Origin: Bacteroidales bacterium | GTDB lineage: Bacteria; Bacteroidota; Bacteroidia; Bacteroidales; F082 | DNA: 46,952 nucleotides | Reading direction: 5' to 3' | Assembly: GCA_015488735.1 (NCBI GenBank) | Contig: WFNG01000228.1 | Span: 1-46,952 of the forward strand | Part shown: piece after piece, positions 1-46,952 of the stretch | How the letters are laid out: every line of letters starts with the position of its first letter | How positions within the stretch are numbered: position 1 is the first letter of the stretch | Made by a program: the position numbers and the translations under genes | Notes under the pieces: model-generated | Database searches by the model: none | What the model saw: only the letters and a program-made list of their open reading frames with translations | Told to the model about the DNA's origin: nothing

Positions 1-418
1 GGGAAATTTGACCACTAACAGTAATAGAACGGTGCGCACTTCCTGCATCAAGATGCCAGTTTATCAGCTTTCCCTGTATAGATATACCAAGTCCATCAGG
101 GCCGTTTAGCCCCGGGAAGTCAAAACAAACCCTTATATGATCATCTTTTACAAGAATAAAGTTGGCCGTTGCAGCCACCAGTTCATTAGGACCGGAAAGC
201 AGAAAAACTCTCCGTCCTTCAAAAACAAAACGCTTGCTTTTCAACAGACTTATGTAATTTGCCTGCATGGCATTATTGGCTTTTACGTTTATGCCATTGT
301 TTTGCCTTTCCGCTTTAAGCTGTTCTCTTCCTGACAAATTGGGCTGTGCCATAACGGCGGTCCCCCACAATAATCCGAAAAGTAAAACAGCACTGATAAA
401 AGAAATTAACTTCTTCAT
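1..418 (-). CDS. DUF4251 domain-containing secreted protein, 3' end cut by window edge
   Basis: The reverse strand is open from an ATG at 418 to the window edge: 139 residues with no stop. The first ~24 residues are a typical signal peptide (Lys-Lys, hydrophobic stretch, ending Val-Met-Ala before Gln), so the product should be exported to the periplasm. The remainder matches my memory of DUF4251: a 'FVFEGRR' segment, then a pattern of strands ending near 'GLNGPDGLGI' and 'GKLINW'. DUF4251 proteins are small Bacteroidota envelope proteins of unknown function, usually about 170-190 residues, so roughly 30-50 residues are missing. It is transcribed away from the proline dehydrogenase gene. The family call is moderately sure; no function can be given. 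Confidence 0.72.
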   Translation of the reverse strand, partial: MKKLISFISAVLLFGLLWGTAVMAQPNLSGREQLKAERQNNGINVKANNAMQANYISLLKSKRFVFEGRRVFLLSGPNELVAATANFILVKDDHIRVCFDFPGLNGPDGLGISIQGKLINWHLDAGSAHRSITVSGQIS

Positions 419-795
419 CTTTTTTGATTTTAAAGTTCAAACAATATAACCCATCGAAAAACGTACCAAAGTAAATTCGTAATATGCTGTATCTGCGATT
501 TTTAACATTTTTTACAGAAACAAACTTTCCCAAAAATACAAAAAACATGAAAGCGAGCAGGTTATCAGTAAAATTGGTATTATTTCCATAATACTGAATT
601 AAAAACAAAGACTTTTCCAAACAAGTGACACGAGAAATTATATTTTAAAAGCACTTGTTAATAACGGTTTATACATCGTTGAGATACAATTTATTACAGC
701 TTGTTTTTAACTGTTATAAATTACACAACAAACCTGTTGTAAAGCATAAATTAAATTTAATTTTGCAACCGTTAAAAAAATATAACATTACAGCT
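419..795. other. Divergent intergenic region, about 380 bases
   Basis: This AT-rich gap separates the divergent DUF4251 and proline dehydrogenase genes. It holds the rightward promoter at 758-765. On the reverse strand near 464-480 there is an imperfect -7-like box (TACTTTGG, one base short of the TAnnTTTG spacing) that could serve the DUF4251 gene. Open frames here lack signal peptides or recognisable family features, and I do not regard them as genes. No RNA gene or repeat was recognised. Confidence 0.5.
758..765 (+). promoter_or_regulatory. Bacteroidota-type -7 box for proline dehydrogenase
   Basis: TAATTTTG matches the TAnnTTTG -7 consensus of the Bacteroidota primary sigma factor. A TTG at 737-739 lies 18 bases upstream, close to the expected -33 spacing. 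It sits 30 bases before the ATG at 796. Its position within an upstream extension of the reading frame argues that translation starts at 796 and not further left. Confidence 0.6.
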
Positions 796-1713
796 ATGAT
801 GTGGTTTAATAAAATGATTGCCTTCATATTGCCTCACATGCCTAAAAACCTTGTGTGGATTTTTTCCAAACGATACATTGCCGGACGTACCATTGATGAT
901 GCGGTACGTGTTTCCAAACAACTGAATAAAGATGGGTACATGGTGACCATCGACCTGCTGGGCGAGTTTATCACCGAATTGAAAGAAGCTGAAAAAAACC
1001 GTGACCAATACATCAATATTATCGAAACCATTCAGAAAAACGGAATTGATGGAAATTATTCTCTGAAACCCAGCATGTTTGGATTATTACTGAATGAAGA
1101 AGCCTGCTACCAAAATATTCGTCAGATTGTGCAAAAAGCCGTAGACTACGGAAATTTTGTCCGTATCGACATGGAGGATTCGCAATGTGTTGACATGGAA
1201 ATCAAGCTTTTCCGAAAACTGAAAAAGGAATTTCCTAAAAATGTAGGACTGGTGTTACAGGCGTATATGCGACGTACCCTGGACGATATAAAGAATCTTT
1301 CGAACATACACAGCAAAGTTAACAGGCTGAATTTCAGGCTTTGCAAGGGAATTTACGTGGAACCCGAAAAAGTGGCTTTCAAGAAATATGAAGAAATCAA
1401 CGCGCATTATCTTGAAGACCTTGAATACATTTTGAAAAATGGAATCTATCCGGGTATTGCCACCCACGACATCCCACTGATTGAAGGGGCTTACAAACTT
1501 CTTGAAAAATATAAAGTACCGAAAGACAGGTACGAGTTTCAAATGCTTTATGGCGTTACGCCGGCATTGCGTAAAAGCATTATTGAGAAAGGACACCGGC
1601 TGCGGGTTTATGTACCCTTTGGTGAGGACTGGTTTCCATACTCTACCCGTCGCTTAAAAGAAAACCCAAAGGTAGCTTCCGACATCATGAAAGCCATGTT
1701 TATCAGAGGATAA
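796..1713 (+). CDS. Proline dehydrogenase (PRODH domain)
   Basis: Stand-alone proline dehydrogenase of 305 residues. It oxidises L-proline to pyrroline-5-carboxylate with FAD and passes electrons to the respiratory chain at the inner membrane. The C-terminal signature 'YVPFGEDWFPYSTRR' carries the Arg-Arg pair that binds the proline carboxylate, and 'RLCKGIY' is a typical barrel strand. The size fits monofunctional PRODH; there is no P5C dehydrogenase domain as in PutA. The frame is open back to 655, but the -7 box at 758-765 makes the ATG at 796 (or 799) the likely start. It stands alone, with about 190 non-coding bases before the next gene. The gene could be named putA or prodh; I leave the symbol blank because it is not the bifunctional PutA. 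Confidence 0.88.
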   Translation: MMWFNKMIAFILPHMPKNLVWIFSKRYIAGRTIDDAVRVSKQLNKDGYMVTIDLLGEFITELKEAEKNRDQYINIIETIQKNGIDGNYSLKPSMFGLLLNEEACYQNIRQIVQKAVDYGNFVRIDMEDSQCVDMEIKLFRKLKKEFPKNVGLVLQAYMRRTLDDIKNLSNIHSKVNRLNFRLCKGIYVEPEKVAFKKYEEINAHYLEDLEYILKNGIYPGIATHDIPLIEGAYKLLEKYKVPKDRYEFQMLYGVTPALRKSIIEKGHRLRVYVPFGEDWFPYSTRRLKENPKVASDIMKAMFIRG

Positions 1714-1868
1714 AATTTCGGCTTGTGCGTAGTTAGAAAACGACAGGATAGCAAGGAAATTTTTGGATAAAAATCCTGAACGCTCCCCTTCGGGATATTC
1801 ATTCTTGTTGTGGTTCTGAAACTTGGGAATTAACACTCTCTCTTTTTTCAGCGTAATCAATTTTTCAT

Positions 1869-1876
1869 TACCTTTG
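1869..1876 (+). promoter_or_regulatory. -7 box for the GT5-like / DUF4270 pair
   Basis: TACCTTTG fits TAnnTTTG and lies 28 bases before the ATG at 1905. No clear -33 TTG is visible at the usual distance. The next gene overlaps the first, so this promoter probably drives both. Confidence 0.6.
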
Positions 1877-1904
1877 CACCGCTAAAATCTCTAAAAACAA
1901 ATCT

Positions 1905-2717
1905 ATGATTAAGAAAAGAGTGCTTTGTGTATTTCAAGAGATTATGCCCTATTTACCTGAATCACACATGAGTAAAATAGGACGTTTCCTTCCGCAAAAG
2001 ATTCAGGAATCAGGAAAAGAAATCCGGGTTTTTATGCCTCGCTTTGGTCTTGTTAACGAAAGACGAAACCAATTACATGAGGTAATCCGCCTTTCAGGGA
2101 TGAACCTGATTATCGAAGACATTGACCATCCGCTTATTATAAAAGTCGCCTCCATTCAGCAAGCACGGATGCAGGTCTATTTTATTGAAAATGAAGATTT
2201 TTTTCATCGTAAACATATTTTCAGAGATGCCAAAGGAAAATTCTTTAAAGATAATGATGAACGAACCATTTTCTTTTCTAAAGGGGTTCTTGACACAGTG
2301 AAAAAACTCGGATGGGCTCCTGATATTATTCACACACACGGATGGTTCTCTGCCTTACTACCGGTGTTTGCCAGGACAGCCTATAAAGACAACCCGTTAT
2401 TTACTGAAAGTAAAGTAATTATGTCGTTGTATAACGATAGCTTTAATGAGAATTTTGATACCACTTTTGCTCATAAGATAAAGACAAACGGTATTCCAGA
2501 TAAAGTGCTGAAATACTACGAAAAGGCAAACTACGTTTCTATTATGAAAAGCGCTGTTGATTATGCCGATGCATTTATCATTAGCGAAGAAAACGTAAAT
2601 CCCGAACTGCTTGAATATGTTCAGGCTAGCGGCAAACCAATCCTTGAATATCAAAAACAAGAAGATTATTTTGATGCATATAACCAGTTTTATGACCAGA
2701 TTATCGGAGAGAATTAA
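1905..2717 (+). CDS. Glycogen/starch synthase N-terminal (GT5) domain protein without catalytic C-domain
   Basis: A 270-residue protein resembling only the N-terminal Rossmann half of bacterial GlgA. The segment 'DIIHTHGW' (about 145-152) corresponds to the DIIHxHDW strand of starch synthases, and 'RVFMPRFG' matches the N-terminal nucleotide-fold strand. The C-terminal glycosyltransferase half is absent. Where GlgA has its ADP-glucose-binding Lys-x-Gly-Gly loop, this protein reads 'SKIGRFLPQ', so a normal synthase activity is unlikely. In Bacteroidales I recall such short proteins annotated as 'glycogen/starch synthase' beside DUF4270 and glmS, as here. Role unknown; perhaps a sugar-nucleotide binding or regulatory protein tied to amino-sugar supply (inference). 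Confidence 0.75.
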   Translation: MIKKRVLCVFQEIMPYLPESHMSKIGRFLPQKIQESGKEIRVFMPRFGLVNERRNQLHEVIRLSGMNLIIEDIDHPLIIKVASIQQARMQVYFIENEDFFHRKHIFRDAKGKFFKDNDERTIFFSKGVLDTVKKLGWAPDIIHTHGWFSALLPVFARTAYKDNPLFTESKVIMSLYNDSFNENFDTTFAHKIKTNGIPDKVLKYYEKANYVSIMKSAVDYADAFIISEENVNPELLEYVQASGKPILEYQKQEDYFDAYNQFYDQIIGEN

Positions 2718-4056
2718 CATTCTCATAAGGAAGAAAAAACCACTATTTTTCATCAACCTTTTGTTGCTTCTTGCAGTTTTAAGTTTTTTTAACTTATCCT
2801 GCTCGAAATACCCATCAAAAATAGGGGCTAACTTAATGCCTAACAATTCCCTCTCTGTGCATTTTAAACAGAGCGGACTTTCGGTGTATTCGCAGCTTGT
2901 TGACACAACCCGTTCAGACAAGATGTCTCCAAATTTTTTGGGCAGTTTAAAAGATCCGGTATTCGGGTTAACCAACGCCAGTTTTTATACCAAAATTCTG
3001 CCAATAAGCAGGGGAAAAAGGTTCGGGGCAAATCCTAAAACCGACTCACTTGTTTTGCAGCTCTATTATGCAGGTGTTTATGGCGACACCAACACCGTTC
3101 TGCACATGCACGTTTATGAAATGAAAGAGGACATTCATTTCGACAGTGTTTACTATTCAAATAAAAAGGTAGCCGTCTATCCTACCGATTATGCAAACAT
3201 GACGTTTCAGCCTGATCGAAATAAGGTCTATATCATTAACAAGTTAGACACTTTAAGAAATGTATTGCGTATTAACCTGAGCCATCTTTCCAAGGCATTG
3301 GGGAATAAACTCTTGAATACTGATACAACAGCACTTGACAGCAGTGCTTTGTTTATGGATTATTTCAAAGGTCTTTATCTAAAAACAGATCCGGTAAGCA
3401 ACGGTGGGGCCCTTGTCTCATTTCTTACCAATACCCGCCAAACCATCCTGACGATATATTACCATAATGATTCTACAGACTCTCTGAGTTATGCCTTTTT
3501 AATGGGCCCGACAATGGCAAAAATTAATCACTATCAACACGATTACAGTATTGCCAGCCAGCCTTTTAAAAACCAGGTAATTAATGGAGATACCGCATTG
3601 GGAATGAAACAATTTTATGTGCAGGGTTTGGGAGGAGTAAAATCCATTATTAAATTCCCGCACATCAGAGATTTGAACAAATTGGGGAAAGTAGGTATTA
3701 ATGAAGCCGAGCTGATTCTTCCCGGAGCAGAAGCAAAGCCCTACCTCACTGCACCACCGGAATTATCACTTTTACAGATAGTAAACGACTCAGCCTATAC
3801 CTTTTTGCCGGATCAAAATGAAGGGGCTGATTATTTTGGCGGAAAATATAATGCTTCTGACAATTCCTACTCATTCCGGATTACACACTATGTCCAGGCA
3901 TTACTGAAAGACACAACACAGACTAATAACGGCCTGGTACTTTTTGTCAAAAGCGGAGCCATACATCCGGAACGGTTTATCTTTAACGGGCCTCTGTTTT
4001 CAGGAGACTCCACCAGACGCGCCCGATTGAATATTCTTTATACTGTTATAAAGTAA
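2692..4056 (+). CDS. DUF4270 domain lipoprotein
   Basis: An envelope lipoprotein of about 454 residues. The N-terminus has a basic patch (RKKKPLF), a hydrophobic stretch and the lipobox 'NLSC', giving Cys37 as the lipidated residue if translation starts at 2692. The start at 2692 overlaps the upstream gene by 26 bases; the frame is open further upstream but that would bury the signal sequence. The mature part ('YPSKIGANLMPNNS', then 'SPNFLGSLKDPVFG') fits DUF4270, a large Bacteroidota family whose function I do not know. The next gene is glmS behind its own promoter. The combination GT5-like, DUF4270, glmS recurs in Bacteroidales as far as I remember. Confidence 0.78.
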   Translation: MTRLSERINILIRKKKPLFFINLLLLLAVLSFFNLSCSKYPSKIGANLMPNNSLSVHFKQSGLSVYSQLVDTTRSDKMSPNFLGSLKDPVFGLTNASFYTKILPISRGKRFGANPKTDSLVLQLYYAGVYGDTNTVLHMHVYEMKEDIHFDSVYYSNKKVAVYPTDYANMTFQPDRNKVYIINKLDTLRNVLRINLSHLSKALGNKLLNTDTTALDSSALFMDYFKGLYLKTDPVSNGGALVSFLTNTRQTILTIYYHNDSTDSLSYAFLMGPTMAKINHYQHDYSIASQPFKNQVINGDTALGMKQFYVQGLGGVKSIIKFPHIRDLNKLGKVGINEAELILPGAEAKPYLTAPPELSLLQIVNDSAYTFLPDQNEGADYFGGKYNASDNSYSFRITHYVQALLKDTTQTNNGLVLFVKSGAIHPERFIFNGPLFSGDSTRRARLNILYTVIK

Positions 4057-4063
4057 TATTTGT

Positions 4064-4071
4064 TATTTTTG
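4064..4071 (+). promoter_or_regulatory. -7 box for glmS
   Basis: TATTTTTG fits TAnnTTTG, starts 8 bases after the DUF4270 stop codon and lies 54 bases before the glmS ATG. No glmS ribozyme core was recognised in the short leader. Confidence 0.5.
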
Positions 4072-4125
4072 TTTTTGTGCAGCCAAAACCAAAAACAATT
4101 TTTTAAGAATTAAAATCCTTTCATA

Positions 4126-5964
4126 ATGTGTGGAATTGTAGCATATCTCGGGCCTAAAGATGCTTATCCTATTCTGATAAAAGGTCTTCACCGACTTGAA
4201 TATCGGGGTTATGACAGCGCCGGAGTAGCCTTACTCGACAAGAAACTTTCTGTTTATAAAAATAAAGGAAAAGTTTCGGCACTTGAAAAACATGTTTCAA
4301 ATAAAAATTTAAAAGGAACCATCGGCATCGCACATACCCGTTGGGCAACTCACGGTGAACCCAATACTCTCAATGCTCACCCTCATTTCTCGCAAAATAA
4401 AAAGCTGGCCATTATTCATAATGGCATTATTGAGAATTATGCGGCTTTAAAAGAAGCTCTTATTGAACGCGGTTATCATTTCAACTCGGATACAGATACC
4501 GAAGTACTTATAAACCTGATAGAAGACATTCAGATAAACGAGAGTGTTGAGCTGGAAGAAGCAGTCCGTATCGCGCTGAACCAGGTTACCGGTGCCTATG
4601 CCATAGCTATTATTTCAGAAGATGAGCCAGATACTTTGATTGTGGCCCGCAAAGGCAGTCCAATGGTTATCGGAGTAGGTGAAGACGAATTTTTTGTAGC
4701 CTCCGATGCAACGCCTATTGTAGAATATACCAAAAAGGTAATCTACATGGAAGAGGAGAATGTTGCCATATTGCGCAGGGGAAACAAAGTTGATTTAAAG
4801 ACCATTAAGAACCAGAAAAAAACACCCTATATTGAGGCCCTGGAAATGGATTTAAGCCAACTGGAAAAAGAAGGATACGACCATTTCATGCTGAAAGAGA
4901 TTTTTGAACAGCCCCATTCCATAAAAGACAGTATGCGGGGGCGTCTGCATGCAAACAAGGGTATCGTTTCATTGGGTGGAATAATTGATTATGAGCAAAA
5001 GCTGGTCAATGCCAAACGTATCATTATTGTTGCCTGTGGCACTTCGTGGCATGCCGGCCTGGTAGGCGAATATCTGCTGGAAGATCTGGCCCGCATTTCT
5101 GTAGAAGTAGAGTATGCCTCCGAGTTTCGCTACCGCAACCCCATTATTGATGAAAATGATGTGATCATTGCTATTTCACAATCGGGAGAAACTGCCGACA
5201 CCCTGGCCGCCATCCAAATGGCCAAAGAAAAAGGAGCCACAATTCTCGGTATTTGTAATGTTGTAGGATCTTCCATTGCCCGCGAAACAGATGCCGGTTC
5301 CTATACCCATGCCGGTCCCGAAATCGGCGTAGCATCTACCAAAGCATTTACAGCCCAGGTAACCGTACTTACGTTACTGGCTTTACGGTTGGCACAATTA
5401 AAAGGAACAATTCCCACTTCACGCTGGATGCAGCTGGCACACGAACTGGAAGGAATACCTGATAAAGTAGAAAGAGCCCTGAATAACAACGAACTGATAA
5501 AACTTATTGCCCAGAAGTTTAAGGGTGCTACCAATTTCCTTTATCTTGGCCGTGGCTACAATTTTCCGGTTGCCCTCGAAGGTGCTCTCAAATTAAAAGA
5601 AATTTCTTATATCCATGCGGAAGGCTATCCTGCTGCAGAAATGAAACATGGCCCCATTGCACTGATAGATAAGAATATGCCCGTTGTATTTATTGCACCA
5701 TCCAATGGTATTTATGATAAGGTGGTAAGCAATATTCAAGAAGTGAAAGCCAGAAATGGCCATGTTATTGCCATCGTTACGGAAGGGGATGAAGTTATTA
5801 AAAATCTGGTGGACTATGCCATTGAAATTCCTAAAACAGACGAAATATTCACCCCATTGCTGGCCAGTATTCCTTTACAAAAACTGGCATATCACATTGC
5901 TATCCTAAGAGGTTGTAACGTGGACCAACCCAGAAATCTTGCCAAATCCGTTACAGTGGAGTGA
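4126..5964 (+). CDS. glmS: Glutamine--fructose-6-phosphate aminotransferase (isomerizing)
   Basis: Cytosolic GlmS of 612 residues, the normal length. It makes glucosamine-6-phosphate from fructose-6-phosphate and glutamine, the first step to UDP-GlcNAc for peptidoglycan and lipid A. The protein begins MCGIVAYLG, so Cys2 is the N-terminal nucleophile of the glutaminase domain; 'HTRWATHGEPN' (about 71-81) and 'HNGIIENY' are the expected glutaminase motifs. Two SIS sugar-isomerase domains follow (about 290-430 and 460-600), with 'CGTSWHAG', 'SQSGETADT' and the C-terminal 'NVDQPRNLAKSVTVE', the classic GlmS ending. It has its own promoter and converges with the gene on the other strand. Confidence 0.97.
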   Translation: MCGIVAYLGPKDAYPILIKGLHRLEYRGYDSAGVALLDKKLSVYKNKGKVSALEKHVSNKNLKGTIGIAHTRWATHGEPNTLNAHPHFSQNKKLAIIHNGIIENYAALKEALIERGYHFNSDTDTEVLINLIEDIQINESVELEEAVRIALNQVTGAYAIAIISEDEPDTLIVARKGSPMVIGVGEDEFFVASDATPIVEYTKKVIYMEEENVAILRRGNKVDLKTIKNQKKTPYIEALEMDLSQLEKEGYDHFMLKEIFEQPHSIKDSMRGRLHANKGIVSLGGIIDYEQKLVNAKRIIIVACGTSWHAGLVGEYLLEDLARISVEVEYASEFRYRNPIIDENDVIIAISQSGETADTLAAIQMAKEKGATILGICNVVGSSIARETDAGSYTHAGPEIGVASTKAFTAQVTVLTLLALRLAQLKGTIPTSRWMQLAHELEGIPDKVERALNNNELIKLIAQKFKGATNFLYLGRGYNFPVALEGALKLKEISYIHAEGYPAAEMKHGPIALIDKNMPVVFIAPSNGIYDKVVSNIQEVKARNGHVIAIVTEGDEVIKNLVDYAIEIPKTDEIFTPLLASIPLQKLAYHIAILRGCNVDQPRNLAKSVTVE

Positions 5965-6026
5965 GAATGTTTGGATGTTCAATACTAACTTATTGTACGG
6001 GGGTTACATTTTAATTATAGAGCAGG

Positions 6027-8615
6027 TTATAACTTTGCTGCCAGTACAGCTGTCTTTTTAAATTGCATCACCTTGCCGTTTTGGTCAAAAACCCTGATAT
6101 AGAAAACATAAATACCAACCAGCGCTTTGGTTCCGTCATCTTTTAATCCATTCCACAACACAACCCCATCGGTTCCAACATACGCGTTGTTTACCAACTT
6201 ACGTACCAGCTGTCCGGAAGTGCTGAAAATATTTATTGTCATGGTATTACCGGAGGTTTTAAATTTGTATTTGATATGCAGGATATCCTGGTATCCATCA
6301 TTGTCGGGAGAGAAGATTTCCGGGTCTATATCAATCTCACCACGTATGGAATCCGGATTTACGCTTACCGATTGAGAATTCCGGTAACCCGGCGTACCGA
6401 AGCCTGCACTTTCTGCTGCCGAGTGCCAATTGTCCGGATTGTTGGTTTTACCATTTACACTTATCCTTTCCAACGCCACGCCCTGTGTATATCTCAACAG
6501 TGGGTACTGCATTTTTTCCGTGTAGTCAAAAGCATCTATTTTATGTAGCTTGCTGAATAGCAAAACGCTTCCCGCATCTTTATTATACGCCGGGAAAGGC
6601 ATCATCCGAAGAAATGCCTTTGGATTTTTAGTGGCATACTGTGCCTTCACCTTACCGGGAGATGAAGTAAGCACCATGAAATCGCCGGGAAAAAGCAAAG
6701 TCTGGGTAAAAGTAAGGGGATAAAAAAGTGTATCCGGAGGATTGGGCGGTGAATTTTTCACAGTCCCCAGTATCAGGGAAGACAAATCAATGGTTTTTTG
6801 GGAACGGTTATACAATTCCACATAATCCACACCCTCTGTCAACGGATAAAACAACACTTCGTTTATCACCACATCCCGGTTTTTTACAGACTGTGGTAAG
6901 CCAAACCGTAAGGTTGTATCGTGCCCCATAGTTGTCCCCATACAGTTTTGAATACTTCCGGAAACCGTTAGTTCATAGATTGTTGCCGTGTCAAAAACAC
7001 CGTCCATCTCCTGCACGATATGTTTGTGATCCGATGAGACAGAAATATTCTTTATTTGCCCAACACCGGGAGAAACCGTGTAAAATTCCGTATTCACGAG
7101 CAGATTACTGTCCATTTTCTGTGAAAAAGAAAGTTCTAACGCATGGTCATTGAGAACATGTAATGTGCTTATTCCAGGCAAATTAATCATTGTATTATAA
7201 ACAGAATTCTGTTTTCCGGGCGTTCCTCCAACACTGTTGTCGGCAGCTTTCCAGTTGTCGCCTCCCGAACAGATATTTTCCGGATTTATCTGTTCCAGCG
7301 ACCATCCTCCTTCAGCTTTCGCACCATTGCCATACCAACTTTTGTCATACTGAACTTTTGTTATCAGCTGTCCTTTTGTGTCCAGAAGTTCCAGTTCCTC
7401 ACCTCCATTTGTCAGGCTGAAACTTTTAAATACCAACGTTTTCCCGTAAGCAGAAAATGCTTCACGTGCCTCTTCCTTACAAAGAATCAGAAAACCACCG
7501 GAGGCAATGACAACTTTTCCAAAAGTCCTTGTCGTTTTCCCCAACATTAGTTTCCAGCCTTCCATGTCGATATCGGCAGCAGAGCGGTTAAACAGCTCCA
7601 GATATTCAAAGTCAGGCAATCCGACAACAGGAGTCGGGTCTGCCATAATCTCGTTAAAGACCACATCGTTGGGTTGGGGATTCACGTAAACAAAAGAGAT
7701 TGTTTGCTTTTTCATCCGGTTTCCGACACGGTCTGTAATTCCGGAAATGCTAATTTCATAGCCCTGATTTCGTTTGAAATGTTCCGAAAAAGTCAGCATA
7801 ATATCTTTCTTTTCAGGAGAAAGAATAATATTTGAAATTTTACCGGCAGCAGGCAAAAGCTGATAATCGGCCTTCGATGTTGCCGAAAGGCTGTCCACAC
7901 TTTCGTTGAAAAAGAGGGTTAGCGTACTGTCAGAAGTTACCGCAACACTGTCCGTTACCGGTGCCAGCGTATCCACCTGTGGAAAACCGGCATAAATGTC
8001 ATCAAAAAAGATCTTCTTTGCATTGCTTCTGGTATATTGGCAATAAAGTCCGAAAAAGGAAGATGTACTGCAACAATCATCGTGACCTTCAGCTTCTTTA
8101 TGAAAATTCTCTCCGCCTGAAGAATCAACAAATAGCTGCCAGTCACCTGTTTTATCACGTAATACTTTCACCCGTATTTCAAAAGCCCCCGAAAGAAGCC
8201 CTTCGCTTCCGCGGCATACAGAAACCGTGGAGTCTCCCGATTTCCTGACCAACATAAGGGCATCATTACTCCCTGCCTCACCCAGTTGCAGGTAATACCC
8301 TTTTTTCATCTGTGTCACATCCGGCGTGTCAGAAGCAAGAAAAATACGGATAAAATTTTTGGAAGAAGGACTAAACCCTGCCTTCACCCAAAACTGCCAC
8401 TCTGTTTTGGGCAACATGTGGAATACCGTTGACAGCCAGGCTTTCCCGGCTATGCTATCATAAAGTTGCAGCTGTTTTTGGGTATTCACAATAAATTTGC
8501 CCGTTGTACCCGACCACGATGGATTCGAGGTGAAATTTCCATCGTTGAAATGCTCATTGACTTGAGAAAAAGCAACAACAGGAAACAGAACAAGAAGAAG
8601 TAAAAAAGGTTTCAT
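6027..8615 (-). CDS. Large secreted lamin-tail / FlgD-like Ig domain protein
   Basis: An 862-residue exported protein with a signal peptide (first 17 residues, ending VVAFS before Gln). Visible domains: a lectin/jelly-roll-like N-terminal region (about 19-212, unsure); an SbsA-type Ig-like domain (about 215-310); a lamin-tail domain (about 315-460, 'VVFNEIMADP'); a second SbsA-like domain (480-575); a second lamin-tail domain (580-745, 'VVINEVLFYP'); and a C-terminal FlgD-like/gliding-type Ig domain (760-862, 'EIFSPDNDGYQD' and 'VLWNGLKDDG'). Such architecture is common in Bacteroidota surface proteins, and the C-terminal domain resembles type IX secretion cargo tails, though I cannot assign the exact class. 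Function is unknown, probably cell-surface binding or adhesion (inference). It diverges from asd. Confidence 0.8.
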   Translation of the reverse strand: MKPFLLLLVLFPVVAFSQVNEHFNDGNFTSNPSWSGTTGKFIVNTQKQLQLYDSIAGKAWLSTVFHMLPKTEWQFWVKAGFSPSSKNFIRIFLASDTPDVTQMKKGYYLQLGEAGSNDALMLVRKSGDSTVSVCRGSEGLLSGAFEIRVKVLRDKTGDWQLFVDSSGGENFHKEAEGHDDCCSTSSFFGLYCQYTRSNAKKIFFDDIYAGFPQVDTLAPVTDSVAVTSDSTLTLFFNESVDSLSATSKADYQLLPAAGKISNIILSPEKKDIMLTFSEHFKRNQGYEISISGITDRVGNRMKKQTISFVYVNPQPNDVVFNEIMADPTPVVGLPDFEYLELFNRSAADIDMEGWKLMLGKTTRTFGKVVIASGGFLILCKEEAREAFSAYGKTLVFKSFSLTNGGEELELLDTKGQLITKVQYDKSWYGNGAKAEGGWSLEQINPENICSGGDNWKAADNSVGGTPGKQNSVYNTMINLPGISTLHVLNDHALELSFSQKMDSNLLVNTEFYTVSPGVGQIKNISVSSDHKHIVQEMDGVFDTATIYELTVSGSIQNCMGTTMGHDTTLRFGLPQSVKNRDVVINEVLFYPLTEGVDYVELYNRSQKTIDLSSLILGTVKNSPPNPPDTLFYPLTFTQTLLFPGDFMVLTSSPGKVKAQYATKNPKAFLRMMPFPAYNKDAGSVLLFSKLHKIDAFDYTEKMQYPLLRYTQGVALERISVNGKTNNPDNWHSAAESAGFGTPGYRNSQSVSVNPDSIRGEIDIDPEIFSPDNDGYQDILHIKYKFKTSGNTMTINIFSTSGQLVRKLVNNAYVGTDGVVLWNGLKDDGTKALVGIYVFYIRVFDQNGKVMQFKKTAVLAAKL

Positions 8616-8623
8616 TATTTTGG

Positions 8624-8631
8624 TAATTTTG
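8624..8631 (+). promoter_or_regulatory. -7 box for asd-ribF
   Basis: TAATTTTG, 38 bases before the asd ATG, in the 54-base gap between the divergent genes. No exact -7 box was found on the opposite strand for the lamin-tail gene. Confidence 0.55.
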
Positions 8632-8669
8632 CAGCGTTTTCAGTAGAGTGTATAAAAGTACAAAAAATA

Positions 8670-9662
8670 ATGAAAGTTGCAATAATTGGTGCCACAGGAG
8701 TGGTGGGCAGAAAGATGGTTAAGGTTTTGGAAGAACATAACTTCCCGTTAACCCGCATTTATGCCGTGGCATCAGAAAAATCAGTTGGCGAAAATATTCC
8801 TTTCAAACAATCTGATATAGAAATTATCGGACTGGAAAAAGCACTTCGGCTAAAACCGGATGTTGCTTTATTTTCGGCAGGCTCGTCTGTATCCGGGATG
8901 TGGGCCCCTAAATTTGCCAAAGCAGGAACCACTGTTATCGATAACTCTTCTGCCTGGCGAATGGATCCGGATATTCCATTGATCATCCCGGAAATTAACG
9001 GCTCCATTCTGAAAACATCACATAAAATCATTGCCAACCCTAACTGTTCTACCATTCAAATGCTTATGGCCATTGCCCCATTACAACAAAAATTTGGCAT
9101 TAAACGCATTGTGGTTTCCACCTACCAATCGGTAAGCGGAAGTGGAATAAAAGGTATTGAGCAATTGATGGATGAACGGCGACACAAAAGCGGCGTAAAA
9201 ATATATCCCCATCCCATTGATATGAATGTTTTGCCCCATGCCGGTGACTTTACAGAGAATGGTTATACTACCGAAGAAGAAAAACTGGTAAACGAAACGC
9301 GTAAAATTCTCGGCGACAACACCCTTGCCATTTCCGCAACCGCAGCTCGCGTACCGGTTACAGGAGGACACTCTGAATCTGTAAATCTGGAGCTCAAAAA
9401 ATCCTGGACCATGGATGAGGTAATTTTTCTGCTTAACAAAATGCCGGGGCTGGTGGTACAGGATGACCCGAAAAATAATGTCTATCCTATGCCTGTTTGG
9501 GCACAGGGAAGAGATGAGGTTTTTGTGGGGCGTATCCGACGCGATAATTCGGTGAAAAACGGGATAAATCTTTGGGTTGTAGCCGACAATCTGCGAAAAG
9601 GCGCTGCTACCAATGCCGTACAAATTGCAGAATATTTGATAAAACAAAAACTCCTGGGATAA
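8670..9662 (+). CDS. asd: Aspartate-semialdehyde dehydrogenase
   Basis: A cytosolic enzyme of 330 residues that reduces aspartyl-4-phosphate to aspartate semialdehyde with NADPH, the branch point to lysine/diaminopimelate, threonine and methionine. The nucleotide-binding loop GATGVVG is at 7-13, the catalytic Cys126 lies in 'NPNCSTIQ', and the substrate/proton-relay His234 lies in 'TGGHSES'. The length is normal. It is followed after 12 bases by ribF and probably shares its transcript. Confidence 0.95.
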   Translation: MKVAIIGATGVVGRKMVKVLEEHNFPLTRIYAVASEKSVGENIPFKQSDIEIIGLEKALRLKPDVALFSAGSSVSGMWAPKFAKAGTTVIDNSSAWRMDPDIPLIIPEINGSILKTSHKIIANPNCSTIQMLMAIAPLQQKFGIKRIVVSTYQSVSGSGIKGIEQLMDERRHKSGVKIYPHPIDMNVLPHAGDFTENGYTTEEEKLVNETRKILGDNTLAISATAARVPVTGGHSESVNLELKKSWTMDEVIFLLNKMPGLVVQDDPKNNVYPMPVWAQGRDEVFVGRIRRDNSVKNGINLWVVADNLRKGAATNAVQIAEYLIKQKLLG

Positions 9663-9674
9663 AAAGACACAAAA

Positions 9675-10598
9675 TTGAAAATCTATCAATGCATACAGGA
9701 TTTTGAGGCAGTTGCCCGCCCCATTGTTACCATCGGTACTTTTGATGGCGTACATTTGGGACATCAGGCTATCTTCTCAAAAATGAAGAAAGAAGCTGAG
9801 AAAACCGGTGGAGAAACTGTCGTAATTACCTTTTCTCCACATCCACGGCTGGTTTTATATAAGGACAGCGTAAATTTGAAATTTATCAATACACGTGAAA
9901 AAAAAATAGAACGCCTGGAAAAAGTAGGGATAGACCATCTCATCATCATTCCTTTTACCAAAGAGTTCGCCAGAAACTCGTCTGAGCAGTTCATAGCCGA
10001 TTACGTGGTAAAATATGTTCATCCCGCCAAGGTTATTATCGGTTACGACCACCACTTTGGCAAAAACAGAGAAGGGAGTATCCGGTTACTGGAAGGCCTG
10101 AAAAAACAATTTGGCTACGAAGTGGAAGAAGTAAGACCTCTATACGTAAATGGCGCGCCGGTGAGTTCTACCCGTATTCGCAATCTGCTGCACGATGGCA
10201 ATGTTAAAGAAGCCAACCGGATGCTGGGTTATGAATATGCCATCACCGGCAAAGTAGTGCGCGGCCAGCGCATCGGGCATAAAATTGGATACCCGACTGC
10301 CAACCTGGAGATCCCAAACGAGTACAAACTAATCACAGCCAACGGGGTGTATGCCTGCCGTGTTCTACTGGAAAACAGAATACTTAAAGGCATGGGCAAT
10401 ATCGGCGTGCGTCCCACCATCGACCACGGCGACCTGACCATCGAAGTCAATATTTTTGACTTCGATGAAGATATTTATGGTGAAAATATTACCATTCAGT
10501 TTGTGGACAGATTACGGGATGAAAAGAAATTTAAAGGGTTGGAAGAACTCAAAGTACAGCTTGCCAAAGACAAAATAGACTCCATTGCCCGGTTATAA
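9675..10598 (+). CDS. ribF: Bifunctional riboflavin kinase / FAD synthetase
   Basis: RibF of 307 residues: phosphorylates riboflavin to FMN and adenylylates it to FAD in the cytosol. The N-terminal nucleotidyltransferase shows 'GTFDGVHLGH' (21-30) with the HxGH motif and later 'PVSSTRIR'; the C-terminal flavokinase domain shows 'IGYPTANLEIP' and 'GMGNIGVRPT'. The start is a TTG at 9675: no ATG is available before the essential GTFDG motif, and this TTG gives the normal length. It lies 12 bases after asd and its stop codon abuts that of the convergent dusB gene with no gap. Confidence 0.95.
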   Translation: MKIYQCIQDFEAVARPIVTIGTFDGVHLGHQAIFSKMKKEAEKTGGETVVITFSPHPRLVLYKDSVNLKFINTREKKIERLEKVGIDHLIIIPFTKEFARNSSEQFIADYVVKYVHPAKVIIGYDHHFGKNREGSIRLLEGLKKQFGYEVEEVRPLYVNGAPVSSTRIRNLLHDGNVKEANRMLGYEYAITGKVVRGQRIGHKIGYPTANLEIPNEYKLITANGVYACRVLLENRILKGMGNIGVRPTIDHGDLTIEVNIFDFDEDIYGENITIQFVDRLRDEKKFKGLEELKVQLAKDKIDSIARL

Positions 10599-11600
10599 TT
10601 ATTTGCCCCGGATTATTTCCCTCCCGGCATATCTTTCCCTGATATCGTACAGAATATTTTTCACCTCTTCCCCTGTTTGAGCTTGCATTAACCGGATGCG
10701 AAAAGGTTTAAAACCAGGGAAACCTTTAAAATAAGCCGACCAGTGTTTGCGTATCTCCATGATGCCACGGCGCTCCCCTTTCCAGGCTATGGAGCGCTCC
10801 AAATGCAGCGTACTGATACGCACACGTTCCTCAATCCCCACCGGAGGAAACATCTCTCCCGTTTTAAAATAATGTTTTATCCCCCTGAATATCCACGGGT
10901 TACCATATACGGCACGTCCTACCATCAGACCATCTACACCATAGGTTTCCTTGAAACGTTGTGCCGAAACGGGGTCATTTACATCACCATTACCGAAAAT
11001 AGGAATAAACATCCGCGGGTTATTTTTCACTTCACCAATCAGTGTCCAATCCGCGGGTGTGGAATATCGGGTGGTACGCAGACGGCCATGAATGGTAAGC
11101 GCCCGAATGCCGGTGTCCTGCAACCGCTCGGCAATATCGACAATCTCCTTGTGTTCCTCATCGTAGCCAAGGCGCGTTTTCACCGTTACCGGAAGACTGA
11201 CCGCCTTCACCACAGCAGCCGTCATCCTTACCATTTTTGGAATATCGTTCAGGATACCCGAACCAGCACCTTTGGCCACTACTTTCTTCACCGGACAACC
11301 AAAATTAATATCTATAAGGTCAGGATGAGCCTTTTCGGCATAACGGGCAGCGGCAACCATCGAATCAATATCATGACCGAAAATCTGGATGCCCACCGGC
11401 CTTTCATACTCTTCAAAATCCAGCTTCTTCACACTTTTGCCGGCATCACGAATCAGCCCTTCTGAAGAGATGAACTCAGTGTACATCAGGTCGGCACCGA
11501 ACATTTTACACACATAACGGAAAGGTGGATCAGTAACATCCTCCATAGGTGCAAGCAACAACGGAAACTCGCCAAGATTTATTTCTCCTATTTTTACCAC
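10599..11600 (-). CDS. dusB: tRNA-dihydrouridine synthase, DusB type
   Basis: An FMN-dependent enzyme of 333 residues that reduces specific uridines of tRNA to dihydrouridine. The Dus signature 'APMEDVTDPPFR' is at 17-28, and the catalytic Cys102 sits in 'DINFGCPVKK'. 'LTIHGRLR' and 'GNGDV' are the expected flavin/phosphate-binding strands. The start appears to be a GTG at 11600 (revcomp reading GTG-GTA-AAA), giving the usual N-terminus 'VKIGEINLG'. It is convergent and abutting with ribF, and divergent from the CPBP protease with 89 bases between the starts. Confidence 0.93.
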   Translation of the reverse strand: MVKIGEINLGEFPLLLAPMEDVTDPPFRYVCKMFGADLMYTEFISSEGLIRDAGKSVKKLDFEEYERPVGIQIFGHDIDSMVAAARYAEKAHPDLIDINFGCPVKKVVAKGAGSGILNDIPKMVRMTAAVVKAVSLPVTVKTRLGYDEEHKEIVDIAERLQDTGIRALTIHGRLRTTRYSTPADWTLIGEVKNNPRMFIPIFGNGDVNDPVSAQRFKETYGVDGLMVGRAVYGNPWIFRGIKHYFKTGEMFPPVGIEERVRISTLHLERSIAWKGERRGIMEIRKHWSAYFKGFPGFKPFRIRLMQAQTGEEVKNILYDIRERYAGREIIRGK

Positions 11601-11661
11601 AAATACAAATTTTTAAACAGACGTCCTTTTTGGCAAAAGGTAAACAGTGAGGCAAAAATAT

Positions 11662-11669
11662 TAATTTTG
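11662..11669 (+). promoter_or_regulatory. -7 box for CPBP protease gene
   Basis: TAATTTTG followed by CGC, 20 bases before the ATG at 11690. It fits TAnnTTTG and supports a short leader. Confidence 0.55.
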
Positions 11670-11689
11670 CGCTTTCTAATTGCTTGTTC

Positions 11690-12622
11690 ATGAAACGCAG
11701 AACATTCTTTCCGGATACCAAACCAGGTATCAAAGTCTTCTGGTTACTTTTTCTGGTGATTTTATCGGCTTTAATTTTTTCTATTCTCGGACTTATTGCC
11801 GGAAAATTAATCTTTCATCTCAATCTTTCATCACTGAGGGAAACGGTTTCCCAACCCGAAAGCGAAACAGCCAAATCGTTCCTGTATATCTTTCAGCTTA
11901 TTAACCAGATTGGAATGCTTATCCTGCCACCGTTGTTGTTTGCCTGGCTTTTTAGTACCAACAGCAGCCATTATCTGAAAGCCGACAAGATCCCTAAACT
12001 AATGCCCTTATTGCTGGCCGGATTAACCATTTTTACCATACTGCCATTTATCAATTGGCTTACAGAAATAAATTCACAAATGACTTTTCCCCATGCGCTG
12101 GCAGGTATCGGCGAATGGATGAAAGCCAAAGAGACGCAGGCCGACCAGCTTACAGAAATATTTCTACAGGTAAAGAGTCCCGGAGGACTGGCACTCAACC
12201 TGCTGGTGATAGCACTGGTACCAGCAGTAGGCGAAGAATTGCTCTTCAGGGGACTGCTGCAACGGTTGCTGGGTGAATGGACCCGAAACATTCATGCAGG
12301 GGTTATCCTTACAGCTTTTATTTTCAGCGCCATACATTTACAGTTCTTTGGATTCCTGCCCCGGTTTTTGCTTGGCCTGATGCTGGGATATCTGCTGGAG
12401 ATAACACAAAGCTTGTGGGCTCCTGTTTTTGCTCACTTTGTGAATAATGCAACGCTGGTGATACTTTTTTACCTGCATTACAACGGATTCATTACCATGA
12501 AAATGGAAAATTTCGGCAGCTCTGATAACTATTTTGTAATTTTCTTCAGCCTGCTGTTAACGGCAGGCGTATTTTACGGAATTTGGCGTGGTTCTTCCAG
12601 AAGAAAACTACATCTGTCATAA
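11690..12622 (+). CDS. CPBP-family intramembrane glutamic endopeptidase
   Basis: An integral inner-membrane protein of 310 residues with about eight hydrophobic segments. It carries all CPBP (CAAX protease/Abi) motifs: 'GEELLFRG' with the Glu pair at about 182-183 and the Arg four residues on; a His in 'SAIHLQF' (about 216); and 'FAHFVNNA' with the His/Asn pair near 249-252. Family members cleave membrane-embedded or prenylated substrates, but bacterial substrates are mostly unknown. The ATG at 11690 is preferred over a TTG two codons upstream. It stands alone between dusB and dnaK, so context does not suggest a substrate. Confidence 0.88.
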   Translation: MKRRTFFPDTKPGIKVFWLLFLVILSALIFSILGLIAGKLIFHLNLSSLRETVSQPESETAKSFLYIFQLINQIGMLILPPLLFAWLFSTNSSHYLKADKIPKLMPLLLAGLTIFTILPFINWLTEINSQMTFPHALAGIGEWMKAKETQADQLTEIFLQVKSPGGLALNLLVIALVPAVGEELLFRGLLQRLLGEWTRNIHAGVILTAFIFSAIHLQFFGFLPRFLLGLMLGYLLEITQSLWAPVFAHFVNNATLVILFYLHYNGFITMKMENFGSSDNYFVIFFSLLLTAGVFYGIWRGSSRRKLHLS

Positions 12623-12977
12623 GGTATCACAAGCAAAAACAACGCTGTTTCATAACAAATATGCCATCTGAAAAACAGTTCTACTGCCAACAGAAGTTCC
12701 TATTGCCTTTCTTATTACTGTCGTTTTGTCATAATTCCTAAAAGACATAATCCTTTCACGTAAATATTGATTTGTTTTTACACAAATCTCTATTATTAAA
12801 CACTTTACACTTATCAATATTTATTAATATTTATTAAAACCGTCCGATATAATCATTGGCAAAGCGTATATGGTTGTCGCTTCCTGGTTTTGGCATAATC
12901 ATTGACTTCAATAAGCCAAACAATAAAAATTCATAAAAAGAAAATTAAAAATACTAATCATAAAGGAGGAAAAATAA
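12623..12977. other. dnaK upstream region, about 355 bases
   Basis: A long AT-rich leader region without a gene. It holds a perfect 7-base inverted repeat GATTTGT/ACAAATC (12769-12788, six-base loop), a tandem AATATTTATT duplication at about 12817-12836, and an unusual strong Shine-Dalgarno at its end. No CIRCE element (TTAGCACTC with its inverted copy) and no exact TAnnTTTG box near the ATG were found. The heat-shock promoter is therefore not identified. Confidence 0.4.
12964..12969 (+). promoter_or_regulatory. Strong Shine-Dalgarno site before dnaK
   Basis: AGGAGG, 8 bases before the ATG at 12978, is a full anti-SD match. Most genes in this window have only A-rich leaders, as usual in Bacteroidota, so this site is exceptional and suits a highly translated chaperone. 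Confidence 0.75.
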
Positions 12978-14918
12978 ATGGGAAAAATAATTGGAATTGA
13001 CCTGGGAACTACAAACTCATGTGTTGCCGTAATGGAGGGCAACGAACCGGTGGTTATCCCTAACAGCGAAGGGCATCGTACCACTCCCTCAATTGTGGCG
13101 TTTACGGAAAATGGCGAGCGAAAAGTAGGAGACCCTGCTAAACGTCAAGCTATTACCAATCCTAAAAAAACTGTTGCGTCCATCAAACGTTTCATGGGAA
13201 ATTCCTATAGCGATGTTACCAGCGAAATCAAACGGATGGCTTATGATGTGGAAAAAGGCGACAACAATACCCCACGGGTAAAGATTGATGACCGTCTTTA
13301 TACCCCGCAGGAAATTTCGGCCATGGTACTTCAGAAAATGAAGAAAACCGCTGAAGATTATCTCGGACAAACCGTTACGGAGGCTGTAATTACCGTACCG
13401 GCGTATTTTAACGATTCACAGCGTCAGGCTACAAAAGAAGCTGGTGAAATTGCCGGATTAAAAGTTCGCCGTATCATCAACGAACCTACAGCTGCATCGC
13501 TGGCTTATGGCCTCGACAAGAAAAAACAAGACGAAACCATCGCTGTATTTGACCTTGGTGGCGGAACTTTTGATATCTCTGTACTGGAACTGGGTGATGG
13601 CGTTTTTGAGGTGAAATCCACCAACGGAAATACCCATCTCGGTGGCGACGACTTTGACGGTAAAGTCATCAACTGGCTGGCTGATGAATTCAAAAAAGAT
13701 GAAGGTATCGACCTGCGTAAGGATCCTATGGCTTTACAGCGCCTGAAAGAAGCAGCCGAAAAGGCAAAAATTGAACTTTCCAGTTCTGCTGAAACAGAAA
13801 TCAACCTGCCTTATATCATGCCTGTGGATGGTGTTCCGAAACACCTTGTACGCAAACTAACCCGTGCCAAATTTGAACAACTGACAGACAGCCTTATTAA
13901 AGCAACTATTGAGCCTTGTAAACTGGCACTGAAAGATGCCGGCCTGAACGCTTCAGATATTGACGAAGTTATTCTGGTTGGTGGTTCAACCCGTATTCCG
14001 GCCATTCAGAAAATCGTAAAAGATTTCTTTGGAAAAGAACCATCCAAAGGGGTTAACCCGGATGAAGTGGTAGCCGTTGGTGCCGCTATTCAGGGAGGCG
14101 TACTTACCGGAGAAGTAAAAGATGTGCTGCTGCTTGACGTAACACCACTTTCACTTGGAATTGAAACCCTTGGTGGTGTGATGACCAAACTTATTGAAGC
14201 CAACACAACCATTCCGACCAAAAAATCGGAAACTTTCTCCACGGCCGCTGACAACCAGCCCTCGGTAGAAATTCATGTGTTGCAGGGCGAACGTCCCATG
14301 GCTAACCAGAACAAAAGTATCGGCAGGTTTCACCTCGATGGAATTCCACCGGCCCCACGTGGTGTACCGCAAATCGAAGTTATTTTTGATATCGACAGTA
14401 ACGGTATTCTGAATGTTACAGCCAAGGACAAAGCTACCGGAAAATCACAAAATATCCGTATTGAAGCTTCATCCGGATTATCAGACGAAGAAATCAAAAA
14501 GATGAAATCGGAAGCCGAAGCCAATGCCGAAGAGGACAAAAAAGCCAAAGAACGGATTGACAAACTGAATGGCGCTGACGCCCTGATTTTCCAAACAGAA
14601 AAACAGCTGAAAGAATATGGTGACAAGCTGCCGGCTGAGAAAAAATCGGAAATCGAAAGCGGACTGGAAGCCTTGCGTAACGCACACAAATCTCAGGATA
14701 TTCCGGCTATTGATACCGCCATGGAAAAACTAAATGCCGCCTGGCAAAAAGCCAGTGAAGACATGTATAAAAATGCACAAGGCGCTGCTCCCGGCGGACA
14801 AACTCCTCCTAATACAGGTGGCGAAACCGGAGCTCCCGGAGACGGTGGCAAAAGTGGCAACGGTGGTGATGATGAAGTTACCGACGTGGATTTTGAAGAA
14901 GTTGATGACAACAAGTAA
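12978..14918 (+). CDS. dnaK: Molecular chaperone DnaK (Hsp70)
   Basis: Full-length Hsp70 of 646 residues. The ATPase domain (about 1-385) has '[16 protein letters not shown]' at the N-terminus, '[11 protein letters not shown]', '[11 protein letters not shown]' and '[11 protein letters not shown]'. The substrate-binding domain follows, with '[14 protein letters not shown]' and '[11 protein letters not shown]', then the helical lid and a Gly/Pro-rich tail ending in the acidic '[13 protein letters not shown]', the EEVD-like DnaK terminus. It folds nascent and stressed proteins with DnaJ and GrpE; neither partner is adjacent, so dnaK is monocistronic here, with a strong RBS before it and an intrinsic terminator after it. 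Confidence 0.98.
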
Positions 14919-14937
14919 TTAACTTCACCATAATTAT

Positions 14938-14973
14938 AAAAGGCTGTCCGCTTTAGCGGATAGCCTTTTTTTT
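14938..14973 (+). terminator. Intrinsic terminator after dnaK
   Basis: A hairpin with arms AAGGCTGTCCGC and GCGGATAGCCTT (one G-U pair), loop TTTA, followed by a run of T. It begins about 20 bases after the dnaK stop. A clear Rho-independent terminator. Confidence 0.93.
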
Positions 14974-15052
14974 ATTTTTTCCCAGACTTATACGGAGAAG
15001 GTTATACCAGAAAAAACAAAAAAACCCATGCAAAATATACTTAATTTTGATA

Positions 15053-15060
15053 TACTTTTG
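15053..15060 (+). promoter_or_regulatory. -7 box for thioredoxin-like / panC
   Basis: TACTTTTG, 20 bases before the ATG at 15081. A second match, TAATTTTG, lies at 15042-15049; which is used cannot be decided. Confidence 0.6.
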
Positions 15061-15080
15061 CCCTATCAAAATTATACAAC

Positions 15081-15596
15081 ATGAAAAAAATACTTATTGC
15101 CACATTGTTTACTGCTTTCATTTTTCAGGGAGCTTTTGCCCAAAAAACGAACAAAGTAATTATGGACACTGTTTTGCATCGCGATGTGATGGTAGGTGTA
15201 TGTACCCGAAAAGGATTAGAGCAGGGACTTTTCAGCCAGTGGTTCTACAATCAGTATAACCGTTATCATCCTGATACGTCACTCATTAACACCATATCCG
15301 GTAAGATAAACAAAACCCGGATTACCATTGTCTTTGGCAGTTGGTGCGGTGACAGCAAAATGCAGGTCGGAAGGTTTTACAAAGTGCTTGACGAGGCAGG
15401 TTACAAATATCCCACAAAAATTATTGCAGTTACGCGCTCTTTAAAAGCCGGAGATACAAATATTTCCTGGTTGCATATTCGTCGTATTCCCACGTTCATT
15501 ATCAATTATCGCGGTAAAGAAATCGGACGCATTGTAGAATCACCCAAAGTGAGTCTTGAAGCCGACCTTGCCACCATACTTAAAAAGGTAAGATAA
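15081..15596 (+). CDS. Exported thioredoxin-fold protein with CxxS active site
   Basis: A 171-residue protein with a signal peptide (first 20 residues, ending GAFA before Gln), so periplasmic or membrane-associated. The thioredoxin fold is shown by 'ITIVFGSWCGDSK' (about 81-93) and the cis-proline loop 'RRIPTFI' (about 134-140). The active site reads Cys89-Gly-Asp-Ser92, so the resolving cysteine is replaced by serine. Such monothiol variants cannot run the usual dithiol exchange and may act as isomerase- or binding-type proteins (inference). An extra Cys41 is present. The stop overlaps the panC start (TAATG), so the two are translationally coupled, though a functional link with pantothenate synthesis is not obvious. 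Confidence 0.8.
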   Translation: MKKILIATLFTAFIFQGAFAQKTNKVIMDTVLHRDVMVGVCTRKGLEQGLFSQWFYNQYNRYHPDTSLINTISGKINKTRITIVFGSWCGDSKMQVGRFYKVLDEAGYKYPTKIIAVTRSLKAGDTNISWLHIRRIPTFIINYRGKEIGRIVESPKVSLEADLATILKKVR

Positions 15597-16438
15597 TGAA
15601 GGTCCTTTCAACAATAAAAGAGATAAGGGCTTATCTGGAACAAAAAAAAGCCGGTGGAAAGACCATCGGATTTGTTCCTACCATGGGCGCACTGCACAAA
15701 GGGCATCTGGAACTTATGCTTCGTGCAAAAGAGGAAAACGATTTGCTCGTGGTAAGCATTTTTGTGAACCCAGTTCAGTTTAACAATGCTGATGACCTGA
15801 AAAATTATCCGCGTACGCTGGAAGAGGACACTAAAAAACTGGAAAGTGTGAACTGTGATGTACTTTTTATCCCGGATGTGGAGGAAATGTACCCCCAGGT
15901 TGTTACAACACAATATAATTTCGGCACACTGGAAACAGTTATGGAAGGCCGGTTCCGCCCTGGTCATTTCAACGGCGTGGCCATAGTGGTAAAACGTTTG
16001 TTCGATATTGTCACCCCCGACCGTGCTTATTTCGGCGAAAAAGACTTCCAGCAACTGGCTATTATCAAAAAGCTGGTGGCAATGGAAAAAATCCCTGTGG
16101 AAATTATCCCCTGTCCCATTGTCCGCGAAACTGACGGGCTGGCCATGAGCTCACGCAACCGCCTGCTCAGCCCCGAAGAACGAAAGCTGGCACCTTTTAT
16201 TTACAAGACATTGCAGGAAGCCAAACGCAGACGCAACCATATATGTGCCAACCCCTTGCGGCAGATGATCATCAATATCTTTGAGGGAAATAAAAATTTT
16301 AAACTGGAATATTTTGATATTGTAAATGATAAAACCCTGCAACCCATTAACGGCTGGAACGACAAAGTTGGAACCGTTGCCTGCGTGGCCCTTTGGCTGG
16401 GAAATATAAGACTCATCGATAACATCAGGATTATTTAA
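15596..16438 (+). CDS. panC: Pantothenate synthetase (pantoate--beta-alanine ligase)
   Basis: A cytosolic enzyme of 280 residues that joins pantoate and beta-alanine with ATP to form pantothenate, the coenzyme A precursor. The N-terminal 'FVPTMGALHKGHLELM' contains the HxGH nucleotide-binding motif; 'VSIFVNPVQF', 'PGHFNGVAIVV', 'FGEKDFQQ' and 'AMSSRN' (KMSKS-like loop) are all in the expected order. The length is normal. The start codon overlaps the preceding stop. panD, the source of beta-alanine, follows 39 bases on with its own promoter box. Confidence 0.97.
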   Translation: MKVLSTIKEIRAYLEQKKAGGKTIGFVPTMGALHKGHLELMLRAKEENDLLVVSIFVNPVQFNNADDLKNYPRTLEEDTKKLESVNCDVLFIPDVEEMYPQVVTTQYNFGTLETVMEGRFRPGHFNGVAIVVKRLFDIVTPDRAYFGEKDFQQLAIIKKLVAMEKIPVEIIPCPIVRETDGLAMSSRNRLLSPEERKLAPFIYKTLQEAKRRRNHICANPLRQMIINIFEGNKNFKLEYFDIVNDKTLQPINGWNDKVGTVACVALWLGNIRLIDNIRII

Positions 16439-16446
16439 TACTTTTG
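16439..16446 (+). promoter_or_regulatory. -7 box for panD operon
   Basis: TACTTTTG begins at the base after the panC stop codon and lies 31 bases before the panD ATG. It would allow separate transcription of panD, the flippase-like gene and rfaE2. Confidence 0.55.
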
Positions 16447-16477
16447 CAAAAAATTTAAGGCTTAATCTTACTGTAAA

Positions 16478-16825
16478 ATGACAATAGAAGTCCTAAAATC
16501 GAAAATCCACCGGGCCTCCGTAACAGAGGCAAACCTGAATTATATCGGAAGTATTACCATTGACGAAGATTTGATGGATGCTGCCAACCTGCTCGAAAAT
16601 GAAAAAGTCAGCATTTACGACATTACTAATGGTAGCCGGTTCGACACGTATGTTATCAAAGGGAAACGCCGTTCGGGGGTCATTTGTCTGAATGGTGCTG
16701 CTGCACGAAGAGTAGCCGTAGACGACCTGATTATTATTGTTTCCTATGCTACTATGGATTTTGAGGAGGCAAAAACTTTTAAGCCACATATTATTTTCCC
16801 CGATAAAAACAATTTATTAAAATAA
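16478..16825 (+). CDS. panD: Aspartate 1-decarboxylase (pyruvoyl-dependent)
   Basis: A proenzyme of 115 residues that decarboxylates aspartate to beta-alanine. Gly24-Ser25 in 'NYIGSITID' is the self-cleavage site that produces the catalytic pyruvoyl group, and '[10 protein letters not shown]' and 'NGAAARRV' are conserved active-site segments. The length is slightly below that of E. coli PanD (126). It lies directly after panC and 12 bases before the flippase-like gene. Confidence 0.96.
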
Positions 16826-16837
16826 GCCGGTAAAAAA

Positions 16838-17860
16838 GTGCAGCGCAAGCAGACAATTTCTGTTTTGAAGTATCTTCTTTTTCTGGTCTTCGGACTGGTT
16901 CTTTTATGGTTGAGTTTCCGTAAACTGAATATGAACGAAGTATGGACGGAAATAAAAAAGGCAGATTATTTCTGGCTCTTTCTTTCGCTTGTTCTGGTAC
17001 TGATCTCACATGTCTTCAGGGCTGCCCGCTGGAATTTGCTCATCGGCGGACTAAACTACAAAACGCGACTCACCACAACCTTTTATTCTGTTATGATTGG
17101 GTATCTGGCCAATACTGCCGTACCCCGCATGGGAGAGTTTGTGCGCTGCGGAGTGCTATCCAAAAAAGAAAACATCCCGTTTAATGCACTTTTCGGAACA
17201 GTTATCATAGAACGTATTTTCGACCTTATTGTATTGGTACTGTTAATTTTTTCCGTAATTGTCTTTCAAATAAAATTGCTGAACGATTTTTTACATGAAT
17301 TCCTCAGGCCTTTCTTCAAAACTGTTTTTGTCAACATATGGGATATCAGCTTGTTTTCCCTGTTGCTGATTTCTATTTTTGTGGGTGCCTTTTTTCTACT
17401 CAAACGAAACAAACACCGATTCAACAACCATCCTTTTTACCTGAAGATGCGCGCATTTTTTAAAGGCGTAGTAGAAGGTATAAAGACCGTTAAATACATG
17501 AAAAACAAATGGTTGTTTCTCATCTATACCTTTTTTATCTGGCTGTTCTATGCTTTGATGGTTTACGTGCCCTTTATGATGTTTCCGCAGACGGCTACTT
17601 TGAACTTTGTAGATGGCATAACCCTGCTGGCCATTGGAAGCCTTGGAATTGTCGCTCCCGTTCCGGGAGGCATCGGTGCCTATCATTTTATTGTGAAAAC
17701 AGTTCTGATGGAACTCTATAATATCAATGCCGACGTGGCCATCTCTTTTGCCACCATAACACATGCCGGACAAACACTGCTGAATGTTCTGGTTGGCGGC
17801 CTTGGCTACCTCATTATTTTCCTGACAAAATCTCAAAAACCAAGCAATGAAAAATCTTGA
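16838..17860 (+). CDS. Flippase-like integral membrane protein (LPG synthase TM domain, UPF0104 type)
   Basis: An inner-membrane protein of 340 residues with about eight hydrophobic helices. Motifs of the lysylphosphatidylglycerol-synthase transmembrane family are visible: 'VFRAARWNLLI' after the second helix, 'AVPRMGEFVRCGVL' and 'VIIERIFDLIVL', and late 'VAPVPGGIGAYHFIV'. There is no soluble aminoacyl-transferase domain, so it is the stand-alone flippase-type member; a role in moving a lipid or lipid-linked substrate is assumed from the family. The start is a GTG at 16838, 12 bases after panD. The end overlaps rfaE2 by 14 bases. Confidence 0.87.
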   Translation: MQRKQTISVLKYLLFLVFGLVLLWLSFRKLNMNEVWTEIKKADYFWLFLSLVLVLISHVFRAARWNLLIGGLNYKTRLTTTFYSVMIGYLANTAVPRMGEFVRCGVLSKKENIPFNALFGTVIIERIFDLIVLVLLIFSVIVFQIKLLNDFLHEFLRPFFKTVFVNIWDISLFSLLLISIFVGAFFLLKRNKHRFNNHPFYLKMRAFFKGVVEGIKTVKYMKNKWLFLIYTFFIWLFYALMVYVPFMMFPQTATLNFVDGITLLAIGSLGIVAPVPGGIGAYHFIVKTVLMELYNINADVAISFATITHAGQTLLNVLVGGLGYLIIFLTKSQKPSNEKS

Positions 17861-18344
17861 TGTTATCGAAAAGAAAATACTGAACCTTCACCAGTTAGAG
17901 GCAGCCCTGTACCTGTGGCACTTTCAGGGAAAAAAAATTGTTTTTACCAATGGTTGTTTCGACCTGTTACATCTGGGACACATCGATTATCTGAGCAAAG
18001 CCAAAGACCAGGGCGATGTGTTAATTGTAGGGGTAAATACCGATCGCTCAGTGAAAATGCTCGATAAAGGAAAAAACCGGCCTGTTACAGACGAAAATTC
18101 ACGTGCCACCCTGCTTGCAGCAATTCATTTTGTGGATGCCGTGGTGTTGTTTGACGAAGAAACACCGTACAACCTGATTGAAACCGTTCAACCTGATGTT
18201 TTAACCAAAGGAAGCGACTACCTGCCTGAGGATATTGTAGGCTACGACATAGTAAAGAAAAGAGGCGGAAAAGTGGTAACCATCGATTTCCTCCCGGGAT
18301 ATTCCACCAGCGGCATTATAGAAAAGATTAAAAAGGAAAAATAA
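17847..18344 (+). CDS. rfaE2: D-glycero-beta-D-manno-heptose-1-phosphate adenylyltransferase
   Basis: A nucleotidyltransferase of 165 residues equivalent to the C-terminal domain of HldE. It forms ADP-heptose for the LPS inner core, or uses a related sugar phosphate. The motif 'VFTNGCFDLLHLGHIDYL' (32-49) contains the HxGH ATP site at 42-45; 'VGVNTDRSVKMLDKG', 'RPVTDENSRA' and 'GYSTSGIIEKI' complete the family pattern. The kinase half (RfaE1) is not adjacent. The 14-base overlap with the flippase-like gene points to coupling, and both may serve envelope polysaccharide synthesis (inference). Confidence 0.92.
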   Translation: MKNLDVIEKKILNLHQLEAALYLWHFQGKKIVFTNGCFDLLHLGHIDYLSKAKDQGDVLIVGVNTDRSVKMLDKGKNRPVTDENSRATLLAAIHFVDAVVLFDEETPYNLIETVQPDVLTKGSDYLPEDIVGYDIVKKRGGKVVTIDFLPGYSTSGIIEKIKKEK

Positions 18345-18537
18345 AAACAAAGTGTAATCCGCCCATGGCATCCCAAACACTAAAAATACCTGCCATAATT
18401 CTGCCTTCTTCTTCAAATTATTACCACATTTCCCCTGTAATAGCCTATAAAAAATGATGTTGGCCTAAAAATATTATTTCCCATACTGTTTATTACCAAG
18501 TTGTTACAGTTTACGTAAATTTTTTTAATAAAAACAC

Positions 18538-18567
18538 TTGACAAATTTTTATTTTGTTGTATCTTTG
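18538..18567 (+). promoter_or_regulatory. Promoter of the TetR / radical SAM cluster
   Basis: A -33 TTG (18538-18540, in CTTGACA) is followed after 19 bases by the -7 box TATCTTTG (18560-18567). This is the best complete Bacteroidota promoter in the window. Confidence 0.72.
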
Positions 18568-18570
18568 CAC

Positions 18571-18585
18571 GTAAGTACTTACTTA
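18571..18585 (+). promoter_or_regulatory. Candidate TetR operator (perfect palindrome)
   Basis: GTAAGTACTTAC (18571-18582) is a perfect 12-base palindrome 4 bases after the -7 box, at the expected transcription start, an ideal position for a repressor. The overlapping stretch AAGTACTTACTTA (18573-18585) matches AAGTAnTTACTnA, also found at the tauE promoter. The adjacent tetR gene makes autoregulation likely (inference). Confidence 0.6.
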
Positions 18586-18673
18586 TAAAGATAAGGAAAG
18601 ATGAAAAAAGTAATAATCGTTTGGGATGGAAAAAGAAAGATGTAAAACATAAAAAAATTTATTAATTTTTGGA

Positions 18674-18689
18674 GCAAATACTCACTTGC
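18674..18689 (+). promoter_or_regulatory. Second candidate operator in the tetR leader
   Basis: GCAAATACTCACTTGC carries outer arms GCAA/TTGC. Its ACTCACTTGC stretch resembles ACTCACCTGC right after the tauE -7 box. It lies about 38 bases before the tetR ATG. It may be a weaker site for the same regulator or its paralog. Confidence 0.35.
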
Positions 18690-18726
18690 CAATAAATAAT
18701 AAAAAGATTTAAAGAACAGTAGAATC

Positions 18727-19365
18727 ATGGAAACAATAGTAGAAAGAGCATCGGGGGCCATAAGAAGAAAGCAGATTAAACGGGCTACGCTTGAAATTAT
18801 TTCTGAGGAAGGGTTGAAAAAACTTTCCACAAAAAATCTTGCTAACCATGTACATTTGAGTGAAGGGGCCATCTTTCGCCATTTTCATTCAAAAAACGAC
18901 ATTATCCTCTCCATAGTTAATGACATTAAAGAGGATTTACTTAAACCATTACAAAAAATTGTTGAAAAACAAACCCCTCCCGATAAACGGCTGGAAGAGT
19001 TCATGTGCTTCCACGTAAACTACCTGAAAAAAAACAGTGGCGTAACCATATTATTATTTACCGAAGCAGCGTACCAAAACAGCGGATCATTGAAAAAACA
19101 ACTCAATGAAATTTTCCGCTATATCAAACAATATTTTGGCAAGATAATCCACGATGGCATTGCACTGGGACTCTGGGACAACAGTATTTCCGTAGACGCC
19201 ATCTCCACACTCTATATTGGAATTCCAATTACCATGAGTATTGAAATGAAACTGGCTCCTGAAATTTTTTCCTATCAAAATTTCTGCGGTCAGATGCTCC
19301 AATTGGTATCCCATTTGTTGGTATATCCAAAAGATAAAATAACTATTGAAAATAAAAATCTCTAA
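18727..19365 (+). CDS. TetR/AcrR-family transcriptional regulator (first copy)
   Basis: A DNA-binding repressor of 212 residues. The N-terminal helix-turn-helix spans about 20-60 ('TLEIISEEG', 'LSTKNLANHVHLSEGAIFRHF'), the TetR pattern. The C-terminal ligand domain has 'EFMCFHVNYLKKN', 'LLFTEAAYQNS' and 'SVDAISTLYIGIP'. The second regulator at 31063 shares these segments in the same order ('YICFHLEYLAKN', 'LLFSEASYQND', 'SVEDIASLYMGIP'), so the two are paralogs. The radical SAM gene follows 11 bases later, so it is the first gene of an operon. It probably senses a lipid or acyl-type ligand and represses this cluster (inference). Confidence 0.88.
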   Translation: METIVERASGAIRRKQIKRATLEIISEEGLKKLSTKNLANHVHLSEGAIFRHFHSKNDIILSIVNDIKEDLLKPLQKIVEKQTPPDKRLEEFMCFHVNYLKKNSGVTILLFTEAAYQNSGSLKKQLNEIFRYIKQYFGKIIHDGIALGLWDNSISVDAISTLYIGIPITMSIEMKLAPEIFSYQNFCGQMLQLVSHLLVYPKDKITIENKNL

Positions 19366-19376
19366 ATTTTGAAATC

Positions 19377-20834
19377 ATGAAAAGTGTAAAGCAAACAATT
19401 TTTAAAGAAGCGGTCAACCAGGTTATTTCAAATAAAATGCTGCGTGGAATAGCAGTAAAACAACTGGATAAATACTTATACAACAACTTGATGAGTATGG
19501 GTCGCGAGCAACTGGAACAGGAAAAAATGGACCAGTATGCTTTTATGACATCTATCGTAAACCAGGCCAGGAAAAACCTGGATAAAGGTTTTATCAAGCC
19601 CAAAGTAATGAAGAAAATGGCGCAGGTCTTTGTGGGCGACTCCTACACGCCAGACAGACATGCAAAACTCAGCCCTGTCAAAGAGGCATTTAAAGAAAAA
19701 TATGGTGATTATCCGCCTCAGTTTCTGGTTTTGTCTCCCGGAAAAGGATGTAACCTGCACTGTACAGGCTGCTATGCTTCGTGCGAAGCCGCTATTGCCG
19801 AAAAACTCGATTTTGAAACATCCAGACGTATCGTAAGAGAAGCACACGATATTTTCGGTAGCAAATTTATGGTTATCAGTGGTGGCGAACCGTTTATGTA
19901 CAAAGCCGATGGAAAAACTATTCTGGACCTTTTTGAAGAATTTAACGACATGTTTTTCCTCGTTTACACCAACGGAACCCTGATTAATGAAGAGATGGCC
20001 AACAAACTGGCCGAACTGGGAAATGTAACACCTGCTATCTCTGTTGAAGGCTGGGAAGAACAAACCGACGAAAGACGTGGAAAAGGCGTTTACAAACGCA
20101 TCATGAAAGCCATGGAAAACCTGCGTCATGCAGGCGTACCTTTCGGAATGTCCGTTACTTCCACCAGCCATAATGCAGAAGTCCTTCTGCAAGACGATTT
20201 TTACGAGTACTTCTTTAACGAGCTGGGCGTATCCTACATGTGGCAGTTCCAGTTAATGCCCATTGGCCGTGGTAAAGATGTGGTTGACCTGATGATTACT
20301 CCAGAGCAACGCGTAAACCTTTACAAGCAATGGGCACATTTACTGGAAGACAAACATTTTCCTATTGCCGACTTCTGGAACTCTGCCTCACTCTCCAGTG
20401 GCTGTATTGCATACGGAAGATGGAACGGTTACTTCTACATCGACTGGAACGGTAACATCATGCCTTGTGTATTTGTCCCCTACCATGTGGACAATGTTAT
20501 TGACCTCTTTAAAAACGGGAAAACACTGGCCGACGGACTGCAATCCAAAATGTTCAAAAATGGGAGAAAATGGCAAAAAGATTACGGATTTGAAAATCCG
20601 GACCACCGTGGAAATGTTCTGATGCCATGTTCCATCCGCGACCATTACAAAAACTTCAAAGAAAATATTCTGACACCCGATGCCAAAGGCGAAGACGAAG
20701 AAGCCGAAGCTGTATTACATGATCAGGAATACGAAAAAATGATGGAAGATTTTGATTCGGAACTTAAAAAGCTGACGGAAGATATTTTTAATGAGAAATA
20801 TCTGAAGAAAGAACTCACAACAGATGAAGCCTGA
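19377..20834 (+). CDS. Radical SAM protein with SPASM-like C-terminus
   Basis: A 485-residue radical SAM enzyme. The [4Fe-4S]/SAM cluster motif is Cys125-x3-Cys129-x2-Cys132 in 'GKGCNLHCTGCYASC', preceded by about 110 residues of helical N-terminus. 'VISGGEPF' is the GGE SAM-binding motif and 'YTNGTLI' the next barrel strand. The C-terminal part has further cysteines (Cys343, Cys364 in 'NGNIMPC', Cys418 in 'VLMPC'), which look like an auxiliary-cluster SPASM/twitch region. SPASM proteins often modify peptides, but several act on other substrates; no precursor peptide is seen nearby. The acidic tail is unusual. It follows tetR and overlaps the next gene by 11 bases. Substrate unknown. Confidence 0.85.
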   Translation: MKSVKQTIFKEAVNQVISNKMLRGIAVKQLDKYLYNNLMSMGREQLEQEKMDQYAFMTSIVNQARKNLDKGFIKPKVMKKMAQVFVGDSYTPDRHAKLSPVKEAFKEKYGDYPPQFLVLSPGKGCNLHCTGCYASCEAAIAEKLDFETSRRIVREAHDIFGSKFMVISGGEPFMYKADGKTILDLFEEFNDMFFLVYTNGTLINEEMANKLAELGNVTPAISVEGWEEQTDERRGKGVYKRIMKAMENLRHAGVPFGMSVTSTSHNAEVLLQDDFYEYFFNELGVSYMWQFQLMPIGRGKDVVDLMITPEQRVNLYKQWAHLLEDKHFPIADFWNSASLSSGCIAYGRWNGYFYIDWNGNIMPCVFVPYHVDNVIDLFKNGKTLADGLQSKMFKNGRKWQKDYGFENPDHRGNVLMPCSIRDHYKNFKENILTPDAKGEDEEAEAVLHDQEYEKMMEDFDSELKKLTEDIFNEKYLKKELTTDEA

Positions 20835-22011
20835 AACATTTCATAAGGTTGTTGTCAATAATGCAAAACGTGCCAGGGAATTTCTCAACTTCCCCGGCAC
20901 GCTTTACAAAACCAACAAGTACTGGATACGTCCGTTGGATGAGGAAATTGAAAAGGTTTTCAATCCTGATACCAACAAACTTTTCAGAAACGGGAAGGCT
21001 ATCCGGTGGATTTTGTTGGATAAAAACAGGCATGTTGTTGGAAGAATAGCCGCTTTTTATGATAAAAAAAGTGCTATGAAAAACGACCAGCCCACGGGAG
21101 GAATCGGCTTTTTCGATTGTATTGACAACCAGCATGCTGCCAACATTCTTTTTGATGCCGGCAAAGAATGGCTGAAAAGCAAAGGAATGGAAGCCATGGA
21201 TGGCCCCGTAAATTTTGGCGACCGCGACAATTTCTGGGGTTGCCTTGCAGACGGGTTCCAGCACGAACCGGTTTTCAATATGCCTTACAACTATCCCTAC
21301 TACAACAACCTGTTTGAAAATTACGGCTTTAAAAACTACTTTAACCAATACACTTACCACATCAACGTGCAGGGCGGCTCACAGTCACCCATTATTCGTG
21401 AGAAAGCTGCCCGCCTGCATCGCGATCCTGCTTATCATTTCGAGATCCTCAATAAGGAAAACAAAACGCGTATTGCCAACGACTTTATGGTTATTTTCAA
21501 CAAAGCATGGGCACGTTTTCCCGGGGTAAGCCGCATCCGTAAAGAGCAGGCAAAAGCCATCTTCAAAATGCTGAAGCCCATCATGGATCCACACGCTGTT
21601 GTCTTCGGTTATTACCATGACGAACCTGTTGCTTTTTACGTGATGGTTCCCGATTTGAACCAGATTATCCGGAAGTTTAACGGTAAAATAAATCTGCTGA
21701 ACAAGCTCCGGCTCATAGCAGACCTAAAACTTGTAAAAAAATGTGACCGGCTTATCGGTTTAATTTTCGGCGTAGTTCCCGAACATCAGGGAAAAGGAGT
21801 AGAATCCGCCATCGTGGTTCGATTTGAAGAAGAAATTTTTAGCGGACGCGTTAAATATACTGATTTGGAAATGAACTGGATAGGTGATTTTAACACAGGA
21901 ATGATGAAACTGGTGGAACAAATTGGTGGCACCATCCACAAAACGCATATAACTTACCGTCATCTTTTTGACCCTGCTAAAAAGTTTGAACGGGCCAAAA
22001 GAACATCATAA
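20824..22011 (+). CDS. GNAT-like acyltransferase family protein (copy 1)
   Basis: A 395-residue cytosolic protein. The C-terminal half (about 215-395) looks like a GNAT domain: 'GVVPEHQGKGVESAIV' fits the acyl-CoA pyrophosphate loop (Q/R-x-x-G-x-G/A), with 'AFYVMVPDL' as a preceding strand. The N-terminal half ('LYKTNKYWIRPLDEE', 'VGRIAAFYDKKSA', 'MDGPVNFGDRDNFWG') is a second related fold of unknown role. It overlaps the radical SAM gene by 11 bases and is followed by a paralog, so the two presumably act in one pathway. Acetyl or longer acyl transfer is a guess from the fold; the substrate is not known. Confidence 0.72.
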   Translation: MKPETFHKVVVNNAKRAREFLNFPGTLYKTNKYWIRPLDEEIEKVFNPDTNKLFRNGKAIRWILLDKNRHVVGRIAAFYDKKSAMKNDQPTGGIGFFDCIDNQHAANILFDAGKEWLKSKGMEAMDGPVNFGDRDNFWGCLADGFQHEPVFNMPYNYPYYNNLFENYGFKNYFNQYTYHINVQGGSQSPIIREKAARLHRDPAYHFEILNKENKTRIANDFMVIFNKAWARFPGVSRIRKEQAKAIFKMLKPIMDPHAVVFGYYHDEPVAFYVMVPDLNQIIRKFNGKINLLNKLRLIADLKLVKKCDRLIGLIFGVVPEHQGKGVESAIVVRFEEEIFSGRVKYTDLEMNWIGDFNTGMMKLVEQIGGTIHKTHITYRHLFDPAKKFERAKRTS

Positions 22012-22103
22012 ACAGAAAACTGCCCAAAGTAATCAGGCCATCCGGATAAATGAACAGATTAAAAAATACCGGATAGTCATTTATAATAGTAAAGACACGA
22101 ATC

Positions 22104-23297
22104 ATGGAACTGATAATGTATCATCTGGTTGAAGTGAAAACAACAAAACAGAAAGAAGCGTTTCTGCGACTGCCGGCTTTACTATATAAAATAGAAGAAG
22201 ACATAAACTGGATTAGTCCGCTATATTCTGACACCAAAAACTTTTTTAACACAAAGAAAAACCCGCTACTCAAAGAAGGCCAGGTTAACCGTTGGCTGCT
22301 TTACGATGTAAACAAACACCTCATTGGAAGAATCGCCGCTTTTTATTGGGAACGCAGCACACTCACCGAAGAAAATCCCATGGGATATTTCGGCTTTTTT
22401 GAATGTACTGACGACAAAAAAGGAGCTGCACTTCTTTTTGAAACGGTGACTAAGTGGCTGTTACTAAAAGGACTAAAAGGCATGCAGGGACCATTCCACC
22501 TGGGTGGCCCCGGATTTTTTACCGGAAGCCTTACACGCGGTTTTTTTGAACCGGTGTACGGTATGCCTTACAATTTTTCTTTCTACAACGACTTGTTTAT
22601 GGATTACGGTTTCCGTGATGTTTCAAAAACAGAAACCCTTCTCATTAAACTGGATGACTCCAACAACTGGAAATTTATCGAAAAAAAAGTCACTAATTTC
22701 TACCATGACCTGCGTTACCGTATTGAAACTTACGACCCTAAAAAACGCGGGACACTTGCAGAAGACTTTACGACCATTTTCAATAAATTTTGGACTGGCG
22801 TTCCGGGAATGACTTTAATGACAAAAGAAAGAGCTTTAAACCGTTTCAAATTTCTTCGTCCCGTGTTAGTCAAAGAAACAATAATCTTTGTCTATTTTGA
22901 CGACAAACCCATTGCCTTTTTTATTGCTGTTCCGGATATTCATCAAATCATTAAAAAGTTTAAAGGAACCTACAACCTCTTTGACCGTCTGCGCCTGTGG
23001 TTTGCCATAAATATTTTTAAAACCATTCACTGCCTGAGCGGGTTAATTTATGGTATCGATCCCGGGTTTCAGAACAAAGATCTGGAGGCTCTTCTTTTCT
23101 ATTCTTTAAAAGATCAGATTAAACAGAACAAACTGAAATACAAAATGTTGAAATTAATCAGGGTAGGTGATTTTGCTCCCGGAATAAAAAAAGTTGCACA
23201 ACAATTAGATGGAAAGGTTCACCATCGATACGTTACTTATCAGCTTATGTTTGATAAGGTTGAAAAAAAGAAAGCGGAATCAGTATCTGCCTCCTGA
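22104..23297 (+). CDS. GNAT-like acyltransferase family protein (copy 2, degenerate CoA loop)
   Basis: A 397-residue paralog of the preceding protein: same length, same order of motifs ('LYKIEEDINWISPLY', 'IGRIAAFYWERS', 'MQGPFHLGGPGFFTG', 'YGMPYNFSFYNDL'). In the place of copy 1's 'EHQGKGVES' it has 'GFQNKDLEA', so both glycines of the usual GNAT pyrophosphate-binding loop are lost. This suggests a non-catalytic partner, a different acyl donor, or another chemistry. It lies 92 bases after copy 1. An alternative start at 22116 exists four codons on. Confidence 0.7.
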   Translation: MELIMYHLVEVKTTKQKEAFLRLPALLYKIEEDINWISPLYSDTKNFFNTKKNPLLKEGQVNRWLLYDVNKHLIGRIAAFYWERSTLTEENPMGYFGFFECTDDKKGAALLFETVTKWLLLKGLKGMQGPFHLGGPGFFTGSLTRGFFEPVYGMPYNFSFYNDLFMDYGFRDVSKTETLLIKLDDSNNWKFIEKKVTNFYHDLRYRIETYDPKKRGTLAEDFTTIFNKFWTGVPGMTLMTKERALNRFKFLRPVLVKETIIFVYFDDKPIAFFIAVPDIHQIIKKFKGTYNLFDRLRLWFAINIFKTIHCLSGLIYGIDPGFQNKDLEALLFYSLKDQIKQNKLKYKMLKLIRVGDFAPGIKKVAQQLDGKVHHRYVTYQLMFDKVEKKKAESVSAS

Positions 23298-23358
23298 TGG
23301 AGGATAGCGGTTGATTCCATTTTCGGAATGTATTTTGAAAAACATAAAAGACAACAAG

Positions 23359-25041
23359 ATGAAAATTTTGCTTATTAGCCCGCAAGGGTCAAACATATAT
23401 GCCAAAATGGAAGTCGGTTTGCCACCTTTGGGGATTGCCTATTTGGCAGCCGTCATTCGTGAAAAAGGGCATGAAGTAAAAATAATCGACAAAAGTATTG
23501 AGCGAAGAGAGCTGACCGCTGCTGATTTTACCGACTTCGACCTGGTAGGCATTTCTGCCGATACTCCCCGCTATCCCGAGGCAGTAGAGATTGCCCGGGC
23601 CGCCAAAAAAGAAGGAAAAATAGTGGTTATGGGCGGTTACCATGTTACTTTTCTCGACAAAGAAGCTTTGGAAACAGGCGTGGTAGATGTCATTGTCAGA
23701 GGCGAAGCAGAAGAAATTTTTGTCAACCTCATCCATGCACTGGAAAAGAAAAAAGACTTATCCAACGTTAAGGGAATTTCGTTTGTTCGCAAAGACAAGC
23801 TGGTTCGTACAGCTATTGCGCCCCCGCCAGCCAACCTCGACACCATGCCGTTTCCTGCCCGCGATTTGCTCCCCATGGACAAATATACCAGTCAAATGGC
23901 AAGCTTACCCGTCACCAATCTGATTACCAGCCGGGGCTGTCCGTTTAACTGTTACTTCTGTTCATCTTCCAAATTCGGTGGCCTCAAATGGCGTTACCGC
24001 TCAGCAAAATCAATAGCTGACGAAATGGAAATCCTATACCATGAATACGGTTACCGGGCCTTTGCTTTTATGGATGATAATTTTACGCTCAGTAAACGCA
24101 GGGTAATGGAATTTGCCGATGAACTGGAGAAACGAAAAATGAACGACATTCTCTGGTGGTGTTTTTCCCGAATTGATATTCTCATCCGTAACGAAGATAT
24201 GGTAAAACGCATGGCCGAAGTGGGAGCCTTTCAGATCTTTTTAGGATTGGAAAGCCATAACGAACAAACACTGGACGATTATGGCAAAAACGTGGGCAAC
24301 AAAGAACAAGATCAGGCCATTAAATTACTAAATAAATACGGTATCAGCATTCACGGAAGTTTTATTGTGGGCGATATTAACGAAACCAAAGAAATGGCCA
24401 TGCAAACCGCAAAATGGGTGCAGCAGGTAAACCCGCGCGTGGCACAATTCTCTATTTTAACCCCTTATCCGGGAACGGCACTTTACCACGATGTGGAACG
24501 CGAAGGCCGGTTCCTGCACAAAAACTGGGAGTTGTACGATGCCCTCCACGCCACCGTAAAAACCGATGGCATGACCCCTGACGAGGTGCAAAAAATACTG
24601 ATTAAAGATTACCGGATGGCCTATCTTAACAAGTACAGGCTTTTCCATCCGCGAAAATTTTCACCCGAAGTAACCAAACGGCTTAAAAACCTCAATGCCA
24701 AAATGGGAGGAATGAGAAGCATTATTAAACCCTTCCAGGTGTTTGGTACTTTTTGGAGGGAAATGCAACACACCAAACCCAAAAAAATGATGGCCAAATG
24801 GGAAAAACAGAATCAGGAAACAAATACAAAAGCACTCCACCTCAAAGAAGATGATAATGTAATGGAATTACAAGATAAAATGCTGGGAGAAGCAGAAACA
24901 CATATGAATGATCATCATCAATATGAGGTACCCGGAGAGAACAAACATCCTGTCAACGGAAAAATTCATAAAAGAATAAATAATAATAAACCTGCTTCTA
25001 CAAGTGATGCACTCCCCGCGGAAAAGAAAACTACCCAATAA
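23359..25041 (+). CDS. B12-binding-domain radical SAM protein
   Basis: A radical SAM enzyme of 560 residues from the ATG at 23359 ('MKILLISPQG'); the frame is open 16 codons further upstream, but this ATG begins the domain exactly. The N-terminal domain (about 1-150) is the cobalamin-binding-like Rossmann fold ('GLPPLGIAYLAAVIRE', 'VVMGGYH') but lacks the DxHxxG cobalt-coordinating motif. The radical SAM motif is Cys194-x3-Cys198-x2-Cys201 in 'GCPFNCYFCSSSKFGG'. The family (as in HpnJ- and BchE-like enzymes) often acts on lipids, tetrapyrroles or other hydrophobic substrates. The last ~80 residues are low-complexity and charged. It begins 61 bases after the second GNAT gene and ends the first unit. 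Confidence 0.87.
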   Translation: MKILLISPQGSNIYAKMEVGLPPLGIAYLAAVIREKGHEVKIIDKSIERRELTAADFTDFDLVGISADTPRYPEAVEIARAAKKEGKIVVMGGYHVTFLDKEALETGVVDVIVRGEAEEIFVNLIHALEKKKDLSNVKGISFVRKDKLVRTAIAPPPANLDTMPFPARDLLPMDKYTSQMASLPVTNLITSRGCPFNCYFCSSSKFGGLKWRYRSAKSIADEMEILYHEYGYRAFAFMDDNFTLSKRRVMEFADELEKRKMNDILWWCFSRIDILIRNEDMVKRMAEVGAFQIFLGLESHNEQTLDDYGKNVGNKEQDQAIKLLNKYGISIHGSFIVGDINETKEMAMQTAKWVQQVNPRVAQFSILTPYPGTALYHDVEREGRFLHKNWELYDALHATVKTDGMTPDEVQKILIKDYRMAYLNKYRLFHPRKFSPEVTKRLKNLNAKMGGMRSIIKPFQVFGTFWREMQHTKPKKMMAKWEKQNQETNTKALHLKEDDNVMELQDKMLGEAETHMNDHHQYEVPGENKHPVNGKIHKRINNNKPASTSDALPAEKKTTQ

Positions 25042-25119
25042 TACCGATTATACATCAAAATGTCATACTGTTTTTTTAATAAAAATAGTTAAAAAATACT
25101 TACCAGTTTCATTATTTAA

Positions 25120-25127
25120 TACTTTTG
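25120..25127 (+). promoter_or_regulatory. -7 box for the tauE/porin unit
   Basis: TACTTTTG, 78 bases before the ATG at 25206. A TACTTAC sequence at 25097-25103 lies near the -33 zone and repeats part of the tetR operator. Confidence 0.6.
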
Positions 25128-25128
25128 C

Positions 25129-25141
25129 AAGTAATTACTCA
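25129..25141 (+). promoter_or_regulatory. Candidate TetR operator at the tauE promoter
   Basis: AAGTAATTACTCA matches the tetR-promoter element AAGTACTTACTTA at 11 of 13 bases and also lies immediately downstream of the -7 box. Its core AGTAATTACT (25130-25139) is a perfect 10-base palindrome. It suggests both units answer to the same regulator. Confidence 0.55.
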
Positions 25142-25205
25142 CCTGCTGAAATGCAGTTGTGTCAGAAAAAATTAATGTTTTTAATTTGTTGATAGAAAAA
25201 CAGTT

Positions 25206-25943
25206 ATGGATTATCTTATTTTTATTATATCATTTTTTGCATCTTTTATTTTTTCGCTCGGCGGAATAGGTGCTGCTATTGTATTGATTCCAATATTGGT
25301 TTGGTTTGGGATTCCCATAAGCACAGCAAAGCCAGTTGGTTTGTTTTACAACACGGTGAGCTTAACAGGAGCCAGCATTCATAACATTAAACACAAACTG
25401 CTCGACTTTAAGCTGGGAATTCCCATTATTGTGTTTTCATTTCTTTTTGCCATATTAGGCGCCTGGCTTACCAAATTTATCCCCTCAAAGTTTATTCTCA
25501 TCCTGTTCATTGCTTTCCTTGTCTTTTCAGGACTTATGTTCCTGTTTTTCAAAAAGAAAGAACAAGAGGAATACCGGGATGACAAACCCTGGTTTTCGCT
25601 CTCGCTTATCGGCGCTGTTGCCGGAATACTCTCCGGACTTCTGGGTATTGGCGGCGGAGGAATTATTTCTCCGTTAATGTTAATGCTGGGTTTTCACCCA
25701 AAAAAAATCACCACCATTACCGCTTTTGTAGTACCGTTTTCTTCTTTCTCCGGATTTCTAACATACTGGATGATGGGAAAAGCCGACTGGAAACTGATAC
25801 TGATTGCTTCCGTGGCCGGGGTTATGGGAGCATCGCTGGGAACCTGGTTTATGCAAAAAAATCTACAGCCCAAAACGGTTAAGAAAATCCTGGCGATTAT
25901 TTTAATTTTAATGGCTGTAAAACTCATTTTTAAAGTGATTTAA
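25206..25943 (+). CDS. TauE/SafE-family membrane permease
   Basis: An inner-membrane protein of 245 residues with about eight hydrophobic helices in two repeats: 'GGIGAAIVLIPILVWFGIP' in the first half and 'GLLGIGGGGIISPLMLMLGFHPKK' in the second, the typical duplicated TauE/SafE signature. Family members export sulfite, sulfoacetate or other small organic anions, or move sulfur compounds; the substrate cannot be set from sequence. The gene heads the second transcription unit of the TetR cluster and lies 165 bases after the radical SAM gene. Confidence 0.88.
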   Translation: MDYLIFIISFFASFIFSLGGIGAAIVLIPILVWFGIPISTAKPVGLFYNTVSLTGASIHNIKHKLLDFKLGIPIIVFSFLFAILGAWLTKFIPSKFILILFIAFLVFSGLMFLFFKKKEQEEYRDDKPWFSLSLIGAVAGILSGLLGIGGGGIISPLMLMLGFHPKKITTITAFVVPFSSFSGFLTYWMMGKADWKLILIASVAGVMGASLGTWFMQKNLQPKTVKKILAIILILMAVKLIFKVI

Positions 25944-26044
25944 AAGACACCTGATCAAGAGTATGACAGGAATAATTTATCCAAAACTATGACCAGGACG
26001 ACAACACCCGGTAAAATAAATTGAGGACAATAAAATATAAACAC

Positions 26045-27064
26045 ATGAAAACAGTAAGATATTTCCTGATAACCTTATTACTGGCTTTGATAACCTTGCC
26101 CGGCTTTGCGCAAACGCCTGCCCGCCCAACTGACAAAATAGAATGGCATGGTTATACACAATTGTGGGCAAGTACTAATTTTGACAACACTTATTCCGTT
26201 GCGTTGCGAAGGTTAAAATTCTGGATGACTTCCGGGCCTGCATTTTCCCAACACTGGTCGTTCAATGTACAGGCAATTTTTACATCTATGGGACACGAAA
26301 AATTTTTCCTCCAGAATGCTTTCGGCCAATACCGTAACAAGTCAGGGGTTTCCAGTGTACGTTTCGGACAATTTATCCCAAAATTCAGCTTGCAGTATTT
26401 CCAGCACGACTATCTGATGTCCAGTATAGAAAGAGCTAACATTATTATGGCCGGAATCCCCGATGGAACGCTTGGCGTTCGCGACCTTGGTGCTCAGTAC
26501 ACCCTGAAAGCGGCCAAAAAACATCTGGAAGTTAATTTTGGCCTGTTCAATGGGTATGGAATTAAACAATACCGGCTAAACGACGATGGCGGTTACCTGC
26601 TCACCCACAACTTATCCTACACCATCAAAAGGAAAAATGCATTGTGGAAGTTTGGCTATTCGGTCATGTTCCGGAAAGCAGTAAAACTGGAACTGAAGCA
26701 TATTCTTCCTGATTCCGTTCTGTTTTCAGGAAACGATTTTCGATACGACGTGTATGCCATGTTCAACAGTAAACATTTTGACCTGCAGGGCGAATACCTG
26801 AGTGGCTGGCTAAACGGAAACAGGTTTGATGGCTATTACGCACTGGCCACCCTTAAAGCCAATGCCAAAAACGAAGTTTATCTTTCTTATGAGAAATATA
26901 ATGATCTGATAAGTACCACAAGCAATAACCCCTGGTACATAGCTGGTTATAACTATTTAATAAAACATCACGACATAATGGTAACCCTTGACACCCGGTT
27001 CCAAAAGGACTATGGAAGACTGAATAATATTACAAGTATTCAATTTCAATTATTTTTTCATTAA
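26045..27064 (+). CDS. Outer-membrane porin, phosphate-selective O/P-like
   Basis: A beta-barrel outer-membrane protein of 339 residues with a signal peptide (first 22 residues, 'LPGFA' then Gln). The body is rich in alternating strands, such as 'LRRLKFWMTSGPAFSQHWSFN' broken by loops, and 'SVRFGQFIPKFSLQYF' resembles the OprO/OprP family. The start at 26045 is chosen because it begins the signal peptide; a TTG at 26021 would extend it without benefit. It follows the permease by 101 bases without a promoter box, so it is probably in the same transcript. It could take up or release the cluster's substrate or product across the outer membrane (inference). Confidence 0.8.
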   Translation: MKTVRYFLITLLLALITLPGFAQTPARPTDKIEWHGYTQLWASTNFDNTYSVALRRLKFWMTSGPAFSQHWSFNVQAIFTSMGHEKFFLQNAFGQYRNKSGVSSVRFGQFIPKFSLQYFQHDYLMSSIERANIIMAGIPDGTLGVRDLGAQYTLKAAKKHLEVNFGLFNGYGIKQYRLNDDGGYLLTHNLSYTIKRKNALWKFGYSVMFRKAVKLELKHILPDSVLFSGNDFRYDVYAMFNSKHFDLQGEYLSGWLNGNRFDGYYALATLKANAKNEVYLSYEKYNDLISTTSNNPWYIAGYNYLIKHHDIMVTLDTRFQKDYGRLNNITSIQFQLFFH

Positions 27065-27076
27065 ACAATTTATTGT

Positions 27077-27679
27077 ATGATTAATCCAAAAGATTGGCTC
27101 GAATTCGGGCAAAAATTTCACGGGCACAAATGTCCGGCCATGCCAAACGGCCTGAGAGTAGCCGCAGCAGCCATGAACAAACTTAATGTGGAACGTACCG
27201 GCGACAGCGACCTGCACGTTATTCTGGAGTTGGGTGAACATCACTGTGCACACTGTTTTGCCGATGGCGTTCAGGTGATAACGGGATGTACACTGGGAAA
27301 AGAAAATATCGAATCCGTTTTTATGGGCAAATGGGGACTGACACTCATTGACAAAAAAACAAACCGTGCCGTCCGGGTTACGCCAAAAGCCGAATCGATG
27401 ATGGCTTCCAAAAATACCAGGTTTTTCAATGATTACCGTATGAAAGGCGTTCCCCCCACACAGGTACCGGATGAAGTAGTGGAACCGCTTATCGAAAAAG
27501 TAATGAATACACCTGATGAAGAGATGCTTATTATCTCAGACGTATTTGAATACAAATGGAAAGAGCCTAAAGGCACATTTGCCAGTTTTGTTTGTGATGA
27601 GTGTGGTGAGATGGTGGTTGAAAAATACGGCCGCCTCAAAGGCAACAAAAAAGTGTGTATTGCCTGTGCCAACAAATAA
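27077..27679 (+). CDS. FmdE-like protein with C-terminal zinc finger
   Basis: A 200-residue cytosolic protein. The N-terminal FmdE domain shows 'FHGHKCPAMPNGLR' (14-27) and 'HHCAHCFADGVQVITGCTLGK' split by its conserved cysteines (Cys57, Cys60, Cys71), which may bind a metal. The C-terminal ribbon has Cys173-x2-Cys176 and Cys194-x2-Cys197, a treble-clef/TraR-like zinc site. The name comes from subunit E of methanogen formylmethanofuran dehydrogenase operons, but no other gene of that pathway is here; stand-alone bacterial FmdE proteins have no settled role. It starts 12 bases after the porin. Confidence 0.85.
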   Translation: MINPKDWLEFGQKFHGHKCPAMPNGLRVAAAAMNKLNVERTGDSDLHVILELGEHHCAHCFADGVQVITGCTLGKENIESVFMGKWGLTLIDKKTNRAVRVTPKAESMMASKNTRFFNDYRMKGVPPTQVPDEVVEPLIEKVMNTPDEEMLIISDVFEYKWKEPKGTFASFVCDECGEMVVEKYGRLKGNKKVCIACANK

Positions 27680-27792
27680 CACCATTGTGTTTTAAGGGGG
27701 CTTCTAATACATCGGAAACGCGTTTAAAACCAGGTAAAATATCCACGATTAGTTTAAAACACGCAGAAGGAGAATAATTATCTGCAAAATGC

Positions 27793-27872
27793 CGGCCACG
27801 AATTTCACAAATTACACGAAAGTTTTTCACCAGCGAAAAACTAAAATTCGTGTGATTTGTGTAATGCGCGGC
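27793..27872. repeat. Long imperfect inverted repeat, about 80 bases
   Basis: Arms of about 35 bases can pair. The inner part AGTTTTTC/GAAAAACT (27821-27828 and 27835-27842) is perfect around a six-base loop ACCAGC. The next segment ACAAATTACACGAA pairs with TTCGTGTGATTTGT with one G-U. The outer part pairs only partly (GCCACGAATTTC with GTAATGCGCGGC). There is no T-run, so it is not a simple terminator. It may be a transcribed structure, a mobile repeat remnant or an mRNA 3' end stabiliser for the FmdE unit. Confidence 0.75.
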
Positions 27873-27990
27873 TAAAAACGTAAATAACCATAATGCATTA
27901 AAAATTAATTAATTACAACTTAATAAAACACATGAAAAATTCCGGCAGGTAAGGTTGAAAATAAAATTCATTACTTTTACCAGAACCACT

Positions 27991-27998
27991 TATTTTTG
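27991..27998 (+). promoter_or_regulatory. -7 box for the MMPL/LolA/TetR unit
   Basis: TATTTTTG followed by CAAATTATTC, 29 bases before the ATG at 28028. The sequence after the box resembles the operator motif only weakly, so I do not call an operator here. Confidence 0.55.
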
Positions 27999-28027
27999 CA
28001 AATTATTCTGTATCAAATCTGAACATA

Positions 28028-30277
28028 ATGGACCGACTGGCAAACATCATACTAAAACTTAAATGGCCTATCATTATTCTGGCTATTTTGCTAACCGGTT
28101 TTTTTGGTTATGAACTCACAAAAATAAAACTCGATTCCAATGTTATTGACTCGCTGCCGGCCAATGATTCCATTGTCTCTCTTTTTAAGGATATAGGAAA
28201 ACAATTCGGTGGTAACGAAATAGGCATGGTTATCGTAAAGTCTGACAACGTTTTTAAACCTGCCGTGCTGAAGGATGTACAACGCATTACGAAAACGCTG
28301 GGAAACCTGAAAGGCGTTACAGCAGTTACCAGCCTCACCAACATCCTTAATTTTGATGCCGTAGGAAACAATTTTCAGGTAGGCCCACTCATCAATATGA
28401 CGCGGCTTCCCCATTCAAAGGCAGGGATAGACAGCCTGAAACAGATTGTAACATCCAATAAAATGTACCGCGGAAACCTGGTTTCGTCCGATGGAAAAGC
28501 CTGTATTGTGGTGTTCAAGTTTTCGGAGGGGAGTAATGTTGGCGCTGTTGTGCGACAAGTAAAAAGTACCATTAAAAAACTCCCGTTAAAAGAAAAAGTT
28601 TATTTTGCCGGTGGTCCTTTTATCACGGCCATGGTTGCCAAAATCATATCAGAAGATCTTATTTTTCTTATCCCCATCACCTTTTTGGTCATTTCCATTA
28701 TTCTCTTCCTGAGTTTTCATTCTATCCGCGGTGTTGTACTGCCCATGCTCACAGCCGGCATGGCCATTATCTGGGCGCTGGGATGCATGCCGCTTATGGG
28801 ACTGAATATGTCTATGGTTTCCAACAACATTCCTATTATTCTTATGGCGGTGGGCAGTGCTTATACCATTCATGTCCTTAACCGCATCAACCAATGTGGC
28901 GAAAAGGATTTCCACAAAGCTGTCCGTAAGGCACTGGGGCACATTTTTGTCCCTGTCAGCCTGGCAGCACTGACCACCATGATTGGATTTGTCTCTTTCA
29001 TATTTGGTGCCTATCTGAAAATGATCCGTAACTTCGGGCTGATAACGGCACTGGGCACCTTTTTTGCCGCCCTCCTGTCCCTGTTTTTCATTCCTGCAAT
29101 ATTGATGATTTTCCCGGGAAAAGGGAAAAAGAAAAGAATTTCAAAGCCTGTAAAATCCTACCTTAACGATTATATCCTTACCCCTTTAACGACATTGGTT
29201 CTGAAGCATCCAAAATATATTTTTACTGCCTGGATTGTGCTTATCCTTATCAGCTTTGCAGGTGCTTTCTCCATACGCCGCAGTGTAGATGTGAGCGATT
29301 ACTTTCAGAAATCAAATCCCGAAAGAATTGCCGAGAATATTATGGTTCAGAAATTCGGAGGTATTAAACCGGTGTTTTTGCAATTTACGGGAAACATGCA
29401 AAGTGCAGCGGTACTGAAAACCATGAAAAAGGCACAGGATTATCTCCAAAAAAGTCCTTCCATAACCTCCACCCAATCCATTGCCAACATTATCATTAAG
29501 CTCAACGGGGCATTAACCGGAAAATATAAAATTCCTGACAGCGATGCCGCCATTGGCCAGTTGTGGTTCCTGCTGGATGGAAATTCAAATATCTCTCAGC
29601 TTGTATCGGAAAATCTGGACAAAGGAATTGTTGTGGCAAAATTTAACGGAAAAGGCAACCATGCTGCTGCAAACTTTGCAAAATACATGAAACCCTTCAT
29701 TGCCCAAAACAGCCGGCCGGGTTGTAAAATACAAATGACAGGCATGCCATTTATCAATGCCGAAATGGATCAAAGCCTGTTAAACAGTCAGATTGCCAGC
29801 CTGATTATCGCTACTATTTTTGTCATAGGTATTGTGAGCCTCATACTGTGGTCATTTACCAAAGGGTTGCTTGCCAGTATTCCCATCGCTGTTACCATCA
29901 TTATTTTGTTTGGGACCATGGGCCTTACCAACATCCCGTTAAATATGGGAACGGTACTGGTAGCCAGTATTGCCATGGGAATTGGCATTGATTATTCCAT
30001 TCATTTTATCACCCATTTTAACGATGGGTTAAAATTGGGACTTCCGGTACAGGAAGCCATAACAGCTACCATGAAAATGAGCGGAAAAGCCATTCTTATC
30101 AATTTCAGCTCCGTATCGGGAGGCTTTTTGGTACTTGTCTTTTCCAAGTTGGTACCCATGCAATATTTTGGTATATTAGTTGCATTAAGTATGCTAAGTT
30201 CCAGCCTGGGAGCACTCACCCTGCTTCCGGTAATTTTAATCATACGAAAAAGAAAACAACGTTTAAAAACTGCTTAA
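28028..30277 (+). CDS. MMPL/RND-superfamily exporter
   Basis: An inner-membrane transporter of 749 residues with the MMPL layout: a first helix at about 12-28, a periplasmic domain (30-205), a helix bundle (about 208-365), a second domain with its helix near 395-412, another periplasmic segment (about 415-590) and a second bundle to the C-terminus. Repeated RND features are visible: 'AVGSAYTIHVLNRI' in the first bundle and 'AMGIGIDYSIHFITHF' in the second, with the acidic Asp in the latter that usually relays protons. MMPL proteins export lipids, siderophores or similar hydrophobic molecules to the periplasm. The LolA-like gene begins one base after its stop, so export and periplasmic handover are likely coupled. 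Confidence 0.9.
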   Translation: MDRLANIILKLKWPIIILAILLTGFFGYELTKIKLDSNVIDSLPANDSIVSLFKDIGKQFGGNEIGMVIVKSDNVFKPAVLKDVQRITKTLGNLKGVTAVTSLTNILNFDAVGNNFQVGPLINMTRLPHSKAGIDSLKQIVTSNKMYRGNLVSSDGKACIVVFKFSEGSNVGAVVRQVKSTIKKLPLKEKVYFAGGPFITAMVAKIISEDLIFLIPITFLVISIILFLSFHSIRGVVLPMLTAGMAIIWALGCMPLMGLNMSMVSNNIPIILMAVGSAYTIHVLNRINQCGEKDFHKAVRKALGHIFVPVSLAALTTMIGFVSFIFGAYLKMIRNFGLITALGTFFAALLSLFFIPAILMIFPGKGKKKRISKPVKSYLNDYILTPLTTLVLKHPKYIFTAWIVLILISFAGAFSIRRSVDVSDYFQKSNPERIAENIMVQKFGGIKPVFLQFTGNMQSAAVLKTMKKAQDYLQKSPSITSTQSIANIIIKLNGALTGKYKIPDSDAAIGQLWFLLDGNSNISQLVSENLDKGIVVAKFNGKGNHAAANFAKYMKPFIAQNSRPGCKIQMTGMPFINAEMDQSLLNSQIASLIIATIFVIGIVSLILWSFTKGLLASIPIAVTIIILFGTMGLTNIPLNMGTVLVASIAMGIGIDYSIHFITHFNDGLKLGLPVQEAITATMKMSGKAILINFSSVSGGFLVLVFSKLVPMQYFGILVALSMLSSSLGALTLLPVILIIRKRKQRLKTA

Positions 30278-30278
30278 A

Positions 30279-31037
30279 ATGAAAAAGATAAATTTTAGCT
30301 TTCTTTTGTTGCTCGCCTGCATAACAGTCGTTCCGCTTCATCTCTTTGCACAAAATCCTGAGGATATTTTACAGAAAATGGATGCACAGGCAGCCACCAT
30401 TAAAGACAAAACGGCCAATGTGGTAATGGAAATGATTAACAACAGAACCGGCAAGGTAAAAACGCGCAAAGCCCTTTTAAAGCAGAAAATGCCTTATAAA
30501 ACACTTTTCCGGTTTACCTACCCGCCTTCACAGGCAGGGATTGGCACACTTTCTCTCCCGGGCGGTATTGTTTATCTCTACATGCCTGCTTTCGGAAAAC
30601 CAAAAAAAATATCTCAGATTGCCAACAGCGGTGCTTTCTCGCAATCTGATTTCTCCACCAAAGATATGGGCCCTAAAGACTGGGCAAAAAATTACACAGC
30701 TACTTTACTGCGTACTACCGATACCGCCTATGTCTTAAAACTCATCCCAAAAGAAAAAAGTACTGTTTATTCAAAATTGGTGGTTGTGGTCAACAAAAAG
30801 CACTTCTTCCCCGAAAGAGTTGTCTATTATAATCTAAAGGGTAAAATTATGAAAGAAGCAGACAACCAATACGAAAAAATCGGCAACCTGTGGGTTGCAA
30901 AAACAGCCTCTATGACTAACTTCCAAAAAGCCCATACCACCCGTATCATTAGTTCAAATATTAAAGTTAACCAAGGACTAAAAAGCAGCGATTTTACAGT
31001 GGAGCAGCTGGTTCCGCCTAAAAGCAGAAAGAAATAA
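30279..31037 (+). CDS. LolA-like outer-membrane lipoprotein-sorting protein
   Basis: A periplasmic protein of 252 residues with a signal peptide (about 24 residues, ending HLFA before Gln). The mature part fits the LolA-like 'outer membrane lipoprotein-sorting protein' family: 'ILQKMDAQAATIKDKTANVVMEM' split into the first helix and strand, 'KMPYKTLFRFTYPPSQAGIG' as barrel strands, and 'IVYLYMPAFGKPKKI' near the opening. These proteins form an open barrel that carries hydrophobic cargo. It lies one base after the MMPL gene; MMPL plus LolA-like pairs are a recurring arrangement for lipid or lipidated cargo export. The tetR paralog follows after 25 bases. Confidence 0.88.
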   Translation: MKKINFSFLLLLACITVVPLHLFAQNPEDILQKMDAQAATIKDKTANVVMEMINNRTGKVKTRKALLKQKMPYKTLFRFTYPPSQAGIGTLSLPGGIVYLYMPAFGKPKKISQIANSGAFSQSDFSTKDMGPKDWAKNYTATLLRTTDTAYVLKLIPKEKSTVYSKLVVVVNKKHFFPERVVYYNLKGKIMKEADNQYEKIGNLWVAKTASMTNFQKAHTTRIISSNIKVNQGLKSSDFTVEQLVPPKSRKK

Positions 31038-31062
31038 TAATTAACAAAAAATAATCAATATC

Positions 31063-31662
31063 ATGGGTAAAATAATACGCCAGTCGGGAGATATTCGCAG
31101 GGAACAAATAAAAGCAGCCGTCAAAGAGATCATCTTTTTTGAAGGAATGCAAAAACTTACTACAAAAAATATTGCTAAAAATGTAGGCATCAGCGAAGGA
31201 ACAGTATTCAAACATTTTACTTCAAAAAAGGCTATCATCAATGACATTCTGAAAGATGTGCATGAAGAAATGGTATTACCATTGCAGCAGATTGCCAATA
31301 ATGACAGGGATGCCAACACACGTCTTGAAAAATATATCTGCTTTCATTTGGAATACCTGGCGAAAAACAAAGGGATAACTATGCTGCTTTTTTCGGAAGC
31401 CTCCTACCAAAATGATGCTGATTTAAAAAAAATGCTGAGCGAAACCTATCAATTGCTGGAACAGGGTTTTGCCAAAATTGTTCAGGATGGCATTTCCGAA
31501 GGGATTTGGGACCAGGCCATCTCTGTAGAGGACATCGCCAGCCTGTACATGGGCATTCCCCTGGCCATGAATGTTGAGCTGTTACTGCAACATGAAAAAT
31601 TCAAAGAGATTAGCTACTGTAATAATATGCTGGTGTTGTTACAGCGCATTTTAAGAAAATAA
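31063..31662 (+). CDS. TetR/AcrR-family transcriptional regulator (second copy)
   Basis: A repressor of 199 residues with the TetR helix-turn-helix at about 15-55 ('QIKAAVKEI', 'LTTKNIAKNVGISEGTVFKHF') and a ligand domain closely similar to that of the first regulator ('CFHLEYLAKNKGITMLLFSE', 'QDGISEGIWDQAISVED'). It starts 25 bases after the LolA-like gene with no promoter box of its own, so it is probably in the exporter transcript. Unlike the first copy it would therefore be made together with the exporter. It likely senses a related ligand and may recognise the same or a diverged operator. Confidence 0.88.
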   Translation: MGKIIRQSGDIRREQIKAAVKEIIFFEGMQKLTTKNIAKNVGISEGTVFKHFTSKKAIINDILKDVHEEMVLPLQQIANNDRDANTRLEKYICFHLEYLAKNKGITMLLFSEASYQNDADLKKMLSETYQLLEQGFAKIVQDGISEGIWDQAISVEDIASLYMGIPLAMNVELLLQHEKFKEISYCNNMLVLLQRILRK

Positions 31663-31727
31663 TTACAGCGTCATTAAAATAGCATTCAGCTTATAAAGCA
31701 TTCTTTAACCACCTTTTTTACCAAAAG

Positions 31728-33962
31728 ATGAACAGGAAACAGCCGGGATTGTGGAAAAGCATCGGAAAAAAAATTTATTTCTTTTTCCCGGTAAGGCTGT
31801 TGTTGGGATATCTGAAAACAAACCATCTTATCCTTCTGTCGTGGCTGATTCCGTTTATGATTATTCTCAACGTTTTTGGTATTAAGTTCGGGCTGCCCTC
31901 TCTTTTTCTTGCCCCGGAGTATATGGGAAAAATAAACGGACCTGCCTTTCTGTTTCTGGGGTTGGTAACGGGTAGTTTTATCATGGCCTTTCATATTTCG
32001 TCGTATGTGGTTATGGCCCATCGCTATCCTTTTATCGCCACCGTATCCCGGCCGTTTTATATTTATGCGTTAAACAATTCTGTTATTCCGGTTGTATACC
32101 TCATAATTTATCTTTACCAGAGTTTTGGGTTTCAAACAGGTTATGAAATGATTCCTCCCGGCAAAGTCATGGTAAACTTGCTGTTTTTCCTTTCCGGGGT
32201 TCTTATATTTGTTTATGTCTCTTTTGGCTTCTTTTATTTTATGGTAAGGGTATGGCCACGCTTTGCCTCCATCGGATATTCAAAACTAAGCAAGAAAAAA
32301 GGCTTGCGTTGGATATCCCGTATCGTGGAGAAAGACAAACAACAAAAAATGCAGGAAGCCCCCAAAGAAAACCGGGGGCCATCCAAGGTGGAGTGGTATA
32401 TCAGTAGCCTGACCACCACTTCCCCATCGCTGGAATTCAGCCAATACAACAAAAGCTTTCTGACAAAAGTATTTCATCAGCAGCATAAAAATGCGTTTTA
32501 TTATGTGCTGCTCATTCTGGTTTTCATTATTGTCAGGGGAATGATAAAAGACCAGCCACAGCTGATTTTGCCGGCAGGCGCAAGTCTGCAACTTCTTTTT
32601 ACACTTATATTACTGATTACAAGTCTTTTTTATATTGTCTTCCGCAGGTGGACTTTCATGGCTGCTTTGCTGCTGCTGTTTGTCGGAAATTATATTTCTC
32701 CTTTCACCATCAACAGTTATAACGACAACGCCTACGGACTCAATTACTCCAATAAAAAGATGCCGGTAAGACCGTTAAGCCATGGTAATTTCCGCAAGGA
32801 CTCCTTAAATACAGTGAAAATATTAAACCGGTGGGCAGCAAAAAATGCTTTACCCTCCGGTGAAAAACCCAAAATGGTGATTGTCTGTTCCAGTGGCGGA
32901 GGCATGAAGCTGGCCATGTGGACCTATTACTCAATGGCTTATGCCGATAGCGTAACCCACGGGAAGCTAATGCGGCACACACAACTTTTTACGGGAGCTT
33001 CCGGGGGAATGCTGGGAGCAGCCTTTTTGCGACAGCTTTATCTCGAAAAACAACAAGGAAAGATAAAAAAGCTGCTTTCTAAGAAATACATCTCCCAAAT
33101 TACCACCGACATTCTCAATCCGGTATTTTACAGCTTTTCCATGAGCGACTGGTTTTTCAGGCTGCAACATTTCCGGTACAACGGACATCGGTATTACAAA
33201 GACAGGGCTTACATGTTTGAACAGACACTGGACCGAAACCTGGGTCCTGTTCTTGACAAACCACTCATTGCCTATCGTAAACCCGAAGAAAACGCCACCA
33301 TTCCCATGCTTATTCTTACCCCTACCATTATCAACTCGGGAAGCCGGTTAATTATCTCGCCGGTGGACGTGTCTTATCTTACCAAAGACCCTTACAGTAA
33401 ACTACTGAAGAATATTGAGTTTCGTTATAATTACCACGCTTTTGGCGCAGACAGCCTACGTTTTCTGTCTGCCATCCGCATGAATGCCAGTTTTCCTTAT
33501 GTAAGTCCCATTGTGGCTTTACCGGGAAAACCGCGAATTTCCGTTTTTGATGCAGGCCTCAATGATGATTACGGTTATTTAACCGCTTATGATTTCGCCA
33601 TGGAGTTTAAAAGCTGGATATTGCAAAATACGGGAGGACTGATTATCATCAATATTGATGAAAACGACTATCCTTTCTACGGAAAAAAGATTGACTTTAC
33701 CAGCCACCTGCTACGGCCGCTGGGAACACTCTTTTCCGATTGGCTATCCATTCAGGAAAACAATTATCTGCCAGTCATTGCTTCCCTGAAAAAAGTTTTA
33801 AACGGAAAATTTCATTTCATCAGTTTCCGTTTCGGCTCAAAAGACAAAAGGGTCTCCCTAAGCTGGCACCTTACAAAGCGTGACAAACAAATCCTTAAAC
33901 AAGCCATTTACCTTCCTAAAAATCAGCAGGAGATACAACGCCTGAACAAACTGTTGAGGTAA
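31728..33962 (+). CDS. Membrane-anchored patatin-like phospholipase
   Basis: A 744-residue protein. About 330 N-terminal residues contain several hydrophobic helices (near 35-52, 72-95, 115-132, 150-172, 258-272, 288-305, 310-325); the C-terminal ~360 residues look patatin-like. The oxyanion loop 'CSSGGGMKLAMW' is at about 387-398, the nucleophile Ser425 lies in 'TGASGGM' (G-x-S-x-G), 'MNASFPYVSP' matches the family's conserved segment before the dyad, and Asp608 lies in 'FDAGLNDDYG' (usually D-G-G/A). It would hydrolyse acyl chains of membrane lipids or lipid products. It lies 65 bases after the second tetR on the same strand, so it may belong to the cluster, but no promoter box was seen. 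Confidence 0.78.
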   Translation: MNRKQPGLWKSIGKKIYFFFPVRLLLGYLKTNHLILLSWLIPFMIILNVFGIKFGLPSLFLAPEYMGKINGPAFLFLGLVTGSFIMAFHISSYVVMAHRYPFIATVSRPFYIYALNNSVIPVVYLIIYLYQSFGFQTGYEMIPPGKVMVNLLFFLSGVLIFVYVSFGFFYFMVRVWPRFASIGYSKLSKKKGLRWISRIVEKDKQQKMQEAPKENRGPSKVEWYISSLTTTSPSLEFSQYNKSFLTKVFHQQHKNAFYYVLLILVFIIVRGMIKDQPQLILPAGASLQLLFTLILLITSLFYIVFRRWTFMAALLLLFVGNYISPFTINSYNDNAYGLNYSNKKMPVRPLSHGNFRKDSLNTVKILNRWAAKNALPSGEKPKMVIVCSSGGGMKLAMWTYYSMAYADSVTHGKLMRHTQLFTGASGGMLGAAFLRQLYLEKQQGKIKKLLSKKYISQITTDILNPVFYSFSMSDWFFRLQHFRYNGHRYYKDRAYMFEQTLDRNLGPVLDKPLIAYRKPEENATIPMLILTPTIINSGSRLIISPVDVSYLTKDPYSKLLKNIEFRYNYHAFGADSLRFLSAIRMNASFPYVSPIVALPGKPRISVFDAGLNDDYGYLTAYDFAMEFKSWILQNTGGLIIINIDENDYPFYGKKIDFTSHLLRPLGTLFSDWLSIQENNYLPVIASLKKVLNGKFHFISFRFGSKDKRVSLSWHLTKRDKQILKQAIYLPKNQQEIQRLNKLLR

Positions 33963-34081
33963 ATTACACAAGGGTCCTGCGCTAATTTCAGGCGCAGATA
34001 TCCAAATCAGAATTCAAAAAACAAACCACTTAAGGTGTCCCCTTTTAGATTTATATCCAAAAAATAATGAACATAACTTCG

Positions 34082-34089
34082 TACTTTTG
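34082..34089 (+). promoter_or_regulatory. -7 box for the P-loop kinase gene
   Basis: TACTTTTG followed by CTG, 20 bases before the ATG at 34110. It marks a transcription break from the lipase gene. Confidence 0.55.
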
Positions 34090-34109
34090 CTGTATAAAAA
34101 TACATCCTT

Positions 34110-34664
34110 ATGCTTATCATTGGAATTACCGGAACACTCGGCGCAGGAAAAGGAACCATTGTGGAATATCTGAAAGAAAAGAAAAATTTCCGGCATTATT
34201 CTGTTCGTGCGTATTTGATTAAAGAAATTGAAAAACAAAGCCTTCCGGTAAACCGCGACAGTATGACTTCGGTCGCCAACCAACTGCGCAGCAAACACCA
34301 TCCGGCATATATTGTAGAAGCGCTATACAAACAAGCAGTCGTGGCCGGAGAAAATGCTGTCATTGAAAGCATCCGTACCCCTGGCGAGATAGATTTTTTG
34401 CGGAAGCAGGGTAACTTTTATCTTTTTGCCGTGGATGCCGACCCGAAAATCCGTTATGAACGTATCCGGCAGCGTGGCTCCGAAACCGACCACATCGATT
34501 TTGAAACTTTTCTTGCCAACGAAGCCCGCGAAATGACTACCACCGATCCCAACAAACAAAACCTGGGAAAATGTATCCGGATAGCTGATTTTCGGTTTGA
34601 TAACAACGGTAATTTCGAGGCACTTTATGCAGAAGTGGACAGGGTGTTGAAAAAGATTGTTTAA
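34110..34664 (+). CDS. P-loop nucleotide kinase-like protein
   Basis: A 184-residue cytosolic protein. The Walker A motif 'GTLGAGKGT' is at 7-15, and 'DADPKIRYERIRQRG' looks like the lid arginine region of nucleoside-monophosphate or dephospho-CoA kinases. 'NAVIESIRTPGEIDFL' fits the substrate-binding segment of the AAA/dCMP-kinase-like family. The exact substrate cannot be given; CoaE-like, deoxynucleotide kinase or uncharacterised AAA-type ATPase are options. It has its own promoter and no obvious operon partner. Confidence 0.7.
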   Translation: MLIIGITGTLGAGKGTIVEYLKEKKNFRHYSVRAYLIKEIEKQSLPVNRDSMTSVANQLRSKHHPAYIVEALYKQAVVAGENAVIESIRTPGEIDFLRKQGNFYLFAVDADPKIRYERIRQRGSETDHIDFETFLANEAREMTTTDPNKQNLGKCIRIADFRFDNNGNFEALYAEVDRVLKKIV

Positions 34665-34886
34665 TGTTGGTACAACCGAACACTTTAAACAAGATGACTT
34701 TTTCGCTATTCGATTCAATTCACAAAATAAATCAAACCGTTGTAGTAAAAATAGCGGGGAATACTATAGGGGACTTCTAATAATTACTTCGCATCAAGAT
34801 TTTCAGAGTTTTTTATAGACGATGAAAGTTTTTGATGCACTATCGGGATAATGCAAGAAAATTTGAGAAAGTAAATGGGAAATAAA

Positions 34887-36992
34887 TCACGATATCCTTG
34901 TCCAGAGTACTTTCCCTTTGAACCGTTGACGCATTTCGCGGTTAAGTAGCTTGTTTTCGGGTTTTTGCAGACGAGGGTCATCATCCAGTATGTTAATGGC
35001 AATTTGCCTCGTCCGGGCAATCAGCTCACCATCTTTGGCGAGGTTGGCAATGTGAAAATCGAACATACCCGATTGCCGTGTGCCCTGTATGTCGCCGGGA
35101 CCCCGTAGTTTCAGGTCAGCTTCGGCAATCTCAAAACCATCGTTGGTAGCAACCATTATCTCCAGTCTTTTGCGTCCTTCGTTGGAGAGTTTGTTGCCCG
35201 ACATAAGAACACACCACGACTGGTCGGCACCACGTCCTACGCGTCCCCGCAACTGATGCAATTGCGACAGGCCAAAGCGTTCCGCGTTTTCGATGACCAT
35301 CATGGAGGCATTCGGCACATCCACACCCACCTCTATCACCGTGGTAGACACCATAATATGCGTCTCCCCTTTCACAAATCGCTGCATTTCAAATTCTTTG
35401 TCTTCGGGTTTCATCTTACCGTGAACTACGCTCACATGGTATTCCGGTTCGGGAAAATCGCGCAGCATATTTTCGTAACCATCCATCAGGTTTTTCAAAT
35501 CGAACTTCTCCGACTCTTTTATCAATGGATAAACCACATAGACCTGCCGTCCTTTTTTAATTTGCTCGCGCATAAATCCCAACACCCGCAACCGTTTCGA
35601 CTCAAAAAAATGAAGCGTTTTGACCGGTTTTCTTCCGGGAGGCAATTCGTCAATCACCGATACATCCAGGTTACCGTAAAGCGTCATGGACAATGTGCGG
35701 GGGATAGGTGTGGCGGTCATAACCAGAACATGTGGCGGAATGCTGTTTTTCTCCCACAATTTGGCTCGCTGGGCCACGCCAAACCGGTGCTGCTCGTCAA
35801 TGACCACGAAACCCAGGTTGCTAAACTGCACAGTATCTTCGATGAGTGCATGTGTCCCAACGAGCACAGGAAGCTCGTGACTTAACAAAGCTTTATGGAT
35901 TTTTCTGCGTTGTGCTGTTTTGGTAGAGCCTGTAAGCAGAGCCACGGGAATATCCATGTTGCCAAGAAATTTTTTAAGCGTGTTGAAATGTTGTGTGGCC
36001 AATATTTCGGTGGGTGCCATAAAAGCCGTTTGAAAACCGTTGTCGATGGCAATGAGCATACTCATAAGTGCCACCAGCGTTTTACCACTGCCCACATCGC
36101 CCTGCAAAAGGCGGTTCATCTGTTTTCCGCTGCGCAGGTCGGCACGGATTTCACGGATAACCCGTTTTTGTGCACCGGTTAATTCAAAAGGAAGGTGCTT
36201 TTCGTAAAAAGTATTGAAATAATCGCCCACTTTTTCAAAAATATGCCCGGCCACTTTTTCTTTCAGGATTTTCTTTTGCAGCAACAGCTCCAGCTGGACA
36301 AACAACAGTTCTTCAAATTTAAGTCGTTGCCCGGCTTTGTTGATGATGGCCGGATCTTTTGGAAAATGGATGTTGATCATAGCCTCCGGATGACTCATCA
36401 GGTGGTACTTCTCCTGCAGATAATCGGGAAGATTTTCTTCAATTTTGGAAGCTGTATCTTTCAGCAGCGTCCGGATAATTTTGCTAAACCCACGACTGCC
36501 CAGTCCGGCGGTTTTCAGCTTTTCGGTGGAATGATAAATCCCTTCGAGCCGGTTACCTGCCACCGTTTCCGTTTCCTGAGTTACATCCTCCACTTCGGGA
36601 TGCACCATATTGAAATTATTCTTAAACACCGAAGGTTTTCCGAAAATAAGGTACTCCTTCCCCGGCTCAAATCGTTTTCTCACCCACTGCAATCCCTTAA
36701 ACCATAACAGTTCAATACTACCACTATCATCCGTCAGGCGAAAAGAAATAAATTTCGTTCGTTTGTCGCCCACGGCTTTCATGTCTGATATTTTTCCTTT
36801 CAAAAGGAAATAAGCAGAATCGGTATTTATCTCACTAATTTTATAAATCCGGCTTTTGTCCACGTAACGGAAAGGAAAATGATACAGCAGATCACCATAA
36901 GTTCTGATATCAAACTCTTTGGCGAGCAGTTCCGCTTTTCGCGGGCCTACGCCTTTCAGATAAGTAATATGTGTATCAAATACCGATTGCAT
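34887..36992 (-). CDS. recG: ATP-dependent DNA helicase RecG
   Basis: A helicase of 701 residues, the normal length, that regresses stalled replication forks and branch-migrates Holliday junctions. The N-terminal wedge domain contains an OB fold ('FLLKGKISDMKAVGDKR'); the helicase domains show Walker A 'LLQGDVGSGKT', motif II 'VVIDEQHRFG', motif III 'VMTATPIPRTL' and motif VI 'QLHQLRGRVGRG', then the C-terminal TRG region with 'LRGPGDIQGTRQSG'. The ATG at 36992 is preferred over a TTG two codons upstream. It lies next to the transposase unit, facing away from the kinase gene. Confidence 0.97.
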   Translation of the reverse strand: MQSVFDTHITYLKGVGPRKAELLAKEFDIRTYGDLLYHFPFRYVDKSRIYKISEINTDSAYFLLKGKISDMKAVGDKRTKFISFRLTDDSGSIELLWFKGLQWVRKRFEPGKEYLIFGKPSVFKNNFNMVHPEVEDVTQETETVAGNRLEGIYHSTEKLKTAGLGSRGFSKIIRTLLKDTASKIEENLPDYLQEKYHLMSHPEAMINIHFPKDPAIINKAGQRLKFEELLFVQLELLLQKKILKEKVAGHIFEKVGDYFNTFYEKHLPFELTGAQKRVIREIRADLRSGKQMNRLLQGDVGSGKTLVALMSMLIAIDNGFQTAFMAPTEILATQHFNTLKKFLGNMDIPVALLTGSTKTAQRRKIHKALLSHELPVLVGTHALIEDTVQFSNLGFVVIDEQHRFGVAQRAKLWEKNSIPPHVLVMTATPIPRTLSMTLYGNLDVSVIDELPPGRKPVKTLHFFESKRLRVLGFMREQIKKGRQVYVVYPLIKESEKFDLKNLMDGYENMLRDFPEPEYHVSVVHGKMKPEDKEFEMQRFVKGETHIMVSTTVIEVGVDVPNASMMVIENAERFGLSQLHQLRGRVGRGADQSWCVLMSGNKLSNEGRKRLEIMVATNDGFEIAEADLKLRGPGDIQGTRQSGMFDFHIANLAKDGELIARTRQIAINILDDDPRLQKPENKLLNREMRQRFKGKVLWTRIS

Positions 36993-37098
36993 GAACAAAC
37001 AAAGGTAAAAAAGTTTGGCATCACACAGATACGTTGATATTGTGGCTAATTCCTATTTTGAGGCGCCAGGGTTTTAAAAAGCAAGTCATTATTTAGGT

Positions 37099-37161
37099 GT
37101 CCCGTCAGGGACAAGATATTTATAGATAGGAGCAAAACAGTCGATAAGTCCCGTCAGGGAC
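37099..37161. repeat. Left pair of REP-like palindromes
   Basis: GTCCCGTCAGGGAC occurs twice, at 37099-37112 and 37148-37161, each a 5-base stem around GTCA. Starting 49 bases apart, they form a BIME-like pair next to the 3' end of the transposase gene. Confidence 0.85.
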
Positions 37162-37167
37162 GGTATA

Positions 37168-37629
37168 TTATTTTATGTCTTTCAGCAGGTACCGTCCATC
37201 ATAATCAATTTCAAATTTGTCTAATAATTCCTGATACTCTTCTTTAAATGATTTCTTTTTATGATGCTGTTCCTGGTTCAAAATATAGTTCACAACCCTG
37301 TCAATATGAGAATGAGAATAGGAAAAAGCCCCGTAACCTTCCTGCCAATTGAATTTTCCTTTAACAACCCCCTTTTTGTTTATCCATTTTGATGATGATC
37401 CTTTTATATCTTGTAACAGGTCAGGTATTAGCTGGTGGGGTTTGTAGCCAATAAAGACATGAATATGGTTCGGCATTCCATTGATAGCTATTAGTTTGTG
37501 ACTGTTGTTTTGTACTATTCCTGTTATGTATTTAAAAAGCTCATCTTTCCAGACAGGTTGAATCAATGAAACCCTGTTTTGAACTGCAAATACAAATTGA
37601 ATATACAATTGTGTATAGGTATTTGCCAT
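37168..37629 (-). CDS. REP-associated tyrosine transposase (IS200-like, Y1)
   Basis: A 153-residue HUH/Y1 single-strand transposase. The HUH motif is His55-Ile-His57 in 'MPNHIHVFIG', and Tyr115 in 'RVVNYILNQEQHH' is the likely catalytic tyrosine that attaches to the DNA 5' end. The size and the ending 'FKEEYQELLDKFEIDYDGRYL' fit the IS200-like transposases common in Bacteroidota. REP-like palindromes flank the gene on both sides, as known for RAYT genes, which are usually single-copy and domesticated. All motifs are intact, so it may still be active. It is flanked by recG and the KamA-like gene. Confidence 0.88.
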   Translation of the reverse strand: MANTYTQLYIQFVFAVQNRVSLIQPVWKDELFKYITGIVQNNSHKLIAINGMPNHIHVFIGYKPHQLIPDLLQDIKGSSSKWINKKGVVKGKFNWQEGYGAFSYSHSHIDRVVNYILNQEQHHKKKSFKEEYQELLDKFEIDYDGRYLLKDIK

Positions 37630-37643
37630 TGCTTTAATATTCC

Positions 37644-37708
37644 GTCCCTGACGGGACTGGTTAGAAATGGTGAAATCTTGTCTATAAATATTATGTCCCT
37701 AACGGGAC
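37644..37708. repeat. Right pair of REP-like palindromes
   Basis: GTCCCTGACGGGAC (37644-37657) and GTCCCTAACGGGAC (37695-37708, one base changed) are in inverted orientation to the left pair. The intervening TCTATAAATATTATG mirrors AAGATATTTATAGA on the left. Confidence 0.85.
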
Positions 37709-37915
37709 TTCATAGTACGACAAAATATTTTTATGTAAAAGTAACAAAGTTTTTATTGTCTGATAAATACTTAGCGCCTCAAAATAGGAATTAGCCGATA
37801 TTGTATTCGGAGAAAAGGATTGCCTCAAAATAAACTTGAAAATTTCACAAAATTTCATTATATTACGACAAATTGAATTTGTTCTTAAGAGAAATTCAGA
37901 AAGAAAAGCTGAGCC

Positions 37916-40138
37916 ATGAAAACATTTTGGGAAAATATCAATCTTAAACCGGATGTCTTGCAGATAATCCAAAAAATCATGAAAGAAAATTCATTTTTAA
38001 TTCGTGTTTTCAAAAGATCAGACACCTATGAAGAAGCTAAAAACCGATTACGTTACTGGCTAACAGATTATTACAAATCGCACTGGGGAGCTTTTGAATT
38101 TTATAAAAATGATACACCTGAAACATTTGATAAATTATCGTGGCAGGATTATGCCGCCATCAGGCTGACCGATTATCTTGACAACGAGGGACGATATTTC
38201 AAGGATCCTAATTCAGGTGGAGAACCCATTCGCAATGAGCCGGTAAAAATTCTCTGGCTCGCTATTCGGTTCGGAAAAGGCGACAGCAACAAGGCTTTTT
38301 TCCTTGATATGCTTTACCTTTTTCGTCAACTGAATGGAAAATTAGAGCGGAATATCCCTGATAAAGAAAAACTCAACCGATGGATGGCACATCATCCTGC
38401 GGGGTTGGACAACAAAATAATTGAAGAGAGAAAGCTCAACAAAGACCGTATCATTCGCAAAATTATTCAAAACATAGATGTTGGCCTTCAAAAAAGCCGG
38501 CGGTTTCAGTTTGCTCCCGGAAGCACTTTTAACGAAAAATATCAACAAGTACATGAATGGTGGAACGACTACCGTTTTCATCTGACTTTTGCCATTCGGC
38601 ATCCCGACATGCTCAACGATATGCTCAATAATTCGTTATCTGAAAAAACCCTGCAACGACTGTATGATGCGCATCAGAAAGGTATTCCGCTGTTTGTCAA
38701 CCCGCATTATCTGTCGCTGTTATCAGAACATCATAACCCACGGTTACCGGTGGCTGACAGAACTATCCGCGATTACATTTTTCCCAGCCAAAAGCTCATT
38801 GATTCGTTTGGAAATATTGTAGCCTGGGAAAAAGAAGACATCATACGTCCTGGCGAACCCAATGCCGCCGGTTGGCTTTTGCCCTCACACCATAACATTC
38901 ATCGCCGCTATCCTGACGTGGCTATTTTTATTCCCGACACTACAGGGCGTGCCTGTGCCGGGCTTTGTGTTTCATGTCAGCGCATGTACGATTTTCAAAA
39001 CGGACATTTCAATTTTAATTTGAAAAAGCTGAAACCTCAGCTGAAATGGGCTGACAGGATGCGGTTGCTTATGGATTATTTTGAAAATGATGCGCAACTG
39101 CGTGATATTCTGATTACCGGAGGGGATGCCTTTATGAATTCGGATGAATCACTGAAAGAAATTCTGGAAGCCGTTTACAACATGGCGTTGCGGAAAAATA
39201 TAAAAAACGAAAAGCGGAAAGATGGTGAAAAATACGCCGGAATAATGCGTGTGCGACTGGGAACACGAATACCCGTTTACCTGCCGCAACGAATTACTAA
39301 CAACCTGGTCTCCATTCTTGCCGATTTCAGAAAAAAAGCTGCTTCTATTGGGATACGGCAGTTTATTATTCAAACCCATATCGAAACGGCCATGGAAATT
39401 ACACCGGAAACGCGCGAAAGTATCCAAAAACTTATTGGTGCCGGATGGCTGGTCGTCAATCAGCAGGTATTCATTACGGCAGCTTCCCTGCGCGGGCATA
39501 CTGCCAAACTGCGTAAAGTACTGAATGACATCAACGTGCTTCCATACTATACTTTTTCCGTAAAAGGTTTCATGGAAAATTACGCCAATTTTGCCACCAA
39601 TGCCCGTTCAGTACAGGAAAAAACCGAAGAGAAATACCTTGGAAAGATTGCTGCAAAACATGAAAATGAGCTAAAAAATATCCATGACGATATCACCCGT
39701 TTACCGCAATTAATTCATCGGTTAAGAGAAGATGAAGGATTACCTTTTCTCTCTACAGATCGCAGTATCATGAATCTCCCCGGGCTAGGGAAAAGCATGA
39801 AATTCAGAACCATAGGAATAACGCATAATGGCAGGAGAATTCTGCGGTTCAAACATGACAAGAATCGCCATCAAAGCCCGATTATTAAAAAGATAGGAGA
39901 TATTGTTATTATAGAATCCAAACCAATAGCAAGATACCTGAAACAGATAGAGCGTATGGGACAAAATATTCGGGAATATCAGACAATCTGGGGATATTCG
40001 TTAAGCAAAACAGAACCACGTTCACCCGTTTACCAATATCCACATTACAGTTATCAAGTTACAAAAAAGTACACTAACTTCCAATTAGAAACAACTTTCC
40101 GGGAAGAGGAAAAAACAAAAAGCACAATGTCAAATTGA
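37916..40138 (+). CDS. Large KamA-like radical SAM / PLP protein
   Basis: A 740-residue protein related to lysine 2,3-aminomutase. The radical SAM cluster motif is Cys347-x3-Cys351-x2-Cys354 in 'RACAGLCVSCQRMYDF', followed by 'ILITGGDAFM' (398-407), the GGD SAM-binding motif of KamA. A late 'NLPGLGKSM' (620-628) occupies the place of KamA's PGGGGK loop and offers Lys626 as the PLP lysine. It has an extra N-terminal part of about 330 residues and is much longer than KamA (about 420). Bacteroidota carry this large form; its substrate is unknown to me. It is followed after 73 bases by meaB, behind a separate promoter. Confidence 0.82.
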   Translation: MKTFWENINLKPDVLQIIQKIMKENSFLIRVFKRSDTYEEAKNRLRYWLTDYYKSHWGAFEFYKNDTPETFDKLSWQDYAAIRLTDYLDNEGRYFKDPNSGGEPIRNEPVKILWLAIRFGKGDSNKAFFLDMLYLFRQLNGKLERNIPDKEKLNRWMAHHPAGLDNKIIEERKLNKDRIIRKIIQNIDVGLQKSRRFQFAPGSTFNEKYQQVHEWWNDYRFHLTFAIRHPDMLNDMLNNSLSEKTLQRLYDAHQKGIPLFVNPHYLSLLSEHHNPRLPVADRTIRDYIFPSQKLIDSFGNIVAWEKEDIIRPGEPNAAGWLLPSHHNIHRRYPDVAIFIPDTTGRACAGLCVSCQRMYDFQNGHFNFNLKKLKPQLKWADRMRLLMDYFENDAQLRDILITGGDAFMNSDESLKEILEAVYNMALRKNIKNEKRKDGEKYAGIMRVRLGTRIPVYLPQRITNNLVSILADFRKKAASIGIRQFIIQTHIETAMEITPETRESIQKLIGAGWLVVNQQVFITAASLRGHTAKLRKVLNDINVLPYYTFSVKGFMENYANFATNARSVQEKTEEKYLGKIAAKHENELKNIHDDITRLPQLIHRLREDEGLPFLSTDRSIMNLPGLGKSMKFRTIGITHNGRRILRFKHDKNRHQSPIIKKIGDIVIIESKPIARYLKQIERMGQNIREYQTIWGYSLSKTEPRSPVYQYPHYSYQVTKKYTNFQLETTFREEEKTKSTMSN

Positions 40139-40193
40139 AAAATTATGGCGAATCTTCACTGACCAATATCTTTTTCGGGTTTTTCATTTTACG

Positions 40194-40201
40194 TACTTTT
40201 G
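40194..40201 (+). promoter_or_regulatory. -7 box for meaB
   Basis: TACTTTTG followed by TGG, only 10 bases before the ATG at 40212, predicting a very short leader. Confidence 0.5.
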
Positions 40202-40211
40202 TGGTAACAAA

Positions 40212-41312
40212 ATGAACAGCAAAAAATCACATAAGAAAAGTGCCCTCAAGGTAAATGCCGGGATAGAAAAGCCGGAAGCTGTAAATCCGCTACTGCAGCA
40301 AAAACCTGATAAATTCAGAAAAAACAGGGTAAGTCCGTCTGAATATCTCAAAGGGATACAAACCGGTAACCGTACGCTGCTCAGCCGCGCAATAACGCTT
40401 GTTGAAAGCACTTTACCTGAAGATAGCAAAGCTGCCGGTGAACTAATCCGATTGTGCCTTCCCTTTTCCGGAAAAGCATTACGCATGGGGGTAACAGGTG
40501 TCCCCGGAGTGGGGAAAAGTACTTTTATAGAACGTTTTGGGCTTTTCCTTATCGAAAACGGACACAAAGTGGCGGTACTTACCATCGACCCTAGCAGCAT
40601 GCGCAGCCGGGGCAGTATCCTTGGCGACAAAACACGCATGGAAGAACTTGGCAACAACAGCCGGGCTTTTATCCGCCCTTCTGCCAGTGCAGGAACGCTG
40701 GGCGGGGTGGCACGCAAAACACGCGAAGCCATGATTTTGTGCGAGGCGGCCGGTTATGATATTGTCTTTGTAGAAACAGTTGGCGTAGGACAGTCGGAAA
40801 CGGCAGTAGCACAAATGGTCGATTTTTTTCTGTTACTCATGCTGGCAGGCGGCGGCGATGAATTACAAGGCATCAAACGGGGCATCATGGAAATGGCTGA
40901 CCTCATCGTAATTAACAAAGCCGATGGCGAAAACATTAACAAAGCAAATCTTGCAAAACGAGAATATGAAAACGCGCTCCATCTTTTTCCGCCATTACCC
41001 AACGGCTGGCAACCTTCTGTGCTGACGGCCTCTGCCCTTTACGGGGAAAACGTACCGGGGATCTGGGACCAGATTGAAAATTTCATGCAACTTACAAAAC
41101 AAAACGGATTCTTTGAAAAAAACCGCAAAGACCAGGCCTATCAACTTTTTGAAGAAACCATCCATCAATCTATCCACGATCATTTCTTTAGCCATCCCCT
41201 AATAAAATCGCGGTTAAAGAAATACAAAGCCCAAATCCTGAACCAGCAACTTTCACCTTACGAAGCTTCCCAAAAATTACTGGATTTCTATTTCCACTCT
41301 TTTCAGAAATAA
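40212..41312 (+). CDS. meaB: Methylmalonyl-CoA mutase-associated GTPase MeaB
   Basis: A G3E-type GTPase of 366 residues that guards and reloads the B12 cofactor of methylmalonyl-CoA mutase. The P-loop is 'GVPGVGKST' at 96-104; 'TIDPSSMRSRGSILGDKTRM' is the MeaB/ArgK switch region; 'ETVGVGQSE' and 'VINKAD' are the later G motifs. The C-terminal helices form the dimerisation arm. The first ~40 residues are basic and variable. The mutase genes mutA/mutB are not in this window. A following small gene is separated by 159 bases, so meaB is likely monocistronic. Confidence 0.95.
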   Translation: MNSKKSHKKSALKVNAGIEKPEAVNPLLQQKPDKFRKNRVSPSEYLKGIQTGNRTLLSRAITLVESTLPEDSKAAGELIRLCLPFSGKALRMGVTGVPGVGKSTFIERFGLFLIENGHKVAVLTIDPSSMRSRGSILGDKTRMEELGNNSRAFIRPSASAGTLGGVARKTREAMILCEAAGYDIVFVETVGVGQSETAVAQMVDFFLLLMLAGGGDELQGIKRGIMEMADLIVINKADGENINKANLAKREYENALHLFPPLPNGWQPSVLTASALYGENVPGIWDQIENFMQLTKQNGFFEKNRKDQAYQLFEETIHQSIHDHFFSHPLIKSRLKKYKAQILNQQLSPYEASQKLLDFYFHSFQK

Positions 41313-41471
41313 AATAACTGTTCACTACCGAACAATAGTGTCCTGTTAACAACCATCTGACCACCATAATACCCAACAAGTATTACAATACAATATATTG
41401 TTTTACAGTTGTTTATAATTTATGGCACGTTTATGGTTAGCTTATAAATATAACGAAAAAAATAAAACATC

Positions 41472-41879
41472 ATGAAAACAATAAAATTATATCTCCCGGT
41501 CTTTCTGATTCTCCTTTTTACGGGAATCGGAATTGTGGGTGCCCAGCCAGAGAAAAATCTGGATGAGCATCTGAACACTATTTTACGTGCTGATGAGGAA
41601 CAAAATGTCAACGACATGCCTTTCAATACAGCAAACTTCGCCTCGGAAGCGATGTTTCAAAAACTGGTTAAAAATTATTTTTCAAAGAATGATGAAAAAC
41701 GCATTCCCGATATTCCTTTGAAAACGTTGAAAAACACTTCACAACAGCTTTCTCCAAAAATAATGAAATCCATTTTTGAAGAAAAAGATGAAGCTTATAT
41801 TAATGATATTCCTCCGGTTATATTAAAAGCCATGAAAAATTTTCAGCTCAAGCTGCTTGCAAATTCGACATGTAAGTAA
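41472..41879 (+). CDS. Small exported protein with three internal repeats
   Basis: I do not recognise a family. The 135-residue product has a signal peptide (about 24 residues, ending IVGA before Gln) and a mature part with a motif repeated three times at about 35-40 residue spacing: 'DEEQNVNDMPF', 'DEKRIPDIPL', 'DEAYINDIPP', i.e. acidic-x(3-4)-[VI]-x-D-[MI]-P. Each is followed by a short helix-like stretch ('MFQKLVKNYF', 'IMKSIFEE', 'ILKAMKNF'). This suggests three small structural units, perhaps a binding or assembly module in the periplasm. An intrinsic terminator follows, so it is a one-gene unit. Confidence 0.7.
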   Translation: MKTIKLYLPVFLILLFTGIGIVGAQPEKNLDEHLNTILRADEEQNVNDMPFNTANFASEAMFQKLVKNYFSKNDEKRIPDIPLKTLKNTSQQLSPKIMKSIFEEKDEAYINDIPPVILKAMKNFQLKLLANSTCK

Positions 41880-41923
41880 GAAACATAATTGGTAATTTTT
41901 GTTAGATTAACATTTTCTGATTG

Positions 41924-41949
41924 CCCCGCCTCACGGCGGGGTTTTTTTT
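41924..41949 (+). terminator. Intrinsic terminator after the three-repeat protein gene
   Basis: Stem CCCCGCC (41924-41930) and GGCGGGG (41935-41941) with loop TCAC, followed by eight T. It separates the small exported gene from the M16 pair. Confidence 0.93.
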
Positions 41950-41955
41950 GTTTCG

Positions 41956-41963
41956 TACCTTTG
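41956..41963 (+). promoter_or_regulatory. -7 box for the M16 peptidase pair
   Basis: TACCTTTG followed by CGC, 32 bases before the ATG at 41996 and 6 bases beyond the terminator T-run. Confidence 0.6.
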
Positions 41964-41995
41964 CGCACTTTTGAAATTTGAATTAATAACACACT

Positions 41996-43240
41996 ATGAT
42001 ATCTTTCGATCGTTTTAAACTGAACAACGGCCTGCAGGTGCTGGTACACCACGACAAAACAACGCCTATGGTTGCTGTCAATGTTTTGTATCAGGTAGGC
42101 TCGCGCGATGAAGATCCGGACAAAACCGGTTTTGCCCATCTTTTTGAACATCTTATGTTTGGCGGCTCGGTGAATATTCCGAAATTTGATGAACCGCTGC
42201 AAAAAGCAGGCGGACAAAACAATGCCTTTACCAACAGCGATTTTACCAACTACTATATCACCCTGCCCAAAACCAGTCTGGAGACTGCCTTCTGGCTCGA
42301 ATCGGACCGCATGCTCTCGCTGGCTTTCAGCCCCAAAAGCCTGGAAGTACAACGGCAGGTGGTCATCGAAGAATTCAAGCAAAATTATCTGAACCAGCCT
42401 TACGGCGATGTTTATTTGCTGTTAAAGCCTCTGGTTTACAAAAAGCATCCCTATCGTTGGAACACCATTGGCAAAGACATCAGCCACATCGAAAAAGCTA
42501 CCATGCAGGATGTAAAAGCTTTTTACAAACGATATTACAATCCCAACAACGCCATTCTTTGTGTGGCCGGCAACGTGGAAACGGAAAACATAAAACAATT
42601 AGCCGAAAAATGGTTTGGTGAAATCCCCGCAGGAGAAGAGATTTCACACCACTATCCGGCTGAGCCTGAACAAACGGAAGCATGTTCGCTCACCGTGGAA
42701 CGTGATGTTCCACAGGATGCTTTTTACATGGCCTGGCGTATGCCAAAGCGAACGGATAAAAATTATTATGCCTGTGATTTGCTCAGTGATATTCTCTCCA
42801 ACGGCAACTCTTCCCGTCTTTTTCAACAGCTGGTGAAAGAGAAACAACTGCTTTCAGAAGTAAATGCTTACATCACTGGCGAACTGGATGGCGGTATGTT
42901 TCTCGTTACCGGAAAACTTTATCCGCAGGTAACTTTTGCAGAAGCCGAAGAGGCGGTTATGCAGGAACTCCGTAAAATGACTACAAAAAAAGTTTCAGAA
43001 GAAGAGTTGCAAAAGGTGAAAAACAAAGTAGAAGCCGTGCTTGTCTTTTCGGAAATTTCAGTGTTGGGAAGAGCCATGGCACTCAGCTATTACGAGATGC
43101 TGGGTGATGCGGAGAAATTTAATGCGGAAGTGGAAAATTATCTGGCCGTACAGGCCGAGGATATCCGGAAAGCTGCCGCCATGCTGTTTCAGCCCAACAA
43201 AAAAAACGTATTGTATTACAAAGCCAAAAAGAAAGCATGA
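41996..43240 (+). CDS. M16-family zinc metallopeptidase (catalytic subunit)
   Basis: A peptidase of 414 residues with the inverted zinc motif HxxEH: His48-Leu-Phe-Glu51-His52 in 'GFAHLFEHLMFGGS'. The third ligand is Glu125 or Glu126 in 'VVIEEFKQNY', about 75 residues on, as in pitrilysin/MPP-type enzymes. The C-terminal half is the second M16 fold ('HHYPAEPEQTEA', 'ILSNGNSSRLFQQLV'). No signal peptide is visible, so it may be cytosolic. It overlaps the next gene by four bases (ATGA) and probably forms a heterodimer with its product, like bacterial two-subunit M16 proteases. Confidence 0.92.
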   Translation: MISFDRFKLNNGLQVLVHHDKTTPMVAVNVLYQVGSRDEDPDKTGFAHLFEHLMFGGSVNIPKFDEPLQKAGGQNNAFTNSDFTNYYITLPKTSLETAFWLESDRMLSLAFSPKSLEVQRQVVIEEFKQNYLNQPYGDVYLLLKPLVYKKHPYRWNTIGKDISHIEKATMQDVKAFYKRYYNPNNAILCVAGNVETENIKQLAEKWFGEIPAGEEISHHYPAEPEQTEACSLTVERDVPQDAFYMAWRMPKRTDKNYYACDLLSDILSNGNSSRLFQQLVKEKQLLSEVNAYITGELDGGMFLVTGKLYPQVTFAEAEEAVMQELRKMTTKKVSEEELQKVKNKVEAVLVFSEISVLGRAMALSYYEMLGDAEKFNAEVENYLAVQAEDIRKAAAMLFQPNKKNVLYYKAKKKA

Positions 43241-44562
43241 ACAAGATAAGCCATCCCGACCGGACTAAAATGCCACAGCCGGCCGGTTTTGAAAAGCTGA
43301 ACATCACGAATCCTGAAAAAGTTATTCTCGGCAACGGGCTTCCCGTCTATATTCTTCGTGAAGAAAATCAGGAAGTTACCCGCCTTGATATGGTTTTTAA
43401 TGCCGGCACTTCTTTTCAGAAAACCCTGTTACAGGCATCTGCTGTCAACGATTTGCTCAGCGAAGGAACCCGAAAACACACCTCGGCTGAAATTGCGGGA
43501 ATATTGGATTTCCACGGTGCTTACACCGATTATTTTCTCACCAAAGATACGGCAGGCATCACACTTTACAGCCTCACAAAATACTACGACCGGTTGCTGC
43601 CGCTCATGGCCGAGCTGGTTACAGAAGCCATTTTCCCGGAAGAAGAGCTTTCCATTTATACCGACCGGAAATGGCAGGAATATCAGGTGAACAGTCAAAA
43701 GGTACGTTACAAAGCTTCACGGGCTTTTAACAAATTGATTTTTGGTGAAAAATCGGCTTATGGCCAGGTGGCAGAAGCCGATGATTTCGGGAAACTTACA
43801 CACAAAGACCTCATGGATTTTTACCGTCATCGTTATGCGGATTTCTTTGTTATTCTGAGTGGAAAAGTAAACGATGCACTTTTGCGGAACCTGGAACAGG
43901 TAATGGGCACACTTCCCCGGAAAAGCCAGCCGGAAGAGAACACGGCAAATATCGATTTCGTACTTCCCGAAGCACAACAAACACAATTCATTGAGAAAAA
44001 GGATGCCCTGCAATCTGCCCTGCGCGTTGGGGCACTCAGTATTTCGCGCCGGCATCCTGATTATCCGGGTCTTAACCTGCTAAACACAGTGCTTGGCGGT
44101 TATTTTGGCTCACGCCTCATGAGCAGTATCCGGGAAGAAAAAGGCTATACTTACGGGATATATTCTGCCATTCAAAACCATCGTCACGCAGGTTTGTTTG
44201 GTATTGCCACCGAAGTAAATGCAAAATACACTGCTGAAGCGCTACAGGAAATAAAACATCAAATGCAGCTGTTGTGCGAAGAAAAAATTAGAGATTCTGA
44301 GTTAAGCACCGTGAAAAATTATGTTTACGGAACTTATCTCAACAGCTTTGACGGCCCCCTGCAACTGGCTGAACGATTTAAAATGAGCGCCGAACTGGAA
44401 ATCCCTTTTCTTTTTTACAAAGAAAGCCTGGAACAGATGATGCAATACACACCGGAGGATTTACTTATGCTGGCCGGGAAATACCTGGCCCCGGACAAGA
44501 TGAAAACTTTGGTGGTGGGAAATATATCAGCCTTTCAGGTTGATAAAAACCTGAAAGATTGA
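43237..44562 (+). CDS. M16-family non-catalytic partner subunit
   Basis: A 441-residue M16 fold lacking the zinc motif: where HxxEH should be, it reads 'ASAVNDLLSEGTRK'. The C-terminal half keeps 'LNTVLGGYFGSRLMSSIREEKGYTYG' (quoted here in parts: LGGYFGSRL and REEKGYTYG), the conserved substrate-binding Arg/Tyr region of M16 subunits. In known two-subunit M16 peptidases this partner supplies such residues in trans. The start codon overlaps the catalytic gene's stop, giving coupled synthesis. Confidence 0.9.
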   Translation: MNKISHPDRTKMPQPAGFEKLNITNPEKVILGNGLPVYILREENQEVTRLDMVFNAGTSFQKTLLQASAVNDLLSEGTRKHTSAEIAGILDFHGAYTDYFLTKDTAGITLYSLTKYYDRLLPLMAELVTEAIFPEEELSIYTDRKWQEYQVNSQKVRYKASRAFNKLIFGEKSAYGQVAEADDFGKLTHKDLMDFYRHRYADFFVILSGKVNDALLRNLEQVMGTLPRKSQPEENTANIDFVLPEAQQTQFIEKKDALQSALRVGALSISRRHPDYPGLNLLNTVLGGYFGSRLMSSIREEKGYTYGIYSAIQNHRHAGLFGIATEVNAKYTAEALQEIKHQMQLLCEEKIRDSELSTVKNYVYGTYLNSFDGPLQLAERFKMSAELEIPFLFYKESLEQMMQYTPEDLLMLAGKYLAPDKMKTLVVGNISAFQVDKNLKD

Positions 44563-44624
44563 CATAAATTTCTGAAAAACAGACAAATTGCGAACTTCTT
44601 TTTCAGCAACACCTTATCGCCTGT

Positions 44625-46628
44625 TTATTTCCAATCCAGTAAGCGTTGCTCTCCTTTAAGACCTCTTGCTGTTTTTGCATCATAGGTAATTTCCAGAACC
44701 CCTTTGTAGTTTCCGGCGTTATCCCGTACGGCAAAATATTGGATATAAACAAATTTGTCCTTAAAGTCAATCCAAAAATTGGCTTCGTTTCGTTCACCAC
44801 TTTTGAAAGCAGCAATAATTTTTTCCACAATATGTACGCTCTTGGGCGGATGGCAATATTTAACCTGACGGCCAATAATACCTGCACTACGGGGAAAAAT
44901 CCGTTCATCGCCTTTGTTGTAGTACCTGACTTCATCGTTTTCGTCCACATAGGTTACATCAAAAGGCATGTGTTTGAATATCAGGTTTATTTGTTCAGGT
45001 GTGATAGCGCCAACATCAAGATTAATAGCCCCTATTTGCGAACTTGTTTTCCCGCTTCCCGTAAACGGAACGGGTTCCACATTTTCAGCAACCTGTACTT
45101 TTTCAGATTCTATTTTCGTTCCCGGATGTTTCCAGTTTGGGTTCCACATGGGAGGCGTATCAATTAAACAAAAACCCACTTCCTCTTCCCCTTTCCTGAT
45201 TTCCACCCACTCTTCGGTACTGATAAGTTCCAGACTGGTTGCCCACAGAACTTTTTCTTCCTTGAAAATCATATCTTCAATAGCACTGAACAACTCATCC
45301 TGGTTTTTGAAAAGTTCTTCATATTTTTTTGCATCGAGCAAGGAACGGTAAAACTTGATTTGGTTACGGATATTATCGTGCAACGACCACATAACCGTTG
45401 TGGGTTTGTCAAAACCTTTTGTTTCAAGATAAGGAAACAGCTGGTTTTCTTTGCGCACATAATGGGTGTTTATTTGCCATAATTTGTTGTAAGCATCTTC
45501 CCAATATTGGTGGTCAACATTTTTAAGGTCCACCTCTTTTTCTGCTTTCCGAAGCTCTTCAAGCAGGCTTCTAATGGCCACATTTTCTTTGATAAAAGTA
45601 TCCAGCGGATGTCCTTCTTCCAGATTATCAATACTTACTTTTTCCAGCGATTTTTTAAAAATGCTCAGCAAATCATCCACTTTGGCTTCAAACTGTGTAT
45701 TAGAAATACCCATGTCTTCCATTTTTTGCTCAGCAAGGGCAAACTCACCGGCACTAATGGTTCCTTTCAGTTCGTTATCAAAACGTGTTTTGCATTCATC
45801 CAGACTTTTTCCGGCAAAGAAATCGTTTACAATACCCAATATGGACTTTAACCTTTCGGGAGAAGAGTTTAAATAAGAACCCATTTCACTTTTTGCCTGC
45901 CACGATGCAGGTGGTTCGGGAACCAGCCAGCCGATTTCATCTTCCCCGGCGCGTATCTCCTGCCACTCTTTGTCGGTGAAAAGCCGTGCAGCTGTGGGAA
46001 AAAGAATCCGTTCTTCTTTGATGGTCATTTCCTGGGCTTCTCTTGCCAGCACAGGAAGTAAAATGCGGGCTTCTTTTTCGTTATTTTCGGCTACCGCTTT
46101 TGAAAACGCTTTGGCCAGTTTCCGGATATCATCATCGGAACTCCACATGATGGAACTGGGATGGTTAAATCCTTTTTTTTCAAGAAACGGGAAAATCTGA
46201 TTTTCTTTTCTTAAATAGTGAATGTCCAGTCCGGTAAATTGTTTTGCCAGCAATATCCAGTCCGATTTTAAATCGGTAAAGCTGTTTTTGGTTTCATTGA
46301 GTTGTGTTGCACGGTTAACCAATGCTTTAATTTGCTTGTTTTCTTCAAGGAAAGTATGGATTGGATGGCCGCTTGTAAATGAGCTTAGATCCTTTTGGGG
46401 TATCTTTTTTTCTATGACTCCAAAAATGTGTGTTTCAATGCTTACATGTTGCTCCGCATCGGCAAAAACATTTTCATCTTGTAATTTCTGAGCTACTTCG
46501 GTAACCTCTTCAGCAGTAATTTCCGGAATGTAATCCATAAACACCCGGATTAATTTGTTGGCCTGCTCCTCTTCTTTTCTTGCCAGCAAAGTCATGATCT
46601 GTCTGAGCAATTCTTTTTTATCTTTCAT
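44625..46628 (-). CDS. Tandem hemerythrin-domain protein with DUF438-like helices and C-terminal PAS
   Basis: A 667-residue cytosolic protein with an internal duplication. Copy 1: N-terminal helices (about 1-65, DUF438-like) and a hemerythrin-like bundle (about 88-235, 'HPIHTFLEEN', 'HYLRKENQIFPFLE'). Copy 2: helices (about 255-320) and a bundle (about 339-490, 'HPLDTFIKEN', 'HYVRKENQLFPYLE'). Then a PAS domain (about 540-655, 'FDVTYVDENDEVRYYN' to 'GVLEITYD'). Copy 2 keeps 'MWSLHDNIR', whose His is a typical iron ligand; copy 1 has 'MWSSDDDIR', lacking it. Probably an oxygen, NO or redox sensor/iron-binding protein (inference). It lies downstream of a flavodoxin gene on the same strand. Confidence 0.82.
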   Translation of the reverse strand: MKDKKELLRQIMTLLARKEEEQANKLIRVFMDYIPEITAEEVTEVAQKLQDENVFADAEQHVSIETHIFGVIEKKIPQKDLSSFTSGHPIHTFLEENKQIKALVNRATQLNETKNSFTDLKSDWILLAKQFTGLDIHYLRKENQIFPFLEKKGFNHPSSIMWSSDDDIRKLAKAFSKAVAENNEKEARILLPVLAREAQEMTIKEERILFPTAARLFTDKEWQEIRAGEDEIGWLVPEPPASWQAKSEMGSYLNSSPERLKSILGIVNDFFAGKSLDECKTRFDNELKGTISAGEFALAEQKMEDMGISNTQFEAKVDDLLSIFKKSLEKVSIDNLEEGHPLDTFIKENVAIRSLLEELRKAEKEVDLKNVDHQYWEDAYNKLWQINTHYVRKENQLFPYLETKGFDKPTTVMWSLHDNIRNQIKFYRSLLDAKKYEELFKNQDELFSAIEDMIFKEEKVLWATSLELISTEEWVEIRKGEEEVGFCLIDTPPMWNPNWKHPGTKIESEKVQVAENVEPVPFTGSGKTSSQIGAINLDVGAITPEQINLIFKHMPFDVTYVDENDEVRYYNKGDERIFPRSAGIIGRQVKYCHPPKSVHIVEKIIAAFKSGERNEANFWIDFKDKFVYIQYFAVRDNAGNYKGVLEITYDAKTARGLKGEQRLLDWK

Positions 46629-46720
46629 TTGATTATAATTTTGTATATCGTTGATAACATGAACGTTTCATCAGTTTGACTTTTATCATTTCACCCTATA
46701 AAAGTAGTTTAAAAATTTAA

Positions 46721-46952
46721 TCAATCAAATTCTGTTTTCAACTGGTTTACCCATGTTTTTATCCTGTCACCGGTAAGGTTGCCTTGATTTTCCTCATCCA
46801 GGGGCAAACCGACAAACTTTCCATCAACCACAGCCTTTGATTCTTCAAAATCGTAACCATCCGTTGGAACCATGCCAACTATATCACAGCCTTTTTCTTT
46901 TATGGCTTCATATATTTCGCCAATGGCATCAACAAACGTATCAGGATAACTA
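46721..46952 (-). CDS. fldA: Flavodoxin, C-terminal part, cut by window edge
   Basis: The reverse strand encodes the last ~77 residues before a TGA at 46721-46723: 'SYPDTFVDAIGEIYEAI', then 'GCDIVGMVPTDGYDFEESKA' and 'GKFVGLPLDEENQGNLTGDR', the typical C-terminal half of a long-chain flavodoxin (FMN electron carrier, including the Asp/Tyr-containing loop). The N-terminus with the phosphate-binding loop lies beyond the window. It precedes the hemerythrin/PAS gene by 92 bases on the same strand; a redox link is plausible but not shown. In organisms with many radical SAM enzymes, flavodoxin is a usual electron donor. Confidence 0.93.
   Translation of the reverse strand, partial: SYPDTFVDAIGEIYEAIKEKGCDIVGMVPTDGYDFEESKAVVDGKFVGLPLDEENQGNLTGDRIKTWVNQLKTEFD

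Follow-up and report, generated by a model that had tools for sequence, protein, structure and literature searches.

What might be made by a gene cluster that sets two radical SAM enzymes, a pair of GNAT-like proteins and an MMPL-LolA export chain under two TetR regulators? We analysed such a cluster on a contig of an uncultured Bacteroidota (host genome of 2.88 Mb, 94.6% complete); the window, that is, the whole stretch of DNA considered, is 46,952 nucleotides long. The ORF list and family searches placed twelve ORFs side by side on the + strand from 18727 to 33962 (Table 1), and their order and families, which a sequence-only reading had already proposed, were confirmed by the ORF list and by Pfam and orthologue matches, including the paralogous TetR regulators as first and eleventh genes. 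Pfam matches over cut-off in the window were TetR_N (twice), Radical_SAM, B12-binding plus Radical_SAM, TauE, FmdE plus zf-dskA_traR, MMPL and LolA_like. In the open-licence literature, judged on title and start of abstract, a description of the cluster was not found among the matches listed.

Table 1. Features of the cluster in window coordinates, with match scores and remarks.
Feature	Position	Strand	Remarks
Promoter, TetR1-SPASM unit	18538..18568	+	TTGACA 18538-18543, TATCTTTGC 18560-18568; kept in 5 genomes, window included
TetR-type operator 1 (putative)	18569..18584	.	palindrome GTAAGTACTTAC, directly 3' of TetR1-SPASM promoter
TetR-type operator 2 (putative)	18674..18687	-	about 40 bp 5' of TetR1 start; similar site in G002 and G003
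TetR1	18727..19365	+	TetR_N 38 bits, cut-off 24
SPASM-type radical SAM, core gene	19377..20834	+	Radical_SAM 83 bits; helical N-terminal extension of about 110 residues
GNAT1	20824..22011	+	tandem-GNAT acyltransferase, CoA-loop glycine present; start overlaps SPASM gene by 11 bp
GNAT2	22119..23297	+	fast-evolving GNAT1 paralogue without CoA-loop glycine; alternative in-frame ATG 22104
B12-binding radical SAM	23359..25041	+	BchE/HpnR/HpnJ-like, under every family cut-off; ORF opens 23311
Promoter box	25117..25128	+	TAATACTTTTGC, 5' of TauE; read from sequence
TetR-type operator 3 (putative)	25131..25144	-	5' of TauE
TauE/SafE transporter	25206..25943	+	163 bits, cut-off 32.6
Outer-membrane porin (OprO/P-like)	26042..27064	+	L129 orthologue Porin_O_P 38.2 bits, cut-off 20.9
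FmdE-like protein with TraR zinc finger	27077..27679	+	107 bits, cut-off 22.9
MMPL (RND-type) exporter	28028..30277	+	163 bits, cut-off 20.5
LolA-like periplasmic carrier	30279..31037	+	LolA_like 141 bits, cut-off 30; 1 bp from MMPL gene
TetR2	31063..31662	+	TetR_N 36 bits, cut-off 24; 48% identical to TetR1 (192 residues)
Divergent patatin-like lipase	31728..33962	+	hydrophobic N-terminal part

The cluster had been taken to begin at 18538, which proved to be the first base of the conserved TTGACA box. An operator pattern derived from the window's own sites matched the 2.88 Mb genome exactly at four places, three of them at the cluster's two promoters (two at TetR1 and one at TauE); the fourth, on C59, was dropped, as it falls within coding sequence. 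The operator recurred 5' of TetR1 in four relatives (G002, G003, G004 and G009) and 5' of TauE in three (G002, G004 and G009; site noted at L039, L129 and L125). Because operator-like sites precede both TetR1 and TauE and recur in relatives, we read the twelve genes as a probable single regulon sharing putative TetR-type operators.

The SPASM protein is the conserved core of the cluster. Its SPASM domain scored 19.5 bits in Pfam, below the 21.5 cut-off; the alignment nevertheless contained the SPASM/twitch cysteines, a CxxxCxxC motif and C-terminal cysteines, with C125, C129, C132, C343, C364 and C418 invariant in 44 sequences. The predicted structure (pLDDT 91) had a SkfB/SuiB/anSME-like fold (Z 23-24.5), and the profile matched SkfB at E 7e-17. 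The closest folds are peptide-modifying enzymes, a counterpoint to a lipid reading. The best NCBIfam scores included NirJ2, mycofactocin and AhbD models, and no NCBIfam equivalog covered the cross-phylum SPASM family. The second radical SAM enzyme has the B12-binding plus radical SAM architecture of HpnR, HpnJ and BchE, whose models it matched at 183-239 bits, far under the equivalog cut-offs: BchE gave 239 bits of the 481 needed, HpnR 193 of 650 and HpnJ 183 of 577.6; HpnH gave 42 of 225 in the cluster. The squalene-hopene cyclase model PF13243 had no match in the 94.6% complete genome. On these scores and the missing cyclase we rejected the hopanoid and BchE readings, as the sequence-only reading had done for hopanoids.

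Neither GNAT protein had a Pfam match at E 0.01 or an NCBIfam match up to E 0.01; at E up to 10 the matches were chance-like only, and a PHROGs search gave no GNAT match. The structure predicted for GNAT1 (mean pLDDT 82.9) was a tandem GNAT fold resembling a glucosamine N-acetyltransferase (Z 19.2), which together with the CoA-loop glycine places it in the GNAT superfamily. The supposed pairing held in that GNAT1 and GNAT2 are paralogues (37% identity); as a pair of like enzymes it did not, since in all four GNAT2 orthologues the CoA pyrophosphate-loop glycine is replaced (by D, N, E and N), whereas the 48 other distinct sequences compared retain it. In G003, GNAT1 is a 33-residue remnant next to an intact GNAT2, which weakens the case for an obligate pair. 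Nor is the GNAT a marker of the cluster: a member of the GNAT1 family occurs in 55 of 60 relatives, but of 40 loci retrieved around GNAT1-family matches just three show the cluster, and GNAT1 was dropped as a neighbourhood query.

Among the downstream proteins, the window's porin and patatin-like proteins had no Pfam match even at E 10. One of four porin orthologues (L129) exceeded the Porin_O_P cut-off; two of four patatin orthologues exceeded theirs (31.1 bits, cut-off 27.7), a third reached 25.8 bits and the fourth gave no match. The GGG, GASGG and DAG motifs of the patatin-like lipase were invariant across six orthologues; searching the PDB with an alignment of the patatins yielded nothing usable. 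The MMPL protein matched the HAE3 transporter subfamily TIGR00921 over nearly its full length, at 258 bits against a cut-off of 351.9.

Within the same family, the SPASM enzyme was present in 11 of 119 genomes and the B12-type enzyme in seven, every one SPASM-positive, with both on one contig in six and on two contig ends in one. MMPL-LolA accompanied SPASM, either nearby or on the contig continuing the set, in 10 of the 11; an MMPL of the same protein family as the window's occurred in 41 of the 119 genomes, mostly without SPASM. In an order-wide sample of 295 genomes, SPASM was found in 17 (E <= 1e-60) and the B12-type enzyme in the window's own genome only (E <= 1e-80). The complete twelve-gene set was observed in the same genus only. 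G005 retained SPASM, TauE, porin, FmdE, MMPL, LolA and TetR2, and had neither the GNATs nor the B12-type enzyme; both the GNAT pair and the TauE-porin-FmdE group count as accessory, being absent from some SPASM-positive relatives. The G003 cluster contains an ABC-2 permease (65 bits) plus HlyD- and TolC-like genes (by eye), and G009 a TolC-MFP-RND-like set (by eye; HlyD match below cut-off). The TauE gene of G009 adjoins genes of arsenic-related look, also by eye.

A scan for SPASM relatives gave at least 538, of which 80 were kept. Neighbourhoods were counted at 68 non-redundant foreign loci, all beyond the close relatives, with 444 kb of DNA within 4 kb of the SPASM gene and 446 kb beyond. 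For families picked for their frequency in these same loci, which are not independent of one another, near/far counts were 26/4 for TetR, 13/3 for patatin, 8/0 for MMPL, 7/2 for LolA, 9/1 for GT2, 5/0 for GlsA-like, 6/2 for ABC1, 3/1 for KASIII and 8/0 for UppS (seven of the eight UppS loci in Planctomycetota). Enrichment within 4 kb was not seen for GNAT (1/4), SDR (1/4), DUF1302 (4/5), ABC transporter (2/4), B12-type (1/1) or FmdE (0/1). TetR lay directly upstream at 14 of 64 foreign loci, and GNATs of a different subfamily occurred at six, two of them near-copies. At one locus (L194) there were a GNAT, an SDR, KASIII, an RssA-type patatin, two GT2 genes and an acyltransferase passing the cut-off for the lyso-glycine-lipid O-acyltransferase GlsA (266 versus 260 bits). 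At 14 of the 68 loci, genes of at least two lipid-type families shared one direction within 9 kb; many of the other 54 loci are on short contigs. Smaller clusters around the same SPASM enzyme occur in distantly related uncultured microbes. The expectation that the genes stay together was upheld for the radical SAM pair and MMPL-LolA in relatives, but not for the full set, found in the same genus only, nor at the 54 foreign loci without a multi-gene lipid neighbourhood.

The nearest known export arrangement is that of aryl polyene (APE) clusters, whose ApeL/ApeM/ApeN chain serves a lipid-anchored product (PMC8253772); the window shares the RND-type MMPL and LolA-like carrier, and the acyltransferase and glycosyltransferase genes of foreign SPASM clusters are reminiscent of ApeD/ApeJ. 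In contrast, Pfam and NCBIfam found neither ketosynthase nor acyl carrier protein nor terpene cyclase among the twelve genes, as had been claimed, and dehydratase and thioesterase were also absent; the core chemistry is that of two radical SAM enzymes. KASIII does occur in some of the foreign clusters around this SPASM. The tetraether synthase Tes/GDGT-MAS (PDB 7tol, 7tom) is a radical SAM enzyme that acts on membrane lipids (PMC8941075). Its fold matched that of the SPASM protein (Z 17.7, 247 residues, rmsd 3.5), and there was a match by profile in the radical core (E 1.3e-5), but the profile match covers positions 113-248, the common radical SAM part, and ranks under RiPP maturases, anSME and viperins. 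In glycine and ornithine lipid synthesis, GNAT-type N-acylation by GlsB or OlsB is followed by O-acylation by GlsA or OlsA (PMC11631085). Foreign SPASM clusters have a GlsA-like acyltransferase (one tested), whereas the window's GNATs lack a PF13444 match and the genome carries its own GlsA and PF13444 genes elsewhere, on contig C155.

A lipid product is pointed to because SPASM in other phyla sometimes neighbours MMPL, LolA, patatin, acyltransferases, KASIII and glycosyltransferases. We give an even chance to the reading that the host is an anaerobe and the locus a regulon, under TetR control, for modifying and exporting a lipid; its product is perhaps an N-acyl or glycolipid, exported by an APE-like chain from a different core. 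The SPASM protein would be the committing enzyme, forming a carbon-centred radical on a lipid carrier (acyl, N-acyl or isoprenoid) rather than a peptide, and the B12-type enzyme might make a second alteration, by methylating the molecule or closing a ring. GNAT1 would N-acylate the product at an amine; GNAT2 would be a partner no longer binding CoA, or a relic. MMPL would take the product out of the inner membrane and the LolA-like protein ferry it over the periplasm, the outer membrane being the presumed destination of the modified fatty or isoprenoid molecule; porin, TauE and FmdE may act in a linked step that handles a small anion or a thiol, and the patatin could hydrolyse spent or mis-made lipid. 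TetR1 and TetR2 would keep the promoters repressed for as long as no acyl ligand has accumulated. The lipid pathway proposed from sequence gained from the shared operators, the company that the two radical SAM genes and MMPL-LolA keep in relatives, and the lipid-type foreign partners; the modified lipid itself is still what we infer, as are the chemistry and sequence of the steps, the anaerobic life of the host, the ligand and the pairing of each TetR with a site.

Three other explanations were weighed against this lipid regulon. RND export is commonly governed by TetR regulators, and the cluster could instead relieve stress, the TetRs sensing amphiphiles (free fatty acids or antimicrobials), MMPL-LolA, porin, TauE and patatin clearing or repairing damaged lipid, and the radical enzymes and GNATs detoxifying the same compound. 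The efflux-like genes of G003 and G009 and the arsenic-like neighbours of TauE agree with this; biosynthetic genes (KASIII, SDR, GT2, GlsA-like) accompany SPASM at some foreign loci, however, and we judge it unlikely. Somewhat less likely again is a RiPP pathway, with a peptide that is matured by SPASM, methylated by the B12-type enzyme, acylated by the GNATs and exported as a lipopeptide by MMPL/LolA. The SkfB profile match and the closest folds (SkfB, SuiB, anSME and other peptide-modifying enzymes, Z 20-24.5) favour it, but the promoter gap of five genomes holds no conserved small ORF and the recurrent cross-phylum partners are lipid-type enzymes. In three other gaps, viewed in the window alone, ATG ORFs of 13-28 aa were present. 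A tetrapyrrole or cofactor pathway, suggested by the top NCBIfam matches (NirJ2 at 84 bits for SPASM, besides mycofactocin and AhbD, and BchE for the B12-type enzyme), is improbable: both scores are far below cut-off (500 and 481 bits), none of the other ten genes belongs to a family known to us to be tetrapyrrole-related, and the same lipid-type partners recur across phyla.

Beyond the window we tentatively entertain, as a possibility we rather doubt, that SPASM represents a family of radical SAM enzymes, undescribed so far and spread horizontally, that act on lipids and not on peptides and form the core of a TetR-controlled (glyco)lipid pathway in many phyla, with GNATs, patatins and MMPL-LolA recruited independently by lineages, the window adding a second radical step, dependent on B12, and two paired GNATs of which one no longer binds CoA. 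If true, uncultured and probably anaerobic microbes would contain a class of lipids, in the membrane or exported, that would go unrecognised in lipid surveys; SPASM, the B12-type enzyme and the operators would be gene targets for finding the product, and SPASM-domain radical chemistry would be widened from peptides and cofactors to lipids.

The sequence-only reading had described twelve same-strand genes of named families, and this was borne out by the open reading frames together with Pfam and orthologue matches. Above the Pfam cut-off were TetR_N in both regulators (TetR1 and TetR2, 48% identical), Radical_SAM, B12-binding with Radical_SAM, TauE, FmdE (carrying a TraR zinc finger), MMPL and LolA_like; in gene 2, the SPASM domain reached 19.5 bits, short of its cut-off of 21.5. 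No Pfam match was obtained for the window's porin and patatin; one of four porin orthologues exceeded the Porin_O_P cut-off, two of four patatin orthologues exceeded that for Patatin, and the patatin motifs GGG, GASGG and DAG were invariant across six orthologues. Neither radical enzyme was fitted by any NCBIfam equivalog. Alternative TTG/ATG starts are possible for GNAT2, the B12-type gene and the porin. Past RecG, a 740-residue open reading frame (37916-40138) had no Pfam family at E 0.001.

Features of the cluster and gene orders at three foreign SPASM loci
Feature	Position	Strand	Remark
Twelve open reading frames	18727-33962	+	ORF reading
Operator-like palindrome 1	18569-18584		
Operator-like site 2	18674-18687		
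Operator-like site 3	25131-25144		behind promoter box upstream of TauE
L190/L194 (near-copies)			TetR-GNAT-SDR-KASIII-patatin-GT2-GT2-acyltransferase-SPASM-UppS
L177			TetR-hydrolase-GNAT-MMPL-LolA-DUF1302-SPASM
L187			TetR-GNAT-SPASM-MMPL-LolA-DUF1302

The SPASM gene was present in 11/119 family genomes (E <= 1e-60), in 7/12 genomes of the genus (E <= 1e-40) and in 17 of the 295 sampled from the order. All seven family genomes with the B12-type enzyme (7/119, E <= 1e-60) were among the 11 SPASM-positive ones, and in six both genes lay on the same contig; in the seventh, G002, they were on separate contigs whose ends both break inside GNAT2. Only the window's own genome had the B12-type enzyme in the order sample (1/295, E <= 1e-80). 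MMPL-LolA was close to SPASM in 8/11 genomes; G002 and G004 carry the pair on a separate contig together with the rest of the set, for a total of 10/11; G001 showed SPASM alone, on a 7.9 kb contig. As MMPL occurred in 41/119 family genomes (E <= 1e-60), the exporter is not specific to the cluster. The expectation that these genes stay together thus had a mixed outcome, in that SPASM, MMPL-LolA and the B12-type enzyme tend to keep together in relatives but layouts varied: G005 lacked both GNATs, the B12-type enzyme, patatin and TetR1, G009 lacked the GNATs, and G003 lacked FmdE. G012 carried SPASM twice and its B12-type gene is interrupted by an in-frame stop, G338 had SPASM-GNAT1-MMPL-LolA on a short contig, and in G352 MMPL fragments follow the B12-type gene, with intact MMPL-LolA farther along. 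In G003 (L240, C443, 3714-8474) the B12-type gene is separated from porin-TauE by an ABC-2 permease (Pfam) and HlyD-/TolC-like genes (by eye), and in G009 (L124, 6446-11904) a TolC-MFP-RND-like set (by eye) separates MMPL from LolA.

A promoter, TTGACA ... TATCTTTGC, directly precedes the first operator-like palindrome. The 14-base operator pattern, allowing one mismatch, had four matches in the window against a shuffle mean of 0.44; an exact 13-base pattern had four genome-wide, three being the cluster sites and the fourth lying within coding sequence, and the reversed control pattern had two. Because the pattern was derived from the window, the relatives are a fairer test. The promoter and first operator upstream of TetR1 were kept in the window, G002, G003, G004 and G009. 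Sites with at most one mismatch lay upstream of TetR1 in L130 (G002), L127 (G003), L039 (G004) and L124 (G009), and upstream of TauE in L129 (G002), L039 and L125 (G009). L122 (G005) had three one-mismatch sites, one between SPASM and TauE and two within coding sequence; elsewhere, L128, L133 and L134 had one apiece and L205 two, and no site with one mismatch allowed was found in L123, L131 or L135. The background was 10 in 651,709 bases (37 other loci of the relatives). On these patterns, the twelve-gene cluster looks like a regulon with putative operators. In G009, TauE is separated from the SPASM unit yet carries its own operator-like site, so that TauE-porin-FmdE also seem to belong to this regulon. 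These three genes adjoin, by eye, ArsR-, arsenate reductase-, ACR3-type permease- and OsmC-like genes in G009 (L125, C2, 1404-4190, with L124), neighbors that raise the possibility of the TauE segment being linked to arsenic or sulfur chemistry.

Neither GNAT matched a Pfam model. The predicted GNAT1 model (10 sequences, mean pLDDT 82.9) was a tandem GNAT, with glucosamine N-acetyltransferase as best fold match (Z 19.2, rmsd 4.5 over 291 residues) and mycothiol synthase at Z 18.8 (rmsd 3.4 over 277). The GNAT loop with a conserved glycine binds the CoA pyrophosphate; that column held glycine in all 48 distinct other sequences and D, N, E and N in the four GNAT2 orthologues. In a tree with flagged long branches and a midpoint guess as root, GNAT2 formed a long-branched clade (stem 1.67, four sequences), and other members of the GNAT1 clade, among the loci read, came without the cluster. 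GNATs of six foreign SPASM loci fell in another deep clade with three further GNATs of the window's own genome, suggesting that GNATs became associated with SPASM genes on more than one occasion. Strict pairing is made less likely by G003, where GNAT2 is kept but GNAT1 survives only as a 33-residue piece. In the window's own genome (C126, 21358-23571, L075) a tandem GNAT pair of the distant clade lies one gene from two PlsC-like genes (by eye).

Scanning contigs with the SPASM alignment gave at least 538 relatives. The 80 retained bore submitters' titles of Bacteroidota, Planctomycetota, Calditrichia, Aminicenantes, WOR-3, Zixibacteria, KSB1, Cloacimonadota, Acidobacteriota, Patescibacteria, archaea and others (bins can be mixed), and no cultured strain was named among these 80, as far as the truncated titles show. 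Archaea-titled contigs (Pacearchaeota, Nanoarchaeia, Altiarchaeota, uncultured archaea; L149, L166, L172, L175, L176, L189) would reflect either transfer or binning mixture. The SPASM tree (44 rows) was discordant with phyla, requiring five changes for Bacteroidota, at least three forced by starred branches, and one for Planctomycetota; this does not prove transfer.

Neighboring reading frames were clustered over 87 loci (86 with SPASM), reduced to 73 by dropping near-copies at 85% identity and to 68 by dropping close relatives. Comparing 444 kb within 4 kb of SPASM with 446 kb beyond, a contrast that is descriptive and carries no test because the families were chosen from the same loci, near/far counts were TetR 26/4, patatin 13/3, GT2 9/1, MMPL 8/0, UppS 8/0 (seven of the eight in Planctomycetota), LolA 7/2, ABC1 6/2, GlsA-like 5/0, KASIII 3/1 and phasin-like 2/0. 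Counting against a lipid reading were DUF1302 4/5, ABC transporter 2/4, GNAT 1/4, SDR 1/4, B12-type 1/1 and FmdE 0/1. At least two co-directional lipid-type families lay within 9 kb at 14/68 foreign loci, and TetR directly upstream of SPASM at 14/64. Among the tabulated examples, Pfam scans covered only the L194 SDR, KASIII, patatin, GT2 and acyltransferase (the last above the GlsA cut-off, 266 vs 260 bits) and the L177 hydrolase; one DUF1302 (L209) and one ABC1 (L192) were also scanned, and UppS was named by eye. Within 13 kb, L205 (Bacteroidota) carries SPASM, a B12-type gene (269 bits), TetR (182 bits) and FmdE (65 bits). In Planctomycetota loci L151, L153, L155, L156, L160, L164 and L170, SPASM is near UppS-like genes and, in most of these seven loci, CdsA- or PgpA-like genes (all by eye); some have a conserved protein of about 835 residues without a Pfam match above cut-off (L155, 7256-9760). 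Repeated neighbors of SPASM in L192, L199, L201 and L204 are small phasin-like proteins (the one tested scored marginally below the Phasin cut-off) and kinases of the UbiB/ABC1 type.

The predicted SPASM model (44 sequences, pLDDT 91.2) was closest to SkfB, SuiB and anSME (Z 23-24.5), followed by ChlB, BlsE and viperin-like enzymes; tetraether synthase (Tes), a radical SAM enzyme able to act on membrane lipids according to PMC8941075, ranked lower (Z 17.7). Taken alone, these nearest folds would favor a peptide substrate, but the gene company favors lipid, and the gene gaps of the cluster showed no precursor peptide. Weighing company above fold, we place a lipid substrate for SPASM at about even chances; all substrate and reaction assignments for the cluster are ones that we infer. 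The window's genome has GlsA (271.7 bits, truncated by a contig end) and, on that same contig, separate from the cluster contig, an OlsB/GlsB-type PF13444 gene; aminolipids, whose pathways are described in PMC11631085, are thus possible substrates. Since squalene-hopene cyclase had no match in this genome, hopanoids would be unlikely ones.

The nearest described analogue of MMPL-LolA known to us is the aryl polyene export chain ApeL/ApeM/ApeN, as given in PMC8253772. A description of the cluster was not found in the open-licence literature, judged by titles and abstract openings among the matches listed. The component families are known; their combination, and the lipid company kept by the SPASM family, appear to be undescribed.
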